Shown: positions 1 to 55,173 of the stretch, one piece after another | How positions within the stretch are numbered: the stretch's first letter is position 1 | How the letters are laid out: every line of letters begins with the position of its first letter | DNA from: Sphaerochaeta sp. Phil3 | GTDB lineage: Bacteria; Spirochaetota; Spirochaetia; Sphaerochaetales; Sphaerochaetaceae | Length of the DNA: 55,173 bases | Assembly: GCA_001940825.1 (NCBI GenBank) | Contig: MSGT01000031.1 | Coordinates: 1-55,173, forward strand | Reading direction: 5' to 3' | Notes under the pieces: generated by a model | Databases searched by the model: none | Told to the model about the DNA's origin: nothing | What the model saw: the letters and a program-made list of their open reading frames with translations, nothing else | Translations under genes and position numbers: made by a program

Positions 1-581
1 CCTCCGTTGATGTAGCCGAAGAACGCATCCATGTCTGAACCAAGTTCTCCAATCGATCCCTTGGTGTTCAGGAACATGATACAGCGGCCGTCGCCAAGCG
101 GCAAGCCCTCCGCCTCCTCGCATATCGAGCGGAACGTGTATCTTGCCAGACCTTTCTCGAATGGATCGAACATGCATATGAATATCACATAGCTGTCCTT
201 GAGCTCTTCGTACTCGAGCCCCTTGTCCAGCATGTTCGCATCCATCATGGACGAATACATCCTCGTCCTTTTGGGAAGGTTCCCCTTGTCCGCCTTCTGT
301 ATCTCTATGTCGTAGACTGTGTCGCCGTCCTCGAAGTATACATCCAGCCTTATGCTCTTGTTCCCTGGGTTGAAGGCGATGTACTTCTGGGCCTCCGGGG
401 AGAGGCCGTCCTCGTAGACGATGTCCCTTATGCGCCTGCCTTCGAATATGGTCTCAAGCAGACCAATGCATAGGTCCTTTCGACGCATGACCTCCGCGAA
501 CATTGCGTCGTTCTCAAGTGGGATGTCCCTTCTGCCCCTTCTTCCGAAAACCCTTTGTGAACCGTTGTGCTTCTTCGTCAT
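1..581 (-). CDS. Rpn-family PD-(D/E)XK nuclease / putative transposase (partial, C-terminus off window)
   Basis: The open reading frame runs off the left edge; 193 codons are visible from an ATG at 579-581. A strong Shine-Dalgarno (AGGAGGTG on the minus strand) sits just upstream. The N-terminal part reads GRRDIPLENDAMFAEVM, then IRLDVYFEDG and YDIEIQKAD, which fits the D...ExQ core of the PDDEXK_2 (Rpn/YhgA-like) nuclease fold. These proteins are known as recombination-promoting nucleases and are common as multi-copy genes in gut spirochaetes and Firmicutes. The catalytic Asp and Glu are both present, so the visible part looks intact. The C-terminus cannot be judged. Family assignment is fairly secure; a biological role in this cell is not. 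Confidence 0.8.
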   Translation of the reverse strand, partial: MTKKHNGSQRVFGRRGRRDIPLENDAMFAEVMRRKDLCIGLLETIFEGRRIRDIVYEDGLSPEAQKYIAFNPGNKSIRLDVYFEDGDTVYDIEIQKADKGNLPKRTRMYSSMMDANMLDKGLEYEELKDSYVIFICMFDPFEKGLARYTFRSICEEAEGLPLGDGRCIMFLNTKGSIGELGSDMDAFFGYING

Positions 582-697
582 GGAAACACCTCCTGGAAAG
601 TAACGTTGAAGACTCCAAGAGCCCTTCATATTACCAATTCCAAGAAACCTGCAGTTTCCATTCACAGTTTTGGGAAGATTTTTTGAGAATGTTTTGG

Positions 698-725
698 ATT
701 ATGAGTACAATTGTTTACAAATCAA
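698..725 (-). promoter_or_regulatory. Putative promoter of the Rpn-type gene, overlapping an inverted repeat
   Basis: On the minus strand TTGATT (720-725) is followed by a 16-bp spacer and CATAAT (698-703). An inverted repeat with 7-bp arms (ATTGTTT at 710-716, AAACAAT at 724-730, 7-bp spacer) overlaps the -35 side and could be a protein-binding site. The rest of 582-752 is AT-rich with nothing else recognised. Assigned by sequence match only. Confidence 0.4.
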
Positions 726-752
726 ACAATTATCCAATAAATGAAAAGAGCG

Positions 753-1538
753 TCAGCCAAGATGCTCTATGAGCCCTATGACCAGCAGGTGTAGTGGATA
801 GTAGATGTAGAAGAGCCATTTGAAAACCTTGTTGGCTTTGGGGTTGCTGCCTCGTTTGCCGTTGTAGAGGGCAAGAAGAGGAATTGCCAGAACCACACCA
901 AATTGGATGAGACCATAGACCTTGTCCAAGGCGAAGAAGTAGACGGCGGCGTATATGGCAATGTAGAAGAGGGACCAAATGGTCTGGGCTTTGGGATTGC
1001 CCCTGTTCGCTCCAATTGAAAGCACGCAAAGAGAGGCTATGCAGCTCCAGTCGCTTGGAAAGGCTAGGAGGCAGCATACAAGGACAAGTCCAACTTTGGC
1101 CCAGCTGCCTAGCTTTTGGCTTGCGTTTATCCTAAGCATTACAAGGCCCCATGCAAGGGACCACATGACGCTTGTCTGGTTGAGGAAACTACCGTAGTAG
1201 CCTGGTATGAAGGACTTCCAATCCACGAACGTCATGGAGTTCAGCACATAAGGGACATGGGAGATCAAAGCGAACAGGAACAGACGCGTTGTGTATTTCT
1301 TCACGTCATGGGTGTAGTGGAAGCCCTCGGCAATGAAATAGCACATAATGGGGCATGTTAGCCTTCCTATGGTGTGAAGCACAATGGCAATGGGATGCAT
1401 GGAGTAGCCTGGAAACAGCATCCATGTCACATGGTCTATGGTCATGGCGACTATGGCTATGAGTTTGAGTGCGTTTGAATCAAGCGGTTTGCCCTTGGTA
1501 GCAACGTAAGCGTCTTTCACAGTTCCAACTGGCCTCAT
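753..1538 (-). CDS. TraX-like integral membrane protein (putative acyltransferase)
   Basis: 261 residues. The N-terminal motif LDSNALKLIAIVAMTIDHV, followed by GRLTCPIMCYFIAEGFHYT and an R-rich short loop, is characteristic of the TraX family (PF05857). The name comes from F-pilin N-acetylation, but chromosomal copies in Firmicutes and spirochaetes are not tied to conjugation. About eight hydrophobic segments are visible. It starts 3 bases after the MATE gene stop (1542), with AGGAAA as a likely ribosome site, so the two genes are probably cotranscribed. No conjugation genes are in the window; its role here is unknown. Confidence 0.75.
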   Translation of the reverse strand: MRPVGTVKDAYVATKGKPLDSNALKLIAIVAMTIDHVTWMLFPGYSMHPIAIVLHTIGRLTCPIMCYFIAEGFHYTHDVKKYTTRLFLFALISHVPYVLNSMTFVDWKSFIPGYYGSFLNQTSVMWSLAWGLVMLRINASQKLGSWAKVGLVLVCCLLAFPSDWSCIASLCVLSIGANRGNPKAQTIWSLFYIAIYAAVYFFALDKVYGLIQFGVVLAIPLLALYNGKRGSNPKANKVFKWLFYIYYPLHLLVIGLIEHLG

Positions 1539-1541
1539 AAA

Positions 1542-2981
1542 TCAGGTTTCCTGAGGCTCTATCTCCTCAGTTTCTTCGAGTGCCACAACATCCTGAACTT
1601 CTTCTATTTCCTCTGATGTGGCGTTCTTCTCCATTTTTGCGACAACCCCAGCGTTTCCAAACGCCTTCCTGTAGAACAGGACCGACAATACCGTTCCAGG
1701 AATCCATCCAACAGGCCAGCTGAGCCAGATTCCTGTAACCTGCAAAGCTGTGGTGGAAAGCAAAGCCGCTCCTGCGACCCTTATAATGAGATCTGCGAAT
1801 GTGGATACCATGAACTGCTTCATGAGACCAGATCCCTTGAGGACTCCGTCAGTGACAAGCTTTATTGCTATGACGAAATAGAACGGAGAGACTATTCTGA
1901 GGAACTTCCTTCCCGTTTCAAGGGCGACTGCGGAAGGGTTGTCCATGAAAAGCCTAAGCAAAGTGCCCGTCAAAAGCATGTAGGCCGCAACGACTGGAAT
2001 GCATATAACCCATACTATTCGAAGTCCCGCCATCTCGCCTTGCTTGATTCTTGAAACCTTTCCAGCTCCAAGATTTTGGGCAGTGAAGTTGGAGATTCCG
2101 TTTCCAATGGTAGAGAACGAGGTTATCACAAGATTGTTGAGCTTTACCGCCGCTGCATAGCCTGCGATGACCGCAGAGCCAAAGCTGTTGATTATGCTCT
2201 GGATTATGATGTTTCCAACTGAGACGAAGCTCTGCTGCAAAGTGCTGGGGATCGCCACAGAGAGGAACGACGAGAACATCGGTCTTGAGAAGAAAGCTGG
2301 CCTTTCGTCAGTCTTGATTGGCCTTATGCGCAGGAAGACCACCACTACGGATAGGATTCCGCTTATGCCTTGGCATAGGAAGGTGGCCCATGCAACGCCG
2401 TCCACCCCCATTCCAAGGGCTGTGACGAACAGGATGTCCACTGCAATGTTGGATGTGGATGAGATTGCAAGGAATATGAATGGGGTCTTCGAGTCGCCCA
2501 ATGCGGAGAAGATTCCCGTAGAGAGGTTGTATAAAAACAGAAAGGGAAGTCCAAGTACGTATATCCTAAGGTACAGGGCCGAGTCTGCGTAGATGTTGGC
2601 CGGCGTCTTTATCAATAAGAGTAGGGCGTCCATCCAGAGAAGGCCAATGCACATGAGAACCAAGCACGTCACGACGGTGCATACCATGGAGGTGTTTACG
2701 GCTTCCTTCATGCCCTTGTAGTTCTTTGCACCGAAGAGCCTTGAGGTCAGCACGGAGCATCCCATGTTGCATCCAAAGGCGAACGCAATGAATATTAGAG
2801 TTATCTCGTAGCCGTTGCCAACAGCTGCAAGAGCCTCTTCGCCTATGAATTTGCCTGCAACGAAGCTGTCTCCAATGTTGTACAGCTGTTGGAATACTAT
2901 GGATCCAAAAAGGGGCAGGCAGAACTTCCAAAGTACAGTCTGAGGGTTTCCTACGGTGAGGTCCTTGTTCATCGTCTTCAT
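1542..2981 (-). CDS. MATE family efflux transporter
   Basis: 479 residues, about 12 predicted membrane segments. It opens with NPQTVLWKFCLPLFGSIVFQ and carries YNIGDSFVAGKFIGEEALAA, a typical MATE first-lobe signature (DinF/NorM-like), with the pseudo-repeat in the second half (PSTLQQSFVSVGNIIIQS). MATE proteins export cationic drugs or metabolites by Na+ or H+ exchange. The longest frame begins with TTG at 2987, but ATG at 2981 has AGGAAG at suitable distance and is preferred. The C-terminal 30 residues are a Glu-rich cytosolic tail (EEIEEVQDVV). The gene is divergent from cutC and lies directly upstream of the TraX-like gene. Confidence 0.88.
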   Translation of the reverse strand: MKTMNKDLTVGNPQTVLWKFCLPLFGSIVFQQLYNIGDSFVAGKFIGEEALAAVGNGYEITLIFIAFAFGCNMGCSVLTSRLFGAKNYKGMKEAVNTSMVCTVVTCLVLMCIGLLWMDALLLLIKTPANIYADSALYLRIYVLGLPFLFLYNLSTGIFSALGDSKTPFIFLAISSTSNIAVDILFVTALGMGVDGVAWATFLCQGISGILSVVVVFLRIRPIKTDERPAFFSRPMFSSFLSVAIPSTLQQSFVSVGNIIIQSIINSFGSAVIAGYAAAVKLNNLVITSFSTIGNGISNFTAQNLGAGKVSRIKQGEMAGLRIVWVICIPVVAAYMLLTGTLLRLFMDNPSAVALETGRKFLRIVSPFYFVIAIKLVTDGVLKGSGLMKQFMVSTFADLIIRVAGAALLSTTALQVTGIWLSWPVGWIPGTVLSVLFYRKAFGNAGVVAKMEKNATSEEIEEVQDVVALEETEEIEPQET

Positions 2982-3137
2982 TTTCAAAACGCTTCCTATC
3001 CGCGGCGAATACTAACCCTTTTCGATTTTCGATTCAATATGCTATCATCTTGGTACAACGATATATGCACGCGATATGCCCAGCGACAAGCACTCGCTTT
3101 GGCATCACGGAACCGCACCTCAAAAAGGAGAAGACCG

Positions 3138-3998
3138 ATGTCCTTGAACACACTTTCCCTGCAACCCACCCAAAGACCTGTCATAGAGATATGCCTTGAG
3201 GATGCACAGTCCGTCGCCAGCGCCTGCAAAGCCGGTGCAGACAGGGTTGAGCTGTGCAGCGATCTGTTCGAAGGCGGCTGTACGCCGTCCCTTGGCACTT
3301 TTAGGGTGGCTCGTAGGCTTGCATGCGAGATCAACGACACTGCAAGGAAGGACAATCCCCTGAAGATAAACGTAATGATAAGGCCCCGCGGTGGGGATTT
3401 CTGCTATTCCAACGAGGAGTTCCAGGTGATGCTTGAGGATGCAAGGATATTCAAGGAGGAGGGTGCCGACGGAATAGTCTTTGGAATCCTCACGCCAGAG
3501 GGAAACGTGGACATGGAGCGTTCAAGAAAGCTCATCGAAGCCGTAAAGCCTCTTCCTGTGACCTTTCACAGAGCCTTTGACATGACGTGCGATCCATATA
3601 AGGCCTTGGATGATCTTATAGCCCTTGGAGTTGACCGCATACTTACGAGCGGGCAGGAAGCTACGGTGGTGGAAGGGTTGGACCTTATTGAAGAACTCAT
3701 TGCAAAAGCAGGCGACAGAATCATCATAATGCCAGGGTGCGGGATAAGTGAAAGGAACTTTGAAAAGATAAAACAACGGCTCAACGCTAGGGAATACCAT
3801 GTTTTTCTTCCTTATGAAGAACAATCCAGGATGTCGTTCCACCCCGGGCACATATACATGGGAGGTCTTTTGAGACAAAGCGAGTTCATGGTCTCCCATA
3901 CGAGCTGCAACAGAGTCTCGAGTATAATGGGCATGGTTGGTATGGCAAAGGTTTTTATGCCAAACGGCGGTGTTGGCTGCAAAGGAGGCTCCAAGTGA
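3138..3998 (+). CDS. cutC: CutC-like copper homeostasis / TIM-barrel protein
   Basis: 286 residues. The sequence IEICLEDAQSVASACKAGAD, RVELCSDLFEGGCTPSLG, MIRPRGGDFCYS and VTFHRAFDM match the CutC (PF03932) TIM barrel throughout. The frame is open further upstream, but ATG 3138 is preceded by AAGGAG and begins where family proteins begin. CutC was first linked to copper tolerance in E. coli; that role has since been disputed, and the chemistry is unsettled. The C-terminal 25 residues beyond the barrel are unique. The stop overlaps the GTG start of the M81 peptidase gene (GTGA), so the two are translationally coupled. Confidence 0.9.
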   Translation: MSLNTLSLQPTQRPVIEICLEDAQSVASACKAGADRVELCSDLFEGGCTPSLGTFRVARRLACEINDTARKDNPLKINVMIRPRGGDFCYSNEEFQVMLEDARIFKEEGADGIVFGILTPEGNVDMERSRKLIEAVKPLPVTFHRAFDMTCDPYKALDDLIALGVDRILTSGQEATVVEGLDLIEELIAKAGDRIIIMPGCGISERNFEKIKQRLNAREYHVFLPYEEQSRMSFHPGHIYMGGLLRQSEFMVSHTSCNRVSSIMGMVGMAKVFMPNGGVGCKGGSK

Positions 3999-5548
3999 CC
4001 CCTCAAACGAAGGTCCAAGCGAACCACAGGAAAAAGGTATTCGTTGGAGGGCTTCACCATGAATCCGACACATTCAATCCAATAACCACAGGTCGTGATG
4101 ATATATGGGTCATTAGAGGGGATGGTCTTCTCAATGGAAATGGCAGGAACTCCGTGTTTGGGATAATCCATACCCTTAGGGACGCTGACTGTGAGGTTGT
4201 CCCTGGAATCCTAGCCCGTGCCGTTCCAAACGGCGAGTGGGACAAGGAGTACTACCTTGAACTCAAGGAGGAGTTCCTTTCAAGACTAAAGGAGGCTCTT
4301 CCCGTAGATGGGATATGTCTTGCTCTTCATGGCTCGATGCGGGTGAGTGAAATAGGAGAGGCTGAGGGCGACATCCTTGAGGCCATTGCAAGGATATGCC
4401 CAAACGTTCCGGTGGTGTCGTCATTGGATATGCATGCCACCATCACTGACCGCATGACGGCAAATGCAGATGCCTTCGTTGGCTACAAGTGCGCACCGCA
4501 TACCGATACATACGAGACCGGCATACATGCTGCTAGGATGATGCTTGACATCCTCAATCAAGGAGCAAAGCCAAAGATGGCGGCTGTACATCTTCCCTTC
4601 ATGATTGCAGGCGAGCAGTCGGAGACAAGCGTCCAACCAATGCTAAAGCTCGTATCAGCCCTCCGTGAATACGAAAAGAGGCCTCTTGTCATGGCCGCTT
4701 CATATCTTCTTGGCTTCCCTTGGGCCGATGTCCCAGAAAACGGCGTAACCGCCATGGTTGTAGTGGACGGAGACGAAACCCTTGCAAAGGAATACGCCCT
4801 GGAGCTTGCGCACCTTTTCTGGGATACGCGCTTTGAGTTTGGATTCTACAACGAAACACTGGAAGTGGAGGATGCCATTGAAGAGGCGAAGAAGAGCATT
4901 GCAAAAGGTGCTTGCCCTGTGGTGCTCTCAGACAGCGGGGACAACCCCACAGCAGGTTCGTCTCAGGATGTTACCAACTTCCTCAAGGCCATATTGGAGG
5001 ATGATTCCCTGTTCCGTTTGGATCCACCTCTCTGCTACCAGGGATTCTATGATCCAAGCTACTGCGAAAAGGCGTTCGAAGCTGGTGTGGGTTCCGTCAT
5101 CCAAGAGCCTTTGGGCGCCGCATTCGACAAAAGGACAAGCTCTCCAATAGTTGCACAGGCAAAGGTCAAAGCCTTGGTCAAGGCTTGGTCTGGAGCTCAG
5201 GGAAGCGACCTTGTACTTGTAGGTCTTAGGGCTTGCCCTAGGGAAGGCTTCGGAGGGGAGCGGAGTGAAGTTGATGTAGTTGTAACCTCCAAGCATGTTG
5301 GCTGCTACGACCCTGAGATGATGCGTGCTCTTGGAGTCGAACCAAGCGAGCTAAAGGCCATAGTCGTCAAACTTGGATATCTTGAGCCTGAGATAAGGGC
5401 CATAGCGAAGCGTTCCATAATGGTCCTGACAGACGGCAGTACCAATGAAATCTTCGAAAGGCTGCCGTTTGAGAACATCGTTCGTCCAATATTCCCCATG
5501 GACAGGGACGCTACCTGCAGTTTTGGTTTCTTCAAGCAAAGACAATGA
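3995..5548 (+). CDS. M81 family metallopeptidase (MlrC / DUF1485-like)
   Basis: 517 residues with a GTG start at 3995 behind AAAGGAGG (3981-3988). The N-terminal domain contains GGLHHESDTFNP, LALHGSM, LDMHATIT and PHTDTYETG, the metal-binding pattern of the M81 family, whose named member MlrC (microcystinase C) hydrolyses linearised microcystin. SDSGDNPTAGSSQDVT marks the C-terminal MlrC domain. Homologues in gut bacteria are thought to act on unidentified small peptides or amide bonds. Overlap by 4 bases with cutC suggests the two proteins serve one pathway, which is not evident. Full length for the family. Confidence 0.88.
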   Translation: MTPQTKVQANHRKKVFVGGLHHESDTFNPITTGRDDIWVIRGDGLLNGNGRNSVFGIIHTLRDADCEVVPGILARAVPNGEWDKEYYLELKEEFLSRLKEALPVDGICLALHGSMRVSEIGEAEGDILEAIARICPNVPVVSSLDMHATITDRMTANADAFVGYKCAPHTDTYETGIHAARMMLDILNQGAKPKMAAVHLPFMIAGEQSETSVQPMLKLVSALREYEKRPLVMAASYLLGFPWADVPENGVTAMVVVDGDETLAKEYALELAHLFWDTRFEFGFYNETLEVEDAIEEAKKSIAKGACPVVLSDSGDNPTAGSSQDVTNFLKAILEDDSLFRLDPPLCYQGFYDPSYCEKAFEAGVGSVIQEPLGAAFDKRTSSPIVAQAKVKALVKAWSGAQGSDLVLVGLRACPREGFGGERSEVDVVVTSKHVGCYDPEMMRALGVEPSELKAIVVKLGYLEPEIRAIAKRSIMVLTDGSTNEIFERLPFENIVRPIFPMDRDATCSFGFFKQRQ

Positions 5549-5572
5549 AGGCCGCCCTTGAAGGAGCGGCCT
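5549..5572. other. GC-rich hairpin between convergent genes
   Basis: Arms AGGCCGC (5549-5555) and GCGGCCT (5566-5572) start immediately after the M81 stop codon. There is no T-run on the plus strand, so it is a weak terminator candidate at best. A 16-bp motif shared with 38.5 kb follows at 5575-5590. Confidence 0.45.
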
Positions 5573-5604
5573 CGGAGACATCGGTCTAAAGCGGTCAAAA
5601 AAGA

Positions 5605-5991
5605 CTACTCGTAGATGTCGCCGGCGGGGACGCCTATGTGCTTGCAGATTGCGTTGAATGTCTCCTTGCTTATGTCGTGCTCCACTTTGCAAGCGTCCTC
5701 AAGTGCCGTTTCCTTGTCCACTCCAAGGCTCATGAAGAACTGCGAGAGGATCTTGTGGCGGGTGTAGACCTTCGTGGCTATCTCCATGCCGGTGTCCGTG
5801 AGGGTGATGAGACCGTCTTCGTCCATGGTGATGTAGCCGTTCTCCCTGAGACGTCTTGTGGCGTAGCTCACGCTTGGTTTTGTGACTCCAAGGTGCGCTG
5901 CAATGTCTATGGAACGTATGTATCCGTGTTCTTCCTTCATCATGAGCATTGCTTCCAAGTAGTCTTCGGAAGCCTTTCTTATCTTCATCAT
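5605..5991 (-). CDS. Short DtxR-family metal-dependent repressor
   Basis: 128 residues: an N-terminal winged helix (SIDIAAHLGVTKPSVSYATR), then the dimerisation/metal domain; the SH3-like third domain of classical DtxR is absent, as in MntR. Metal ligands can be placed. EDYLE near residue 10 matches the MntR Asp8/Glu11 pair and YTRHKIL gives the conserved His. ACKVEH has Cys where MntR has Glu99 and DtxR has Cys102, followed by the shared Glu-His. The Cys points to Fe(II) sensing. The frame is open to 6102, but ATG 5991 has AGAGG 6 bases upstream. Divergent from feoAAB and flanked by matching operators, it is very likely the iron repressor of that operon. Confidence 0.88.
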   Translation of the reverse strand: MMKIRKASEDYLEAMLMMKEEHGYIRSIDIAAHLGVTKPSVSYATRRLRENGYITMDEDGLITLTDTGMEIATKVYTRHKILSQFFMSLGVDKETALEDACKVEHDISKETFNAICKHIGVPAGDIYE

Positions 5992-6199
5992 GGTATGCCT
6001 CTTTTTGTTCTTCCACATGTGTCCTTGGGTGGTGTTTGAAGGCTCATATTGCTTTGAATCCATCCCAACTCTTGATGCGGCAACAAGGACAAGATATCGC
6101 AAAGGGGGAGGTGTTGCAAGGAAATCGGCTTAAATCGAGGGCTTTTTTGAAGTGTTTCTGGGATGTTTTGCGCAATTGATAAAAATTTCCGTGGGGTTC

Positions 6200-6228
6200 T
6201 TGACGATAATAGTTAGAGTCGTTAAACT
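6200..6228 (+). promoter_or_regulatory. feo promoter with overlapping DtxR-type operator 1
   Basis: TTGACG (6200-6205), 17-bp spacer, TAAACT (6223-6228). An imperfect 18-bp inverted repeat, AGTTAGAGTCGTTAAACT (6211-6228), fills the spacer and covers the -10, so a bound dimer would block polymerase. It has the same layout as the sites at 6236-6253 and 6782-6799. Confidence 0.65.
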
Positions 6229-6231
6229 ACG

Positions 6232-6257
6232 CTTTGGTTAGAAGGGGCTAACCAAAG
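6232..6257. promoter_or_regulatory. DtxR-type operator 2 (near-perfect inverted repeat)
   Basis: Arms CTTTGGTTAG (6232-6241) and CTAACCAAAG (6248-6257) are perfect 10-bp inverted repeats around a 6-bp centre. The GGTTAG...CTAACC core resembles the half-sites of the DtxR/IdeR consensus but with a longer centre. It lies between the feo promoter and the first feoA start codon. Confidence 0.7.
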
Positions 6258-6271
6258 AAGAGGAATACGAA

Positions 6272-6484
6272 ATGATGCCATTGACATTGGCCAGCGCCGG
6301 AGAAGAGAACATGATAAGAAGGATTGGCGGAAACGATGAGACCAAGAGACACCTTGAGGACTTGGGCTTCGTTGCAGGTGCCAACGTCACCATCGTTTCA
6401 TCGATTGGCGGCAACCTCATTGTCAACGTAAAGGATTCCCGTGTAGCCATAAGCAAGGAGATGGCCGGGAAGATTATGGTTTGA
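6272..6484 (+). CDS. feoA: FeoA family protein (first copy)
   Basis: 70 residues forming a single SH3-like FeoA domain: RRIGGNDETKRHLEDLGFVAGANV followed by a beta-rich stretch ending VNVKDSRVAISKEMAGKIMV. FeoA is a small cytosolic partner of FeoB in ferrous iron uptake. The start is the first of two ATGs, with AGAGGA upstream. It is the first gene of the feoA-feoA-feoB operon, preceded by two operators. It differs from the second copy in having the classical 'HLEDLGFV.G' helix-turn. Confidence 0.92.
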   Translation: MMPLTLASAGEENMIRRIGGNDETKRHLEDLGFVAGANVTIVSSIGGNLIVNVKDSRVAISKEMAGKIMV

Positions 6485-6533
6485 ATACTGGGTTTGGACA
6501 CAGGTTCGAATATAGAATCAAGGAGATGTGAAG

Positions 6534-6758
6534 ATGAAGACACTCAAGGAAGCGAAGATTGGACAGACCGTCAAGGTCGTCAAGTTGCACGGAGAGGGAG
6601 CAACCAAGAAGAGAATCATGGACATGGGCATCACTCGTGGTGTCGAGATCTATGTCAGAAAGGTAGCACCTCTTGGAGACCCAATAGAGGTAACTGTGAG
6701 AGGCTATGAGTTGTCCCTAAGAAAAGAGGATGCCACTATGATAGAGATAGAGGACTGA
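6534..6758 (+). CDS. feoA: FeoA family protein (second copy)
   Basis: 74 residues. KTLKEAKIGQTVKVVKLHGE, KKRIMDMGITRGVEIYV and YELSLRKEDATMIEIE are a full FeoA domain. A GTG in frame at 6528 is too close to the ribosome site AAGGAG (6520-6525); ATG 6534 has 8-base spacing and is chosen. Tandem feoA genes before feoB are common in anaerobes and may allow a heteromeric FeoA complex. The 86-89 bases to feoB contain a third operator-like palindrome. Confidence 0.93.
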   Translation: MKTLKEAKIGQTVKVVKLHGEGATKKRIMDMGITRGVEIYVRKVAPLGDPIEVTVRGYELSLRKEDATMIEIED

Positions 6759-6781
6759 AGGGTTTGTTTTTTTTGGGCATG

Positions 6782-6799
6782 AGTTAGTTGTGACTAACT
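6782..6799. promoter_or_regulatory. DtxR-type operator 3, before feoB
   Basis: AGTTAGTTGTGACTAACT is a perfect inverted repeat (7-bp arms, 4-bp centre). It shares RGTTAG-N6-CTAACY with operators 1 and 2. A T-rich stretch with weak TTGGGC (6773-6778) and TAACTT (6795-6800) could be an internal promoter overlapped by the site. Confidence 0.65.
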
Positions 6800-6847
6800 T
6801 GAAAAGTCGAATTAAGAAGCTGAAAAAGAAGCTAAATGGAGAATATG

Positions 6848-9343
6848 ATGGCTGAAATCAGAATCGCCCTTGCGGGCAACCCAAACAGTGGAAAGACAAC
6901 GCTGTTCAACAGCCTGACGGGATCCAACCAGTTCGTAGGAAACTGGCCAGGCGTCACGGTTGAGAAGAAGGAAGGAAAGCTCAAGAAGCATGACGGCGTA
7001 ATCGTCACTGACCTTCCTGGAATCTATTCGCTTTCCCCATACACACTGGAGGAAGTCGTTGCAAGGAACTACCTCCTTGAGGAGCGTCCTGATGCAATCC
7101 TCAACATCGTTGATGGAACGAACCTTGAGAGGAACCTCTACCTTACGACACAGCTTACGGAGCTTGGAATTCCTGTTGTCGTCGCCATCAACATGATGGA
7201 CGTTGTAAAGAAGAACGGCGACAGAATCAACACCGCAGAGCTCTCAAGGGAACTTGGATGCAAGGTGGTTGAGATATCGGCCCTTAAAGGTGACGGTGTC
7301 ATGGAAGCCGCAGAAGAGGCTATAAAGGCGGCGAAGGGGACCAAGACCGTTCCAATGCATACGTTCTCAGGCGTTGTTGAACATGCCCTTGCCCATATAG
7401 AGGAGGCGGCTCTCCACGACATGCCTCAGGAGCAGCAGCGCTGGTACTGCATCAAGATCTTCGAGAGAGACTCCAAGGTCCTTGAGAAGCTTCACATTCA
7501 GCCACAGGTCCTTGCCCACATAGAAGAGGACATCAAGGCTGCGGAGAAGGAGCTTGACGACGATGCAGAGAGCATCATCACAAACGAAAGATATGTATAC
7601 ATTGCATCCATCATCAAAGCCTGCTACAAGAAAAAGAACGTAGGCAAGGCTTCTACGTCTGACAAGATCGACCGCATAGTGACCAACCGCTGGCTTGGTC
7701 TTCCAATCTTTGCGGCAGTCATGTTCCTTGTCTACTACATAGCAATGGTCACAGTTGGCGCTGCGGCAACGGACTGGGCAAACGATGGTCTATTCGGCGA
7801 TGGCTGGCATCTTTTTGGAATAGGTTCCAAGCAGTATGAAGCCGCCGCAGAGGAATACGGTGATACCGATCAGATAATCGATGCGTTCGTTGGAGAATAT
7901 GGCGACGATTCGATTGCGCAGGCTCTTGATATGGAGTCGGAAGACTACTCTGAGGATGCAGCGAAGAACGCTCTGCAGCAGCTCGTGAAGGCAACTCCTT
8001 CCGATGCATCGGTGACATATTCCGTCGAAGACGAAGAGACATTGGCGGTAGAGGAGTTCCCAGAAACCACGAAGGAGGACCTTGTCGCCGCAGTCGATCA
8101 GTACCTCAACACGGAATACAAGGAAGCCTACGGTGCACCTGATACATCCACATACGGCGTATGGGTCCCTGGAATTCCTGTCCTCGTCTCCAATGGCCTT
8201 GAAGCTGTTGGCGCAGCCGATTGGCTTGCAGGTCTCATCAATGACGGTATCGTAGCCGGTGTTGGTGCAGTCCTTGGTTTCGTACCACAGATGCTTGTCC
8301 TGTTCCTGCTTCTTGCCTTCTTGGAGGCTTGCGGATACATGGCAAGAATCGCATTCGTCCTCGACAGAGTCTTCAGAAAGTTTGGTCTTTCCGGAAAGTC
8401 ATTCATTCCAATGCTCATTGGTGTTGGATGCGGCGTTCCTGGAATCATGGCTTCAAGGACGATTGAGAACGAAAGAGACAGAAGGATGACCATCATGACG
8501 ACGACCTTCATCCCTTGCGGTGCAAAGGTTCCGTTCATTTCCATGATCGCTGGTGCAATCTTTGGAGGATCCGCACTTGTCGCAACAAGCGCATACTTCA
8601 TTGGAATGGCTGCAATCATCATCTCCGGTATCATCCTAAAGAAGACCAAGATGTTCGCAGGCGACCCAGCCCCATTCGTCATGGAACTTCCTGCATACCA
8701 CTGGCCAACGCTCAAGAACGTTCTTCGCTCCATGTGGGAGAGAGGCTGGTCCTTCATCAAGAAGGCTGGAACGATAATCCTTCTTTCAACGATCCTCGTA
8801 TGGTTTACAACATACTTTGGAGTCGTCGATGGAACGTTCAGAATGCTCTCTGAAGAAGAGATCGACTATTCGATCCTCGCTTTCATTGGCAACCTGATCG
8901 CTTGGATCTTCAAACCACTCGGATGGGGAACCTGGCAGGCAGCCGTCGCTTCCATAACTGGTCTTGTCGCAAAGGAGAACATCGTTGGAACGATGGGCAT
9001 CCTCTACGGTGGCAGCGGCGATGTCTACGGCACACTCGCACAGGTCTTCAATGGAGTGACAGGCTATTCCTTCCTGGTATTCAACCTCCTCTGCGCTCCT
9101 TGCTTCGCGGCAATAGGTGCAATCAAGAGAGAGATGAACAATCCAAAGTGGACATGGTTCGCAATTGGCTACCAGTGCGGCTTTGCATACATCATCGCAC
9201 TCATGATCAACCAGTTCGGCAAGCTCTTCATGGGTCAGCCAAGCGTCGTTGGACTCATCTTTGCAGTCGCAGCGCTTGCTGGAATCATCTACATGCTTGT
9301 CAGACCATACAAGGAAGCCACAACGCTCACCAAGAAGGTCTGA
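6848..9343 (+). CDS. feoB: Ferrous iron transport protein B
   Basis: 831 residues. The N-terminal G domain shows G1 GNPNSGKTT, G3 DLPG, G4 NMMD and G5 SALKGDG. The helical GDI-like spacer follows to about residue 280, then the membrane core with GCGVPGIMASRT and IPCGAKVPF gate regions and FVMELPAYHWPT. Between the first membrane helix (about 283-305) and the next (from about 460) lies an acidic, hydrophilic segment of roughly 140 residues, far longer than the loop in E. coli FeoB. ATGs occur at 6836, 6845 and 6848; GGAG (6838-6841) best fits 6848. It drives GTP-dependent Fe(II) import across the inner membrane, and the operators upstream suggest iron repression. Confidence 0.95.
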   Translation: MAEIRIALAGNPNSGKTTLFNSLTGSNQFVGNWPGVTVEKKEGKLKKHDGVIVTDLPGIYSLSPYTLEEVVARNYLLEERPDAILNIVDGTNLERNLYLTTQLTELGIPVVVAINMMDVVKKNGDRINTAELSRELGCKVVEISALKGDGVMEAAEEAIKAAKGTKTVPMHTFSGVVEHALAHIEEAALHDMPQEQQRWYCIKIFERDSKVLEKLHIQPQVLAHIEEDIKAAEKELDDDAESIITNERYVYIASIIKACYKKKNVGKASTSDKIDRIVTNRWLGLPIFAAVMFLVYYIAMVTVGAAATDWANDGLFGDGWHLFGIGSKQYEAAAEEYGDTDQIIDAFVGEYGDDSIAQALDMESEDYSEDAAKNALQQLVKATPSDASVTYSVEDEETLAVEEFPETTKEDLVAAVDQYLNTEYKEAYGAPDTSTYGVWVPGIPVLVSNGLEAVGAADWLAGLINDGIVAGVGAVLGFVPQMLVLFLLLAFLEACGYMARIAFVLDRVFRKFGLSGKSFIPMLIGVGCGVPGIMASRTIENERDRRMTIMTTTFIPCGAKVPFISMIAGAIFGGSALVATSAYFIGMAAIIISGIILKKTKMFAGDPAPFVMELPAYHWPTLKNVLRSMWERGWSFIKKAGTIILLSTILVWFTTYFGVVDGTFRMLSEEEIDYSILAFIGNLIAWIFKPLGWGTWQAAVASITGLVAKENIVGTMGILYGGSGDVYGTLAQVFNGVTGYSFLVFNLLCAPCFAAIGAIKREMNNPKWTWFAIGYQCGFAYIIALMINQFGKLFMGQPSVVGLIFAVAALAGIIYMLVRPYKEATTLTKKV

Positions 9344-9452
9344 TGGGGCAGTGGTCTACGGACTTGGCATTTGGCCTCTTGGACTTAGCCCGATGCCGTC
9401 GAATGTTGTCGAGTCCGGTTTCATCAAGTATATTGTTGGTAGTAATCTAAAT

Positions 9453-9484
9453 AATCGGCTGTCCGCCTGTGCGGGCGGCCGATT
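9453..9484. other. GC-rich hairpin between feoB and the FeoB-associated gene
   Basis: AATCGG (9453-9458) pairs with CCGATT (9479-9484), and inner CCGCC pairs with GGCGG. No T-run follows, so it may be an mRNA processing or stability structure, or a leaky terminator that lowers expression of the small downstream gene. The remaining bases from 9344 to 9552 show nothing recognisable. Confidence 0.45.
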
Positions 9485-9552
9485 TGCGTGGTGACGAATT
9501 TTTGCAACGGATGCATCCTTTCGTTTCCGTGACCTTTGTTTGGAGGTGAAAA

Positions 9553-9735
9553 ATGTTGGCAACCATAATCATTTCATTGATACTCGTCCTGGTCGTTGTA
9601 CTGGCCATCTCCTCTATCGTTCGTGACAAGAAGCAGGGCAAATCCACATGTGGTGGCAACTGCGGCCACTGCCCGGCTGGTGGCGCCTGCCACCAGTTCG
9701 AGAAGATTGGCGACATCAAGATTCCCAAGAAGTGA
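9553..9735 (+). CDS. FeoB-associated Cys-rich membrane protein
   Basis: 60 residues: one N-terminal membrane helix (ATIIISLILVLVVVLAIS), then a cytosolic tail with CGGNCGHCPAGGACHQ, giving four Cys and two His. This matches the FeoB-associated small Cys-rich family (PF12669). Such proteins are found next to feoB in many anaerobes and may hand on or bind iron; the function is not firmly shown. TGGAGGTG precedes the ATG. It ends just before a strong terminator, making it the last gene of the feo operon. Confidence 0.9.
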   Translation: MLATIIISLILVLVVVLAISSIVRDKKQGKSTCGGNCGHCPAGGACHQFEKIGDIKIPKK

Positions 9736-9772
9736 GCTTCTTGGTCGTTGTGCGCATTATTGCGTTAGTTCA

Positions 9773-9811
9773 GGCACAGTCGTACAGGAAAGTACTGTCT
9801 GTGCCTTTTTT
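9773..9811 (+). terminator. Rho-independent terminator of the feo operon
   Basis: GGCACAG (9773-9779) pairs with CTGTGCC (9799-9805), with inner GTAC/GTAC pairing, followed by TTTTTT (9806-9811). Confidence 0.88.
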
Positions 9812-9815
9812 GTTT

Positions 9816-9860
9816 CGTGTACTGTACGCACATCACGCACTACACGTACTAAAACGCACT
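9816..9860. repeat. Degenerate 9-bp tandem repeat tract A1
   Basis: Five consecutive 9-bp units, best described as YACGYACTA (for example CACGCACTA at 9834, CACGTACTA at 9843). It is the first of three such blocks in the 9.8-10.04 kb gap after the feo terminator. Not coding in any convincing way. Confidence 0.6.
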
Positions 9861-9884
9861 GTTTTGGGACTTTCGTTTGGAAAT

Positions 9885-9963
9885 TGTCAGCGTTTTGTAG
9901 CGATGGTGAGTGTTGTGTACATTGTGAGTGTGGTGGGTTTGTGAGTATGGTGAGCAAGGTGAG
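9885..9963 (+). repeat. Degenerate 9-bp tandem repeat tract A2 with shared core
   Basis: The lead-in GTCAGCG and the core TTTTGTAGCGATGGTGAG (9893-9910) are followed by 9-bp units of the form NNTGGTGAG (9902, 9911, 9920, 9929, then an 8-bp unit, 9946, 9955). The 18-bp core is identical at 44421-44438, and a similar inverted copy lies at 54767-54800. Confidence 0.65.
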
Positions 9964-9994
9964 GGTGGCCGCCAATGGCTGAATTTTTAGATTC

Positions 9995-10039
9995 CACTAG
10001 TCTTACTACACCTATTACTCCCACTAAGCTTACTAATAC
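9995..10039. repeat. Degenerate 9-bp tandem repeat tract A3
   Basis: Five exact 9-bp steps: CACTAGTCT, TACTACACC, TATTACTCC, CACTAAGCT, TACTAATAC. Read on the minus strand it resembles the tract at 36268-36312 (shared AAGCTTAGTGGG, then A or T, then GTA). Confidence 0.6.
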
Positions 10040-10086
10040 GCTTTAATTTAAGTTGAATTATGAAATTGAATGCTTGCACTCGTTCA

Positions 10087-10155
10087 AAACTTTGGAATTT
10101 CCTACATGTAAACTTTGGAATTTCCTATATACAAACTTTGGAATATCCTAAAAAA
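10087..10155 (+). repeat. Three tandem 23-bp direct repeats upstream of the RDD/ABC genes
   Basis: Copies start at 10087, 10110 and 10133, each beginning AAACTTTGGAATTTCC (third copy has one T to A change) followed by TA and a variable end. The phase is exactly 23 bp with no spacers, so this is not a CRISPR. The GGAATTTCC centre is near-palindromic. The array ends about 50 bp before the putative promoter at 10204, which suggests a regulator-binding array. Confidence 0.75.
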
Positions 10156-10203
10156 CGATGTGACAAAGCATAGCTTAAGCCATGTCAACAAGAACAATTC
10201 TCA

Positions 10204-10233
10204 TTGCTAACAGTCGGGCAAATGTTATAGAAT
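10204..10233 (+). promoter_or_regulatory. Putative promoter of the RDD-ABC region
   Basis: TTGCTA (10204-10209), 18-bp spacer, TAGAAT (10228-10233). Initiation near 10240 would exclude the upstream in-frame ATG at 10232 and favour translation from 10259. Confidence 0.4.
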
Positions 10234-10258
10234 GGATTTTGCTTGGTTTGGATTAGCT

Positions 10259-11020
10259 ATGGTTTTTGATTTGCAAAAGGCGAGTGTCTGGAAACGGGCG
10301 AGTGCCTTCCTATTCGACTTCATCCTCCTTACGATACTGGTGGTGGCGTTCGCCTTCCTCCTTTCGTGGATTACAGGCTACGACGGCTACAGCGACACAT
10401 ACTACGACAAAATGACAGAGTGCGAACAAACATATGGCACTTCGTTTGGATACACACGAGAACAGTTCGATGAATTGGATGCAGATGGTCAAAAGGCATA
10501 CATGGATGCGTACAATGCCCTTGTGTCTGACGACAACGCCATGTATGCGTATAGGATGATGGTCAATCTCATAATGCTCATAACCTCCCTATCAATATTC
10601 CTTGCATATCTAGGACTCGAATTCGTCGTTCCAATCATCATCAAGGATGGGCGCACCTTGGGGAAGAAGATTTTTGGAATTGCGGTCATGCGTACCAATG
10701 GCGTAAGAATGAACAAGGTGAGTCTCTTCATACGGACCTTTCTGGGCAAATATGCAATAGAGACCATGGTACCCGTCCTCATAGCCACCATGATACTCTT
10801 CAATACAATAGGTATAGTGGGCCCCATCGTAGTGGGGCTCCTTTTCGTACTTGAGATTGTGCTTATGGCTGCAACCAAGACAAACTCAATGATACATGAC
10901 CTGCTTGCAGACACCGTTGTGGTGGACTATGCAAGCCAGATGATATACGACAGCGAAGAAGCGCTGGTTGCAGCGAAACGCCAGGCCGCATTGGAGAAGG
11001 CCAACAGAACAAGCTACTAA
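10259..11020 (+). CDS. RDD family membrane protein
   Basis: 253 residues. KRASAFLFDFILLTILV gives the Arg and Asp of the RDD motif in the first helix. A charged, Tyr-rich extracytoplasmic loop follows, then two or three more helices with GRTLGKKIFGIAVM, and the final conserved Asp in MIHDLLADTVVVD. RDD proteins are small membrane proteins; some have been linked to Na+/H+ exchange, but the role is generally unclear. The ATG at 10232 is in frame; 10259 is preferred because the putative -10 overlaps 10232. Neither has a good ribosome site, so the start is uncertain. Only 19 bases separate it from the ABC ATPase gene. Confidence 0.8.
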   Translation: MVFDLQKASVWKRASAFLFDFILLTILVVAFAFLLSWITGYDGYSDTYYDKMTECEQTYGTSFGYTREQFDELDADGQKAYMDAYNALVSDDNAMYAYRMMVNLIMLITSLSIFLAYLGLEFVVPIIIKDGRTLGKKIFGIAVMRTNGVRMNKVSLFIRTFLGKYAIETMVPVLIATMILFNTIGIVGPIVVGLLFVLEIVLMAATKTNSMIHDLLADTVVVDYASQMIYDSEEALVAAKRQAALEKANRTSY

Positions 11021-11039
11021 ATGAGAGGAAATAGAGAGA

Positions 11040-12146
11040 ATGATTGTTGAACTTCAGAACTTGACCAAAATCTTCCCAAGCAGGAACAAGAACAGCGATG
11101 ACGAAGTCGTGGCTGTAAACGATTTCACGTTCACCATCCCTGATGGCAAGCTTGTAGGTCTGCTTGGACCAAGCGGCTGTGGAAAGAGCACTACGCTTTA
11201 CATGATCTGCGGATTGCAGAAGCCAACGAGCGGAAAGATCTTCTTTGGAGAGGATGACGTAACACAGCTTCCTGCTGAGAACAGAGGCGTTGGGCTTGTG
11301 TTCCAGAACTACGCACTCTATCCCCACATGACGGTGAAGCAGAATATCCTGTTCCCCCTTCAGAACCTCAGGGGGGAGGATAGGCTTTCAAAGGAGGAGA
11401 TGCTAAACAGGGCATACGAAGTTGCAAAGATCGTTCAGATCGACGAGCTTATGGAAAGAAAGCCAAGCGAGCTCTCCGGAGGCCAGCAGCAGCGTGTCGC
11501 AATCGCAAGAGCCCTTGTGAAGATGCCAAAGGTGCTTCTTCTAGACGAGCCGCTTTCAAACCTGGATGCCAGACTCAGGCTTCAGACAAGGGAGGAGATC
11601 CGCCGCATCCAAAGGGCCACCAACATCACGACGGTGTTCGTCACCCATGACCAGGAAGAGGCCATGAGCATATCCGACATGATAGTCGTCATGAAGCTTG
11701 GAATCGTACAGCAGATTGGAAAACCTCAGGATGTTTACAACAGCCCTGCCAACCTGTTTGTGGCCAAGTTTCTTGGAACCCCTCCAATCAATGTGTTCGA
11801 TGGAAGAATAAAAGATGGAGTCGTCTACATTGGAAATGAGGCCGTTGGGGATGCAAGGGATGTTGCGGATCAGAATGTCTACGTTGGAATAAGACCTGAA
11901 GGGTTCATCCTCAATGACGATGGTCCGTTCACATGCAACCTCAATGCAGTGGAGGTCATGGGAAGGGACGTAAGCGTGGTCGCTACGAACGAAGCTTCCA
12001 TCAACCCTGTCGTGAGAGCCATCATAGATGCTGACAACAAGATTGACCATGACAGAAAGACGGTGAACTTCTTCATCAAACCTAACAAGATGTTCCTCTT
12101 CAACAAAGAGACAGAGGAAAGGATCTATATAGTAGAGGATAGGTGA
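11040..12146 (+). CDS. Carbohydrate ABC transporter ATPase (UgpC/MsmK/MalK-like)
   Basis: 368 residues. Walker A GPSGCGKST, signature LSGGQQQR, Walker B VLLLDEPLSNLDARLR and the switch His in FVTHDQEEAM are intact. The C-terminal 120 residues form the TOBE/regulatory domain typical of the CUT1 sugar-importer class. A GAGAGG/AGAGAG purine run precedes the ATG. It is followed after one base by the first permease gene; together with the next three genes it makes a complete importer. In many genomes such ATPases serve several transporters, but here the linked copy suggests dedicated use. Confidence 0.93.
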   Translation: MIVELQNLTKIFPSRNKNSDDEVVAVNDFTFTIPDGKLVGLLGPSGCGKSTTLYMICGLQKPTSGKIFFGEDDVTQLPAENRGVGLVFQNYALYPHMTVKQNILFPLQNLRGEDRLSKEEMLNRAYEVAKIVQIDELMERKPSELSGGQQQRVAIARALVKMPKVLLLDEPLSNLDARLRLQTREEIRRIQRATNITTVFVTHDQEEAMSISDMIVVMKLGIVQQIGKPQDVYNSPANLFVAKFLGTPPINVFDGRIKDGVVYIGNEAVGDARDVADQNVYVGIRPEGFILNDDGPFTCNLNAVEVMGRDVSVVATNEASINPVVRAIIDADNKIDHDRKTVNFFIKPNKMFLFNKETEERIYIVEDR

Positions 12147-12147
12147 C

Positions 12148-13104
12148 ATGAGCAGCAGCATGGTAGAAAGCAAACATCCGTGGAAGGCTTGGCTCTATCT
12201 TGCACCTGCAATAGTTCTTTTGCTGGTGTTCACCGTGTGGCCAATCTTCAATACGGTAAGGATGGCGTTCCTTGAGAACTACAGCGGACTCAAGGCCGCC
12301 GGTGGAATGAAATTCCAGTTTGGATTTGGAAACTTCGAGAAGGTCGTCCAGTACAAGAGATTCATACAATGCATGAAGAACACCGTCCTTCTTTGCATCT
12401 TCACGGTTCCTATCTCGACGATCCTGGCGCTTCTCATAGCGGTGTGCCTCAACTCGATCAAGACGCTTCAGAAGTTCCTTCAGACGATATTCTTCCTGCC
12501 GTATGTAACAAACTCAATAGCCATTGGAATGGTCTTCGCGGCAATGTTCAATATAGTTGGAAGCTTCTATGGAACCGAGAACGAGATAATCGTGACGGCT
12601 GGAATCATAAACAACGTCATAGAGTTCTTTGGTGGAAAGCCAATCAACTGGATAAACTACGGCTCCACCTATGCAGCGAACATGACGGTCATGGTCATCT
12701 ACATAGTATGGAATGCTTTGCCGTTCAAGATCCTCATCCTTCTTGGAGGACTCCAGAGCATAAACAAGCAGTACTACGATGCCGCAAAGGTTGACGGAAC
12801 GTCAAGACGCAGGATCTTCACAAGGATAACGGTGCCTCTTCTTTCCCCCATGATCGCATACGTCGTAATCACAGGCTTCATTGGAGGTTTCAAGGAGTAC
12901 ACCAGCATAGTAGGTATCTTTGGAGAATCCATGGGCCCTGCCGACGATGCAAAGAGGCTCAATACCATGGTTGGATTCATATACGATGCGCTGTCGTCCA
13001 ACAGTCAGGGTAGGGCAAGTGCCGCCGCCCTCATTCTGTTTGGAATAATCCTTGTCGTCACTCTCATAAACCTGCAGGTCAGCAAGAAGAGAGTCCATTA
13101 TTGA
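12148..13104 (+). CDS. Carbohydrate ABC transporter permease (UgpA/MalF-like)
   Basis: 318 residues, six predicted membrane helices, first helix in YLAPAIVLLLVFTVWPIFNTV. The EAA loop that contacts the ATPase reads YYDAAKVDGTSRRRIFTRIT. The region after the second helix has a 30-residue insert (VGSFYGTENEIIVTAG...NWINYG), common in CUT1 MalF-like subunits. The product pairs with the next gene as a heterodimeric inner membrane channel. Confidence 0.92.
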   Translation: MSSSMVESKHPWKAWLYLAPAIVLLLVFTVWPIFNTVRMAFLENYSGLKAAGGMKFQFGFGNFEKVVQYKRFIQCMKNTVLLCIFTVPISTILALLIAVCLNSIKTLQKFLQTIFFLPYVTNSIAIGMVFAAMFNIVGSFYGTENEIIVTAGIINNVIEFFGGKPINWINYGSTYAANMTVMVIYIVWNALPFKILILLGGLQSINKQYYDAAKVDGTSRRRIFTRITVPLLSPMIAYVVITGFIGGFKEYTSIVGIFGESMGPADDAKRLNTMVGFIYDALSSNSQGRASAAALILFGIILVVTLINLQVSKKRVHY

Positions 13105-13115
13105 GGAGGCGCGAC

Positions 13116-14006
13116 ATGGCAGAGAGAATTTCAACGATGCACGAAAAGGATATGCAGAAGGAGACCTCAAGGCAAAAGGTCGTTGGCGTCATAGTCATGG
13201 TGCTCCTCTATGCTTTCCTCATAACGATGGCCTTGATTGTGCTTTTCCCCTTCTATTGGATGATAAACTCGTCTCTCAAGACATTGGAAGAGTACAGAAT
13301 GAGCGTTCCTACGTTCTGGCCAAAGCAGATAATGCTTACGAACTACGCCACGGCGTTCCAGACGGCCAGCCTTGGAAGGCTGTTCCTAAACACGCTGTAC
13401 GTTGGCATAGTGTCCACTATACTTTCATTGGTGATCACGATACTATCGGCCTTTGCCTTTGCTCGTCTTGAGTTCAAGGGGAAGGACCTTTTGTTCGCAG
13501 GGCTTTTGGCTACGATGATGATTCCTGGCGAGCTGTTCACGATCACGAACTACAGCACCGTCACCAATCTTGGATGGCTGAACACATACACCGTCCTCAT
13601 TGTGCCGTTCCTCGTGAGCGTGTTCTACATCTACCTTCTCAGGCAGAACTTCATGCAGATTCCAAACGAGCTGTATCTTGCCGCCAAGGTGGATGGTACA
13701 AGCGACTTCAAGTACCTGTGCAAGGTCATGATTCCGCTTTCGCTGCCAACGCTCATATCCATCACAATCCTTAAGATGATGGGTGCTTGGAACTCGTACA
13801 TTTGGCCAAGGCTCGTTGCAAACGATGCAAACCACAGAATGATAACGAACGGTCTTAGAAACGCCTTCAAGGAGACGAGCGGAGACGTGAACTATCCTGT
13901 CCAGATGGCGGCAGTCGCAATGGTGTCCGCACCGCTTTTCCTTGTGTTCGTGTTCCTTAGGAAATACATCATGAAGGGAGTGAGCCGCAGCGGAATCAAG
14001 GGTTGA
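13116..14006 (+). CDS. Carbohydrate ABC transporter permease (UgpE/MalG-like)
   Basis: 296 residues with six membrane helices; the EAA loop is LYLAAKVDGTSDFKYL. The MalG-type N-terminus ALIVLFPFYWMINSSLKT is diagnostic. The frame extends to a TTG at 13101, but GAGGAGG immediately before ATG 13116 settles the start. It follows the first permease by 11 bases. Confidence 0.92.
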   Translation: MAERISTMHEKDMQKETSRQKVVGVIVMVLLYAFLITMALIVLFPFYWMINSSLKTLEEYRMSVPTFWPKQIMLTNYATAFQTASLGRLFLNTLYVGIVSTILSLVITILSAFAFARLEFKGKDLLFAGLLATMMIPGELFTITNYSTVTNLGWLNTYTVLIVPFLVSVFYIYLLRQNFMQIPNELYLAAKVDGTSDFKYLCKVMIPLSLPTLISITILKMMGAWNSYIWPRLVANDANHRMITNGLRNAFKETSGDVNYPVQMAAVAMVSAPLFLVFVFLRKYIMKGVSRSGIKG

Positions 14007-14114
14007 TGCCGATGCGGTTTCGATGGTCTGTCGCCTAAGGCAGCCTTGGAAAAATTGGGAGATATCGTCCAATTGGGCGATTATATAGGTTGAAATCAAT
14101 AAAAGGAGAAAAGC
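14007..14114 (+). promoter_or_regulatory. Intercistronic region before the solute-binding protein
   Basis: A 108-base gap in an otherwise tight operon. AATTGG (14054-14059) and CCAATT (14069-14074) can pair as a small hairpin. AAAAGGAG precedes the ATG. Such a gap may allow extra expression of the binding protein by RNA stabilisation or an internal promoter; none is clear. Confidence 0.3.
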
Positions 14115-15530
14115 ATGAAGAAAACTTTTCTGGTTCTGTTGCTCCTTGTTGGGGCAGTGATGGTTGCCTTCTGCGGAGGAAACTCCGAGTCCGGCAATGC
14201 GAAGGTCGAAGGAGCATTCGAAGTTCCAGAAGTAGGTTATGACGGAAGCGAAGTCACAATCACCTTCTACCACACGATTGGCTCGACCAAGACACATACT
14301 CTGGATGACTACATCGTAGAGTTCAACAAGCTCTATCCAAACATCCATGTCGTATACGAATCCGTTGGCGGCTATGATGATCTCAGAGATCAGATCAGCA
14401 CGCAGATCACTGTTGGAAACCAGCCAAACATCGCCTACTGCTATCCTGACCACGTAGCTCTCTACAACCTGGCAGGTGCAGTCGCAACTCTTGACAACCT
14501 CATCAACAGCGACATCGTTGTGACAAGAGCGGACGGCACGACAGAGACGTTGGGACTTACAGCCGAGCAGCAGGCAGACTTCATCGAAGGCTACTATAAC
14601 GAAGGCAGACAGTTCGGCGACGGCCTCATGTACACCATGCCGTTCTCAAAGTCCACTGAAGTCCTCTACTACAACAAGACTTTCTTCGATGCAAACGGCA
14701 TTGAAGTCCCAACCACATGGGAGGAGCTTGAAGCAGTATGTGCAAAGATCAAGGAGATCGATCCAACCTCCATTCCTCTTGGATACGACTCTGAGTCCAA
14801 CTGGTTCATCAATATGTGCGAGCAGTACAACAGCCCATACACAAGCGCAACTGGCGACCACTACCTGTTCAACAACGAGACGAACAGAAGCTTCGTCAAG
14901 CTGTTCAGATCCTGGTACGAGAAGGGCTATCTCACAACACAGAAGCTCTACGGCGCATACACATCAGGTCTTTTCACCTCCACAACGAATCCAAAGAGCT
15001 ACATGTCCATTGGTTCTTCCGCAGGTGCAACATACCAGCGCCCAGCCAAGGTCGATGGTGCATATCCATTCGAAGTTGGAATCGCATCCATCCCACAGGT
15101 CTCCCAGGACAACAGAAAGGTCATCTCCCAGGGACCAAGCCTCGTGATCTTCGACAAGGCCAACTCCCAGGAAGTCGTTGCATCATGGCTCTTCGTGAAG
15201 TTCCTCACCACATCGGTTGACTTCCAGGCTGCATTCTCCATGGACTCCGGTTATGTTCCTGTAATCAAGTCCGTCATGGACAACGCTGTCTATGCCGATT
15301 TCATTGCCAATGCCGATGGCTATGACAACATAGCAGCCCTCAGCGCAAAGGCATGTCTCGAGCAGGAGGATGCTTACTACACATCCCCAGCCTTCAACGG
15401 CTCATCCACAGCTCGCGACCAGGTTGGTGCACTTCTTTCCAAGTGTCTCTCGACTGCAACGGACAACGTCGATGCAATGATCCTCCAGGCTTTCCAGGAT
15501 GCCATCGACGAGTGTGAGTACAACAACTAA
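14115..15530 (+). CDS. Extracellular solute-binding lipoprotein of the ABC importer
   Basis: 471 residues. The signal LVLLLLVGAVMVAFC with Cys20 is a spirochaete-style lipobox (AFC followed by GG). The mature protein shows the family-1 solute-binding pattern: VTITFYHTIGSTKTHTLDDY, FNKLYPNIHVVYESVGGYDDL, then PFSKSTEVLYYNKTFFDANG and PTTWEELE. It should be membrane-anchored and deliver an oligosaccharide, glycerophosphodiester or similar ligand to the permeases. The substrate cannot be named from sequence. The downstream nuclease-like and OB-fold lipoproteins are an unusual company for a sugar importer. Confidence 0.92.
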   Translation: MKKTFLVLLLLVGAVMVAFCGGNSESGNAKVEGAFEVPEVGYDGSEVTITFYHTIGSTKTHTLDDYIVEFNKLYPNIHVVYESVGGYDDLRDQISTQITVGNQPNIAYCYPDHVALYNLAGAVATLDNLINSDIVVTRADGTTETLGLTAEQQADFIEGYYNEGRQFGDGLMYTMPFSKSTEVLYYNKTFFDANGIEVPTTWEELEAVCAKIKEIDPTSIPLGYDSESNWFINMCEQYNSPYTSATGDHYLFNNETNRSFVKLFRSWYEKGYLTTQKLYGAYTSGLFTSTTNPKSYMSIGSSAGATYQRPAKVDGAYPFEVGIASIPQVSQDNRKVISQGPSLVIFDKANSQEVVASWLFVKFLTTSVDFQAAFSMDSGYVPVIKSVMDNAVYADFIANADGYDNIAALSAKACLEQEDAYYTSPAFNGSSTARDQVGALLSKCLSTATDNVDAMILQAFQDAIDECEYNN

Positions 15531-15544
15531 GGGATGATTCCAGA

Positions 15545-16933
15545 ATGAAGAAGCTTCCTTTCGCTGCTTTTGTTCTTGTTCTATTCGTCTTTGTTTTCGC
15601 ACTTGCAGGCTGTGCATCGGCTTCAGGCGAGGAGGGCTCTGGGACATCGGTCTATAGTGAGAGCCCCTCCAATGCAGTTGTCCAGCCCACGGAGGTGAAG
15701 GACTATGTGGCGGACCTCAAGCTTGCCATGAATTCCGACACCGTGAAGCAGGAAGTGACCGTGAAGACGTTCGTGGACGGCGATACGACTCATTTCTATG
15801 TGCCGGAGTCTGTGATGGAGGGTGGTGTGCTCAAGGCCCGCTACCTTGCCATAAACACGCCTGAATCAACGGGTAGGGTTGAGGAGTACGGCAAGAAGGC
15901 CTCCAACTTCACGCGTGAGAGGCTTTCTAAGGCTACCTCCATAATCATAGAGAGCGACGACGACAAGTGGAACCGTGACTCCACCGGGTCAAGATACCTC
16001 GTGTGGGTCTGGTATAGGACAAGCGACAGCGAGGAATACAGGAACCTCAACGTTGAGATACTTCAGAACGGCCTTGCCATTGCATCGTCCACTGCGAACA
16101 ACCGCTATGGGTCGATTGCGATGGCGGCCCTCATGCAGGCAAAGGCTTTGAAGCTCAATGTGTTCTCAGGTGAGAAGGATCCTGATTTCTACTATGGAGA
16201 TGCCGTGGAGCTTACGATGAGCGAGCTTAGGCTCAACATCGAGAGGTACAACGGCATCAAGGTGGCGTTCGAAGGCGTTGTCGCCAAGGACGATGGAGGA
16301 AGCGTCTACATAGAGGAGTACAATCCACAGACGGATATGTACAACGGAGTTTCAGTCTACTATGGCTTCAATCTTCCAGGTCCTGCGCTCAAGGCTTTGT
16401 CCGTGGGCAACAGGGTCCGCATCGTGGGTACCGTGCAGTACTACGAGGCTGGAGGGCTGTATCAGGTCTCCGGGCTTTCGTACAAGCTCATGGATCCTGA
16501 CAACCCAAACAACGTGAAGATGATAAGCTCCGGCCACAGCGCTGCGTTCGTGAAGACATCTCCTTCCACCTTCGTTGATGGAAAGGTCAGTGTCGTGAGC
16601 ATGGACGATGATGGCGTTGAAGTCGTGCGCGAGTACGACTATGCATATCTGGCTTTGAATACGACTTTGGAGATGGACGATCTGTTCGTGGAGGATGTCC
16701 GCACGACAAGCGATCCGTCCAGCTCTTCATACGGTGCAATGACGCTTGTCTGCGTGTCAGACGGCATTGAGGTCAATGTTCGAACCACTGTGTTCACAGA
16801 TGGCAAGGGACACCTTGTCACCGCAGATGCATACATGGGTAGAACCATTGACGTCAAAGGCCTTGTGGATTCCTTTGATGGAACCTACCAGATAAAGGTC
16901 ATTTCGCCTAAGGACATCGTTATAAAAGATTAG
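15545..16933 (+). CDS. Secreted lipoprotein with thermonuclease (SNase-like) and OB-fold domains
   Basis: 462 residues. The lipobox is ALAGC, Cys22. Residues about 65-200 match staphylococcal nuclease. TFVDGDTTHFYVP holds the two Asp, RYLAINTPES holds the active-site Arg and Glu (the usual Asp of LVDTPE is Asn here), and TGSRYLVWVW provides the second Arg. From about 215 a beta-rich region (IKVAFEGVVAKDDGGSVYIE, LSVGNRVRIVGTV) looks like OB-folds, with another to the end. It begins 14 bases after the binding-protein gene, so it is in the same operon. Likely role: cell-surface phosphodiester cleavage or nucleic-acid binding; catalysis is unproven because of the Asp to Asn change. Confidence 0.8.
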   Translation: MKKLPFAAFVLVLFVFVFALAGCASASGEEGSGTSVYSESPSNAVVQPTEVKDYVADLKLAMNSDTVKQEVTVKTFVDGDTTHFYVPESVMEGGVLKARYLAINTPESTGRVEEYGKKASNFTRERLSKATSIIIESDDDKWNRDSTGSRYLVWVWYRTSDSEEYRNLNVEILQNGLAIASSTANNRYGSIAMAALMQAKALKLNVFSGEKDPDFYYGDAVELTMSELRLNIERYNGIKVAFEGVVAKDDGGSVYIEEYNPQTDMYNGVSVYYGFNLPGPALKALSVGNRVRIVGTVQYYEAGGLYQVSGLSYKLMDPDNPNNVKMISSGHSAAFVKTSPSTFVDGKVSVVSMDDDGVEVVREYDYAYLALNTTLEMDDLFVEDVRTTSDPSSSSYGAMTLVCVSDGIEVNVRTTVFTDGKGHLVTADAYMGRTIDVKGLVDSFDGTYQIKVISPKDIVIKD

Positions 16934-16957
16934 GTTTAAGATCAAAAGGAGTACAAG

Positions 16958-18295
16958 ATGAAAAAATCATTGACTTCCATTCTACTGCTTGTCGCTCTGT
17001 GCGTGTGTCTCGTTTCATGCGCAACCGTGAAGAGCGAAGTTGCCGCACCTGCCGTTGAAGAGGTTTCCGCTCTTGAATCGGCAAAGGCCTACCTCAAGGT
17101 CATGTTCGACAAGAGTTCGAAGAGCAATCCAGAGACACGCACACCAAGCGACTATGAAGTCCTTGATGTCGTTGCAATCAAAGGCGTTGAGTATCCAGTC
17201 ACATGGTCCACTGACACTGACCTCGTGAAGGCTGTTCCTGGCGAGAACCACATTGTCGTCATTGACGTAGACGAGGCTGCTCCAGAGGAGACCCACTACA
17301 TCCTCACAGCTACGATTACAGATCCTGCAACCGGCGAGACCATCACCCTTGATATCAAGCATGTCCTTCCAGAAGGACAGAAGGATCCTTCGATGGAGGA
17401 TATTGTCCTTTCTGCATACAAGCTTGCAGATGGCGAGACCATGAACAATGCCGTCACCCTCACAGGTGTCATCGTTGCAATTCCAACTGCATACAGCGAG
17501 CAGTACGGCAACATCACGGTCAACATTCAGGTTGGCGCCATGGCTGACAACATCATCCAGTGCTACAGACTCAGCGGCGAAGGCGCTGCAGCTCTTGCAG
17601 TGGGCGATGAGATCACTGTCAACGGAAAGATCAAGAACTACAAGGGAACGATCGAGTTTGACAAGCCTGTCATGGTAAGCATGGGCTACACCCCAGACCA
17701 GAAGGCCGTCGTCGATGCTGCATATGCCCTTGCTGCTGGCGAAGCCATGCCAGAGACTCAGGTCCTCGTTGGTGTCATCACCGGCATTCCAACCGCCTAC
17801 AGCGAGCAGTACGGCAACATCACCGTTGACATGATTCCAATTGGCGATGAGAGAACAGTTCAGGCATACAGACTCTGTGGCGAAGGCGTTGACAAGCTTG
17901 CTGTCGGCGACACAATCGTCGTACAGGGTGTGATCAAGAACTACAAGGGCACAATCGAGTTCGACAAGAACTGCCAGCTCTTGAGCGATGCCAAGGCCTT
18001 TGCATATCTTAAGACTCTCAAGGCTGCATACGCTCTTGAAGAGAACGCTGCACTTGAAGGTGCAAGGGTTCTCAAGGGTGTCATCACAGAGATTCCTAGT
18101 GCATATAGCGAGAAGTACGGCAACATCACAGTCAACATGGTCGTAAACGGCCTTACTGACATGGTCGTTCAGTGCTACCGCCTCACGGGTGACGGCGTTG
18201 CAACTCTTGCAATTGGAGATGAGATCACCGTTGGTGGAAACATCAAGAACTACAAGGGAACGGTTGAGTTCGACAAGGGATGCTACTTGATGTAA
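16958..18295 (+). CDS. Surface lipoprotein with Ig-like domain and three OB-fold repeats
   Basis: 445 residues; lipobox CLVSC at Cys21. Residues about 40-140 (EYPVTWSTDTD and PATGETITLD) resemble a degenerate bacterial Ig-like domain. Then come three repeats of about 95 residues, each with a 'LxGVIxxIPxAYSEQYGNITV' start and a 'GDEITVxGxIKNYKGTIEFDK' end. Such repeats accompany secreted nucleases and esterases in Firmicutes and are assigned to the OB/nucleic-acid-binding fold. It follows the SNase-like gene by 24 bases with AAAAGGAG upstream and ends at a strong terminator. It may be an extracellular nucleic-acid or polymer binder; the ligand is unknown. Confidence 0.8.
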   Translation: MKKSLTSILLLVALCVCLVSCATVKSEVAAPAVEEVSALESAKAYLKVMFDKSSKSNPETRTPSDYEVLDVVAIKGVEYPVTWSTDTDLVKAVPGENHIVVIDVDEAAPEETHYILTATITDPATGETITLDIKHVLPEGQKDPSMEDIVLSAYKLADGETMNNAVTLTGVIVAIPTAYSEQYGNITVNIQVGAMADNIIQCYRLSGEGAAALAVGDEITVNGKIKNYKGTIEFDKPVMVSMGYTPDQKAVVDAAYALAAGEAMPETQVLVGVITGIPTAYSEQYGNITVDMIPIGDERTVQAYRLCGEGVDKLAVGDTIVVQGVIKNYKGTIEFDKNCQLLSDAKAFAYLKTLKAAYALEENAALEGARVLKGVITEIPSAYSEKYGNITVNMVVNGLTDMVVQCYRLTGDGVATLAIGDEITVGGNIKNYKGTVEFDKGCYLM

Positions 18296-18325
18296 TCCCT
18301 TATTCGAACGTTGGTTCTGAAAACA

Positions 18326-18357
18326 AAAGACCGCCTGACTGGCGGTCTTTCTTTATT
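18326..18357. terminator. Bidirectional rho-independent terminator
   Basis: AAAGACCGCC (18326-18335) pairs perfectly with GGCGGTCTTT (18341-18350), 5-base loop, followed by TCTTTATTT. It serves the ABC/lipoprotein operon on the plus strand. It probably also serves surE on the minus strand, whose stop lies at 18353-18355. Confidence 0.92.
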
Positions 18358-19087
18358 TGTGGAACGGATTCAAATGCTTGATTTGCTCGTAGGCGTTCTC
18401 TGCGGTCCTCACCGTATCAAGCGGTGTTATTGAGATATAGCCGTTAAGCGTTGCATCCAGGTCTTCAACGTAGTTCTGGGCGCCCTTGTACACAGAGTAG
18501 CCCTCGACTTGGTAGATGTCGTTTCCAAGGTAGTGGAAACGATCCTTGTAGAATGCTCCGCCTTGGCGTGTGATGAGTATTTCATCATGTGGTACGAGCG
18601 GAATGTTCGCATTGTATATCCTGTTGTAATCAAAGAGCTTGTTCTCCAGGATGAAGTCATAGACCCTATCAAGGTTCGCCTTTGCACCATCGAACGTCTC
18701 TGGAACGGTTGAGAACGCTATGGCGTTGCATCCCATGTAGGCGGCTTCGAATATGGCTCCGTCCGTACCTGAGTAGGCTATGTCCTCTCCAAGGTTGAGG
18801 CCTTTGTTTATTCCAGAGAGTACAAGGTCATAGCGTTGCTTGAGACCGTTGAAGCCAAAACGCACGCAATCTGCCGGAGTTGAGTCTACATAATACCAGT
18901 CTATACCTTCGATCATCTCGACCTTCTTGGCCTCATATGGTTTATGTATTTCTATTCCGTGGCTTCTTCCGCTTTGCTCGTTCTTTGGAGCTGCAACTGT
19001 GACATGGCCAAGCTTCTTCGCCCATGAAGCAAGGATTCCAATACCTTCTGAATTGTATCCGTCATCGTTCGTTATGAGTATTCTCAT
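18353..19087 (-). CDS. surE: 5'/3'-nucleotidase SurE
   Basis: 244 residues. MRILITNDDGYNSEGI carries the Asp pair of the metal site, followed by AAPKNEQSGRSHGI and PADCVRFG, all SurE hallmarks; VLSGINKGLNLGEDIAYSGTDG completes the active site. It hydrolyses nucleoside monophosphates in the cytosol. An ATG at 19093 is in frame, but GGAGG is adjacent to it and better spaced for 19087. That start overlaps the stop of the DHH gene by ATGA. Last gene of the thyA cluster. Confidence 0.94.
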   Translation of the reverse strand: MRILITNDDGYNSEGIGILASWAKKLGHVTVAAPKNEQSGRSHGIEIHKPYEAKKVEMIEGIDWYYVDSTPADCVRFGFNGLKQRYDLVLSGINKGLNLGEDIAYSGTDGAIFEAAYMGCNAIAFSTVPETFDGAKANLDRVYDFILENKLFDYNRIYNANIPLVPHDEILITRQGGAFYKDRFHYLGNDIYQVEGYSVYKGAQNYVEDLDATLNGYISITPLDTVRTAENAYEQIKHLNPFHK

Positions 19088-20079
19088 AGCCATCCTCCGT
19101 TGTTTGATTTGTATTGACCTAGAAGGGAGTCTGCATCCTCGATCAATGCCTTCATTTCGTCTTCGCTGTAGACAGTCGCACCTGATGCGAACGCATGTCC
19201 CCCTCCATGGTACTTCTGTGCAAGTTGGTTCACTGTGACGAATCGAGACCTTAGACGAACCCTCGTTGAGCCGTCATCGTTCTCTATGAATGCAAGCCAA
19301 ATAAGGCTTCCTTTTATCTTGTCCATGAATCCAACGCTGCAGCTTGCCTGTTCGTTTGACAGAGAAAGCTCCTTCTGCATGTTTTGGCTGACGTATGTGT
19401 ACGCAACTCCGTTCTTGGTTATGTCCATGTTCTCTATGACCTTTGCCTTGAACTTCTGGAACGAGAAGTCTTCAAGGTAGAGGTTTGCATAAAGCGTTGT
19501 AGTGTCTATGCCAAAGTCCAAAAGGAAGCCTGCGAGCCTAAGTGTGTCACCGCTTGTCTCTGCGAACTGGAAGCGTCCAGAGTCCGTCACCATTCCTGCG
19601 AACACCAATGTTGCGATTTGCTTGTCGCATCTAAGCTCGTTTGAAAATGACTTGAGGAGGTCCGCAACCATTTCACACACTGACGACCTGTAGTCTTCCA
19701 CCCATACAACGTCTCCATAAGACTCCGCCTCTATGTGGTGATCCAGCTTTATGATTTCCTTTGCAAGAAGGGCTTTCTTGTTGGAAACCCTGTCCAATGT
19801 TGCAGTATCCATTATGATTGCAAGTGCATCTTCGTAGAACGAGTCGTCAACCTGGGGATCTTCGCTACCTAGAAATGCTAAGTGCTGGGAGTAGTCACAG
19901 TTTATGACCCTTACGTCTTTGTTCGGAAACGATAGCCTAAGAGCATTGCAAAGGCCTTTTGTTGAACCTATTGCATCGCCATCGGGTCTTAAATGCCTTG
20001 TTATGACGATTTTGTCATACTGTTTTATCTTGTCTAGGACGGCCTTCTTCGCTTCCATTCCGCTCTTTTCCTTTGTCAT
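19084..20079 (-). CDS. DHH/DHHA1 phosphoesterase, NrnA-like (copy A)
   Basis: 331 residues. RPDGDAIGS, IIMDTA and KLDHH form the DHH metal site, VTDSGRFQF is the conserved mid-motif, and HGGGHAFASGA is the DHHA1 substrate-binding loop. NrnA proteins degrade nanoRNA or linear dinucleotides and dephosphorylate pAp. The ATG overlaps the previous gene's stop by ATGA and the stop overlaps surE by ATGA. About a third identical by eye to the neighbouring copy B, so an old duplication. Confidence 0.92.
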   Translation of the reverse strand: MTKEKSGMEAKKAVLDKIKQYDKIVITRHLRPDGDAIGSTKGLCNALRLSFPNKDVRVINCDYSQHLAFLGSEDPQVDDSFYEDALAIIMDTATLDRVSNKKALLAKEIIKLDHHIEAESYGDVVWVEDYRSSVCEMVADLLKSFSNELRCDKQIATLVFAGMVTDSGRFQFAETSGDTLRLAGFLLDFGIDTTTLYANLYLEDFSFQKFKAKVIENMDITKNGVAYTYVSQNMQKELSLSNEQASCSVGFMDKIKGSLIWLAFIENDDGSTRVRLRSRFVTVNQLAQKYHGGGHAFASGATVYSEDEMKALIEDADSLLGQYKSNNGGWL

Positions 20080-21050
20080 TCTTCTTTCCTGTCGTCGTTC
20101 TGCGATAGTGCAGCCAATGCATCGAGCTCCCTCAGCATGTCCATGGCTAGGGATTGAGAGTTGACTGTAGCACCACTTGCCTTTGCATGTCCACCCCCTC
20201 CATACTTGACGGCTATTGGGTTGATGTTGCAGTCGGAGGATCTGAGCTCACAGGCAACACCGTTTTCGTCCTCTGCGAAAGCGACCCATATTTCAATGCC
20301 TTCTATGTCTCCCATTACATTGACGAAAGCCCTTGCTGCCGTTGGTGCGTCAAGATTGTCCTCTTCAAGCTCTTCCTTCGTTGTATAGGTGTAGGCTACG
20401 TTGTGCTTTGTCGTCTTTATCCTGAGTGTGAATTTTGCTTTGAGCTTCACGGAATAAAGCTCATTTGTATAGAGGGCTTTGTAGATTGATGCAGTGTCTA
20501 TATTGCTTTTCATCAGAAATGAAGCCAACATGAACGTTCGTGAGTTCGTGGAGTCGTATCTGAAACGGCCTGAATCGGTGACGATTCCAGTGAATAGTGC
20601 TGTGGCTGCACCGTCACCTACCTTGAGCTTGCAACTTTTGGCGAACAAGGCGATGATCCCGCAGCAGCTTTCGAATGATTGGTCTATCACCTCTATGTTG
20701 GCTATGCGACCCATGAAGATGTGGTGATCGAATCTGAGAGTCTTGCCTGCAAGTCTCCATCTATCGTCGCTTATCAGTGTGGGTGCGGAAGTGTCCAGAA
20801 TGATTGCAAGGGCATTTGTATAGAAGGAGTCTGGAATGTCGTCCATGGAAAGAGCGTGAAGCATGAATGACAGTCTTTCGTTCGTATCTCCCACCATGTA
20901 GACCTCCTTTTGTGGAAAGTTGTCCTTGATTAGGTGGAAAAGGCCAATCTGACTGCCGTATGCGTCTCCATCGGGTCTTGTGTGACGGTGTATGATGATG
21001 CGTTTCGCTTCCTTGATTGCTTCAAGGGCTGGTCCAAATGCGGGCTTCAT
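20076..21050 (-). CDS. DHH/DHHA1 phosphoesterase, NrnA-like (copy B)
   Basis: 324 residues. TRPDGDAYGS, IILDTS, RFDHH, VTDSGRFRY and GGGGHAKASGA are all present, so it should be catalytically competent. It overlaps folA upstream and copy A downstream by 4 bases each. Divergence from copy A in the helical linker suggests the two have different substrates (for example nanoRNA versus pAp or c-di-AMP products). Confidence 0.92.
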   Translation of the reverse strand: MKPAFGPALEAIKEAKRIIIHRHTRPDGDAYGSQIGLFHLIKDNFPQKEVYMVGDTNERLSFMLHALSMDDIPDSFYTNALAIILDTSAPTLISDDRWRLAGKTLRFDHHIFMGRIANIEVIDQSFESCCGIIALFAKSCKLKVGDGAATALFTGIVTDSGRFRYDSTNSRTFMLASFLMKSNIDTASIYKALYTNELYSVKLKAKFTLRIKTTKHNVAYTYTTKEELEEDNLDAPTAARAFVNVMGDIEGIEIWVAFAEDENGVACELRSSDCNINPIAVKYGGGGHAKASGATVNSQSLAMDMLRELDALAALSQNDDRKEE

Positions 21051-21586
21051 TGGCGGGCTTCTCCTTTGGAATCCGGGTGCGCTGCAACGTTCATGTTCTC
21101 ATAGATGGTAAACCTGATTTTGAACCCGTTGTCATCGATTGGATTGGACTCCCATGCAAGTCTCCAGTTCTCCATCTCATCAAGGTTGTCGAAGAACACC
21201 TGCGCTTCGCCATCTGCATCAACCTTTGTGAGCAATACCTTGTCGCAATAGGGAAGTAGCGTATGATACATCATTGCTCCTCCTATCACGAAAACGTCTT
21301 CGCTTGGATATTTTGAGATTTCAGCGAACAGCTCGTCCAGACTTTCCACCATTGTGAAACCATCGGTCTTCGCCCTTTGTCCGTCTCCGTTTGGCCAAAG
21401 GACTATGTTCGTTCTGTTCTTGAGAGGTTTTCCTCCCGGAAAAGACAGCAGGGTGTTGGATCCCATGACGACGACTTTTCCAATGGTTGTGTCTCTGAAG
21501 TACTTCATATCCTTTGGAAGCTTGAACATAAGGTCGTTGGCTTTGCCTATTCCCCATTTTCTATCGCAGTGAAGTATGGCTTGCAT
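21047..21586 (-). CDS. folA: Dihydrofolate reductase
   Basis: 179 residues. The N-terminus CDRKWGIGKANDLMFKLPKDMKYF has the catalytic acid (Asp in PKDM, equivalent to Asp27 of E. coli). VVVMGSNTLLSFPGGKPLKNR is the NADPH loop and VFVIGGAMMYHTLLPYCDKV the conserved GG segment. It regenerates tetrahydrofolate after the thymidylate synthase encoded just upstream. AAAGGAG precedes the ATG. The MxxILHCDRKWGIG start departs from the usual ISLI/AAM pattern but keeps length and spacing. Confidence 0.93.
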   Translation of the reverse strand: MQAILHCDRKWGIGKANDLMFKLPKDMKYFRDTTIGKVVVMGSNTLLSFPGGKPLKNRTNIVLWPNGDGQRAKTDGFTMVESLDELFAEISKYPSEDVFVIGGAMMYHTLLPYCDKVLLTKVDADGEAQVFFDNLDEMENWRLAWESNPIDDNGFKIRFTIYENMNVAAHPDSKGEARQ

Positions 21587-21614
21587 CGTTGGTCTCCTTT
21601 GATTTTATCTACTT

Positions 21615-22445
21615 TCAAATGGCAACTGGGATATCGTATTTCTTCTTACAGTATTCGTAGCCCTCAAGTTTGAAATCATCCTCCGTAAAGGCGTAGAAGT
21701 CTTTTACGTTGGGGTTAACGATAAGCTTTGGGGCTTTGTATGATGTATTGTCCAGCATTTCCTTTACTATTGGTATGTGCCTGTCGTAGATGTGTGCATC
21801 TGCAATTACATGCACCAGTTCTCCAGCCACAAGGCCACTGACCTGAGCCATCATTACAAGCAATATACTGTATTGCACTACGTTCCAGTTGTTGGCTGTA
21901 AGCATGTCCTGGGACCTTTGGTTGAGGATTCCGTTCAGGACGTTCCCGCTTACGTTGAACGTCATTGAGTATGCACAGGGGTAGAGTCCCATTTCGCTTA
22001 GGTCATGGTGGTTGTATATGTTGGTGAGTATCCTTCGGCTTTGAGGGTTGTGTTTGAGGTCGTAGAGAACTCTGTCGACTTGGTCGAATTGCCCTTCTGG
22101 ATATTTGTGCTTGACTCCAAGTTGGTAGCCATAAGCCTTGCCTATGGAGCCTTCTTCATTTGCCCAGTTGTCCCATATGTGGCTTTTTAGATCCTTTACG
22201 TTGTTGGACTTCCTTTGCCATATCCAAAGAAGCTCGTCTATGGCGGACTTCATGTAAGTCCTTCTTAGCGTCATTATTGGAAATTCCTGTCTTAGGTCGT
22301 AGCGATTGACTATGCAGAACTTCTTTATCGTATGGGCTGGCGTTCCATCCGCCCAGTGGGGGCGAACCTCCAAGTCGGCATCTGAATAGCCGTTCTCAAG
22401 AATGTCTCGAACGTTCTCCTTGAATATGTCATCGGCTCTGCTCAT
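21615..22445 (-). CDS. thyA: Thymidylate synthase, ThyA of the B. subtilis/phage type
   Basis: 276 residues, dUMP to dTMP with methylene-tetrahydrofolate. Features that match B. subtilis ThyA rather than the E. coli type: DGTPAHT near residue 32, ELLWIWQRKSNNV, and YPCAYSMTF around the catalytic Cys, where the more usual motif is PPCH. RSQDM and HIYDRH supply substrate-binding Arg, Asp and His. The frame is open to 22517, but ATG 22445 has AAGGAG upstream. It heads the thyA-folA-DHH-DHH-surE cluster. Confidence 0.94.
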   Translation of the reverse strand: MSRADDIFKENVRDILENGYSDADLEVRPHWADGTPAHTIKKFCIVNRYDLRQEFPIMTLRRTYMKSAIDELLWIWQRKSNNVKDLKSHIWDNWANEEGSIGKAYGYQLGVKHKYPEGQFDQVDRVLYDLKHNPQSRRILTNIYNHHDLSEMGLYPCAYSMTFNVSGNVLNGILNQRSQDMLTANNWNVVQYSILLVMMAQVSGLVAGELVHVIADAHIYDRHIPIVKEMLDNTSYKAPKLIVNPNVKDFYAFTEDDFKLEGYEYCKKKYDIPVAI

Positions 22446-22519
22446 GGTGTTTCTCCTTGGCTTTTCGCATTTCCAGGCTCCCTCGTTTTGCATGAAATGG
22501 GGCTCTTCGCTGAACATCC

Positions 22520-22548
22520 ATTATCGCAAAAGAAAGTGGTAGTTTCAA
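22520..22548 (-). promoter_or_regulatory. Promoter of the thyA cluster
   Basis: Minus strand TTGAAA (22543-22548), 17-bp spacer, GATAAT (22520-22525) with an extended TG one base upstream of the -10. This gives a leader of about 70 bases to thyA. Confidence 0.65.
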
Positions 22549-22602
22549 CAAGGACTCTGGATGTTGCAGGACTAGGACTTACAGGTGCCTCCTACCCTTG
22601 CA

Positions 22603-22608
22603 TATAAT
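22603..22608 (+). promoter_or_regulatory. Likely -10 element of the NhaC gene
   Basis: A consensus TATAAT with TTGCA before it. No convincing -35 (TTACAG at 22579-22584 is weak). GGGAAAAACCCC just downstream could fold as a small hairpin in the leader. Confidence 0.4.
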
Positions 22609-22692
22609 GGGAAAAACCCCTATGGTTGATACGCTGTGTTCAGGTATTCAAGCTCGAAAGAGCAAAGATGAAAGAAAAGGGAGTTGGTAGTT

Positions 22693-24201
22693 ATGTCGAA
22701 TTCGGGAATTAGTGATGTGAAATGGAGTTCGAGGAAGACCATAATAGCCGCTGTTTTGGTCGTTGCTTGCTCTTTTCTTATGGCATGTCTCATACCGGAG
22801 TCCATGAGGGGCTCTTCGTCCTATGGGATATTCTCCGTCATTCCAGCCGTCTTTCTCATAGCCTATATATTCTTCACCAAAAGGATTTTCGAGGCCCTCA
22901 TACTTGCATCCCTGATGGGGTACATTATGATTGGTCCAATGGATGCCGTGAACAGCTTTAGCACTGGAATACTTGATGTCATGATGTCCGAGGACATTGC
23001 ATGGCTCATAATCGTGTGTGGTCTTATGGGAAGCGTCATAGCCATGGTTGAGAAAGCCGGTGGGGCATGGGCTTTTGGAGAGTGGGTCGCAAAGAAAGCG
23101 AAGACCAGGACGTCCGTTCTCATATGGACATGGGTGCTTGGTATCGTGATATTCCTTGACGACTACCTCAATGCACTTGTCATTGGGTCCTGCATGTCTC
23201 CTCTGTGCGACAAGCACAAGGAACCAAGGGAGTTCCTTTCGTTCATTGTCGATTCCACTGCCGCTCCTGCATGTGTTCTCATTCCAATATCAACATGGGG
23301 AGTCTTCTGTGGAAGGCTACTTGAAGCCAATGGCTGGGCTCCTCATGGAGAAGGGCTTGCGTACTTCATCAAGACCATACCATTTAATTTCTATGCGTGG
23401 ATAGGCATCCTGATAGTGCCGTTCTTCATCTTCAACATAATCAAACCATTCGGTCCAATGAAGAAGGCTTACGAGCGTGTGGCCAATGGCGGACCTATAG
23501 TGCCAGAAGGATCGGAGAAGGTTGATATAAGAGGCGGTCGTCCAATCATGGAGCATGAAAACGCCAGAATCGTCAACTTCTTCATCCCAATCCTTTCGCT
23601 GATATTCTTTGCGATGATTCCTGTCTTCAAGTCCAAAAGCGTTGGAGACTTGGACATGCAGCTTGGTGTCATATGCACCCTTGCGGTGTGCTTCGTGCTT
23701 TATCTTGCCCAAGGCGTCATGACGGCAGGAGAGTATTGGGAGTGCTTCATAGGCGGTCTCAAGAACATGCTCAACTCAATCCTCCTGATGATCCTTGCAT
23801 TCCTTTTTGCGGACATGAACGAGAAGATTGGCTTCACTTACTACATGATACACACTGCCGAGAGGTTCATGACACCTCAGCTCATGCCTCTTGTCATATT
23901 CGTCATCCTGTCCATAACTGAATTCGTGACTGGTACGAACTGGGGAATGTACATCATAGCACTTCCTATCGTCATTCCTCTTGCAATGGACATGGGTGTG
24001 AACGTGGCTTTGGCAGTCAGCGCCGTCGTATCCGCCGGTGTCTTTGGAAGCCATATTTGCTTTTATTCCGATGCCACAGTAATTACATCTGCTGCAACGG
24101 GATGCGACAACTTTGCCCATGCAAAGACACAGGTGCCATACGGGCTTCTTGCAGCGGCGATAACAATGGTCATGTATCTTATCGCAGGTTTCATTTTCTA
24201 G
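22693..24201 (+). CDS. NhaC family Na+/H+ antiporter
   Basis: 502 residues, about 11-12 helices. FLDDYLNALVIGSCMSPLCDK and STWGVFCGRLLE carry the polar membrane residues of the NhaC family (PF03553). The second half contains TEFVTGTNWGMYIIALPIVI and GSHICFYSDATVITSAATGCD, a family signature. It exchanges Na+ (or a carboxylate or amine counter-ion in relatives) for H+ at the inner membrane. A TTG at 22684 is in frame; ATG 22693 with AAGGGAG upstream is preferred. It stands alone, divergent from the thyA cluster. Confidence 0.9.
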   Translation: MSNSGISDVKWSSRKTIIAAVLVVACSFLMACLIPESMRGSSSYGIFSVIPAVFLIAYIFFTKRIFEALILASLMGYIMIGPMDAVNSFSTGILDVMMSEDIAWLIIVCGLMGSVIAMVEKAGGAWAFGEWVAKKAKTRTSVLIWTWVLGIVIFLDDYLNALVIGSCMSPLCDKHKEPREFLSFIVDSTAAPACVLIPISTWGVFCGRLLEANGWAPHGEGLAYFIKTIPFNFYAWIGILIVPFFIFNIIKPFGPMKKAYERVANGGPIVPEGSEKVDIRGGRPIMEHENARIVNFFIPILSLIFFAMIPVFKSKSVGDLDMQLGVICTLAVCFVLYLAQGVMTAGEYWECFIGGLKNMLNSILLMILAFLFADMNEKIGFTYYMIHTAERFMTPQLMPLVIFVILSITEFVTGTNWGMYIIALPIVIPLAMDMGVNVALAVSAVVSAGVFGSHICFYSDATVITSAATGCDNFAHAKTQVPYGLLAAAITMVMYLIAGFIF

Positions 24202-24271
24202 AACCTATAGCCAAAACCAAGGGTTTTTGAGTTTTCTCGTGTCATAGAGCCTTGAATTGTCGTATCATTGA

Positions 24272-24286
24272 AGAGGAGGTTCCTCT
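24272..24286 (+). promoter_or_regulatory. Hairpin that can sequester the beta-galactosidase ribosome site
   Basis: AGAGGA (24272-24277) and TCCTCT (24281-24286) are perfect inverted arms around GGT, and the ATG follows at 24287. The ribosome-binding sequence GAGGAGG lies within the stem and loop. Confidence 0.5.
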
Positions 24287-27238
24287 ATGCACTACGATTT
24301 GAAGAGATGTCTATGTGGGGATTTTCAAACGATTGAAATTGGAAAGCTTTCACCCAGAAGCTACTTCATACCATATCCGACCAAGGAGGCTGCTTCATCC
24401 TGCACGCTGCTGGAGAAGCGCTACAGGTCACCTCTTGTGAAGGTTTTGAACGGAACATGGGATTTCATCTACTATGACGATCCAAACGATCTCCCATCCT
24501 CCATAGAGACCGATTCCTCAAAGACCGATGCCCTTGAATTTGGCACTATAGACGTACCTTCATGCTGGCAGTTCAAAGGCTATGGGAAGCCTGCATACAT
24601 AAACCTTCGCTACCCGTTCAGATTTGCACCACCAAAAATCCCTGTTGACAAGCCCGTTGGTTGGTATTTCAGTGTTCTGGATGGAATAAGGCACGCACCA
24701 AAGGGCGAGTGGAACCACATTGGACTGTATAGGACGTTCTTTGATGTTGGAGATGCCTCCAAAAAGTACATACTTTCCTTCCTTGGCGTTGCAAGCTGTA
24801 TGGAGCTGTACATAAACGGCTCGTTCGTAGGGTATTCCGAGGAGTCCCATAATACTGCTGAGTTCGATGTCTCTTCCTTGGTTCATGAAGGCTCCAACGA
24901 AATGCTTGTTTTGGTTCGTAGATGGTGCAGCGGAAGCTATCTTGAGTGTCAGGATATGTTTAGAAACAATGGTATATTCCGCGATGTTCTGCTAAGGACG
25001 ATGGACGAAAACGATGTTTGGGACATTGATTTCAAAACAAACAAGCACGGAGAACTCTATGATGCGACTGTCGTCGTAGATGTGACAGGGCCGCTTGAGG
25101 TCTCCGTCTCATTGGAAGGCCATGGCATTTCCCTTAGACAGTCCAAAGACTCAAATGAGGCTCATGGAGGATCAATTTCGTTTGAATTCAAGGACATAGA
25201 CGCTAAACAATGGAATGCGGAGCAACCGAACCTCTACGACCTGTACATAGAGACGAATGGTTCATGCATACACGAGAGGGTTGGCTTCAAGGATGTTGGA
25301 ATAGAGGGAAGGGTCTTCAAGGTGAACGGAACGCCTGTGAAGCTCAAAGGCGTCAACCATCATGATACGAGTCCGTCCAACGGGTACTGTATGAAGCCAG
25401 AGGAACTTGAGAGGGATGTTAGGCTGTGCAAACGGTTCAACATTGACACCATAAGGACGTCCCATTATGCGCCGGACCCGCTTTTGCTTGAACTTGCGGC
25501 CGAATATGGTCTCTATATCGTGGACGAGGTGGACCTTGAAACTCACGGGGTGTATGTGCAAAAGCTGCCTCCTTCGATGAATTGGCTTTCAAACGATCCA
25601 AAGTGGAGTGCCCGCTATGTGGACAGAGCGGTGCGACACTACAACCGCGACAAGATCCTCTCGACGCCTGTTGTGATGTGGAGTCTTGGAAACGAATCCG
25701 GAGATGGTTGCAACACCTATGCGATGTACGAGTATTTCAAGAGTGTATCGAAACTTCCTGTGCACTACGAAAGTGCGGTCCATGCAAGGCGCAAGGCATA
25801 TGACGTTGCAAGCCAGATGTATCCGCCTGTCAAGGATGTTGCTGCAGCGGGAGAGGGGAAGAGCCGTACAAGACAGTTCAACGATCGTCCGTACTTTTTG
25901 TGCGAGTACGCCCATGCAATGGGGGTTGGTCCTGGGAACATAGAGGGTTATTGGAACGAGATATACAAACATGAAAGCCTCATGGGCGGATGCGTATGGG
26001 AGATGGTTGACCATGCGGTCATGCATAAGGATTCAAAAGGGGAAGTCCATTACGAATATGGAGGCGACAACGGGGAGTGGATACATGATGGGAACTTTTG
26101 TGTGGATGGAATCTTCTATCCAGATAGAAGTCCTTCTACAGGTGCATGGATTGTTCGCCATGCCTACAGACCAATGAGGTTTTCAAGGGTGGATGGCTCC
26201 ATCTTTGAGGTGTTCAACACAACAGGATTCACCCATGGCAGCGCGTTTCGCATAGTCTGTACGGTTGGATCGTTCGCATCCTTTGACATTGACATTGATG
26301 TAGCGCCTTTGGAACGCAAGTCGTTTGATATTCTGACCTACATGCCAATTGGTACGACCCTTGACGGCATGGAGTTTGTTAGGTTCGATGTCTATGATGC
26401 AAATGGTGCTTTGGTTGGAACCGACCAGATTGAAATCTCAAAGCCTGTTCTTCCTTGTCCAGAGACTACAGAAGCCTCTGTTCAGCTGCCTTCGTTCATG
26501 GAAACGCCAAAGACTCTGCTTTTCAGGGCGGCTACAGACAATGACAAACCTTTGTTCAGACCCAATCCAATGAAGAAGTGGTACTTGCAAAGGGAGGATG
26601 TGTTCGAAAGGAAGCCTCTTGCCAACGGCGGCTTTTGCACTATGTCCAACATAATCGCCGCTGGAAACAGATTCCTGTGTGTGGACGAGTACCGCTGTTG
26701 TTCCGCACCACCGGGGTTTGAAGAGGCTGTGTTCGTGAAATCCGTTCTTCATCCTGTGAATGCACATGGGACGATTCCACGTTTTGGGAAGACGTTCAAG
26801 CTCGGCTCGTCGTTCGACGCTGTAAGGTGGTTTGGACGAGAGAAGGAATCATACGTGGATATGAAGGAGCAGAGTCCAATTGGAGAGTATTCAGGGCATG
26901 TGTGCGATATGACAGAGCCAAACATTCGCCCTCAGGGGAGCGGCAACCGCTGCGATACCCAATGGGTGGAGATTGAAAACGATGGTCTGATTGTGCGATT
27001 TGATGCTGTAAACGAGCCGTTCAATCTTGGAATAAAACCTTATTCCGATTTAGAGCTTACCAAAATGAAACATCGTGAGGACGAGGTCCGTACAGGTACA
27101 TATGTAACGCTGTCTGCATTCCAACAGGGCATTGGCACGGGAAGCTGTGGCCCATACACCCTAAAGGAGCATATGTATTCTGCAAAGAAAGACTATGAGC
27201 TGTGTTTTGTTGTATCATGGAAAGCGAAGAGGAGATGA
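24287..27238 (+). CDS. Beta-galactosidase, glycoside hydrolase family 2 (LacZ-type)
   Basis: 983 residues. Jelly-roll sugar-binding domain (VPSCWQFKGYGKPAYIN, LYRTFFDV, YINGSFVGYSEES), Ig-like domain to about 340, then the TIM barrel with KGVNHHDTSPSNG, DTIRTSHYAPDP, acid/base Glu in SLGNESGDG and nucleophile Glu in FLCEYAHAMG. The C-terminal beta-sandwich 'small chain' domain follows, ending QGIGTGSCGP. No signal peptide, so it is cytosolic and hydrolyses imported beta-galactosides. It precedes an inositol-monophosphatase-like gene by 6 bases. In the LacZ C-terminal domain WFGR is conserved. Confidence 0.93.
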   Translation: MHYDLKRCLCGDFQTIEIGKLSPRSYFIPYPTKEAASSCTLLEKRYRSPLVKVLNGTWDFIYYDDPNDLPSSIETDSSKTDALEFGTIDVPSCWQFKGYGKPAYINLRYPFRFAPPKIPVDKPVGWYFSVLDGIRHAPKGEWNHIGLYRTFFDVGDASKKYILSFLGVASCMELYINGSFVGYSEESHNTAEFDVSSLVHEGSNEMLVLVRRWCSGSYLECQDMFRNNGIFRDVLLRTMDENDVWDIDFKTNKHGELYDATVVVDVTGPLEVSVSLEGHGISLRQSKDSNEAHGGSISFEFKDIDAKQWNAEQPNLYDLYIETNGSCIHERVGFKDVGIEGRVFKVNGTPVKLKGVNHHDTSPSNGYCMKPEELERDVRLCKRFNIDTIRTSHYAPDPLLLELAAEYGLYIVDEVDLETHGVYVQKLPPSMNWLSNDPKWSARYVDRAVRHYNRDKILSTPVVMWSLGNESGDGCNTYAMYEYFKSVSKLPVHYESAVHARRKAYDVASQMYPPVKDVAAAGEGKSRTRQFNDRPYFLCEYAHAMGVGPGNIEGYWNEIYKHESLMGGCVWEMVDHAVMHKDSKGEVHYEYGGDNGEWIHDGNFCVDGIFYPDRSPSTGAWIVRHAYRPMRFSRVDGSIFEVFNTTGFTHGSAFRIVCTVGSFASFDIDIDVAPLERKSFDILTYMPIGTTLDGMEFVRFDVYDANGALVGTDQIEISKPVLPCPETTEASVQLPSFMETPKTLLFRAATDNDKPLFRPNPMKKWYLQREDVFERKPLANGGFCTMSNIIAAGNRFLCVDEYRCCSAPPGFEEAVFVKSVLHPVNAHGTIPRFGKTFKLGSSFDAVRWFGREKESYVDMKEQSPIGEYSGHVCDMTEPNIRPQGSGNRCDTQWVEIENDGLIVRFDAVNEPFNLGIKPYSDLELTKMKHREDEVRTGTYVTLSAFQQGIGTGSCGPYTLKEHMYSAKKDYELCFVVSWKAKRR

Positions 27239-27244
27239 TCTGCC

Positions 27245-28060
27245 ATGGATTCAAAGGCTTTGGATTTGGAAAAGCTGCTCGAAGATGTGAAGAGGGTTGT
27301 TCTTGAAGCTGCGCCTCTTATGGACATGGGCACCGCCCAGGTATTTGAAAAGGACGGGGTGAGCAATCTTGTGACAAGTGCGGACCTTGCGGTGCAGCAC
27401 TACCTTGCGAAGGAACTTCCTTCCCTCGTTCCCGGATGCGGTTTCTTTGGAGAGGAGGAGCATCTGTGCTCCAAAGGCGATGGCCGCAGATGGATTGTCG
27501 ATCCCATAGACGGAACTGCGAACTTCACAAGGCGTTTGGGCCAGTCCGGGATATCGGTAGCTTTCGTGGATGGCGACGACATTCTTCTTGGCGTTGTCTA
27601 CAACCCTGTCTCCAAGGAGATGTTCTGGGCTGTGAAAGGGAAGGGTTCGTTCCTGAACGGAAAGCCTCTTCATGTCTCCAACCTTGATTTCCAACACAGC
27701 ATATACTGTACAGCCTTTAGCCTTTACCGCAAGGAGTTTGCACAGGTGTGCAACGACATTCTCATGGACGCATATTTCCAATGCGCAGACTTCCGCCGAT
27801 TTGGGGCGTGTTCTCTTGAGATGTGCTATCTTGCCGCTGGAAAAGTCGATATGTTCTTTGAGATACGTCTTTCTCCTTGGGACTACTGTGCCGCAACGCT
27901 CATCGTAAGGGAGGCTGGGGGCTTTGTAGAGGGCTTTGACGGAGCTTCTCCTTCGTTGGAAAAACCCTGCCCTTTGGTCGTTGCCAATTCAAGGGAGAAT
28001 CTGGAAAGGCTGAAAGGCATCATAGCAAGGCATTTGAAGGAAGTTCCATACAAAGATTGA
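27245..28060 (+). CDS. Inositol-monophosphatase-family phosphatase
   Basis: 271 residues. GFFGEEE, WIVDPIDGTANF and LSPWDYCAATLIVREAGG are the three metal-binding motifs of the family (PF00459). Members dephosphorylate inositol phosphate, fructose-1,6-bisphosphate, histidinol phosphate or NADP, and sequence alone does not decide. GAGGAG upstream sets the start. The tight link to the beta-galactosidase gene suggests co-expression, though no shared pathway is obvious. Confidence 0.88.
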   Translation: MDSKALDLEKLLEDVKRVVLEAAPLMDMGTAQVFEKDGVSNLVTSADLAVQHYLAKELPSLVPGCGFFGEEEHLCSKGDGRRWIVDPIDGTANFTRRLGQSGISVAFVDGDDILLGVVYNPVSKEMFWAVKGKGSFLNGKPLHVSNLDFQHSIYCTAFSLYRKEFAQVCNDILMDAYFQCADFRRFGACSLEMCYLAAGKVDMFFEIRLSPWDYCAATLIVREAGGFVEGFDGASPSLEKPCPLVVANSRENLERLKGIIARHLKEVPYKD

Positions 28061-28069
28061 CGGTTTTTT

Positions 28070-29071
28070 CTACAGGATTCCAAGCCCTTTTAGAAACAAA
28101 CCTATGTTCCTTTTGTATTCGTCAGGGTAGTCAATGACGCTTTGTGCATGGGCGGATCCTTCGTACAGGCAAAGAGTCCTCCCTCTTTTCTTGGCCTCAT
28201 ATACTTCATGGACCATTCTGGTTGGAACGAAGGTGTCTGCATCTCCATGACAAAAGAGCATTGGTATGCTTGTTTCCTTCATTGCCTCCTTTGCGTCTAT
28301 GGCGTAGAGATTCCATTTGAAAAGCCTCTCTATGATTTTTGAGCCAATTTGCATAGTAGGCCAGGACGGAAGATGCATGGATTTGAACACGGCACGGGCT
28401 TCTTCTTCCATACTGGAATACCCACAGTCGTCAATGGCGAACGAAAGCTCTGGTATGAGGTGTGCTGTCTGCATGACGACTGCACCTCCCATGGATTCTC
28501 CAAGAAGCCCCCACGTACAGTCCTTTCCAAAGCGTGTCTTGATGTAGTCGAAGAGATCCTTGAGGTCCAGAGACTCGAAGTACCCCATGCTACAGCATAC
28601 TCTCTTTCCTTTTGTGTCCATCCTGTCGCTTTGGCCGTGTGCCCTGTGATCATAGAGCACGACATGGAAACCGTAGTCCAACATGATCTTAGCATAGGGG
28701 TACATTGAGCTGTAGTTTCCTGTATAGCCATGTACTATCACGATGGCTTTCTCTGGGGCTGAGGCATCGGCCTTGTCCGTTGTGGGGTGCATGACGATTC
28801 CCCTTAGGGTGTAGCCTCGTGGTGAGACGAACGAGAAGTCTTCGTGTGGATGGGTGCTTTCAAGGGCGTTGCAATCGAAATGATGTACTTCCTTGAGGTA
28901 GTTCCGTGATTCTTCGTGTGGGTGTACCTTTGGAAATGTGAGCATCGTCACGAACTTGGATGTTGCCAATGCGACAGCTGCCGCTATCAGAATTATTGCA
29001 ATGATCGCTATGGAAAGTGTCGTCATGTTTGAAAGATAGTATTGGAACATTCTGATTTCAAGCTTTTCCAT
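28070..29071 (-). CDS. Membrane-anchored alpha/beta hydrolase
   Basis: 333 residues. One N-terminal helix (SIAIIAIILIAAAVALA), then an alpha/beta fold: VHGYTGNYSSMYPY (oxyanion loop), YDHRAHGQSD, nucleophile Ser in LLGESMGGAVV, Asp in HGDADTFVP and His near the end in EGSAHAQS. The substrate is probably a lipid or small ester; related enzymes are annotated as monoacylglycerol lipase or peptidase-like. ATGs at 29050 and 29026 are alternative starts; none has a good ribosome site. It converges on the phosphatase gene and is divergent from the LacI regulator. Confidence 0.82.
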   Translation of the reverse strand: MEKLEIRMFQYYLSNMTTLSIAIIAIILIAAAVALATSKFVTMLTFPKVHPHEESRNYLKEVHHFDCNALESTHPHEDFSFVSPRGYTLRGIVMHPTTDKADASAPEKAIVIVHGYTGNYSSMYPYAKIMLDYGFHVVLYDHRAHGQSDRMDTKGKRVCCSMGYFESLDLKDLFDYIKTRFGKDCTWGLLGESMGGAVVMQTAHLIPELSFAIDDCGYSSMEEEARAVFKSMHLPSWPTMQIGSKIIERLFKWNLYAIDAKEAMKETSIPMLFCHGDADTFVPTRMVHEVYEAKKRGRTLCLYEGSAHAQSVIDYPDEYKRNIGLFLKGLGIL

Positions 29072-29117
29072 TGAAACTGCTCGTTGTATTTAATCAATCA
29101 CTTTTACAAAATATTTG

Positions 29118-29146
29118 TTGACAGATACCACAAGCCGTGTTTTCAT
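29118..29146 (+). promoter_or_regulatory. Promoter of the lacI-tct operon
   Basis: TTGACA (29118-29123), 17-bp spacer, TTTCAT (29141-29146). A consensus -35 with a 4/6 -10. Both LacI-type operators lie downstream of the predicted start, at about +38 and +81. Confidence 0.6.
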
Positions 29147-29189
29147 CTACATAGAGTTTGGTTTTTCATTGTAAATCCTTAAGCTGTAA

Positions 29190-29201
29190 GCAAACGTTTG
29201 C
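29190..29201. promoter_or_regulatory. LacI-family operator O1
   Basis: GCAAACGTTTGC, a perfect 12-bp palindrome with central CG, followed by ATAT. This is the classic LacI/GalR half-site arrangement. Confidence 0.85.
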
Positions 29202-29232
29202 ATATGACTTGATGGGTGCGGTGGAACATGGT

Positions 29233-29244
29233 GCAAACGTTTGC
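29233..29244. promoter_or_regulatory. LacI-family operator O2
   Basis: A second identical GCAAACGTTTGC followed by ATAT, 43 bp from the first (about four helical turns). This suits a bridged repressor on one face of the DNA. Confidence 0.85.
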
Positions 29245-29286
29245 ATATCCAAAAGGGCGGTTGAAGGCCGCTCAAAAGGGAAGGAA

Positions 29287-30294
29287 ATGGCGAAGTATAC
29301 GACGTTGAAGGATGTTGCTCAGAAGGCTGGAACCACCATTGGAACGGTTTCGTATGTCCTCAACGGGAACGGAGAGAGGTACATAAGCGAAGAGACCCGT
29401 CGCAAGGTCATGGAAGCTGCAGAGGAGCTTCATTACATCCGTGACAAAGGAGCCTCCTCCCTCAAAGGCGGCCATCGCAGGCTCATAGGTATCCTCATCC
29501 CTCAGTTCGAGAACCAGTTCTTCACCCGTATCGTCATGGCGGCGGAGGCGGTCTTCGTCAAGCATGGCTACGACATGATAATAACCAACACGTTGGACGA
29601 CCCTGAAAGGGAGAAGTCCATAATCCGCAGGATGCTTGAGCAAAGGGTGGACGGCATAATCGTCACGCCAACGGCAAAGGGTGCTGAAAATACGGAGCTT
29701 GCGCGCAGCGTTGGAATGAAGATGGTCGTCGTCGACCGCCCGTTGGAAGGTGTGAACGACTACTATTGGGTCACCACCAACAACTACGGCTGTGGCTTCA
29801 AAGGCATTGAATACCTCATGTCAATGGGTCACAGGAAGATAGGCTATATTGGTTGGAACTCTGGAATTCTTGACCTCGCCGCCCGTGAAAAGGCTGCTCT
29901 GGATGCTGCTGGAGACAAGGCCATGGTGTATGTGGAGAACGGTGAGTTCTCCGCTGCGGAGGGCGGCAGACTTACAAGGAAGATACTTGAAGAGCATCCA
30001 GACATAACGGCGCTTTTCTACGGATTCAACATACAGGCTCAGGGAGGAGTGAACGAGCTAAGAAGAATGGGCTTGACAATTGGTCGTGACATATCGGTCA
30101 TGCTCATTGGAACTCCAATGTGGACCTACACGGGGCTCAATGACTTCTCAAGGCTGGATATGGGTGACTTTGAACTTGGGAAGACCGCAGCCCAGGTGCT
30201 GTTGGACCAAATCCAAGGAAAGCCCATGCAACCAAAACAATATATTCATGACTGCAGCGTCATAGAAGGCGACTCGGTCTTGAAAATAAACTAA
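29287..30294 (+). CDS. LacI family transcriptional regulator
   Basis: 335 residues. N-terminal HTH: TLKDVAQKAGTTIGTVSYVLNG, then the hinge helix around residue 55 and a periplasmic-binding-protein-like sensor (RRLIGILIPQFENQFFTRIV to GTPMWTYTGLNDFSRLDMG). The frame is open upstream from 29158, but ATG 29287 starts the family domain and has GGGAAGG before it. Two operators in its own leader imply autoregulation. It is the first gene of an operon with a TTT transporter, an oxidoreductase and a TIM-barrel isomerase, so its inducer is probably their substrate or product. Confidence 0.92.
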   Translation: MAKYTTLKDVAQKAGTTIGTVSYVLNGNGERYISEETRRKVMEAAEELHYIRDKGASSLKGGHRRLIGILIPQFENQFFTRIVMAAEAVFVKHGYDMIITNTLDDPEREKSIIRRMLEQRVDGIIVTPTAKGAENTELARSVGMKMVVVDRPLEGVNDYYWVTTNNYGCGFKGIEYLMSMGHRKIGYIGWNSGILDLAAREKAALDAAGDKAMVYVENGEFSAAEGGRLTRKILEEHPDITALFYGFNIQAQGGVNELRRMGLTIGRDISVMLIGTPMWTYTGLNDFSRLDMGDFELGKTAAQVLLDQIQGKPMQPKQYIHDCSVIEGDSVLKIN

Positions 30295-30310
30295 AGGAGG
30301 GGAAGGAAGT

Positions 30311-31324
30311 ATGAAAAAGATCCTTACCACAGTTATGGTTCTTGCTCTCGTTGCAATGTGCGCATTCGCACAGGCAGCACAGGAGGAGGTCTATCCAAAC
30401 AAGAACATCAACCTCACAGTACCTTATGGTGCAGGTGGAACAACAGATTTGACAGCAAGAGCTCTTGCAAACGCAATGGGTGAGAAGCTTGGCGTCACAA
30501 TCAACGTCATCAACACTCCTGGTGCTGGTGGAAGCGCAGGAACCCTCAACGTTCAGAACGCAAAGAACGATGGATACTCACTTCTTGCCAATGGAATGCT
30601 TGCATTCTGCACAATGCCAATCAACGGCTACACCGACAAGACCTTCCGCGAATGGGACATTTGGATTGCAACATACGCACCAAACGTAATCGTCGTTCCT
30701 GCCAACTCCCCATTCAACACAATCCAGGACCTCATTGAGGCTATAAGACAGAATCCTGGTCAGATCACAGCTGGTACGGCAGGCATTGGCTCCGGTGGAC
30801 ACTTTGGCGCTGAGGTCATCAAGTCAATTGCCGGTGCAGACTACAAGCACATCACATACAATGGCGGAGCCGCTGCTTTCACAGCAACTCTCTCCGGTGA
30901 AGTCCAGTTCTGCCCACAGCTTCTTGCCGAGTACAAGGATGCAATCATTGGCGGACAGGTCAAGGCCCTTTGCACACTCTCAGACGAAGACATCACGATT
31001 GCAGAAGGAATCACGATCCCTTCCATCAAGGATTTCTATCCAGAAGCTGCAAAGTTCCTCCCAATGGGTGAGGTCACAGGTATCCTCGTTCCAAAGGGAC
31101 TTCCAGAGTCATATCTTGAAAAGCTCGACGAAGCTTTCGCAGTTGCAGTCAAGGACAAGGCTTTCTTGGATTTCTGCGAGTCGAAGAGCTTCTCCGTCAA
31201 CGTCTACGACAGACAGCACTCCCAGGAGTTCATGGAGAACTTCGCATCAAAGGCTTGCTGGCTCATGTACGATGCTGGTGCAGTCACAATCAGCCCAGCT
31301 GACTATGGTATCAACAGACTGTAG
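30311..31324 (+). CDS. tctC: Tripartite tricarboxylate transporter substrate-binding protein (TctC/Bug)
   Basis: 337 residues. Signal peptide LTTVMVLALVAMCAFA-QA. The mature protein starts YPNKNINLTVPYGAGGTTDL, the canonical Bug ligand loop, then VINTPGAGGSAGT and GTAGIGSGGHFG. It is a periplasmic receptor that binds carboxylates in known members; here the ligand may be a sugar acid. AGGAGGGGAAGG precedes the ATG. A strong hairpin follows the gene, consistent with higher expression of the receptor than of the membrane parts. Confidence 0.92.
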   Translation: MKKILTTVMVLALVAMCAFAQAAQEEVYPNKNINLTVPYGAGGTTDLTARALANAMGEKLGVTINVINTPGAGGSAGTLNVQNAKNDGYSLLANGMLAFCTMPINGYTDKTFREWDIWIATYAPNVIVVPANSPFNTIQDLIEAIRQNPGQITAGTAGIGSGGHFGAEVIKSIAGADYKHITYNGGAAAFTATLSGEVQFCPQLLAEYKDAIIGGQVKALCTLSDEDITIAEGITIPSIKDFYPEAAKFLPMGEVTGILVPKGLPESYLEKLDEAFAVAVKDKAFLDFCESKSFSVNVYDRQHSQEFMENFASKACWLMYDAGAVTISPADYGINRL

Positions 31325-31339
31325 TTCCAATTCTTGAAC

Positions 31340-31367
31340 GCTCCGTCCCAAAGAACTGGGACGGAGC
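31340..31367 (+). other. Strong hairpin between tctC and tctB
   Basis: GCTCCGTCCCA (31340-31350) pairs perfectly with TGGGACGGAGC (31357-31367), 6-base loop, with no T-run. Probably an RNA stability element protecting the tctC message, or partial attenuation. Confidence 0.75.
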
Positions 31368-31390
31368 CCATATTTGTTAGGATTTTAAAA

Positions 31391-31900
31391 ATGGATAGAA
31401 ACACCAAGGATTTCGTTTTTTCCTTTGCCCTTGCCGCTCTTGGAGCCTACTTTGCAATAGAAGGGTTCTCCATATACAAAAGGGTTGCAGGACCACCTTT
31501 CAAGATTGAGAAGCTTAGCCTGTCACCAGGTTTCCTGCCTTTCGTTCTTGGCATTCTTCTAGTTTTCTTCAGCGTTCTTCTTTTCATTTCCACTATGAAA
31601 GGAGAGAAGGATTTTGGCACTGCATTCGTGGAGCGTTGGAAAGTCGTTGGCAAGTGGTTTGCAGACGCCTCACGCAACAAGGAATACTACTTCACAATTG
31701 GTGCAGTCGTCATAATGTTCATCTATTCGTATCTGCTTTTGAGCGTTCTGCCTTTCTGGGCTGCATCGCTTGTCTTCCTCGTTGGCATATTCCTCTACCT
31801 AAAGGCTGGAGTATGGTGGAAGTCCATCATCGTCGCAGTTGCAGCAGTGGTCTTGACGGTCGTGATCTTCAAATACTGCTTCAACGCAGCTCTTCCTTGA
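31391..31900 (+). CDS. tctB: Tripartite tricarboxylate transporter small membrane subunit TctB
   Basis: 169 residues with four hydrophobic helices: DFVFSFALAALGAYFAIEGF, then SPGFLPFVLGILLVFFSVLL (the conserved PG-LPF element), and two more at YFTIGAVVIMFIYSYLLL and the C-terminus. It matches the TctB family. ATG 31391 with AGGA upstream; an earlier TTG (31334) lies inside the hairpin and is rejected. Confidence 0.85.
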   Translation: MDRNTKDFVFSFALAALGAYFAIEGFSIYKRVAGPPFKIEKLSLSPGFLPFVLGILLVFFSVLLFISTMKGEKDFGTAFVERWKVVGKWFADASRNKEYYFTIGAVVIMFIYSYLLLSVLPFWAASLVFLVGIFLYLKAGVWWKSIIVAVAAVVLTVVIFKYCFNAALP

Positions 31901-31908
31901 GGTGAAAC

Positions 31909-33405
31909 ATGGCATTGCAATATATATCAACAGCATTTGCAACAGTCTTCCAGCCAATGAACCTTCTTGTCATGTGCCTGTCCACATTGGCAGGTCTCGT
32001 GATGGGTATGCTTCCAGGCCTTTCAGCAACGATGGCCATAGCTCTCTTGACTGGACTTACATACAACTTCCCAACGCAGACGGCAATCATAGCGTTGCTC
32101 TCCATCTACGTTGGTGCAATATCAGGCGGTTGCCAGTCGGCAATCCTTTTGAACATTCCTGGAACCCCTGCCTCTGCAGCTACAGCCCTTGACGGACATC
32201 CACTGGCAAAGCAGGGACGTGGCGGTCTTGCAATTTTCCTTGCAACGACTTCCAGCTTCCTTGGGACGTTTCTGAGCGTCATCTTCGTAATGACCCTTAC
32301 ACCGGTTCTTACGAAGCTTGCACTCAAGTTTACATCCTGGGAGTTCTTCCTCCTTTCAATCTTTGGAATCCTTATATGTGGAACCATCACATCCACGGAG
32401 TCCCAGATTAAAGGCTGGATAGCAGGAATACTTGGACTTATGGTCTCCATGATAGGTTTGGATTCCGTAAACACCGTAGCTCGCTTCTCGTACGGAAACG
32501 TGAACATGATGTCCGGCATCCAGCTCATCCCTGTCATGATAGGACTCTTTGGCTTCCCAGAGATCCTCAAGGCGTTCAAGCTGAACAACGATGAACAGGT
32601 CATCCCTTCAAGCAAGTTCGAAGCAAAGGAAGGCTTCAGGCTCATGGGGCGCAACATGGTCAAGGTCATCCGCTCCGCCGCCATTGGCGTTGGGGTTGGA
32701 ATCATCCCAGGTGTTGGCGAAGACACAGCCGGTTGGCTTTCATATTGGGCTACAAAGAGCCTTTCCCCTGAAGAGGAGAAGAAGACCTTTGGATCCGGAA
32801 ACCCTCGTGGGGTCATTTCCGTAGAGGCTGGAAACAACGCCTGCATTGGAGGAGCCATAATTCCTGTCCTGTCGTTGGCAGTTCCTGGGTCTGCTCCTGC
32901 AGCCGTCCTTTTGGCTGCATTCTACATGCATGGCTATAGGCCAGGTCCTCTTCTTATGACCGAGTCCCCAAGTTTCCTCTACAACGTGTGCATCTACATT
33001 GCCATTGCATCGTTCTGCACGTGGCTCCTTGCCCTCGTTCTTTCGAAGGGAACCGTCAAGATCCTTGGAATTCCAAAGAAGTACCTCATGCCAATCATCT
33101 ACACACTGTGCGTGATAGGCTCGTACCTTATCAACTACAACATGTTCGACGTCAAGGTCATGTTCGTGTTTGGAATCTTTGGAACTCTCCTTACCTCGCT
33201 GCACTTCCCAGCCGCTCCGTTCCTCCTTGGTGTAATTCTTGGGCCTATGTGCGACTCCAACCTAAGAAGGGCACTGAACCTCTCCGATGGTTCGCTCGCT
33301 CCTCTTGTACAGCGTCCAATCTGCATATTCTTCCTGGTCCTCATCGTGGTCATGATCCTCGCCCAGCTTGGAGTATTCAAGAAACTCATGGGGAAGAAGG
33401 CATGA
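31909..33405 (+). CDS. tctA: Tripartite tricarboxylate transporter large membrane subunit TctA
   Basis: 498 residues, about 12 helices. GLVMGMLPGLSATMAIALL and GAISGGCQSAILLNIPGTPA are the family signature, repeated in inverted form as GVGVGIIPGVGEDTAGWLSY and NACIGGAIIPVLSLAVPGS. It is the ion-coupled channel that takes ligand from TctC. TGAGGTGA is upstream. The stop overlaps the oxidoreductase start by ATGA. Confidence 0.93.
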   Translation: MALQYISTAFATVFQPMNLLVMCLSTLAGLVMGMLPGLSATMAIALLTGLTYNFPTQTAIIALLSIYVGAISGGCQSAILLNIPGTPASAATALDGHPLAKQGRGGLAIFLATTSSFLGTFLSVIFVMTLTPVLTKLALKFTSWEFFLLSIFGILICGTITSTESQIKGWIAGILGLMVSMIGLDSVNTVARFSYGNVNMMSGIQLIPVMIGLFGFPEILKAFKLNNDEQVIPSSKFEAKEGFRLMGRNMVKVIRSAAIGVGVGIIPGVGEDTAGWLSYWATKSLSPEEEKKTFGSGNPRGVISVEAGNNACIGGAIIPVLSLAVPGSAPAAVLLAAFYMHGYRPGPLLMTESPSFLYNVCIYIAIASFCTWLLALVLSKGTVKILGIPKKYLMPIIYTLCVIGSYLINYNMFDVKVMFVFGIFGTLLTSLHFPAAPFLLGVILGPMCDSNLRRALNLSDGSLAPLVQRPICIFFLVLIVVMILAQLGVFKKLMGKKA

Positions 33406-34490
33406 TACAGAAGGCCGATGGAATCTTCTACGCCCCACAGTCCACGGGAAAGGTCGTGAAGACTGTGGGTGAGGGGGAGTTCTTCTTCTCCGTCATAGGG
33501 CTTGACCATGGTCACATATACGCCATGGTCAACGGCCTTACTGAGGCGGGGGCCACGCTCAAGGACGTCTATGACCCGGACCCCGCAAAGGTCAACGCTT
33601 TCATAGACCGATTCCCCTGCGCCCACCCTGTCTCCTGCGCCGACGAGATTCTGCTGGATTCCTCCATACAGCTTGTGGCTTCTGCAATCAGACCTGACAA
33701 GAGGGCTTCGTTGGGTGTGGCTGTCATGAAAAGCGGTCATCACTATTTTACGGACAAGCCTGGAATGCTCACGTTCGATGACCTAAAAATCGTACAACAG
33801 GTACAAAAAGAGACCAATCGTTGGTTTATGGTCTATTTTGGAGAGCGTATACATGTGGAGGGTGCTGTATGCGTCCAACGTCTTATAGACGAAGGAGCCC
33901 TTGGCCGAGTTCTCTCTGTGACCATCCTTGCTCCCCACCGTTTGAACAAGGAGACCCGTCCAGGCTGGTTCTTCAATCCTGATGAGAACGGTTCTATACT
34001 GTGTGACATTGGATCGCATCAGTTCGAACAGCTCCTTTCGTATACTGGAGCCCGCAGCGGGCGAATAGAGTACAGCGAGGAGCGCAATTTCAACAATCCC
34101 GACCATCCACATTTCACTGACTTTGGGCAGGCCGTCATAGGTTTGGACAATGGTGCAACAGGCTATATAAGGGTCGATTGGTTTACACCCCCAGGGTTAT
34201 CGGCTTGGGGCGATGGCAGGGTTTTTATCGTGGGTACGAAGGCTACGGTTGAGATCCGCAAGTACATAAACGTTGGCGTTTCCATGGAAGGTGACAATGT
34301 GTTTCTGGTGGATGCAGACGGTGAGCATGTCATAAATGCGACCGGCAAGGAGGGTTTTCCTTTCTTTGGCGCATTCGTCCGCGACTGCCTTGACGGGACG
34401 CAAACCTGTATGACGCAGGCTCATGTGTTTGAGAGTATGCGCCTTACTCTTGAAGCTCATGACAAGGCCTGTGGCAACTGCGTCCATTAG
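33402..34490 (+). CDS. Gfo/Idh/MocA family oxidoreductase
   Basis: 362 residues. VIGLDHGHIYAMVNGLTEAG is an atypical dinucleotide-binding start (GLDHGH in place of GxGxxG). DKPGMLTFDDLKIV, with the Lys-Pro of the family EKP motif, and a C-terminal beta-sheet domain with ILCDIGSHQFEQLL (conserved Asp and His) follow. Members oxidise or reduce sugars, inositols or sugar acids with NAD(P). Read from ATG 33402, overlapping tctA; the longer frame from 32988 is only the shadow of tctA. It probably acts on the compound imported by TctABC. Confidence 0.88.
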   Translation: MIQKADGIFYAPQSTGKVVKTVGEGEFFFSVIGLDHGHIYAMVNGLTEAGATLKDVYDPDPAKVNAFIDRFPCAHPVSCADEILLDSSIQLVASAIRPDKRASLGVAVMKSGHHYFTDKPGMLTFDDLKIVQQVQKETNRWFMVYFGERIHVEGAVCVQRLIDEGALGRVLSVTILAPHRLNKETRPGWFFNPDENGSILCDIGSHQFEQLLSYTGARSGRIEYSEERNFNNPDHPHFTDFGQAVIGLDNGATGYIRVDWFTPPGLSAWGDGRVFIVGTKATVEIRKYINVGVSMEGDNVFLVDADGEHVINATGKEGFPFFGAFVRDCLDGTQTCMTQAHVFESMRLTLEAHDKACGNCVH

Positions 34491-34520
34491 ATCGTTTTCA
34501 TAAGGTTGGAGGTAAGTGCC

Positions 34521-35291
34521 ATGGAATATGGCTTTTGCACAGGTTTCGCTTCGACTCCGCTATGGGAAATCCAGAGTCCCATGCTCGACAGGATTGTGGA
34601 AGCTGGCTTTGACTATGCCGAGCTTCCAGCCATGAGTTTTGCGGACATGGACTCCTGTGGGTTTTCATCTGTGCTTGGAGCTTTTGAGGCTCCTGTCGCA
34701 TGCAATCTCTTCCCTGGAAGGATTCCATTGGTTTCCTGGGAAAGGGATTTGTGCGTCATCTGCGATTACTTGGATGTTGTGCTTTCCCGTGCCGTCTCCC
34801 TTGGAATAGGAAAGATCGTCTTTGGAAGCGGTGCTTCCCGCAGCTACGACCCTTCGTGTATGTCGTTCGATGAGGCAATGGAGCGTTTGAGGGAGCTTGT
34901 TTCGTCTGTGGTGGTTCCAAAGGCCAGCGAATATGGTGTGACCATTCTCCTTGAGCCGTTGAAACGGGGTGAATGCAACCTAATAAACACAGTGGAGGAG
35001 GGCTATTCGTTCGTCCGTGACATCTCCTCTCCTTGGTTCTTGCTTATGGCTGACATCTATCACATGAACTCCAATGGAGAGCCTCTCTCTTCTCTGGAGG
35101 CTTCTTTGGACGTGGTTCATCACATCCATATTGCAGGTAGTGAGCGTTCTTTGGAGGGCACTCTTTGCAATCCATATATTCTACGTGCTTTGTCTTTGCT
35201 TAAGTCCCGCGGCTACGATGAGACGATTTCCTTCGAAACCTGCGACGGCGACATGGCTGCTGCGCTGAAAACTCTCAAAGCCATCATTTAG
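34521..35291 (+). CDS. Sugar phosphate isomerase/epimerase-like TIM-barrel protein
   Basis: 256 residues. GFDYAELPAMSF, GIGKIVFGSGASR, TILLEPLKRGECNLINT (metal-binding Glu), LLMADIYHMNSNGE (Asp/His) and HHIHIAGSERS (His), with a final ISFETCDGD Glu, fit the xylose-isomerase-like AP-endonuclease-2 fold. Such enzymes interconvert keto sugars, sugar acids or inosose. GGAGG before ATG 34521; a TTG at 34506 is too close to it. Last gene of the lacI-tct operon. Confidence 0.85.
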   Translation: MEYGFCTGFASTPLWEIQSPMLDRIVEAGFDYAELPAMSFADMDSCGFSSVLGAFEAPVACNLFPGRIPLVSWERDLCVICDYLDVVLSRAVSLGIGKIVFGSGASRSYDPSCMSFDEAMERLRELVSSVVVPKASEYGVTILLEPLKRGECNLINTVEEGYSFVRDISSPWFLLMADIYHMNSNGEPLSSLEASLDVVHHIHIAGSERSLEGTLCNPYILRALSLLKSRGYDETISFETCDGDMAAALKTLKAII

Positions 35292-35316
35292 TTTTTTGGT
35301 ATGTGAATCTCATTGG

Positions 35317-35369
35317 TTTTCTTCAGTAGTCCTGAAAAAACAGGTTTCGGAAGAAAATTTTCTTCAGTA
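35317..35369. repeat. Palindrome and direct repeats in the gap after the tct operon
   Basis: TTTTCTTCAGTA occurs at 35317-35328 and again at 35358-35369, 41 bp apart. The second copy is part of a perfect 16-bp palindrome, GAAGAAAATTTTCTTC (35350-35365). CCTGAAAAAACAGG (35331-35344) is a small hairpin between them. The rest of 35292-35474 is AT-rich with no other signal seen. Confidence 0.5.
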
Positions 35370-35474
35370 ACGCCCAAAAATCGAAAAAATGAAGAAACAG
35401 ACCCCAAAACCTGTTGGTCTGCAGTGTGGTCAAAAAGGTTTTTGGGAGGAATTCCTTTAAGGTAAAAGAGGTAA

Positions 35475-35597
35475 ATGCATCGCTTTGATAAATTTCAAAG
35501 GTTTGTAGGTTGTGTTTTTGACATTTTTAAGAGGATTTTTAAAAGTGTTTTTGATGGAATTCAAAGGATTCCATTGGTTTTCATGTTGGTTTTATAA
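35475..35597 (+). CDS. Candidate small amphipathic peptide (40 residues)
   Basis: ATG at 35475 behind AAAGAGG opens a 40-codon frame closed by TAA. The product starts MHRFDKFQRFVGCVFDIFKR and ends in a hydrophobic IPLVFMLVL. Phe recurs every three to four residues with Lys, Arg and Asp between them, giving a strongly amphipathic helix. This resembles small membrane-active peptides or type I toxin-like proteins in character, not in detectable homology. The area is TTT-rich, so chance is possible. No good promoter was found. Confidence 0.25.
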   Translation: MHRFDKFQRFVGCVFDIFKRIFKSVFDGIQRIPLVFMLVL

Positions 35598-35619
35598 TGG
35601 GTTTTTCGGAAGATTGTAA

Positions 35620-36072
35620 TTAAAATGCTGTGTTCATCTTCATGTATAAAAGAGGGTAGGGGTTGCCTTCTTCGTCAAAGTCCGTTCTTTTGTATTCCTC
35701 GAAACCCATGTGCCGATAGAATCCAACGGCCTGAGGGTTCTGTTCGTTTACTGTAACCTCATTGATTCCGTAATTGCGGATTCCATATTCAAGGAGCTTT
35801 CTGCCAAGTCCTTTGCCTCGTTCCAGAGGAGAAAGAAACAGCATTTCCAACCTATTGTTTTCCATGCCCATGAAGGCAACAGGTCGGCTTGGGGCCTTTT
35901 CTGCAATTATGAGGTGTTCGACCTTCATCAATGCACAGGGTACAAATTCTTTGATTTTCTTCACCTCTTCACTGGAAAGGAACAGGTGTGTACTCCTAAC
36001 GGAGTCCTCCCAAACTGCCACCAGTTGGTCTACAAGCCTAGGGTTTCTGTCTTTCACTTCATAGAGGTTCAT
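35620..36072 (-). CDS. GNAT family N-acetyltransferase
   Basis: 150 residues. DQLVAVWEDSVRSTHLFLS at the start, MLFLSPLERGKGLGRKLLEYG (acetyl-CoA pyrophosphate loop, R/Q-x-x-G-x-G/A) and VTVNEQNPQAVGFYRHMGFE at the end define a GNAT fold. VRSTHLFL and YKRTDFDEEGNPYPLLYM resemble the small-molecule or peptide acetyltransferases of the YjaB/PA4026 kind. Single gene; substrate unknown. Confidence 0.88.
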   Translation of the reverse strand: MNLYEVKDRNPRLVDQLVAVWEDSVRSTHLFLSSEEVKKIKEFVPCALMKVEHLIIAEKAPSRPVAFMGMENNRLEMLFLSPLERGKGLGRKLLEYGIRNYGINEVTVNEQNPQAVGFYRHMGFEEYKRTDFDEEGNPYPLLYMKMNTAF

Positions 36073-36196
36073 AGCCTCATTCTACAGTCAGGAATACTTT
36101 GACTCAATAAAACTTGAAATTTTAGCTTCTGGTTTTCCATATAAAAAGACATGATTGTATAATTTATTCCATATAAATAGGATAAATCTTTTTTGA

Positions 36197-36240
36197 CGTA
36201 CTTTGCAAACGTTTTTCAGTTATTCTTGCCGTACTTTGCA
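36197..36240 (+). repeat. Paired CGTACTTTGCA direct repeats
   Basis: CGTACTTTGCA at 36197-36207 and 36230-36240, 33 bp apart (about three helical turns). The first runs on into AACGTTTTT, giving GCAAACGTTT, close to the LacI operators at 29.2 kb. They lie upstream of the GNAT gene in the 36073-36344 gap. Confidence 0.45.
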
Positions 36241-36267
36241 TTGTTTCAATGTGGTTGAGAATTAAAG

Positions 36268-36312
36268 AGTGGTAGTTGGTGTAGTGCGCTTAATAAGCTT
36301 AGTGGGTGTAGT
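36268..36312 (+). repeat. Degenerate 9-bp tandem repeat tract B
   Basis: Five exact 9-bp steps (AGTGGTAGT, TGGTGTAGT, GCGCTTAAT, AAGCTTAGT, GGGTGTAGT). It is related to tract A3 in reverse orientation. Confidence 0.6.
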
Positions 36313-36315
36313 GAA

Positions 36316-36334
36316 GGCCGTTGCAAAAACGGCC
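36316..36334. terminator. Hairpin after the ABC permease gene
   Basis: GGCCGTT (36316-36322) and AACGGCC (36328-36334) with a GCAAA loop, located just past the minus-strand stop at 36345. A T-run is inside the loop side on the minus strand only, so termination is possible but weak. Confidence 0.4.
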
Positions 36335-36344
36335 CTGAATGAGA

Positions 36345-37079
36345 TCACTGCTTCTTCATCTGCCGTAGGAATGCAAAGACTGCAAGAGCGGTTATGGCAA
36401 TTCCATAGCCTAAAACCCACAACATGTGCGGTAGGGCTGTGGAGAAGTCTCCTGCGAGTATGGCGCGTTCGAATTCGACTGCATGGATGAACGGCAGCAG
36501 GCTGGCGATCTTTTCAAAGACGCTTCCAAGCATGGAGATATTGAACCATATTCCGGAAAGCCATGCAGAAAGGTTTGTAAGAAGGGCTCCGCACAGGCCT
36601 CCTACCTGAGTCTCTGTCAACGTGCTTCCGCAAAGGAGTCCTAGAGAGGCGTAGAACAACGCCGGAACAAGAATAAGCAAAACGCTCCATAGGACGTTGA
36701 TGGTGATTTCCAAACCCAGAATCCACGCTGCAACGTAGCATAGCAAAGCCTGTGCAATGGCAATTGCAAAGAATGGAAGCATGTAGCCCAGTACGAAATC
36801 CAAAGGTTTCATTGGAGTCGTGTAGAGCCTTTGGAGAAACGATGTATCTCTGTCCTTTGATACAAGCTGCCCTGCAAACAATGTTATGAACGATAACCCA
36901 AATACCGTTATGCCTGGTGTAAGGGTGTTCAGTTCAAACATCGAAACCGGAATGTTCGATTGTATCAGACTCAAAAGCAACAGCAGAACCAACGGAAACC
37001 CAAGACCAAAGCCCAGAGTCAAAGGATCCCTTAGGATCTCCTTGAATGTTCTTCCTGAAAAGGATGCCATTCGACTCAT
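36345..37079 (-). CDS. ABC-2 type transporter permease
   Basis: 244 residues, six helices. SRMASFSGRTFKEILRDPLTLGFGLGFPLVLLLL is the ABC-2 first segment and DTSFLQRLYTTPMKPLDFVLGYML the conserved amphipathic loop. The protein partners with the ATPase encoded immediately upstream (ATGA overlap). Export of a drug, lipid or peptide is likely. It is the last gene of a TetR-ATPase-permease operon. Confidence 0.88.
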   Translation of the reverse strand: MSRMASFSGRTFKEILRDPLTLGFGLGFPLVLLLLLSLIQSNIPVSMFELNTLTPGITVFGLSFITLFAGQLVSKDRDTSFLQRLYTTPMKPLDFVLGYMLPFFAIAIAQALLCYVAAWILGLEITINVLWSVLLILVPALFYASLGLLCGSTLTETQVGGLCGALLTNLSAWLSGIWFNISMLGSVFEKIASLLPFIHAVEFERAILAGDFSTALPHMLWVLGYGIAITALAVFAFLRQMKKQ

Positions 37080-37849
37080 GCCTTTGCCTCCTTTGATGTA
37101 CCTTTTGATGCGTTCTTCACAATCTCTATGAATGCACTTTCTATGCTGTCCTTGCCGCTTTTGGCCTTCATCTCCACGGCTGTGCCGCAGAACACAAGAC
37201 GGCCTTCTTTCATGATGCCTATTCTATCTGAAAGGGCTTCCGCCTCCTCCATGTAGTGGGTCGTCAGTACAATGGTCATCCTGGATTTCAACTCGCGGAT
37301 GGTGTCCCAAAGCTCGCTGCGGGCAATTACATCAAGTCCAAGTGTGGGTTCGTCCAAAAACAGTATCTTAGGTTCGCTGATCAGCGCCATTGCAAGGCTG
37401 AGTCTTCGCTGCCAGCCTCCTGAGAGCTTTGCGGCTTTGCGTGCGGCAACCTGCGAAAGACCAAACGACCCCAAAGATCCACGGACCTTCCTTGCCGTTT
37501 TTTCCTTGTCAAAACCATGGACTCCGCACATGAGCTTAAGGTTCTCCTTGACGCTGAGGTTCCTTGCAATCGCCGATTGCTGGGGGGAGACTGCAATGAT
37601 CTTCTTCACATCAGTTGGACGGGACTTTACGCTCATGCCGTTTACGAAGGCATCTCCGCAAGTGGGGGAGCTTACGCATGAAAGCATCTTTATGGTAGTT
37701 GTTTTTCCTGCACCGTTTACACCTAGAAGAGAGAAGAGTTCCCCTTGGTATATGGTCAGGTTCAAGGAGTCAACGGCCCTTACGTCCTTGTAGTCCTTTG
37801 TAAGGTTCTTTGTCTCGATTGCGGTCGTCATGTCCGGCATCCCCTTCAT
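37076..37849 (-). CDS. ABC transporter ATP-binding protein (exporter, DrrA/CcmA type)
   Basis: 257 residues. Walker A GVNGAGKTT, signature LSGGWQRR, Walker B ILFLDEPTLGLD, switch His in VLTTHYMEEAE. This is the single-domain, multidrug/antibiotic ABC-2 class. The start overlaps the TetR stop by ATGA. Later ATGs at codons 4 and 7 are also possible because AAGGAG and AAGGGG sit at suitable distances from them. Confidence 0.9.
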   Translation of the reverse strand: MKGMPDMTTAIETKNLTKDYKDVRAVDSLNLTIYQGELFSLLGVNGAGKTTTIKMLSCVSSPTCGDAFVNGMSVKSRPTDVKKIIAVSPQQSAIARNLSVKENLKLMCGVHGFDKEKTARKVRGSLGSFGLSQVAARKAAKLSGGWQRRLSLAMALISEPKILFLDEPTLGLDVIARSELWDTIRELKSRMTIVLTTHYMEEAEALSDRIGIMKEGRLVFCGTAVEMKAKSGKDSIESAFIEIVKNASKGTSKEAKA

Positions 37850-38451
37850 TCTCCTTTTTCTTGTTCCTTCTTTCTCAGTTCAAGTCTTAGCTTGAGTCCT
37901 TCGAAGACATTGGTGAGGCAGGTGCTTGCCATGTCTGCATCCAGGTTCAAAAACGAGGTCGCCTGCATTGCGGCTATTCCGTGTACCACTGACCACATCT
38001 CAAGATGAAAAAGCTGTGCTTCTTCGTGTGGTAGGTCATAGTTCGCCATGAGCATGGATACTATCTCTTCGAAGCTTGCATTCTGGACATCCTCTTTTTC
38101 ATTCGTTCTGTCTCTCATGAACAATAGGTTGAATAGATTTCTTTCATCCTTTGAAAACTGGATGTATGCCATGCCGCTGGCCTTGTATGGCGGATACTTC
38201 GACTCTGACATTGCCTGCCATATATAGGAATGGTAGAACTCGTTGGCCTTGTAGATGACGCTGGCAAGCAACTCCTCCATTGTGGAGAAGTTGTAGAAAA
38301 GCGGTTGTGTGGAACAGCCTATACGACGTGCTAGGTTGCGGGCGTTCAGCGATTCCACTCCGTTTTCTCGTACCATCTCAAATGCCGTGTCTATTATTTG
38401 CTGTCTGTTGGTCTTTGCTTTTGGTGGCACTTCAAATCTCTTATAACGCAT
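37846..38451 (-). CDS. TetR family transcriptional regulator
   Basis: 201 residues. N-terminal HTH NRQQIIDTAFEMVRENGVES with LARRIGCSTQPLFYNFSTME; the C-terminal half is a WHG-like ligand domain (NLFNLLFMRDRT, EEAQLFHLEMWSVVHGIAAM). The promoter -10 abuts ATG 38451 and there is no ribosome site for it. Translation may therefore begin at GTG 38430, which has AAGAGA upstream and still keeps the whole HTH. Paired operators over the promoter imply autorepression and control of the following ABC exporter genes. Confidence 0.88.
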   Translation of the reverse strand: MRYKRFEVPPKAKTNRQQIIDTAFEMVRENGVESLNARNLARRIGCSTQPLFYNFSTMEELLASVIYKANEFYHSYIWQAMSESKYPPYKASGMAYIQFSKDERNLFNLLFMRDRTNEKEDVQNASFEEIVSMLMANYDLPHEEAQLFHLEMWSVVHGIAAMQATSFLNLDADMASTCLTNVFEGLKLRLELRKKEQEKGE

Positions 38452-38480
38452 GTTATATAACTATTGTTATAAAATGTAAA
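38443..38480 (-). promoter_or_regulatory. Promoter and double operator of the TetR-ABC operon
   Basis: Minus strand TTTACA (38475-38480), 17-bp spacer, TATAAC (38452-38457). Two abutting 14-bp perfect palindromes of the form ATAAC-N4-GTTAT (38443-38456 and 38457-38470) cover the -10 and spacer. Confidence 0.75.
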
Positions 38481-38543
38481 CCCTTATTGCGAAACACAGA
38501 GACATCGGTCTAAAAAGTTCAAAATCCGGTCTAGAAGGCCTTT

Positions 38544-40010
38544 TCACCCCTTGCGTGCGGCCAGCTCGTGGCATATCTCGTCGTATGTGGCCTCGTCGAG
38601 TTTGTAGTGCCTGCGGTATAGAAAGTAGGCGGCCAGCATGAATGCAAGAGGGACGATTGTGATGCAAAGAAGAAGTCCCGTGGTCTGCGAACGCTGCACG
38701 TGGGAGAGAATGCCTTCGATTGCACTGAGTTTTTGGGTTTCAGTGATGAGACTGCGTGCCGCTTCGTTCTCGTATTCCGATATCTGGTTGGTGAGGCCCG
38801 TCACTCCAAAGAGCAGGTATGAGGCCGATGTTATCACGACCACCAAGGCTCCTCCCATTTTGGTGAAGAACGGGCGCAGGGATGTGATGATGGCTTCGCT
38901 CCGTGAGCCGTTCTTGTATTCGTTGTATTCCACGGTGTTCATGATGGATATCATCATTATGAGGTAGAAGCAGTACTGTCCAAAGTTCGCCAGCATGTAG
39001 CCAATCGTTATGAGGTAGAACTTGGTCATGGATGTGCCAAGTGCAAGACCCGGGATGAGCATGGTGACGTAGCCCACTATGGATATGACCTGCATTATGG
39101 ACATGAGCTTCTTGCGTGGTATCTTCTTTGAGATTGCAGGGTAGAATATCATGAGTATGGCTGTTGCCGACATTCCAATGGTGGTGAAGAGCGAGTACAG
39201 GCTGCCGTTGTAGCCAAACTCGAAGTAGATGTAGGTTGAGCCTATGCCGCCAAGGACGATTCCACTTCCTATCTGCTGCAGTAGGAATATGAAGGAGACC
39301 CATAGAAGCTGGTCGTTGTGGGTTATGGTCTCTATGATCATCCTAAAGCTTATGCGGGGTGCCGGCTCCTTGAGGTTTTCGCGATTCTCCTTCACTCCAA
39401 AGAATATGAAACATAGGAAAAGAGGGGAAAGCACGCTTATGACTATGGAGATTATCCCGTAGGCCTTGGCTGTGCTGCCGCCTATGGCCATTGCGCCTGT
39501 GGTGAGCATTGGTATGAGGATCGATGCCCCCGTTCCGCCGATTCCCGCAAAAAGCGTGGCTCTTGATGTGAATTGGTCTCTCGTATGGGCATCCGATGAA
39601 AGCGCTGGTATCATGCCCCAGTAAGAGATGTCGTTCATGGTGTATGTAATGCTGTAGAGGAAATAGACCACACCAAAGAACCATACGAACGGCCAGCCTT
39701 GGAGGGTTGTGTTGAACGCCGCTATGACTACGCCCATTGTACTGACGGATCCTGCAAGAAGCCATGGCTTGAACTTGCCCCATTTGGTTCTCGTCCTCTC
39801 TATTATGTTGCCCATTATTGGGTCGTTGAGGGCATCGAATACCCTTGCCGCCACCATTATTGCGGTGATCGCCGTAAGCTGGGCCGCCGTCAGAGTTCTT
39901 GTAAAGAGTATGAAAGTGAGTATGTAGTTTGTGAAAAGCTGGTATACCATGTCCCTTCCAATTGTTCCGACTGGATACATTGCAAGGTTCCTTTTGTCCT
40001 GTTTCGTCAT
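38544..40010 (-). CDS. Sugar:cation symporter, GPH/MelB-like major facilitator
   Basis: 488 residues, 12 helices. MVAARVFDALNDPIMGNIIERTRTKWGKFKPWLL holds the GPH family Asp pair and the loop 2-3 motif. YTMNDISYWGMIPALSSDAHTRDQ and EYNEYKNGSRSEAIITSLRPFFTKMGGAL are likewise diagnostic. It takes up glycosides with Na+, H+ or Li+. The frame is open to 40166, but the family N-terminus starts at ATG 40010, overlapping the U32 stop by ATGA. The substrate may be a beta-glucoside, glucuronide or galactoside. Confidence 0.9.
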   Translation of the reverse strand: MTKQDKRNLAMYPVGTIGRDMVYQLFTNYILTFILFTRTLTAAQLTAITAIMVAARVFDALNDPIMGNIIERTRTKWGKFKPWLLAGSVSTMGVVIAAFNTTLQGWPFVWFFGVVYFLYSITYTMNDISYWGMIPALSSDAHTRDQFTSRATLFAGIGGTGASILIPMLTTGAMAIGGSTAKAYGIISIVISVLSPLFLCFIFFGVKENRENLKEPAPRISFRMIIETITHNDQLLWVSFIFLLQQIGSGIVLGGIGSTYIYFEFGYNGSLYSLFTTIGMSATAILMIFYPAISKKIPRKKLMSIMQVISIVGYVTMLIPGLALGTSMTKFYLITIGYMLANFGQYCFYLIMMISIMNTVEYNEYKNGSRSEAIITSLRPFFTKMGGALVVVITSASYLLFGVTGLTNQISEYENEAARSLITETQKLSAIEGILSHVQRSQTTGLLLCITIVPLAFMLAAYFLYRRHYKLDEATYDEICHELAARKG

Positions 40011-42145
40011 ATATCGTGTTGTTCCTCCGTCACTATGGTGGTGCAATTCCTGCACAGCACTTTGTAGCATCTGCCGTTCTGGCTTATGCGGTAAGTGCTG
40101 TTCTTTGAGCATCCAGCACATGAAAGCCCTTTGTTCAATGGTCCAAGGCTGTTGTGTCTGAGACATACCCTGCTTACGAAAAGCGGCACTTTGAAGTCGT
40201 CCCCAACGTATGTGAACGGGGTGTCCTTCCTCGTTTCATACGAGCCAATGAGGTTTGGAAGCCGTTGTGCAAGCTCTTCGTAGGCAAGACGATTGTAGGT
40301 GTAGAGGAAGAAATCGGCGAAGACCTTGGTTTCCGGATGCCTTTTCGCCCACTCGATCTGTGCCACGTTGTTGAGCCCCACTATGATGTGCGGGTGCGCC
40401 TCCACGATGCCGTCCAACTTCTTGAAATACTCCTCTTCGTCGAACATGAGGGGTGACAGCGACATGAACTCCGCTTTCGATCCATTGGGGTCGTCTATCT
40501 TGACGATTTCATCCCATAGACCGATATCTCTGCGCTTGGGAAGCGTTGCTGTAGCTTTTTTCGAAGTTTGTTCAAATGAAGTTTCGAGCGAGTGCTCGAA
40601 CCTGTTGTCCAAGTCCTCGTAGAAAGCTCTTCGTATGCGCTTGAGAAGGGAAAGAGGAAGGAATGGGTTCTGTATGCCGCTTTCGTTCTTTAGGGAAAGG
40701 TTTCCAAGTGAGAACAGACTCTTGTCCGATGCCTCGAAGATTCCTTTGATCTGCGTCCTAGCATCCGTTGGATTCTTGGCTTCCTGAAGGGGATCCGTTT
40801 CGTAGATTTGGCCGTTGATTTCCAATGACTGCGGAAGGATTCGTATGTCTATATCGATTGGTTCTTTGTAGAGAGGGATGCTCTCGTTGAGAAGAGGGAG
40901 GTTCTGGTTGTGCCTTGAGGTGCACCAAACAGTGGTTCCAAAGCCCGGCCTTTTGGAGAATTCCTGCGAGGGGAAGTTTACCGTTGCGGTTTCGCCTTCG
41001 CTTATGAATGAGCGTCCACCCTCTATGAACGATAGTCCAAAACCAGCGCTTTCGTTGTTTTTTTCACCTTGCGATATCACAAGTAGGCCATCACGCAAGG
41101 CAACGGGTTTTTCGAATCTAATGACCGCTTTGTTGTTGAGGACCCGCTCTATGGTTCCTACCCTTATTCCTCTATGAGAAGGATAGTCCGTGCATGTCAT
41201 GGTGTCTTTTTGTGTTTTGAAGAAGCCTGTGGTCGTCTCCCTTGAGAACGATGTCTGCATACATTCCTTTGCGTGTTCGACTTCTTCGTCTTCTTCGCTT
41301 TTGCCGCTCAGCAGCAGCGAATAGTAGCGTGCGCACCAATAGACGTATTCCGGTCCCTTCATGCGTCCCTCTATCTTTAGGGAGTCTATCCCAATCCTTG
41401 CATACTCTTTGACAAGCTCTCCAAGGCAAAGGTCCTTCATGCTGAAAAGCCAGCTGTTCGTTTCGTTTTTCCCGGAGCCTCTCCCGTTGTTCGTACACGC
41501 TTCTTCGCAAGAGAACCATGTCCTGCATATTTGGGCGCAGGCTCCACGGTTGGCGCTGCGTCCTGTAATGCACTCGCTTGCCATGCATAGTCCTGAAAAC
41601 CCGTAGCACAGCGCTCCATGTACAAACACCTTGAGTTCCACGTCCGGACAGGCCTTCCTTATTCTCTCCACCTCGTTAAAGGATAGCTCCCTTGAGAGGA
41701 CGATCCTTGTGAACCCCATCTTTTGAAGTTCCTTCACGCCTTGTATCGTATGGACTGCAAGTTGGGTGGAACCGTGCAGCGGAAGTGTTGGGAAGCTCTC
41801 CCTAATTAGGCGCGCTATCCCCAAATCCTGGACTATTACCCCGTCCGGCTTCAGGTACTCAAGCTGTCTGAGGAGTTTTTCCACCTCTGGGAGCTCTTCG
41901 TCCGTGACAAGTGTGTTGAGGGTTATATAGAACTTCTTGTTCTGCGACATGCAAAGTTGCTTGAGCTTTCTGACATCCTCGAACGTGAAGTTCACTGCCC
42001 CCTTGCGGGCTGAGAACTCCTTGAGTCCTAGGTATACGGCGTCTGCACCGCCTTTGAACGCATAGAGCGCACACTGCAACGAGCCCGCCGGAAGCGCCAG
42101 CTCAGGTCTGTTTTTGCTGTTCGATTGCGGGTTCTTGCCTTCCAT
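40007..42145 (-). CDS. U32 family peptidase (RlhA/TrhP-like, with extra C-terminal Cys cluster)
   Basis: 712 residues. ELALPAGSLQCALYAFKGGADAVYLG and FVHGALCYGFSGLCMASECI ... GACAQICR provide the four-Cys Fe-S site of U32 proteins. DSLKIEGRMKGPEYV and the central DUF3656-like region follow. U32 members act in tRNA or rRNA hydroxylation (TrhP, RlhA) with prephenate-dependent chemistry, or as collagenase-like proteins; which one applies is not decided. The C-terminal 50 residues add a CxxC and CRNC cluster that may bind Zn or another Fe-S. AAGGAG precedes the ATG. Confidence 0.88.
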   Translation of the reverse strand: MEGKNPQSNSKNRPELALPAGSLQCALYAFKGGADAVYLGLKEFSARKGAVNFTFEDVRKLKQLCMSQNKKFYITLNTLVTDEELPEVEKLLRQLEYLKPDGVIVQDLGIARLIRESFPTLPLHGSTQLAVHTIQGVKELQKMGFTRIVLSRELSFNEVERIRKACPDVELKVFVHGALCYGFSGLCMASECITGRSANRGACAQICRTWFSCEEACTNNGRGSGKNETNSWLFSMKDLCLGELVKEYARIGIDSLKIEGRMKGPEYVYWCARYYSLLLSGKSEEDEEVEHAKECMQTSFSRETTTGFFKTQKDTMTCTDYPSHRGIRVGTIERVLNNKAVIRFEKPVALRDGLLVISQGEKNNESAGFGLSFIEGGRSFISEGETATVNFPSQEFSKRPGFGTTVWCTSRHNQNLPLLNESIPLYKEPIDIDIRILPQSLEINGQIYETDPLQEAKNPTDARTQIKGIFEASDKSLFSLGNLSLKNESGIQNPFLPLSLLKRIRRAFYEDLDNRFEHSLETSFEQTSKKATATLPKRRDIGLWDEIVKIDDPNGSKAEFMSLSPLMFDEEEYFKKLDGIVEAHPHIIVGLNNVAQIEWAKRHPETKVFADFFLYTYNRLAYEELAQRLPNLIGSYETRKDTPFTYVGDDFKVPLFVSRVCLRHNSLGPLNKGLSCAGCSKNSTYRISQNGRCYKVLCRNCTTIVTEEQHDI

Positions 42146-42170
42146 ATACGCTCCTTGTGTTTGTGTTGGA

Positions 42171-42176
42171 TTGTAT
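42171..42176 (-). promoter_or_regulatory. Extended -10 of the U32-symporter operon
   Basis: Minus strand TGATACAAT, an extended -10 (TGN before TACAAT). Its -35 is weak, which is usual for extended sites. The gap 42177-42357 upstream of pckG shows no convincing promoter match. Confidence 0.45.
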
Positions 42177-42357
42177 CACATAGTTGTGTTCATTTCTTGG
42201 CTTAATTCAATGAAATCGGTCTTTATGCGCAGGTTTTGTTATCAATGCGTCGCCAAGAGCGATTCTTGCTTGAATATGGGGTGAAAATTCATTACATTTC
42301 AAGTATAGGCTTTGTTTACAAGGGCTTTGCCTGTAAGCCCATAAGGAGAAAATCTTA

Positions 42358-44184
42358 ATGACAGTCAACGAAATCAAACATGCTGGCCTTAAGAAGTGGA
42401 TCGAGGACTTTGCGGCTCTTACAACCCCAAACGCAATCCACGTCTGCAGCGGCACAAAGGAAGAGTATGACGCATTGATCAACCAGATGGTTGAAAGCGG
42501 TCTCGCAACACGTCTGAACCCCGAGAAGAAACCTCACAGCGTCCTCTTCCGCTCGGATCCATCGGACGTAGCCCGTGTTGAGAAGAGGACCTATATAGCC
42601 AGTCTCAAGCAGGAGGATGCGGGTCCAACCAACAACTGGATTGAGCCACATGAGCTCAAGAAGACGATGACCGCCCTCTACAAGGGCTGCATGAAGGGTC
42701 GCACCCTCTATGTGATTCCGTTCTCTATGGGTCCTGTCGGCTCTGGATTCTCAAAGATTGGCGTTGAGCTCACAGATAGCGAATATGTCGTCTGCAACAT
42801 GATCATCATGACACGTGTTGGCTACAACGTACTCGATCAGCTTGGAACGGACGGTGCATTCGTACCTTGCTACCACTCCGTTGGAAAGCCTCTTGCTGAA
42901 GGCGAGTTCGACCACGGTGTATGGCCATGTGCAGACATGGAGCACAAGTACATTGCACACTTCCCTGAGACAAGGGAGATCTGGTCGTTTGGTTCCGGTT
43001 ACGGTGGAAACGCCCTCCTTGGAAAGAAGTGCCTTGCTCTTAGAATCGCAACCGTCCTTGCAAGGGACGAAGGCTGGCTTGCAGAGCACATGCTCATCCT
43101 CAAGCTCACCAACCCAGAAGGCAAGGTCCGCTATATCACAGCTGCATTCCCAAGTGCATGTGGAAAGACCAACCTGGCTATGCTCATTCCTACAATCCCA
43201 GGCTGGAAGGTCGAAACCCTTTCCGATGACATTGCTTGGCTCCGCTACGGCAAGGATGGAAGACTCTATGCCATGGCGGTCGAGACAGGCTTCTTTGGTG
43301 TTGCACCTGGTACATCTGCAAAGAGCAACTACAACGCTCTTGCTGCAGCTTCCAAGAACACGATCTTCACGAACGTCGCCCTCACAGAGGATGGAGACGT
43401 ATGGTGGGAAGGAATTGGATACGATGCTCCTGGCAAGCTCATCGACTGGCACGGAAACGAATGGATCCAGAACAAGGAAGACAAGGAGCAGAAACCAGCC
43501 GCACATCCAAATTCGAGATTCACAGCTCCTGCAAACCAGTGTCCTACACTTGCAAAGGAATGGGACGACCCACACGGAGTTCCAGTATCTGCAATCCTCT
43601 TTGGTGGAAGACGTCCAAGCACAATCCCATTGGTGCACATGGCAAGGAACTGGACCCATGGAACATTCCTTGGTTCAATCGTTGGTTCGGAAGTCACAGC
43701 AGCTACGCTTGACGTTGCAAGCGGCATAAGACGTGACCCAATGGCAATGAAGCCGTTCATTGGCTACAACGCAGGCGACTACTTCAAGCACTGGCTCGAT
43801 GTTGGCAAGGCTGCCAAGGATCAAAGCCTCCTTCCAAAGATCTTCTATGTCAACTGGTTCCGCAAGACTCCAGAAGGCAAGTGGCTCTGGCCAGGCTACG
43901 GTGACAACAGCCGTGTCCTCAAGTGGATTTTCGAGTGTTGCGACGGTGTTGCAAAGACGGTCGATACTCCAATTGGTATCATGCCTACAGTCGATGCAAT
44001 CGACAGACCTGAGGGCGTAACAGAAGAAGACATGAAGCAGCTTCTCGCTGTCGATGTCGATGGTTGGCTCAAGGAAGTCGATGACATCCGCAACAACTAC
44101 TATCCACAGTTCGGCGACAAGCTTCCTAAGGAGCTTTCAGACATGCTTGACACCCTCGAGGCAAACCTCAAGGCTGCAAAGTAA
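42358..44184 (+). CDS. pckG: Phosphoenolpyruvate carboxykinase (GTP)
   Basis: 608 residues. YVIPFSMGPVGSGFSKIGVE, FPSACGKTNLAMLIP (P-loop with the catalytic Cys), LSDDIAWLRYG and GDVWWEGIGYDAP are hallmarks of the GTP-dependent class. RRPSTIPLVHMARNW and YNAGDYFKHWL complete the active site. In fermenting bacteria it often runs in the carboxylating direction (PEP to oxaloacetate, toward succinate) and otherwise in gluconeogenesis. AAGGAG precedes the ATG, and a strong terminator follows. Codon use is strongly biased to C- and A-ending codons, indicating high expression. Confidence 0.96.
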   Translation: MTVNEIKHAGLKKWIEDFAALTTPNAIHVCSGTKEEYDALINQMVESGLATRLNPEKKPHSVLFRSDPSDVARVEKRTYIASLKQEDAGPTNNWIEPHELKKTMTALYKGCMKGRTLYVIPFSMGPVGSGFSKIGVELTDSEYVVCNMIIMTRVGYNVLDQLGTDGAFVPCYHSVGKPLAEGEFDHGVWPCADMEHKYIAHFPETREIWSFGSGYGGNALLGKKCLALRIATVLARDEGWLAEHMLILKLTNPEGKVRYITAAFPSACGKTNLAMLIPTIPGWKVETLSDDIAWLRYGKDGRLYAMAVETGFFGVAPGTSAKSNYNALAAASKNTIFTNVALTEDGDVWWEGIGYDAPGKLIDWHGNEWIQNKEDKEQKPAAHPNSRFTAPANQCPTLAKEWDDPHGVPVSAILFGGRRPSTIPLVHMARNWTHGTFLGSIVGSEVTAATLDVASGIRRDPMAMKPFIGYNAGDYFKHWLDVGKAAKDQSLLPKIFYVNWFRKTPEGKWLWPGYGDNSRVLKWIFECCDGVAKTVDTPIGIMPTVDAIDRPEGVTEEDMKQLLAVDVDGWLKEVDDIRNNYYPQFGDKLPKELSDMLDTLEANLKAAK

Positions 44185-44210
44185 GCCAACTGATTCATTG
44201 GAATTCATTC

Positions 44211-44242
44211 AGGGCCGCCTGCAAAGGGCGGCTCTGTTTTTT
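44211..44242 (+). terminator. Rho-independent terminator of pckG
   Basis: AGGGCCGCC (44211-44219) pairs with GGCGGCTCT (44227-44235), with one G-U pair, followed by TTTTTT at 44237-44242. Confidence 0.9.
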
Positions 44243-44250
44243 ATATGTTC

Positions 44251-44377
44251 TTGTTTCCTTGAACTTTCTTGTCTCTCTAGGAGTCTCAGCCTCTCTGGAC
44301 GGTCTAGGCTTTCTAGTCCCTCTAGCCAATCTAGCCTATCTGGACGGTCTAGCCGCTCTCGCCGTTCCAAAGCGGTC
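44251..44377. repeat. Degenerate 9-bp tandem repeat tract C1
   Basis: Twelve uninterrupted 9-bp steps from 44260 to 44367, flanked by partial units, with consensus TAGCCNNTC. Two units (TGGACGGTC at 44296 and 44341) are identical 45 bp apart. This is the longest and most regular tract of its kind in the window. It lies directly after the pckG terminator. Read as protein it gives a Ser/Arg-rich tripeptide pattern, but there is no gene start. Confidence 0.75.
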
Positions 44378-44420
44378 TAACTTGGAATTCCGGCATTCAA
44401 AAATCCAATAATTGTAAGCT

Positions 44421-44501
44421 TTTTGTAGCGATGGTGAGCGTGGTGAGCTTTGTTGTTGTGGTGGGTATGGTGAGCATTGTGAGCTTGGTCGCAGTGGTCA
44501 T
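44421..44501 (+). repeat. Degenerate 9-bp tandem repeat tract C2 with shared core
   Basis: Starts with TTTTGTAGCGATGGTGAG, identical to 9893-9910, followed by 9-bp units of the form NNTGGTGAG through to 44501. Units at 44466 (TATGGTGAG) and 44475 (CATTGTGAG) are also found in tract A2. Confidence 0.7.
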
Positions 44502-44525
44502 GCTTATCCTTTCACTTCAATTCCT

Positions 44526-44555
44526 TTGCCTCCCATGCTGTGTTTGGGTTATACT
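44526..44555 (+). promoter_or_regulatory. Putative promoter of the dCMP deaminase-PfkB genes
   Basis: TTGCCT (44526-44531), 18-bp spacer, TATACT (44550-44555). The predicted leader contains three 8-bp tandem units (ACATATCT, ACATATAG, ACATATCG at 44566-44589) before the AGGAGG ribosome site. Confidence 0.5.
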
Positions 44556-44606
44556 TGCGGTACGTACATATCTACATATAGACATATCGGCTAGGAGGCG
44601 TGCACT

Positions 44607-45143
44607 ATGGGCGAAGTTTGCAACACGACTTGCTGCAACGCAAGCAACACGAGTAATACGGGCAATACTAAAAGAACCGACTATATCTCATGGGACGAAT
44701 ACTTCATGAGCGTGGCTGTCTTGTCTTCCTTGAGAAGCAAGGATCCAAACACAAGGGTTGGAGCCTGCATCGTAAATGCTGACAGGAAGATAGTTGGAAC
44801 CGGATACAACGGCTTCCCAATAGGATGCAGTGACGATGACCTTCCTTGGGGAAGGGAAGGCGACCATCTTGATACAAAGTATCCGTATGTTTGCCATGCA
44901 GAACTCAACGCAATACTCAACAGCATTTCCAGAGACCTCAGGGGCTGTACCCTCTATGTTGTAATGTTCCCTTGCAATGAATGTGCAAAGGCCATAATCC
45001 AAAGCGGCATAAAGGAAGTCGTCTACATGGAGAACAAATATCCTGAGTCTGACAGCGTGAAGGCCTCTCTTAGGATGCTTACCCAAGCAGGAGTCGCCAT
45101 TCGGCATTTTGCAAAGGACGAAGTCCTGGAGATACACATTTGA
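44607..45143 (+). CDS. Deoxycytidylate (dCMP) deaminase, ComEB-like
   Basis: 178 residues. [30 protein letters not shown] starts the deaminase domain; CHAELNAI and PCNECAK supply the Zn-binding His/Cys and the catalytic Glu. The enzyme makes dUMP for thymidylate synthase, linking it to the thyA-folA cluster 20 kb away. The first 25 residues are an unusual Asn/Thr/Cys-rich lead with a [12 protein letters not shown] pattern, encoded by 9-base repeats (44637-44672). AGGAGG upstream fixes the start. The stop TGA overlaps the next ATG by one base. Confidence 0.92.
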
Positions 45144-46111
45144 TGGATTTTCGCAGGGAGCCTTGTTTGGACAAGGAGCCTTCAAAGAACAGATTCCTCA
45201 TTGTAAGTCTCAATCCTACCTATCAGGTCATTGTAGGATACGGGCGATTGAACGAAGGCCATGTGAACCGCACGGACAGGTGGTGCAACGGGTTCTCCGG
45301 CAAAGGCTTCAATGTTGCTCGAAAGCTTGCAGATCTTGGAGCCAGGGCTGTGCTTCTAACCCACATGAACCCAGCACGCATAGAGGAATGCAGAACTGAG
45401 GCGAGAGCACTTGGTTTTGAAGTGGACTGCGTGTCTGACCCAAGTCCTATAAGGACATGCGTCACAATCCTTCAGAACCGTCGAAGGGGAAGCTCCAAAG
45501 AAAAATGCACCATTCCATTCGATGTCTCTGAATCCATGACAACGACCGAGCTTGTGGAAAACTCCCCTCCAATAGAGGGCGACGATACACAAGCAAAAGT
45601 CCTTGGTGAGTATGAAAGGCTACTTGATGCATCCGACTGTGTGATAATCACAGGAACAAGAAGCTTTGGCTACGATTCCAATATCTATGCAAATATGACC
45701 GCAATGGCTAGACGGGCTGAAAAATATACCATCCTTGATATAAAAGGGCAGGATTTGCTTCGCTGCTTGTCCAATGAAGAAAAGCTCCTTCCAAATCTCA
45801 TAAAGCCAAACATGGAGGAGTTCCTTCAGACCTTTGGATGTGAAGAAGATCCTGTCGCAGTGCTTGAAAGGCTCAATTGCAACGCTGTGATAACGAACGG
45901 TTCCAAAGGATGCTTCGTCTATGACTCAAAGAGCAGGGAAGGTCTTGTCCATATAGGATCCCTTAGAGTAAAACCGCACAACACGACGGGGTGCGGCGAT
46001 GCCTTCACCGCTGGTCTTGCGTATTCGCTGATGAGGGGCTGTGCCCTATTGGCAGCCTGCCACGAAGGGGCCATGGCAGGAGCGGCCAAGGCTCAGGAAA
46101 AACCTATCTGA
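45143..46111 (+). CDS. PfkB-family sugar kinase (1-phosphofructokinase/tagatose-6-P kinase-like)
   Basis: 322 residues. IVSLNPTYQVIV at residue 20 and GKGFNVARKLADLGA form the substrate-binding start of the FruK/LacC group. LIKPNMEEF and the anion-hole motif NTTGCGDAFTAGLAYS with catalytic Asp complete it. The likely activity is phosphorylation of fructose-1-phosphate, tagatose-6-phosphate or a related sugar phosphate. The ATG overlaps the dCMP deaminase stop (TGATG) without its own clear ribosome site. The last 8 bases overlap the 3' end of araA on the other strand. Confidence 0.88.
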   Translation: MDFRREPCLDKEPSKNRFLIVSLNPTYQVIVGYGRLNEGHVNRTDRWCNGFSGKGFNVARKLADLGARAVLLTHMNPARIEECRTEARALGFEVDCVSDPSPIRTCVTILQNRRRGSSKEKCTIPFDVSESMTTTELVENSPPIEGDDTQAKVLGEYERLLDASDCVIITGTRSFGYDSNIYANMTAMARRAEKYTILDIKGQDLLRCLSNEEKLLPNLIKPNMEEFLQTFGCEEDPVAVLERLNCNAVITNGSKGCFVYDSKSREGLVHIGSLRVKPHNTTGCGDAFTAGLAYSLMRGCALLAACHEGAMAGAAKAQEKPI

Positions 46112-47567
46112 ATCTCCATACTATGTCGTTTACAAGAAGTTCCCGTTCAAGGGTCGCTTGGTTTGTGTTTGTATCGATATGTACGAATTCGATGTCCATG
46201 ATACGAGCCCAGTCGCACAGCATGGAGGCATCTACATCGTAGCTTAGTACCGTGTGGTGGGATCCTCCTGCAGTAATCCAGCACTCAAGGCCGTCTGTAA
46301 GGTTTGGCAGGGCTTTCCACATTACCCTTGCGACAGGAAGGTTTGGCATGTTCATTATTGGCTTGACGGCTTCAATGTCTTGGACGATGAGCCTTAGCCT
46401 TCCACCCATATCTACAAGCGAGACGACGACAGCTTTGCCCTCCTTTCCATTGAAAACCAATCTTGCAGGATCCTTTCTATTCATTCCAATCCCAAGATGG
46501 TGGGTCTCTATCCTTGGCCTGTCTGCGGCAATTGAGGGACAAACCTCAAGCATGTGTGAGCCAAGAGAGTATTCCCGGCCTTTTTCAAGGTGATAAGTAT
46601 AGTCCTCCATGAATGCAGATGCTCCGTTCTCTCCTTTCCCCATTGCCTTTATGATCGCCGTCATTGCGGAGACCTTCCAATCTCCTTCACCTCCGTAACC
46701 ATATCCAAGAGACATGAGGTGTTGGGAGGCAAGACCGGGAAGCTGTTCCATCCCATATAAATCCTGGAAAGTGTTCGTGAACGCACCGCAGCCCTCCCTT
46801 TCCATCATGCGCCTTATGGCGATTTCCTCTCTTGCCTGGTATCTGATGGCTTCGACATCGTCTGTGGCTATCAGGTATAGCTTCTTGTATTCCTCGAACA
46901 GGGCATCGATATCGGATTCCAAGACTCGGGACATTTCCTCTACAAGATCTCCAACGGCCCATGTGTTGACTTCCCAGCCAAGTTTTCTCTGTACTTCGAC
47001 CTTGTCCCCTTCAGTGACTGCGACATCCCGCATGTTGTCTCCAAAGCGCATTACTCTCATGGTCCTTGAAACCTGTACACCAACACATACCCTCATCCAT
47101 GATGCAAGCCTGCTTTGGACATCTTCGTCTTTCCAGTATCCTGCTATGACCTTGCGGGCCAAGCCAAGCCTTGCAGCAATGAAACCATGCTCCCTGTCTC
47201 CGTGCGCCGCTTGGTTGAGGTTCATGAAGTCCATGTCTATCTCTTCGTTTGGAATCTCCCTGTTGTATTGAGTGGCAAAATGGCAGTATGGCTTTTGCAG
47301 TGACTTGAGTCCTTCTATCCACATCTTGGAAGGGGAGAACGTATGGCACCATGTCACTACGCCAAGGCATTCATCCATGTAGTTGGCTTCCTTGACTATC
47401 CTTGAAATCTCCGACGATGACTTTGCCGTCACCTTGTAGACCAAAGGGTAGGGGAGAACCTTTGAAAGCTCTTTTGCCATCTCTTTGGCCCTTTCATCGA
47501 CTGTTCTAAGTACGTCTTCTCCATATAGCGATTGTGAACCTACAACAAACCAGAATTCCTTTTTCAT
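46104..47567 (-). CDS. araA: L-arabinose isomerase
   Basis: 487 residues. [17 protein letters not shown] is the family start. The Mn ligands can be placed: Glu in GGEGDWK, Glu in FMEDYTYHL, His in [10 protein letters not shown] and His in GGSHHTVLS. It converts L-arabinose to L-ribulose in the cytosol. The start overlaps the araD stop by ATGA, with AGGAGGTG upstream. It is the last gene of araB-araD-araA and ends in an 8-base overlap with the convergent kinase gene, with no terminator in between. Confidence 0.96.
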
Positions 47568-48277
47568 TCTTTCACCTCCTGTCCATGGTTGGGTTGTCCG
47601 TAATAGGCATTGGCCCCATGTTTGCGATAATAGTGTCGGTCAAGCAAATATTGCTCTACGGATGGTGTACCCCCATTGATTTGCTTTGTGTGTAGTGCCA
47701 TGAAGGCGACCTCTTCAAGAACTGCAGCGTTGTGGACCGCATCGAAGGAGTCCCTTCCCCAGGCAAACGGCCCGTGGTTCCTTACAAGCACCGCTGGAAC
47801 GGACAAGGGGTCTGTTTCCTTGAATGTCTCTGCAATGACAAGACCTGTGTTCTTTTCATACTCGCCTTGGATTTCATTCTTGGTAAGGCTTCTTGTACAA
47901 GGAATCGTGCCATAGAAGTAGTCCGCATGGGTCGTTCCAAAGGCCGATATCCCTGTGCCTGCTTGTGCGAATGAAGTAGCCCAACGTGAGTGCGTGTGGA
48001 CTATCCCTCCAATGCTTGGAAAGGCTTTATATAGTTCAAGATGCGTTGGAGTATCGGATGATGGTCTAAGCCTTCCTTCAACCACTTTTCCCTCAAGATC
48101 TACAATGACAATGTCATCTGCAGTCATATCCTCGTAGCACACACCTGATGGCTTTATTGCAACCAAGCTGTTTTTTCTATCTATTTCCGATACGTTTCCC
48201 CATGTGAAAGTCACAAGGGAGTACTTTGGAAGGAGCTGGTTCGCTTCAAGAACCTTTTCCTTTAAATCGTCAAGCAT
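47564..48277 (-). CDS. araD: L-ribulose-5-phosphate 4-epimerase
   Basis: 237 residues, class II aldolase fold. [10 protein letters not shown] and [11 protein letters not shown] bind phosphate, [15 protein letters not shown] holds the catalytic Asp, HTHSRWAT gives the two Zn His, and [11 protein letters not shown] the third. The product D-xylulose-5-phosphate enters the pentose phosphate pathway. Starts one base after the araB stop. Confidence 0.95.
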
Positions 48278-48278
48278 T

Positions 48279-49841
48279 TCAGAACACCTCCACGGCTTTT
48301 CTTTCTACTTCCAGCAGTCTCTTATAGTTGGCGATAAAGGCATCGAAGCCTGAAAACTCAGAGGCATCGGCCTTGATTGTGGATACCTCCATGCCAATAT
48401 AGACCTTGTCTTCCAGGTAGGATGCCAGGCTCTCGCCCTCGTTCCATAGCATGAAGGCGCAGAGCAGCGCCATTCCATAAGGGCCTCCTTCTCCTGCGGT
48501 TTCCATTGAGGACACAGGAACACCCAGTGCGGCCGACAGCATCCGTTGGCCCGCCATGCCGGTCTTGAAGAAGCCTCCGTGTGCAAGGATTCGATTTATT
48601 CTTATGTTCTCCACTTTGAGTACGTCCATTCCAATCTTGAGAGTGGATAGTGCGGAGTACAGATGGCATCTCATGAAGTTTGCAACGGACATTCGGCTTT
48701 CCGTTGGATGCAGGAACATTGGAAGACCTCTGTCGAAGTCTGTAACCCCCTCGCCCGAGTGGTAGTTGCAGCTCAGAAGTCCTCCGCAGTCCGGTTCTCC
48801 TTCAAGGGCTATGCCATATAGTTTCGAAAAGAGTTCGTCTTTTGGAATGTCCATTCCAAATTCCTTCGCAAAGTCTCCAAAAAGCCCTATCCAGTTGTCT
48901 ATGTCCGTCGTGCAGTTGTTGCAATGGACCATTGCAACAGCCTCCCCTGACGGAGTAGTGACAAGATCCAGCTCCCTGTGCCTTCCAGGAATATGGTCGA
49001 GAACTACCATTGCGAAGTCGCTTGTGCCTGCGCTCACGTTGCCTGTGTATACTGCAACCGAGTTGGTCGCAACCATGCCGGTACCTGCATCGCCTTCAGG
49101 AGGAGCCATTCTGATTCCACTTTCAAACTCCCCTGTTGGGTCGATTATGAGAGATCCTTCGCTTGTAAGGAATCCTGCATCATCCCCTGCCTTGAGTACC
49201 TTTGGAAGTACGGAATCCAACTTGAGCTTCAGTCCCTTTTTCGACAGAAGGGCGTTGAATTTTCCTTCCATCTTTCTATCGTACGTGATTGTTGTACTGT
49301 CTATTGGAAACATGCCTGAGGCATCGCCAACACCGGACACGAAGCATCCCGTCAAAAGATAATGTACATAGGATGCAAGTGTGGCGACCTTTGAAACCAT
49401 TGGCACGTGTTCTTCGTTGTTTAGGACTGCTTGGTAAAGGTGTGCCACTGACCATCTTTGTGGTATGTTGAAATCGAACAGCTCAGTAAGCTCCGCCGCC
49501 GCCTCTCCTGTTGTCGTATTCCTCCAGGTTCTGAATGGAACAAGAAGTCTGTCATGGTCGTCCAGCGCTATGTACCCATGCATCATTGCAGATATCCCAA
49601 TGGCGCCCGTGGCGGTCAGTCTTTGGCCAAACCTTCTTTCAAAATCCATTTTCAGGTCTTTGAAGCAGGACTGAAGCCCAAAAAGCACCTCCTGCATACT
49701 GTATGTCCATATTCCATTGGATAGGGTGTTCTCCCATCCATAGCTTCCAGAGGCTATTGCATTGTGCCTTCTGTCAATCATGACAGCCTTTATCCTAGTG
49801 GATCCAAATTCTATTCCTATTGTGGTGTCTCTTAGATTCAT
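48279..49841 (-). CDS. araB: FGGY-family L-ribulokinase
   Basis: 520 residues. [17 protein letters not shown] opens the ATPase fold, [12 protein letters not shown] and FRTWRNTTT follow, and the C-terminal half has [13 protein letters not shown] and [17 protein letters not shown]. It belongs to the shorter AraB variant found in Clostridia, Bacteroidetes and Thermotoga rather than the E. coli type. Context (araD, araA, araR) supports L-ribulose as substrate. AAAAGGA lies upstream of the ATG. Confidence 0.9.
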
Positions 49842-49860
49842 AGAATGCGTCCTTTTCTAC

Positions 49861-49888
49861 AGTTTAACAAAAAACAGTACAAATTCAA
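49861..49888 (-). promoter_or_regulatory. araBDA promoter with AraR half-site
   Basis: Minus strand TTGAAT (49883-49888), 16-bp spacer, TAAACT (49861-49866). ATTTGTAC (rc of GTACAAAT at 49877-49884) overlaps the -35 and spacer and is one half of the B. subtilis AraR palindrome. Confidence 0.55.
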
Positions 49889-49938
49889 GACATTTTTATA
49901 GAAAAAGGTTTATTTCTAAGCATGTGTTTAAAAATGTA

Positions 49939-49968
49939 TTTACAAATCTTATGTTTTGCTGCAATAAT
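49939..49968 (+). promoter_or_regulatory. Promoter of the membrane hydrolase gene with ACAAAT site
   Basis: TTTACA (49939-49944), 18-bp spacer, AATAAT (49963-49968). TTACAAAT (49940-49947) lies on the -35, 63 bp (six turns) from GTACAAAT in the araB promoter. Confidence 0.5.
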
Positions 49969-50010
49969 CTATGGTATTGTAAATGCAATTTTCTCTAGAA
50001 GGAGGCTTTT

Positions 50011-52179
50011 ATGGAGAAAAAGGAAAAGTTCTTTACCTTTGGTACTTCCAAAGGTTGTTTCAGGCTACTTTGCCTGTTCCTTGTGCTTATCGTCCTGTTT
50101 AGCCTTGCCGCACAGCTCATTACGACAAGGAATCACAAGATTGAAATTTCAGATATTGTGCTCGATGTGAGAGGAGGAGACCTCCATATGGAGCTTTATA
50201 GGCCTGCGAATGCAGATAGTACAATGGCTTATCCTTGTGTCCTTCTTACGCATGGCGGTTCAGAGAGCCTAGCTGCGGACAGCATGATGGCTTGGGAGCT
50301 TGCTCGAAGGGGTTTTGTTGTTCTTAATATAAGTGCATATGGCGCAGGACTTTCAGACCAACCAAACATCCTTGAGGATGGAACGACTGGGATGAATGGG
50401 GGAAGGTATAATAGAGGTGCGACGATGGGAATGTGGGATGCATATCAATATGCACTGTCTCTTGAATTCGTTGATTCTACACGTATCGCTGCATGGGCGC
50501 ACTCCACAGGCAGACACCTCTTTACAAAGATGGTCAGCTATTTTGGTCAGAACCTTACTCTCAACGACAGACTTATAAACGTTCTGCATGATGATTTTGG
50601 TATTGAATTCAAGGAAGAGGAAATTCTTTTTGATGCAGATGTCATTGCGAAGGAGAGGCTGAGTGACATTGACTATGGGAAATATCTAGTCAAGAAGGCC
50701 GAACAGGAAGATATTGTAAGCAAGTACCTCAAGGCCGCAAGACTTACTGAACGTGCCTATAGCGTGAAAGCAAAGGTTGCTGGTTATGATGTTATACGCG
50801 ATCCTCAGATGAATCTTCTTATTGGTCTTGGAACCCACGAGCTTTCGGGAAAAACTGGCAGCTTCTATTTGGGGGAGACGGATCAGTATAAGAAGATTTT
50901 CCATGTGACAACAGGGGTTCAAAGAAACTGTTGGTATGACATATGCGACTATATACATGATACAAGCGCAGAGTCGTCTCTCATTGGAGCCTGTTTCTCA
51001 ACCACAATCAACAATTCTGCTGAGCTAAAACAGGCTTGTGAAAAAGGAACGGCTCGCTTCTTCCTGAGTCCTGTAACAATGCACAACGGAAACTTGTGGA
51101 GCTGGACTGCCGTCAGTGAGGCTGTAGAATTCTACTGCCAGACCTTGGGATGGAACAATGGCGAGTTGTCCGATCCCGCTACAAAACCAATAGACACCAA
51201 GAGTTGTATTGTTGGTTATAGTGCACTCCTTTGCACATCATTGGCATTCGTTGCTTTGATTGGTGCCGTTGTAGCTGTTGCAGCTATGCTGCTTAATACC
51301 TGTGTATTCAAAACCTGTAACATGCTGCCGCTTCCAAAGCCAAGAATGGAAATGAAGGGTCTAGATTTCGTTCTCTATGTAGTTGCAACCACCATTGCAG
51401 GCTTTGCAGGTGCTTACGGTGCTCAGATGGCAGATCAGAGCTTCAAGGTGTCGAACAAGACTATGTCGTTATGGCTTCCTTGGGAACCCGGTCAGGTAAG
51501 AACCTTCTTCATGCTTGGTCTGACAGCTGTTGTAGGTATAGTTCTTTACCTTATTCTTGGTTTTATTGGAAGAAAGAACAACAAACAGAGCCTTTCATCC
51601 ATCACGGAGATGAAGCTTGATGGGGGTGGAGTCCTTAACGTATTCAAATATCTTGGTATTGCTGTCATAATGTTCGCTTTTTGCTATGCTGCGGCAAATT
51701 TCATAAATACGTTCTTCGATTCCAGGTTCATGCTTATAGATGGCGCTTTCGAGCTAATGAAGGGATATGGTTTTGGTAGAATGGCTAGATACTTCATCAT
51801 TATTCTCCCATGTACTTTCATCATAAGTACATTGAACAATATGGTGTCGTTCAAGAATGTATCTGACAGCGCTGACACGGCTTTCAATGTATTGTTCACA
51901 TCTCTTGGAATGATAGTACTCATTCTCATCGCTTACATCTACACATATTCGGGAGAGAACAACGGAGACATACTGCATATACAGTGCATCCTCTCTATAA
52001 TTCCACTGGTTCCTATTTGCAATTACCTATATAGGAAGTTGTATAAGCTTACTGGTAGTGTATGGCTTGGAGCTTTCTTTGTCGCCATACTCATTGCTTG
52101 GAGATGTGCAGGCTATGTATCCCATCAGTTCATGTGGTATGGAAACAACGAAGTCGCCGCATTCTGGGGCATATACTGA
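50011..52179 (+). CDS. Multi-spanning membrane protein with extracytoplasmic alpha/beta hydrolase domain
   Basis: 722 residues. One N-terminal helix (LLCLFLVLIVLFSLAAQL), then a hydrolase-like domain of about 350 residues: VLLTHGGSESLAADSM (oxyanion region), NISAYGAGLSDQPN, and WAHSTGRHLF, in which Ser replaces the centre of a GxSxG elbow with Ala at the first Gly. From about 410 there are eight to nine helices. This two-part layout is found in unnamed Firmicutes and spirochaete proteins. AGAAGGAGG precedes the ATG. Lying between araB and araR with a possible AraR site, it could release or sense arabinose esters, but that is inference. Confidence 0.7.
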   Translation: MEKKEKFFTFGTSKGCFRLLCLFLVLIVLFSLAAQLITTRNHKIEISDIVLDVRGGDLHMELYRPANADSTMAYPCVLLTHGGSESLAADSMMAWELARRGFVVLNISAYGAGLSDQPNILEDGTTGMNGGRYNRGATMGMWDAYQYALSLEFVDSTRIAAWAHSTGRHLFTKMVSYFGQNLTLNDRLINVLHDDFGIEFKEEEILFDADVIAKERLSDIDYGKYLVKKAEQEDIVSKYLKAARLTERAYSVKAKVAGYDVIRDPQMNLLIGLGTHELSGKTGSFYLGETDQYKKIFHVTTGVQRNCWYDICDYIHDTSAESSLIGACFSTTINNSAELKQACEKGTARFFLSPVTMHNGNLWSWTAVSEAVEFYCQTLGWNNGELSDPATKPIDTKSCIVGYSALLCTSLAFVALIGAVVAVAAMLLNTCVFKTCNMLPLPKPRMEMKGLDFVLYVVATTIAGFAGAYGAQMADQSFKVSNKTMSLWLPWEPGQVRTFFMLGLTAVVGIVLYLILGFIGRKNNKQSLSSITEMKLDGGGVLNVFKYLGIAVIMFAFCYAAANFINTFFDSRFMLIDGAFELMKGYGFGRMARYFIIILPCTFIISTLNNMVSFKNVSDSADTAFNVLFTSLGMIVLILIAYIYTYSGENNGDILHIQCILSIIPLVPICNYLYRKLYKLTGSVWLGAFFVAILIAWRCAGYVSHQFMWYGNNEVAAFWGIY

Positions 52180-52212
52180 TTGTAGGTTTGTTTGGATAGT
52201 TTGAATCCTTTT

Positions 52213-52254
52213 GGCTGTGGCCTTTGCGTGAAGCAACTGAGCCACAGCCTTTTT
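52213..52254 (+). terminator. Rho-independent terminator of the membrane hydrolase gene
   Basis: GGCTGTGGC (52213-52221) pairs perfectly with GCCACAGCC (52241-52249), followed by TTTTT. Confidence 0.9.
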
Positions 52255-52370
52255 GTTTCTAGCGAGGTGAGAGGATGAAGAGCTTTTTTGGGTCGGGTGT
52301 GTCCATGGGTTTTCCTAAGTGGAGACAATCGCAGAGAAAGAACCCTTTCACCTCTTTATCATAAAAACAG

Positions 52371-52418
52371 ACAAATACATTCTATTCCATGGAAATTTGT
52401 ATTGCTTTTGAATATAAT
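52371..52418 (+). promoter_or_regulatory. araR promoter with paired ACAAAT/ATTTGT sites
   Basis: TGGAAA (52390-52395), 17-bp spacer, consensus TATAAT (52413-52418). ACAAAT (52371-52376) and ATTTGT (52395-52400) are inverted around the -35. This is consistent with AraR autoregulation. Confidence 0.6.
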
Positions 52419-52438
52419 GGTAATCAAAAGAGGTGGAA

Positions 52439-53482
52439 ATGGCAAAATACATCGATATTGCCAAGATCATTGAAAAAGAGATACTTGGAGGTGGGTTTGA
52501 ATTAACTGGAAAGCTCCCTACCGAGTACGAGCTTGTTGAGAGGTTCTCTGTAAGTCGTCAAACCATACGGCAGGCTATAGCCTTTCTTAAGAGCGAAGGC
52601 CTTGTCTACCAGGTTCAGGGGAGTGGTACATACGTAGCGTCTTCCGCAACGAAAAGGACGGTTGACAAACGCAGGGGAGGGAATGTACTCGTAATATGCA
52701 CGTACATAAGCGATTATATTTTCCCAAGTATCATAAGAGGCATAGAGAAGGAGTTGTCGTCGTCAGGCTACATCGTCAATCTTGTGGCCACAGGCAACAG
52801 AGTGGAAACCGAGAGGCATATACTCCAGAAAATCCTTGAAGGGCAGGAAGTGGATGGAATAATCGTGGAGGGAACCAAGACGGGATTTCCAAATCCAAAT
52901 GTAGGTCTCTACGAGCGCATTGAGAAGATGGGAGTCTCTGTGGTGTTTCTTCATTGCTCCTATCCGGAACTTGCCAATGCAATAGTGGTTGGGATGAAGG
53001 ATAAGGAAGGGGGCGTGATTGCGGCGAAGAGCCTTTTGTCCAAAGGGTGTAGAACATTCAAGGCCATATTCAAGTCAGACGACCGTCAGGGTCTCCTGCG
53101 ATATGCTGGTTTCTGCGAAGGTTTGCTGGATTCCGGGATAGACCTTGGATGCTCAAGGACAAAATGGTACACGACGGAGGATATAGATTCCTTGGATTTG
53201 CTTGTTTCAAAGATGCTGGAGTCCGATCCAAGTTCTCCTGATGGTTTCATTTGCTACAACGACCAAATTGCTGCGGCGCTGGTTCGCCATTATGAACAGC
53301 AAGGCAGAGACCTTCCTGTTGTTTTCAGTTTCGACCATAGCTATCTGTGCGAAGCGTACAAAGGGAAAATCATCTCGATAGGACATCGCAAGGAGGAGCT
53401 TGGAACTCTTGCAGCGAAGAAGATGATAGGCATGATAAACGGTCAGGAAGCGGGTTCGGAATTCCTGGACTGGATGAATTAG
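52439..53482 (+). CDS. araR: Arabinose-responsive repressor AraR (GntR head, LacI-type sensor)
   Basis: 347 residues. N-terminal GntR winged helix: KLPTEYELVERFSVSRQTIR and VQGSGTYVAS. The C-terminal part is a periplasmic-binding-like sugar domain. TYISDYIFPSIIRGIEKELS is nearly the same as in B. subtilis AraR, and FKSDDRQG and FICYNDQIAA are also shared. It should bind L-arabinose and release ara operators. A GTG at 52433 is in frame, but AGAGGTGG points to ATG 52439. It lies downstream of araBDA and the hydrolase in the same locus. The RNase D-like gene follows after 12 bases. Confidence 0.93.
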   Translation: MAKYIDIAKIIEKEILGGGFELTGKLPTEYELVERFSVSRQTIRQAIAFLKSEGLVYQVQGSGTYVASSATKRTVDKRRGGNVLVICTYISDYIFPSIIRGIEKELSSSGYIVNLVATGNRVETERHILQKILEGQEVDGIIVEGTKTGFPNPNVGLYERIEKMGVSVVFLHCSYPELANAIVVGMKDKEGGVIAAKSLLSKGCRTFKAIFKSDDRQGLLRYAGFCEGLLDSGIDLGCSRTKWYTTEDIDSLDLLVSKMLESDPSSPDGFICYNDQIAAALVRHYEQQGRDLPVVFSFDHSYLCEAYKGKIISIGHRKEELGTLAAKKMIGMINGQEAGSEFLDWMN

Positions 53483-53494
53483 GATGGGTTTGCA

Positions 53495-54403
53495 GTGGTT
53501 GGCTATAGCGTCATCGACAATGATATCGGTCTAGACGAATTAGTTGCCAAGTGGGGTAGCGATGGCGTGGCGAGCGTGGCCATGGACTTTGAAGAGGAGT
53601 CTAACCTTCATTGCTATGGCGAGTATGTGTGTACCATGCAGCTGTTTGATGGAAGTCGCTATTACTTGGTGGACTGTTTGGCTCTCTCGAGGACGGAGGA
53701 GGGGCGCGCAAGTCTCAGGGCGTTCCTGGAGGGGCCAATCGAGAAGGTGATGTTCGCTTGCCAAAGCGATGCCGCACTTGCACGAAAAACACTTGGCATC
53801 CAGCTTGCGAACATATACGATATCCGCATTCTTGCTATGGCCTTGGGGTTGACCGGAAACCTTTCGTCCCTTGAGGAAAAATATATCAAGGCCGATGTCT
53901 CTGAGACCCCTTCCTTGGAGGCTCCTCTCTACGGTAGCAAGAAGAAGTTCCAGACCGCCAACTGGATGCGCCGTCCAATTCCAAGGGACCAGATCGTCTA
54001 TGCTTTGGGAGATGTGGAGCATCTTTTTGAGCTGAGGGCCATTTTGGAGGAAGAGGTTTCGCAGACGCTTTCCGTCTCAAAGCAAAAGGAGATTGCTTAC
54101 GAGATGAAGCGCTGCGCTCTTGCCAAGAACCCTGAACGTCCGGGGTGGGAGAAGATATGCAACTACAGACTTCTGGGGCATAGAGAAAGGGTGTTCATAA
54201 AGCACTATTTCCTTGCTCGTGACAGTGTGGCTCGTCGTAGAAATGTGCCTGCTTCAAGAGTTCTTGCCAAACAGGATATAGTTGGTATGGCGAAGGCTCA
54301 GGATTGGAGAGGCTTTGTACCTGTTGGAAGCAGGGAGCTTGAAGCAGCGTTCTCAAAAGCGCACGAGAACGCCTTGAAGGAATTGCGAAAACCAGTTGTG
54401 TAG
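53495..54403 (+). CDS. RNase D-like 3'-5' exonuclease
   Basis: 302 residues. DEDDy active site: AMDFEEES (Asp, Glu), FACQSDAALA (Asp) and YALGDVEHLFEL (Tyr/Asp). The second half has the HRDC-like helices seen in RNase D, though shorter than E. coli RNase D (about 375 residues). The role is probably trimming of tRNA or other stable RNA 3' ends. The start is GTG 53495 with AGGA ten bases upstream; no in-frame ATG exists nearby. Position after araR looks accidental rather than functional. Confidence 0.85.
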   Translation: MVGYSVIDNDIGLDELVAKWGSDGVASVAMDFEEESNLHCYGEYVCTMQLFDGSRYYLVDCLALSRTEEGRASLRAFLEGPIEKVMFACQSDAALARKTLGIQLANIYDIRILAMALGLTGNLSSLEEKYIKADVSETPSLEAPLYGSKKKFQTANWMRRPIPRDQIVYALGDVEHLFELRAILEEEVSQTLSVSKQKEIAYEMKRCALAKNPERPGWEKICNYRLLGHRERVFIKHYFLARDSVARRRNVPASRVLAKQDIVGMAKAQDWRGFVPVGSRELEAAFSKAHENALKELRKPVV

Positions 54404-54466
54404 GTTAGACGTATCGTAGTTTCCCAAAGTTTTGTAACCATTTAGTTTCTCGTTGGTTAAGTTGTG

Positions 54467-54531
54467 TCACACCTTTTTCAGGTGTGAAGGAGATTTTTAT
54501 GAAAAACCCCACTTCTGCACAGTGTTTGTAA
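54467..54531 (+). promoter_or_regulatory. Leader-like element: hairpin, ribosome site and 10-codon ORF
   Basis: TCACACCT (54467-54474) and AGGTGTGA (54480-54487) form a perfect 8-bp stem with a TTTTC loop. AAGGAG (54487-54492) follows, then an ATG at 54499 opening the decapeptide MKNPTSAQCL, stop at 54529. Further hairpins follow: CTCG/CGAG around 54538-54551 and GGGG-ATTG-CCCC with TTCTT after it. The layout resembles an attenuation leader, but no downstream gene is present within the window, so a decayed gene start or repeated element is equally possible. Confidence 0.35.
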
Positions 54532-54625
54532 TTGGGACTCGAAAAACCGAGGGGATTGCCCCTTCTTGATGGAGGCGCTGAAATGGGCAACTCATGAGGA
54601 TGAGGCGAATGAATCCGTAGGCTTT

Positions 54626-54669
54626 CCGTGCGTCCCATGCGTTCCGTGAGCCCGTGCGCCCCATGCAAC
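54626..54669. repeat. Degenerate 9-bp tandem repeat tract E0
   Basis: Units of the form CCRTGCGNN at 54626, 54635, 54644, an 8-bp unit at 54653 and another at 54661. Confidence 0.5.
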
Positions 54670-54680
54670 CCCGTAGAACA

Positions 54681-54752
54681 GATGCCACAACCGCTACGGA
54701 TGCAACACATGCTACACTTGCCACAACCGCCACAGACCCTACAGATGCGCCA
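54681..54752. repeat. Degenerate 9-bp tandem repeat tract E1
   Basis: Eight exact 9-bp steps with consensus NATGCYACA (for example GATGCCACA at 54681, CATGCTACA at 54708, CTTGCCACA at 54717). Confidence 0.7.
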
Positions 54753-54766
54753 CGGATTCGACCTCG

Positions 54767-54800
54767 CTCACCACACTCACCATCATCACGAAACGCTGAC
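54767..54800 (-). repeat. Inverted copy of the GATGGTGAG core (tract E2)
   Basis: Read on the minus strand it begins GTCAGCGTTTCGTGATGATG and continues GTGAGTGTGGTGAG. This matches the lead-in and first units of tract A2 at 9887-9919 with few differences. Confidence 0.6.
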
Positions 54801-54974
54801 TTTCCAGCATCTGTGGCCTGCCAGTAGATGTCGATTCCATTTGAAGCTTTTCCTTGAGGGATCCAGGCTCGGACCCTTGAATGAGTGGAGGCTGTCTGTC
54901 CTGCTCTCCGTGGCCCACGGGGCCGTTGAAGCTTACAGGGCCGTTTGGGGGCTTGAAGACCTTGAATCATCACC

Positions 54975-55040
54975 ACCCCACAGCGTCCTACAACGCCCAT
55001 CAACGCCATACTCCGCCATACAGCGCCCATCAAAGCTACC
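54975..55040. repeat. Degenerate 9-10-bp tandem repeat tract E3
   Basis: Units resembling CCATACAACG at about 9-10 bp spacing. Less regular than the other tracts. The stretches 54801-54974 and 55041-55173 contain no gene or signal that I recognise. Confidence 0.4.
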
Positions 55041-55173
55041 AGTGGACAATGGCAGCACCGCCCCTTTTTCCAAGCACCGATTTTTGCGTGAAGAGCCAAA
55101 AAAACTTGCTGAGCAGTCGGGAAAACTTCATTGTGAATTCAAGACAAAACAAAAGGGGCTGTAACAAAAGTCG

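Follow-up and report, generated by a model that had tools for sequence, protein, structure and literature searches.

The short tandem tracts in intergenic gaps of the window (the whole analysed stretch of 55,173 nucleotides) are most likely terminal repeats belonging to a family of small mobile-type elements whose gene product is a RAYT-like Y1 (HUH, single-tyrosine) transposase. The tracts fall into about ten unit classes, which recur throughout the genome as colinear mosaic copies; hence, the window tracts are transposable-type repeats. In the same genome, RAYT-like elements have classes B, C, H, and I/D as their terminal repeats, and what the common period tracks is the transposase subfamily rather than the sequence. 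The first-pass annotation of this DNA had taken the shared period and unshared sequence to argue against a transposable repeat, a conclusion contradicted by the dispersal of the classes and by the position of B, C, H, and I/D at the ends of RAYT-like elements.

Period and layout of the window tracts

Comparison with dinucleotide shuffles reveals an exact 9-bp step in eight of the nine tracts, the observed number of lag-9 self-matches being reached by 0 to 15 of 2000 shuffles. The ninth tract, 54975-55040, has period 10, since lag 9 is reached by 1484/2000 shuffles and lag 10 by 0/2000. Thus, the 9-bp period initially ascribed to all nine tracts, together with lag-9 autocorrelation above composition-matched (dinucleotide) shuffles, stands for eight of them and has to be corrected to 10 bp for the last. 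Nor does each tract have its own unit, as had been proposed: units are common to tracts 9902 and 44430, a unit class to tracts 9995 and 36268, and units are also shared genome-wide. The features of the window are as follows.

9816-9860, minus strand: class E array, unit GTGCGTGAN, read on the minus strand; putative left arm of a MITE-like copy that lacks the gene, in a divergent pair with a class A array
9851-9901, no strand: core of the E-A copy, flanked by two inner ends, AAAACGC...GCGTTTT
9895-9963, plus strand: class A inner end and array, unit TGGTGAGNN; right arm, partner of the class E array 9816-9860
9995-10046, minus strand: class F array of 9-bp units, inner end TTAAAGCGTATTAGT (unit profile, lag test)
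36268-36316, plus strand: solo class F array, assigned by unit profile only, because blast of the first sample gave no match
44260-44379, minus strand: class B array, unit GGCTAGANN, inner end 44366-44379; left arm, of the class found around the RAYT gene in L264
44380-44422, no strand: core of the B-A copy, between the class B and class A arrays
44423-44501, plus strand: class A inner end and array; right arm of the B-A copy
54626-54669, minus strand: class I-like 9-bp array (blast match to L022 and lag test; no run called by unit profiles)
54681-54752, minus strand: class C array, of the class found around the RAYT gene in L267
54759-54794, minus strand: short class A (profile K) array (unit profile), absent from the first-pass annotation
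54910-54954, plus strand: short class I array (unit profile), likewise absent from it
54968-55040, minus strand: class H array of 10-bp units, GGCGNTGTNN, of the class found around the RAYT gene in L269

Classes A, E, F, and G make up about half of the window tracts. No tRNA, tmRNA, or Rfam family was detected in the window.

RAYT genes bracketed by inverted arrays

The genome contains six RAYT-like Y1 (HUH) transposase genes, and inverted arrays flank all of them (6/6): arrays of one class at five genes, and of the related pair I/D at the sixth. A full element consists of an array, 11–96 bp, the RAYT gene, and an inverted array close after the stop codon or overlapping it. An array is built of 5 to 11 units, which are 9 bp long except in one element, where they measure 10 bp; a unit combines two to four positions that are nearly fixed with two to five that are free. 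The two arms agree letter for letter over 52 and 35 bp in two of the elements, and over 12–16 bp in the other four. A shorter Y1 gene on contig C1 has no arrays.

We applied one fixed strict rule, which scores arrays on both sides irrespective of their orientation. Such arrays are found at 6/6 RAYT loci of the genome vs. 2/422 control genes, and at 7/15 congener RAYT loci vs. 1/271 control genes. Over the 21 RAYT loci (the 24 matches of the genus minus G008:C17, G005:C46, and the partial gene L318; L285, with no match to the L264 protein, is also outside the RAYT counts), arrays are seen on both sides at 13, on one side at seven, and on none at one. Of the eight loci failing the rule, all of them in congeners, L271 and L272 have a right array that runs into the gene end; L274 and L277 do have inverted arms, which at L277 lie some 500 and 860 bp away from the gene; L278 and L280 are both at contig ends; and L282 and L284 have arrays on one side only. 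The congener loci follow the same plan as in the genome studied here, with other units.

For 15 of the 21 RAYTs, the two arrays flanking a given RAYT have a mean resemblance of 0.69, as against 0.44 for arrays of different RAYTs, with 0/105 pairs of the latter reaching the median. Unit similarity does not correlate with transposase similarity (Mantel p 0.23); no joint change of unit and transposase along the tree is seen.

Beyond the genus, arrays of period 9 or 10 flank 4/6 loci on both sides in another genus (of eight matches). None of the family loci L303, L304, L305, L306, L307, and L315 has arrays on both sides, L303 having them on one, and arrays are seen at 0/21 loci of distant Y1 homologues in the phylum. 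No RAYT gene for classes A, E, F, and G was found in the genome, rated 96% complete; congener G002 (74% complete) has arrays and no RAYT match.

The proteins belong to the RAYT / Y1 HUH transposase superfamily. PF01797 is detected in 18/18 RAYT proteins (E up to 0.1), and the HxH and tyrosine (Y..xN) motifs in 21/21; H80, H82, Y144, and N148 are invariant (18/18), the motif tyrosine being presumably catalytic. The predicted structure (pLDDT 89.9) matches those of ISDra2, IS608, and, more weakly, TnpA-REP, and has a helical C-terminus; a Bac_DnaA_C, HTH_23, or HTH_28 C-terminal domain gave no Pfam match at E up to 0.1.

Probable gene-less copies in the gaps

Sixteen divergent array pairs (class K runs omitted) surround cores of 15–98 bp, nine of the 16 being A/E. 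All of them (16/16) unite different classes, whereas five of the six full elements have one class. We read the window tracts as copies of RAYT-element ends, either solo or with an internal deletion (MITE/BIME-like). In a related MAG (L087) the PEPCK–dCMP deaminase gap is short and has no array, being too diverged for a junction to be read; for the gap at 9736-10231, five loci match the next gene, with no shared upstream neighbour recognised.

Abundance and distribution of arrays

The first sample of the genome, that of a gut spirochaete, covered 428,539 bp (the window and stretches picked around matches) and contains 40 lag-9 and 18 lag-10 segments scoring at least 14, vs. one each in one Markov-resampled copy; N runs account for two segments at each lag, and were excluded from later counts. 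The whole sample is 638,526 bp, or 27% of 2,356,532 bp. Here, lag 9 gives 54 segments, of which 40 are intergenic and 14 coding, and lag 10 gives 23, of which 22 are intergenic and one lies at an edge. The view that the tracts lie after terminators and outside genes is thus mostly upheld, with 40/54 lag-9 segments intergenic, except that arrays may overlap gene ends, as at 4/6 RAYT genes of this genome. Coding repeats were rejected, though 14/54 lag-9 segments sit in called genes, because the 10-bp classes cannot hold a reading frame.

When only DNA strictly outside ORFs is counted, the whole sample (49.0 kb of such DNA) has 34 lag-9/10 segments, and the part of it not chosen for matches (20.0 kb) has 13. 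By comparison, 80 PEPCK loci from diverse bacteria yield 2 (45.6 kb), the family 1 (16.1 kb), congeners other than G002 1 (18.9 kb), and G002 4 (6.6 kb), the latter sample including contigs picked for arrays. Contig starts not chosen for matches (210 kb, including contig C12, which had earlier given a match) contain ten array-bearing gaps, by proportion about 110 genome-wide; arrays therefore account for part of the long intergenic gaps in the genome. Relative to co-directional neighbours, 15 arrays have the same and 16 the opposite orientation (class K runs omitted), i.e., no bias.

Three consecutive GGTRAGNNT units occur only in G000 and G002 among 139 genomes of the order. The element of L011, sought in 61 genomes, has matches in G000, in G002 (39 bp), and in G036 (38 bp), and none in the four genomes holding the nearest PEPCK genes. 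The A/E core pattern was not found in a scan of one genome per species, a set that may omit records near the window's genome.

Constraint on the unit and alternative explanations

Homologous dispersed copies (23 alignments) differ at 2.7% of conserved unit positions, 24.6% of free positions, and 14.4% of spacer positions. The respective mismatch values are 4.2, 24.6, and 15.2% with one-sided annotation, and 5.2, 24.5, and 14.5% with the union annotation, so that conserved unit positions change 5–9 times less than free positions and 3–5 times less than spacers. The periodic core is under constraint. Most simply, this constraint would reflect a binding address for the transposase. At a locus shared by G009 and G010, the element is at an identical place in both, and the arrays differ by 18 and 9 bp, i.e., by whole units; gain and loss of units here proceed in exact 9-bp steps.

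Such variation by whole units, seen among copies and at one shared locus, is what neutral minisatellites would show, arising by replication slippage and decaying without function. We nevertheless regard this origin as very improbable, given the highly unequal rates among unit positions of homologous copies, which uniform decay would not produce, the restriction of the step to 9–10 bp, and the association of arrays with RAYT genes. Constraint on unit positions would also fit a role of the arrays in host regulation or chromosome organisation, with host proteins binding them and RAYT elements merely carrying them or landing there. Proteins that coat contiguous short repeats do have precedents, e.g., RptR binds contiguous 9-bp repeats and ParB of pSM19035 binds 7-bp repeats (PMC12255303, PMC9499535), and arrays are enriched in convergent gaps (16/36 array gaps vs. 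45/261 gaps of at least 60 bp). However, inverted pairs lie directly around RAYT genes with a unit that differs from gene to gene, the copies are colinear dispersed repeats, and the sampled family genomes have almost no arrays; all this makes host sites an unlikely explanation, if the least unlikely of the alternatives considered.

A further possibility is that the arrays work by folding, as classical REPs do, in the form of structured RNA or of hairpins in single-strand DNA. In favour of this, folding exceeds that of shuffles in three of 12 RAYT-flanking arrays (z below -2), and two more have z of -1.7; the window region 9737-10050 has a fold z of -2.71, in a stretch that contains a terminator hairpin; and GTAG is present in some units and inner ends. 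Yet z is -0.6 or higher in the other seven of 12 arrays, and from -1.12 to 0.25 in five other composite folds. With fold z-scores this inconsistent, RNA structure or single-strand DNA hairpins were rejected as a general feature, and we consider a role of this kind improbable, less so than slippage and more so than host sites. Independent generation of each tract is ruled out, since classes and unit order are shared. Of the earlier suggestion of a common generating process or a selected periodicity, the shared, mostly intergenic period with a constrained core is retained.

Proposed mechanism

Under the preferred reading, the arrays being ends of RAYT-like elements, each transposase has its own unit sequence, but nearly all keep the step. 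With own units and a common step, shared period and unshared sequence would correspond to one transposase subfamily with different addresses. The transposase would bind the units as a multimer stepping 9–10 bp, perhaps via its C-terminal helices, and the core positions would be kept on account of this predicted binding. Copies may have been spread by transposase action, those in the window having no gene and forming either divergent arrays around a short core (internally deleted) or solo arrays.

A more specific proposal, which we make tentatively and with slightly more doubt than belief, is that a Y1/RAYT subfamily has swapped hairpin recognition for the reading of tandem arrays. A short address would be repeated every 9 or 10 bp, free to vary between proteins, with the step fixed by protein geometry, and several protein–array pairs would operate in parallel in one genome, filling intergenic gaps with gene-less copies. 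If true, the proposal would describe a family of HUH transposases whose DNA ends are modular and readily re-addressed. Under the preferred reading, intergenic sequence that had lacked an explanation likely represents the ends of a named enzyme family. The 21 examined transposases form a natural series in which the flanking units differ at nearly constant spacing; with them it becomes testable by what means a HUH transposase of the single-strand type might read its ends if the usual hairpin is missing, and how its address can change.

Comparison with known systems

In agreement with the first-pass annotation, no named element with the 9-bp tandem property was found; tandem 9-bp ends of RAYT elements have no description that we could find in open-access literature text, and the closest kind is that of REPtrons and TIRtrons. 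Short tandem repeats also occur as STRRs, several classes of which share one period. In filamentous cyanobacteria, STRRs are 7-bp repeats between genes with no function assigned (PMC2670836); the period differs from 9 and 10 here, and the STRR text consulted names no transposase. STARs of staphylococci are, like the arrays, interspersed intergenic direct repeats, which grow and shrink and may be kept by selection (PMC3532100), although the abstract names no link to a transposase.

In TIRtrons (Di Nocera et al., 2013, PMC3733652), a RAYT-like Y1 gene (TIRYT) lies between inverted repeats that are long and have no relation to GTAG REPs; some of the repeats also exist as dispersed families, whose members occur singly, as dimers, or in clusters (PMC3733652). 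TIRYT probably corresponds to subclass 2.1 of PMC6006769. The elements described here share with TIRtrons the RAYT-like gene between inverted long repeats that are also dispersed. They differ in that the GGGGWSAS motif of some published TIRs is present in 0/15 array sets, in that the HTH-type C-terminal domain of subclass 2.1 was not detected in these RAYTs by Pfam, and in the tandem 9-bp units, which the text consulted on TIRtrons does not describe (PMC3733652).

In REPtrons, a single-tyrosine HUH transposase gene lies between two inverted repeats, the REPs being palindromes of 20–50 nt with a GTAG-type foot (PMC2817692, PMC8266576). Unlike these, the ends here are tandem arrays of 9–10 bp units without a consistent hairpin in whole-array folds. 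The arrangement of the gene between two inverted repeats, seen at 6/6 genes of the genome, is that of REPtrons, as are the non-autonomous intergenic copies, both single and mosaic, and the pairing of a particular transposase with each repeat where a species has several repeat families (PMC3733652).

Period and frequency of the arrays

The exact 9-bp period proposed in the first-pass annotation holds, by per-lag identity against shuffles, for eight of the nine tracts, where the observed lag-9 identity is equalled or exceeded in only 0 to 15 of 2000 dinucleotide shuffles; the tract at 54975-55040 has period 10 instead. The lag-9/lag-10 excess also recurs outside the window, throughout the sampled sequence of the genome. 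A first sample (428,539 bp, partly picked round matches) contains 40 lag-9 and 18 lag-10 segments with a score of at least 14, against one each in a single Markov-resampled copy; two of the 40 and two of the 18 are runs of N, removed from later counts. In a 638,526-bp sample, 40 of 54 lag-9 and 22 of 23 lag-10 segments are intergenic when genes are called by a simple method (540 genes, 83.7% of the sequence coding). Strictly non-ORF DNA of this genome carries 34 lag-9/10 segments in 49.0 kb, non-ORF DNA of the sample part not chosen for matches 13 in 20.0 kb, and that at 80 PEPCK loci of other bacteria 2 in 45.6 kb. A long collagen-like (Gly-X-Y) repeat of genome G004 (L073:5381-8498), coding by eye, likewise has period 9, hence lag-9 signals inside genes are not necessarily arrays of this kind.

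Unit classes and array pairs

Unit sequence, initially described as unshared between tracts, proves common to many places: 22 further genome sites match window 44200-44560. The arrays sort into about ten unit classes (the profiles of F and A, and of D and I, converged in part).

Units of array classes
Class A: TGGTGAGNN
Class B: GGCTAGANN
Class C: TGTAGC-type
Class D/I: GGGGC-type
Class E: GTGCGTGAN
Class F: GTAGTGGGN
Class G: GTACCTGANN (10 bp)
Class H: GGCGNTGTNN (10 bp)

In each class, two to four unit positions reach at least 88%, and two to five carry at most 0.6 bit. Inner ends are conserved within classes, with CGTTTT before the first unit in several, and aligned class A copies vary by whole 9-bp units. 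Recurrent partners are B with G (9 gaps) and A with E (8 gaps). Sixteen neighbouring pairs are divergent around a core of 15-98 bp, nine of them A with E; two lie in the window:

9814-9939, divergent pair E-A
44265-44485, divergent pair B-A

A 23-bp repeat, AAACTTTGGAATTTCCTACATAC (2.8 copies, window 10087-10150), lies upstream of the gene at 10232. A second dispersed repeat, the terminator-like hairpin module GGCACAG...CTGTGCC (window 9737-9811; L011:9740-10110, apparently a degenerate tandem of about 110 bp), adjoins E or F arrays several times. A 25-residue hydrophobic ORF (MSDxExLM...) occurs in three copies 3' of A-C arrays (L011:10652; L024:12814; L022:297, minus strand); to the eye, the stretches 5' and 3' of it seem complementary, which recalls a type I toxin-antitoxin cassette, and Pfam Hol_Tox reaches only E 0.28, at one copy. 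The window dCMP deaminase has in-frame 9-bp repeats in an N-terminal stretch (44607-44668) that eight congener orthologues do not match, their alignments starting at query residue 10 to 22. Window 55143-55173 matches the ends of contigs C21 (L016) and C46 (L013); a longer repeat may have interrupted the assembly at that point.

Arrays at RAYT genes

A genus-wide search for the Y1 transposase family PF01797 gives seven matches in this genome, six of them RAYT-like proteins of 229-259 residues; a profile from 18 RAYT-like proteins also gives six. All six genes lie between inverted arrays, of 5 to 11 units each.

RAYT loci of this genome (left/right array class; arm identity letter for letter)
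L264: B/B
L265: I/I; 52 bp
L266: I/D
L267: C/C
L268: I/I; 35 bp
L269: H/H, 10-bp units
L264, L266, L267 and L269: 12-16 bp

Between the upstream array and the start codon (as chosen by us) lie 11-96 bp. In L264 and L267 the downstream array starts 15-26 bp past the stop; in the remaining four loci it overlaps the end of the gene, by 1-22 bp. The seventh match, a 143-residue open frame on contig C1 that by its score is IS200-like, has no array within about 3 kb.

Congener RAYT loci show the same layout with other units, among them CTTGCANAT, GTCTGGTGC, ATGGCATTC, TTTGGAGGC, TCGGGGTCA and GGGCAACTA. By a fixed rule (segment at lag 8, 9, 10, 18 or 20, score 13, within 400 bp), 13 of 21 loci (all but three of 24 genus matches) have arrays on both sides, 6/6 in this genome and 7/15 in congeners; seven have one side and one neither. 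Control genes have both-sided arrays in 2/422 cases here and 1/271 in congeners, and one-sided arrays in 83/422 here. Among loci missing the rule, the right array overlaps the gene 3' end in L271 and L272, repeat search finds inverted arms in L274 and L277 (in L277 about 500 and 860 bp off the gene), L278 and L280 are at contig ends, and L282 (8-bp repeats) and L284 remain one-sided. In L271 and L272 the RAYT frame runs on into the right array, which is translated as QTH-type repeats at the C-terminus of the protein.

In another genus of the family, four of six loci (L299, L300, L301, L312; six of 8 matches taken, arrays scored at 12) have both-sided period-9/10 arrays, L313 has one side and L314 none. 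More remote homologues have both-sided arrays at 0/6 loci in the family (L303 one side), and arrays at 0/21 loci in the phylum. The subfamily is narrow: among 139 genomes of the order, matches with E below 1e-88 occur in 8, which all belong to one genus.

Left and right units of one RAYT have a mean similarity of 0.69 (15 of the 21 RAYTs); those of different RAYTs average 0.44, none of 105 pairs reaching the same-gene median. Across these 15 RAYTs, similarity of the units is not correlated with similarity of the proteins (Mantel p 0.23). One locus shared by genomes G009 and G010 (96.8% identity over 4.7 kb) differs in its arrays by whole units only, 18 bp left and 9 bp right.

Constraint between dispersed copies

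In 23 alignments of dispersed copies, each through at least 50 spacer columns, mismatches affect 17/622 cells (2.7%) at conserved unit positions, 97/394 (24.6%) at free positions and 287/1988 (14.4%) in spacers; the conserved/spacer ratio is 0.19 (bootstrap 0.10-0.27), from alignments that have copies in common and are not independent; aligning itself favours matches. As annotation could conceal mutated units, we repeated the test with class read from one copy only (conserved 70/1657, free 252/1025, spacer 796/5250) and from either copy (46/887, 131/534, 316/2177). Both reruns keep the contrast, about five- to sixfold against free positions and about threefold against spacers.

Origin of the window tracts

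The arrays bracket RAYT genes, are dispersed, are constrained and turn over by whole units; the window tracts are probably gene-less copies or solo arrays of element ends. The PEPCK-dCMP deaminase gap holds little beyond a terminator in MAG record RUG14846 (L087; PEPCK 87% identical) and 422 bp with the B-A copy in the window, a single case, too diverged for a junction to be read. The nearest named PEPCK records to that of this uncultured spirochaete are spirochaete MAGs; RUG in such names denotes rumen. Congener dCMP deaminase loci give no empty-site test, since the upstream neighbour is another gene in 7/8 and the eighth starts at the contig start.

Several observations count against transposon ends. 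Classes A, E, F and G make up about half of the window tracts, and the 18-protein profile finds no transposase for them in this genome. Divergent pairs mix classes, whereas 5/6 full elements are single-class. In congener G002 (74% complete), units are GGTRAG-type in four arrays and CGTCAC-type in one, and there is no RAYT match; its L082:911-2071 holds, between two inverted class A-type arrays, a gene apparently split into two frames that we take for a nitroreductase, not a transposase, and possibly cargo. A further 9-bp array of G002 (CGTCACTGA-type, L235:5334-5421) has no transposase identified with it.

The transposase would recognise the unit and assemble along the array in steps of 9-10 bp, and copies retaining the address would be those that spread, which would account for constraint on gene-less copies. 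Movement, cleavage and binding remain putative. The AlphaFold model (pLDDT 89.9) has a Y1 core followed by helices 178-224, which could carry recognition and in which Pfam detects no known domain; it matches ISDra2 and IS608 at E about 1e-5 and TnpA-REP 4er8 at 1.6e-3.

Comparison with known elements

In the parts of the sources covered, a REPtron consists of a RAYT gene with an inverted palindromic REP on either side (PMC2817692, PMC8266576), and a TIRtron has long inverted non-REP repeats, some of them dispersed, round a RAYT-like gene (PMC3733652). The latter description, as far as covered, fits the present elements in gene, long inverted non-REP ends and dispersal; however, the TIRtron motif GGGGWSAS is absent here (0/15 array sets), and tandem 9-bp units, present here, do not appear in the covered parts of these sources. 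Judged by sequence and by the portion of that source covered, we class these elements as putative TIRtrons, a variant with ends of tandem 9-bp units.

Follow-up and report, generated by a model that had tools for sequence, protein, structure and literature searches.

A LacI-controlled TTT transporter operon with sugar-type enzymes in Sphaerochaeta, probably for uptake and catabolism of an acidic sugar

Introduction

TTT systems are best known for carboxylates, which most characterised TTT receptors bind. Receptors with a known ligand are few, and those of a sugar type are very rare.

A TTT for uronic-acid oligosaccharides has nevertheless been published, namely the alginate-oligosaccharide system of Vibrio sp. 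C42 (PMC13390454). Among catabolic operons, several pair Gfo enzymes with TIM-barrel isomerase-like enzymes in a route of oxidation, elimination, hydration and reduction (PMC10628242), and the Escherichia coli ycj cluster combines two dehydrogenases (YcjS and YcjQ), an epimerase (YcjR), a LacI-type protein (YcjW) and an ABC carrier (PMC11543891).

Here we describe an operon of Sphaerochaeta sp. Phil3 in which a TTT is encoded together with a LacI-family regulator, a Gfo/Idh/MocA oxidoreductase (Gfo1) and a xylose-isomerase-like protein (XI). It lies within a stretch of 55,173 nucleotides (contig MSGT01000031.1, assembly GCA_001940825.1), hereafter the window.

Results

Six intact open reading frames, all on the plus strand, follow the order lacI–tctC–tctB–tctA–gfo1–xi, and each family assignment exceeds its Pfam cut-off. 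The LacI-family regulator (29290..30294; Pfam LacI and Peripla_BP_3) is followed by the components of a TTT in the order C-B-A: TctC, a periplasmic solute-binding protein with a signal peptide (30311..31324; Pfam TctC, 131.6 bits), TctB, the small membrane subunit (31391..31900; Pfam TctB, 51.7 bits), and TctA, the large membrane subunit (31909..33405; Pfam TctA, 453.7 bits). Gfo1 (33402..34490), assigned by Pfam to Gfo/Idh/MocA, overlaps the end of tctA by the four bases ATGA; XI (34521..35291; Pfam AP_endonuc_2) aligns as a TIM barrel of the ketose 3-epimerase type. The genes are tightly spaced and lie downstream of paired operators, as a single operon. A sequence-only reading had described the transporter as bracketed by the regulator and by the two enzymes; every component was confirmed, but the bracketing was not: both enzymes are 3' of the transporter and do not flank it, and lacI is the operon's first gene, not a separate bracket. 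A possible, weak sigma-70 promoter can be read on the plus strand (TTGACA at 29118-29123, 17 nt, TTTCAT at 29141-29146); it is absent from a consensus scan because its -10 box has no A at position 2.

The leader contains two copies of the exact palindrome GCAAACGTTTGC, at 29190..29201 and 29233..29244, separated by 43 bp or about four helical turns. The genome-wide operator search that had been proposed gave no further exact copy in the 2.36-Mb genome. Dinucleotide shuffling of the 218-nt leader, repeated 20,000 times, produced a single exact operator copy once and a repeated 12-bp palindrome never. The operators are kept in nearly all lacI leaders of relatives that were read, with a spacing of 43 bp in loci L026, L036/L111 and L112 and of 44 bp in L025, and in nearly all of the relatives' genomes searched they are confined to the TTT operon; the LacI orthologues of these operons are 47-64% identical to the LacI of the window. 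Exact palindromes, shuffles and conservation together bear out the earlier claim of a LacI with two perfect operators. The protein has the LacI helix-turn-helix and a sugar-type ligand domain, with a palindromic operator at its own operon, as expected of a local regulator of this family. Since lacI is the first gene of that operon, LacI probably regulates its own synthesis. A good ribosome-binding site precedes its start, ATG at 29290, which is 3' of both operators. The lacI frame also offers an alternative upstream start (TTG at 29158). On another contig of the genome, C47, a weak operator-like match, GCAAACGTTTTC, was rejected because it sits within the start of a second tctA.

The best PDB match of TctC is 25HK, the receptor of the Vibrio sp. 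C42 system (E 1.7e-30), although BugD is nearly equal (E 1.1e-29). Ligand-site residues are nearly invariant across orthologues. The carboxylate-binding loop P-[FY]-G-A-G-G-x-T-D is kept, as is the equivalent of Pro104, and these residues are compatible with cation-driven uptake of a carboxylate-bearing ligand. The proline with which BugD contacts citrate is replaced by threonine or serine. Neither are the alginate-type specificity residues retained: the positions of Gly24, Gly183 and Thr225 are Thr, Ala and Glu in the window and in nearly all orthologues.

Gfo1 has the N- and C-terminal domains of the Gfo/Idh/MocA superfamily, with an invariant D-K lysine (K119), an invariant D-x-x-x-H motif (D202, H206) and invariant arginines; where GxGxxG is usual it reads DHGH. 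Its AlphaFold2 model (pLDDT 90.7) superimposes on 3u3x (VIA Z 49.8, rmsd 1.0, 330 residues aligned, 39% identity) and on 2p2s (Z 48.0, rmsd 1.6, 332 aligned, 42% identity). XI combines a TIM barrel with the invariant metal and catalytic residues E145, D178, H203 and E239, the hallmarks of the metal-dependent ketose 3-epimerase fold. The structural neighbours of its AlphaFold2 model (pLDDT 90.2) are D-tagatose/D-psicose 3-epimerases, TM0416 and YcjR (VIA Z 24-27, rmsd 2.3-3.0), and TM0416 is also among its best PDB sequence matches. Fold comparison does not separate epimerase from eliminase activity, and C-/O-glycoside eliminases are absent among the matches listed. No NCBIfam model of a characterised enzyme reaches its cut-off for either protein: Gfo1 scores 32.8 bits against 650 for levoglucosan dehydrogenase and 31.9 against 355 for inositol 2-dehydrogenase (IolG), and the best model for XI, the 5-keto-L-gluconate epimerase IolO, gives 59.1 bits against 300.

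The genomic surroundings of Gfo1 homologues provide information about the substrate. Members of a sister branch (about 45-51% identical to Gfo1, in five phyla) adjoin genes for mannonate dehydratase, uronate isomerase, mannonate/fructuronate oxidoreductase or a GH67 alpha-glucuronidase, and the uronate genes linked to the branch include those for UxuA, UxaC, ManD and KDPG aldolase; TRAP, GPH or ABC carriers replace the TTT in Gfo1-family loci elsewhere. None of the TTT-type loci, including that of the window, was found to have a uronate gene within 9 kb. The window operon is thus not itself a hexuronate (Uxu/Uxa) locus; hexuronate enzymes are encoded elsewhere in the genome, which carries glucuronate isomerase (UxaC), KduI, KDG kinase, KDPG aldolase and a fructuronate-reductase-like protein (51% over 527 aa). 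A UxuA-family dehydratase was not found in it. UxaC occurs in all eight relatives with the TTT operon, but its presence does not discriminate, because 70 of the 101 genomes overall have it. Rhizobial plasmid and Paenibacillus records, in which the partners are Gfo and VOC or are unannotated, gave no clue to the substrate.

TctCBA with Gfo1, mostly accompanied by LacI, was found at no fewer than 14 further loci in Spirochaetota, Bacillota and Fusobacteriota. In most relatives a second Gfo gene (Gfo2) adjoins Gfo1; the relatives' sets comprise two Gfo and XI, or one Gfo and two XI, against one of each in the window. Genomes of the same genus lack a close Gfo1, and several have TctCBA-XI2-XI-Gfo2 instead. 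Gfo2 as encoded in relatives comes nearest to WlbA, known from UDP-GlcNAcA complexes, and resembles 8TDI, a 'glucuronide-3-dehydrogenase'; its best NCBIfam model is IolG, at 146 bits against a cut-off of 355. A Gfo2 homologue is encoded in the Phil3 genome on C47, within another conserved cluster that holds the second TTT. It might supply the missing partner to the window operon in trans, or it may serve its own cluster. It may have moved out of the window operon, although a similar cluster of second TTT and Gfo2 occurs in two other genomes (G065 and G076).

The operon is therefore a recurring module made of known families in a new combination. The sequence-only reading, which knew of no standard pathway with exactly this make-up, holds as far as our literature search reached; what does not hold is any notion that the arrangement is unique. 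That search found no report joining TTT, uronic acid and oxidoreductase, or glucuronide, 3-keto and Gfo/Idh/MocA, and nothing relevant on 4-O-methylglucuronate demethylation.

Discussion

We interpret the operon as a locally controlled system that takes up and breaks down an acidic sugar; a hexuronate or a uronic-acid glycoside is the most likely candidate, and we put the probability of this reading at a little under 0.6. Three substrates had been proposed for import by the TTT: a sugar acid, an inositol-type polyol or a sugar. The uronate genes beside the sister branch, the match to 25HK and the uronate and KDG genes of the genome favour the sugar acid; a neutral sugar or inositol is the weaker proposal, the inositol-family models lying far below cut-off. 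The other carriers found beside the Gfo1 family, and the likeness of the relatives' Gfo2 to WlbA and 8TDI, also speak for an acidic sugar. Against it weigh the failure to find uronate genes within 9 kb of the TTT-type loci, so that the link comes from a sister branch at about 45-51% identity, the loss of the alginate-type specificity residues in TctC, the single Gfo of the window, a C47 Gfo2 that may serve its own cluster, the UxuA-family dehydratase not found in the genome, and the lack of any characterised-enzyme model reaching its cut-off for Gfo1 or XI. The tension seen earlier between a carrier type known for carboxylates and enzymes typical of sugars largely vanishes if the ligand is a uronate, and one carrier of this type for uronic-acid oligosaccharides is already described (PMC13390454).

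From the gene content we infer the following course. LacI, bound to the paired operators, would keep lacI-tctCBA-gfo1-xi repressed and let go on binding a sugar ligand. The acidic sugar would be captured in the periplasm by TctC and brought in, together with a cation, by TctBA. In the cytoplasm Gfo1, presumably NAD-dependent, would oxidise or reduce a hydroxyl of the ring; sugar-active members of the superfamily commonly act at C3. XI, as a metal-dependent enzyme, would then epimerise the keto intermediate or beta-eliminate from it, and the product would join the glucuronate/KDG pathway through genes elsewhere in the genome. In relatives the second Gfo may close a redox cycle. The window would have lost this gene or never had it and, with one Gfo, would need a partner in trans for a redox-balanced cycle. 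A more specific version is tentative, and we regard it as possible rather than probable: the operon may feed a non-hydrolytic route for uronic-acid glycosides or a rare hexuronate, with a receptor class apart from the citrate and alginate types, in which a 3-keto (or other keto) uronate is cleaved or epimerised by Gfo1, a partner Gfo and XI before entering the KDG pathway.

The absence of a second Gfo gene also allows the view that the window copy is decayed or partial, its pathway idle or Gfo1 and XI alone carrying out a different reaction. Most close relatives have that gene beside Gfo1, while same-genus genomes lack a close Gfo1 and several carry TctCBA-XI2-XI-Gfo2. We nonetheless consider decay unlikely: no reading frame is broken, the genes are tightly packed behind perfect operators, Gfo1 and XI keep their catalytic residues, and a Gfo2 homologue is present on C47. 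Import of a neutral polyol or sugar, or of inositol, with Gfo1 as an inositol-type dehydrogenase and XI acting on an inosose or keto product, would accord with the best models of XI (IolO) and Gfo2 (IolG), with the closeness of TM0416 to XI in sequence and structure, and with LacI-family regulators being typical of sugar operons. It is improbable given how far these models fall short (59 bits against 300; 146 against 355; 32 for Gfo1 against IolG), the carboxylate-binding loop retained in TctC and the hexuronate genes linked to the sister branch; nor were further inositol genes recognised in the operon.

That the transporter is an ordinary one for small carboxylates such as citrate or a dicarboxylate, its enzymes acting on a non-sugar keto acid under incidental LacI control, seems to us very unlikely. 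Most characterised TTT receptors do bind carboxylates, and TctC is nearly as close to BugD as to 25HK, yet the citrate-contacting proline has become threonine or serine, LacI, TTT, Gfo and XI stay linked across phyla, and the Gfo1 family also adjoins GPH and sugar ABC carriers. With its near-invariant receptor pocket, the LacI-TTT-Gfo-XI operon of spirochaetes and gut Firmicutes offers a defined test case for uptake of uronates or uronides. If such uptake is real, it would also give a function to the Gfo1 subfamily, which is widespread and has two solved structures.

Those structures, 2p2s from Pectobacterium and 3u3x from Sinorhizobium, belong to Gfo1's own subfamily and were deposited only as putative oxidoreductases; more distant homologues have other partner genes, as in rhizobial Gfo-Gfo-VOC sets. 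Hexuronate (Uxu/Uxa/KDG) loci of Bacillus, Oceanobacillus, Arthrobacter, Opitutales and Bacteroidota hold a Gfo1 homologue and in most cases a partner Gfo, but their carriers are TRAP, GPH or ABC where recognised, with no LacI-TTT, whereas the surroundings of the window operon lack hexuronate genes. The receptor of Vibrio sp. C42 is the closest solved relative of TctC and likewise belongs to a TTT for uronic-acid sugars, but Arg227, too, is replaced (by Thr) alongside the changes at Gly24, Gly183 and Thr225, and its alginate locus is GntR-linked, with lyases and a DEH reductase and no Gfo or XI gene named there (PMC13390454). The Bacillus smithii levoglucosan operon and the A. tumefaciens GlycDH/AtOGE operon resemble the window in grouping oxidoreductases, Gfo/Idh/MocA enzymes among them, with TIM-barrel 'sugar phosphate isomerase/epimerase' enzymes in a single operon (PMC10628242); the window differs in having one Gfo and one XI, neither reaching an equivalog cut-off, and a TTT importer under LacI. 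The E. coli ycj cluster (PMC11543891) serves neutral glucosides with an ABC carrier and phosphorylases, and the window is without its second dehydrogenase; it parallels the LacI-TTT-Gfo1-Gfo2-XI sets of relatives, and its YcjR is among the structural neighbours of XI.

An intact operon headed by lacI

The operon lies on contig C31 of the 2.36-Mb genome and comprises six intact genes on the forward strand, whose products each pass the Pfam cut-off: LacI (29290-30294), TctC (30311-31324), TctB (31391-31900), TctA (31909-33405), the Gfo/Idh/MocA oxidoreductase Gfo1 (33402-34490) and the xylose-isomerase-like protein XI (34521-35291). The tctA and Gfo1 genes overlap by ATGA, and only 30 bp separate Gfo1 from XI. 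Two exact GCAAACGTTTGC palindromes stand 5' of the lacI ATG, 43 bp apart from start to start; shuffling of the leader essentially never reproduced the pair. The intact genes, Pfam matches and exact palindromes bear out the sequence-only reading of a LacI-TctCBA set with sugar-type enzymes and two perfect operators, to which we add that the operon starts with lacI.

The tctC-tctB gap holds a strong 11-bp stem-loop (GCTCCGTCCCA/TGGGACGGAGC, loop of 6; 31340-31367), which could stabilize or partly terminate the message and so leave TctC in excess. On the 5' side (24287-29071) are a LacZ-type beta-galactosidase, an inositol-monophosphatase-family protein and a reverse-strand alpha/beta hydrolase, with no indication that these genes belong to the operon; on the 3' side (36345-38451), named by eye only, is a reverse-strand group of genes with an ABC-type exporter-like permease and ATPase and a TetR-like regulator.

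A genome-wide operator search, as the sequence-only reading had proposed, found GCAAACGTTTGC exactly only in the two copies before lacI. In the lacI leaders read from relatives the operator is present 5' of lacI, exact or with one mismatch, in all but the one from Fusobacteriaceae; it is usually paired, at spacings of about 31-32, 43-44 or 66-67 bp. A search of relative genomes with the operator pattern gave matches confined to this operon in most, the exception being G032, with three extra matches. Because the operator is conserved at lacI leaders and mostly exclusive to this operon, there is good evidence that LacI acts as a dedicated local regulator.

Recurrence in other genomes

Among Gfo1 homologues taken from public genomes and those of relatives, TctCBA-Gfo1 is present in at least 14 other loci, from several Spirochaetaceae/Sphaerochaetaceae, Oscillospiraceae, Candidatus Ventrimonas and one Fusobacteriaceae metagenome-assembled genome. 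An orthologous LacI heads most of them; in the three Oscillospiraceae loci a LacI beside the operon was looked for and not detected. Relatives show the layouts LacI-TctCBA-Gfo1-Gfo2-XI (Gfo2 being a partner Gfo enzyme), LacI-TctCBA-Gfo-Gfo1, with a different partner and no XI, and TctCBA-XI2-XI-Gfo2, the last in same-genus genomes and G021; the window, with Gfo1 and XI and no partner Gfo, represents a fourth. One Clostridium locus with an orthologous LacI (50%) and Gfo1 has a sugar ABC carrier instead of the tripartite tricarboxylate transporter (TTT).

Four loci of same-genus or related genomes (L152, L153, L154 and L161) have the TctCBA-XI2-XI-Gfo2 order, with two XI-like proteins, one Gfo and no Gfo1; LacI was not detected there, on short contigs. 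In two Oscillospiraceae loci (L034 and L035) a TRAP carrier lies 3' of the TTT-Gfo1-Gfo2-XI operon, so that two tripartite carriers adjoin.

The window genome itself holds a Gfo2 homologue, a possible partner for the pathway of the operon (contig C47, 17595-18641; 57% identity to the Gfo2 of locus L025) beside a different TTT and a gene resembling M24 peptidase, an arrangement with counterparts in other spirochaetes. This second TTT locus (L105, C47:10000-28000; 15861-23049 of the record) comprises a 416-aa gene whose start looks winged-helix-like (ROK-type by eye), the Gfo2-family oxidoreductase, TctC, a likely TctB, TctA and a 390-aa protein, M24 peptidase-like by eye. Similar genes cluster in G065 and G076.

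Enzymes and substrate

Gfo1 groups with two uncharacterised structures, 3u3x (VIA Z 49.8, rmsd 1.0, 330 aligned) and 2p2s (VIA Z 48.0, rmsd 1.6, 332 aligned); the catalytic Lys and Asp/His of the superfamily are invariant, as are several arginines. The XI model is a barrel of ketose 3-epimerase type with the E-D-H-E residues present; its neighbors include the 3-keto-D-glucoside 4-epimerase YcjR (Z 24.2, rmsd 3.0, 243 aligned) and TM0416 (Z 26.3, rmsd 2.3, 241 aligned). The Gfo2 proteins of relatives are closest to WlbA dehydrogenases, whose structures were, by their titles, solved with UDP-GlcNAcA, and also match 8TDI, deposited as glucuronide-3-dehydrogenase.

When 68 Gfo1 sequences are arranged in a tree, those linked to a TTT fall together (3 label changes versus 13.8 in shuffles). 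On the other branches hexuronate genes repeatedly adjoin Gfo1. In Bacillus they encode mannonate dehydratase and mannonate oxidoreductase, in Oceanobacillus UxaC, and in Arthrobacter ManD together with fructuronate reductase and KDPG aldolase. Opitutales and Puniceicoccaceae have UxuA/UxaC/oxidoreductase, two spirochaetes have UxuA alongside TRAP carriers, and Bacteroidota combine UxuA with GH67 alpha-glucuronidase. The carriers adjoining Gfo1 include TTT, TRAP, GPH and ABC types. Within 9 kb of the TTT-type loci the search turned up no uronate gene, so the link to uronates runs through homology at about 45-51% identity. Glucuronate isomerase is encoded in the window genome (562 bits; cut-off 387), clustered with a fructuronate-reductase-like protein, and KDPG aldolase, KduI and a KDG-kinase-like protein are encoded there too; a UxuA-family dehydratase was sought in this genome and not found.

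In several Bacteroidota loci (L082, 2432-9865; L103; others) the Gfo1 homologues bear N-terminal signal-like extensions, and GH67 alpha-glucuronidase, UxuA, ThuA and a PF16490 oxidoreductase are encoded nearby; this may be a pathway for glucuronoxylan side chains.

Of the substrates offered by the sequence-only reading, a sugar acid is favored, and an inositol or neutral sugar less so. We give a probability of slightly under 0.6 to an inducible system for an acidic sugar involving redox-isomerase chemistry. Substrate or product would release LacI and open the operon; TctC and TctBA would bring in a hexuronate or uronide; a ring hydroxyl would be oxidized by a Gfo enzyme; XI would epimerize the keto intermediate or eliminate from it; and a Gfo enzyme would reduce the product, which would enter the glucuronate/KDG route. 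A specific 3-keto uronide route is much less probable than the broad acidic-sugar reading.

Comparison with known systems

The solved structure closest to TctC is 25HK (E 1.7e-30), the Vibrio sp. C42 receptor for alginate oligosaccharides (PMC13390454), with BugD narrowly second (1.1e-29). Like the Vibrio receptor, TctC retains the P-[FY]-G-A-G-G-x-T-D loop and the equivalent of Pro104; unlike it, TctC has Thr, Ala, Glu and Thr in place of Gly24, Gly183, Thr225 and Arg227. As the loop and proline are kept and the substitutions are identical across nearly all orthologues, these receptors probably share one conserved ligand, hydroxyl-rich and carboxylated, that is neither citrate nor alginate. 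Operons that pair dehydrogenases like the Gfo enzymes with barrel enzymes like XI perform oxidation, elimination, hydration and reduction (PMC10628242), and in the E. coli ycj cluster (PMC11543891) a LacI regulator accompanies an epimerase and two dehydrogenases. The protein families of the LacI-TTT-Gfo-XI set are known; their combination is conserved and little-noticed.
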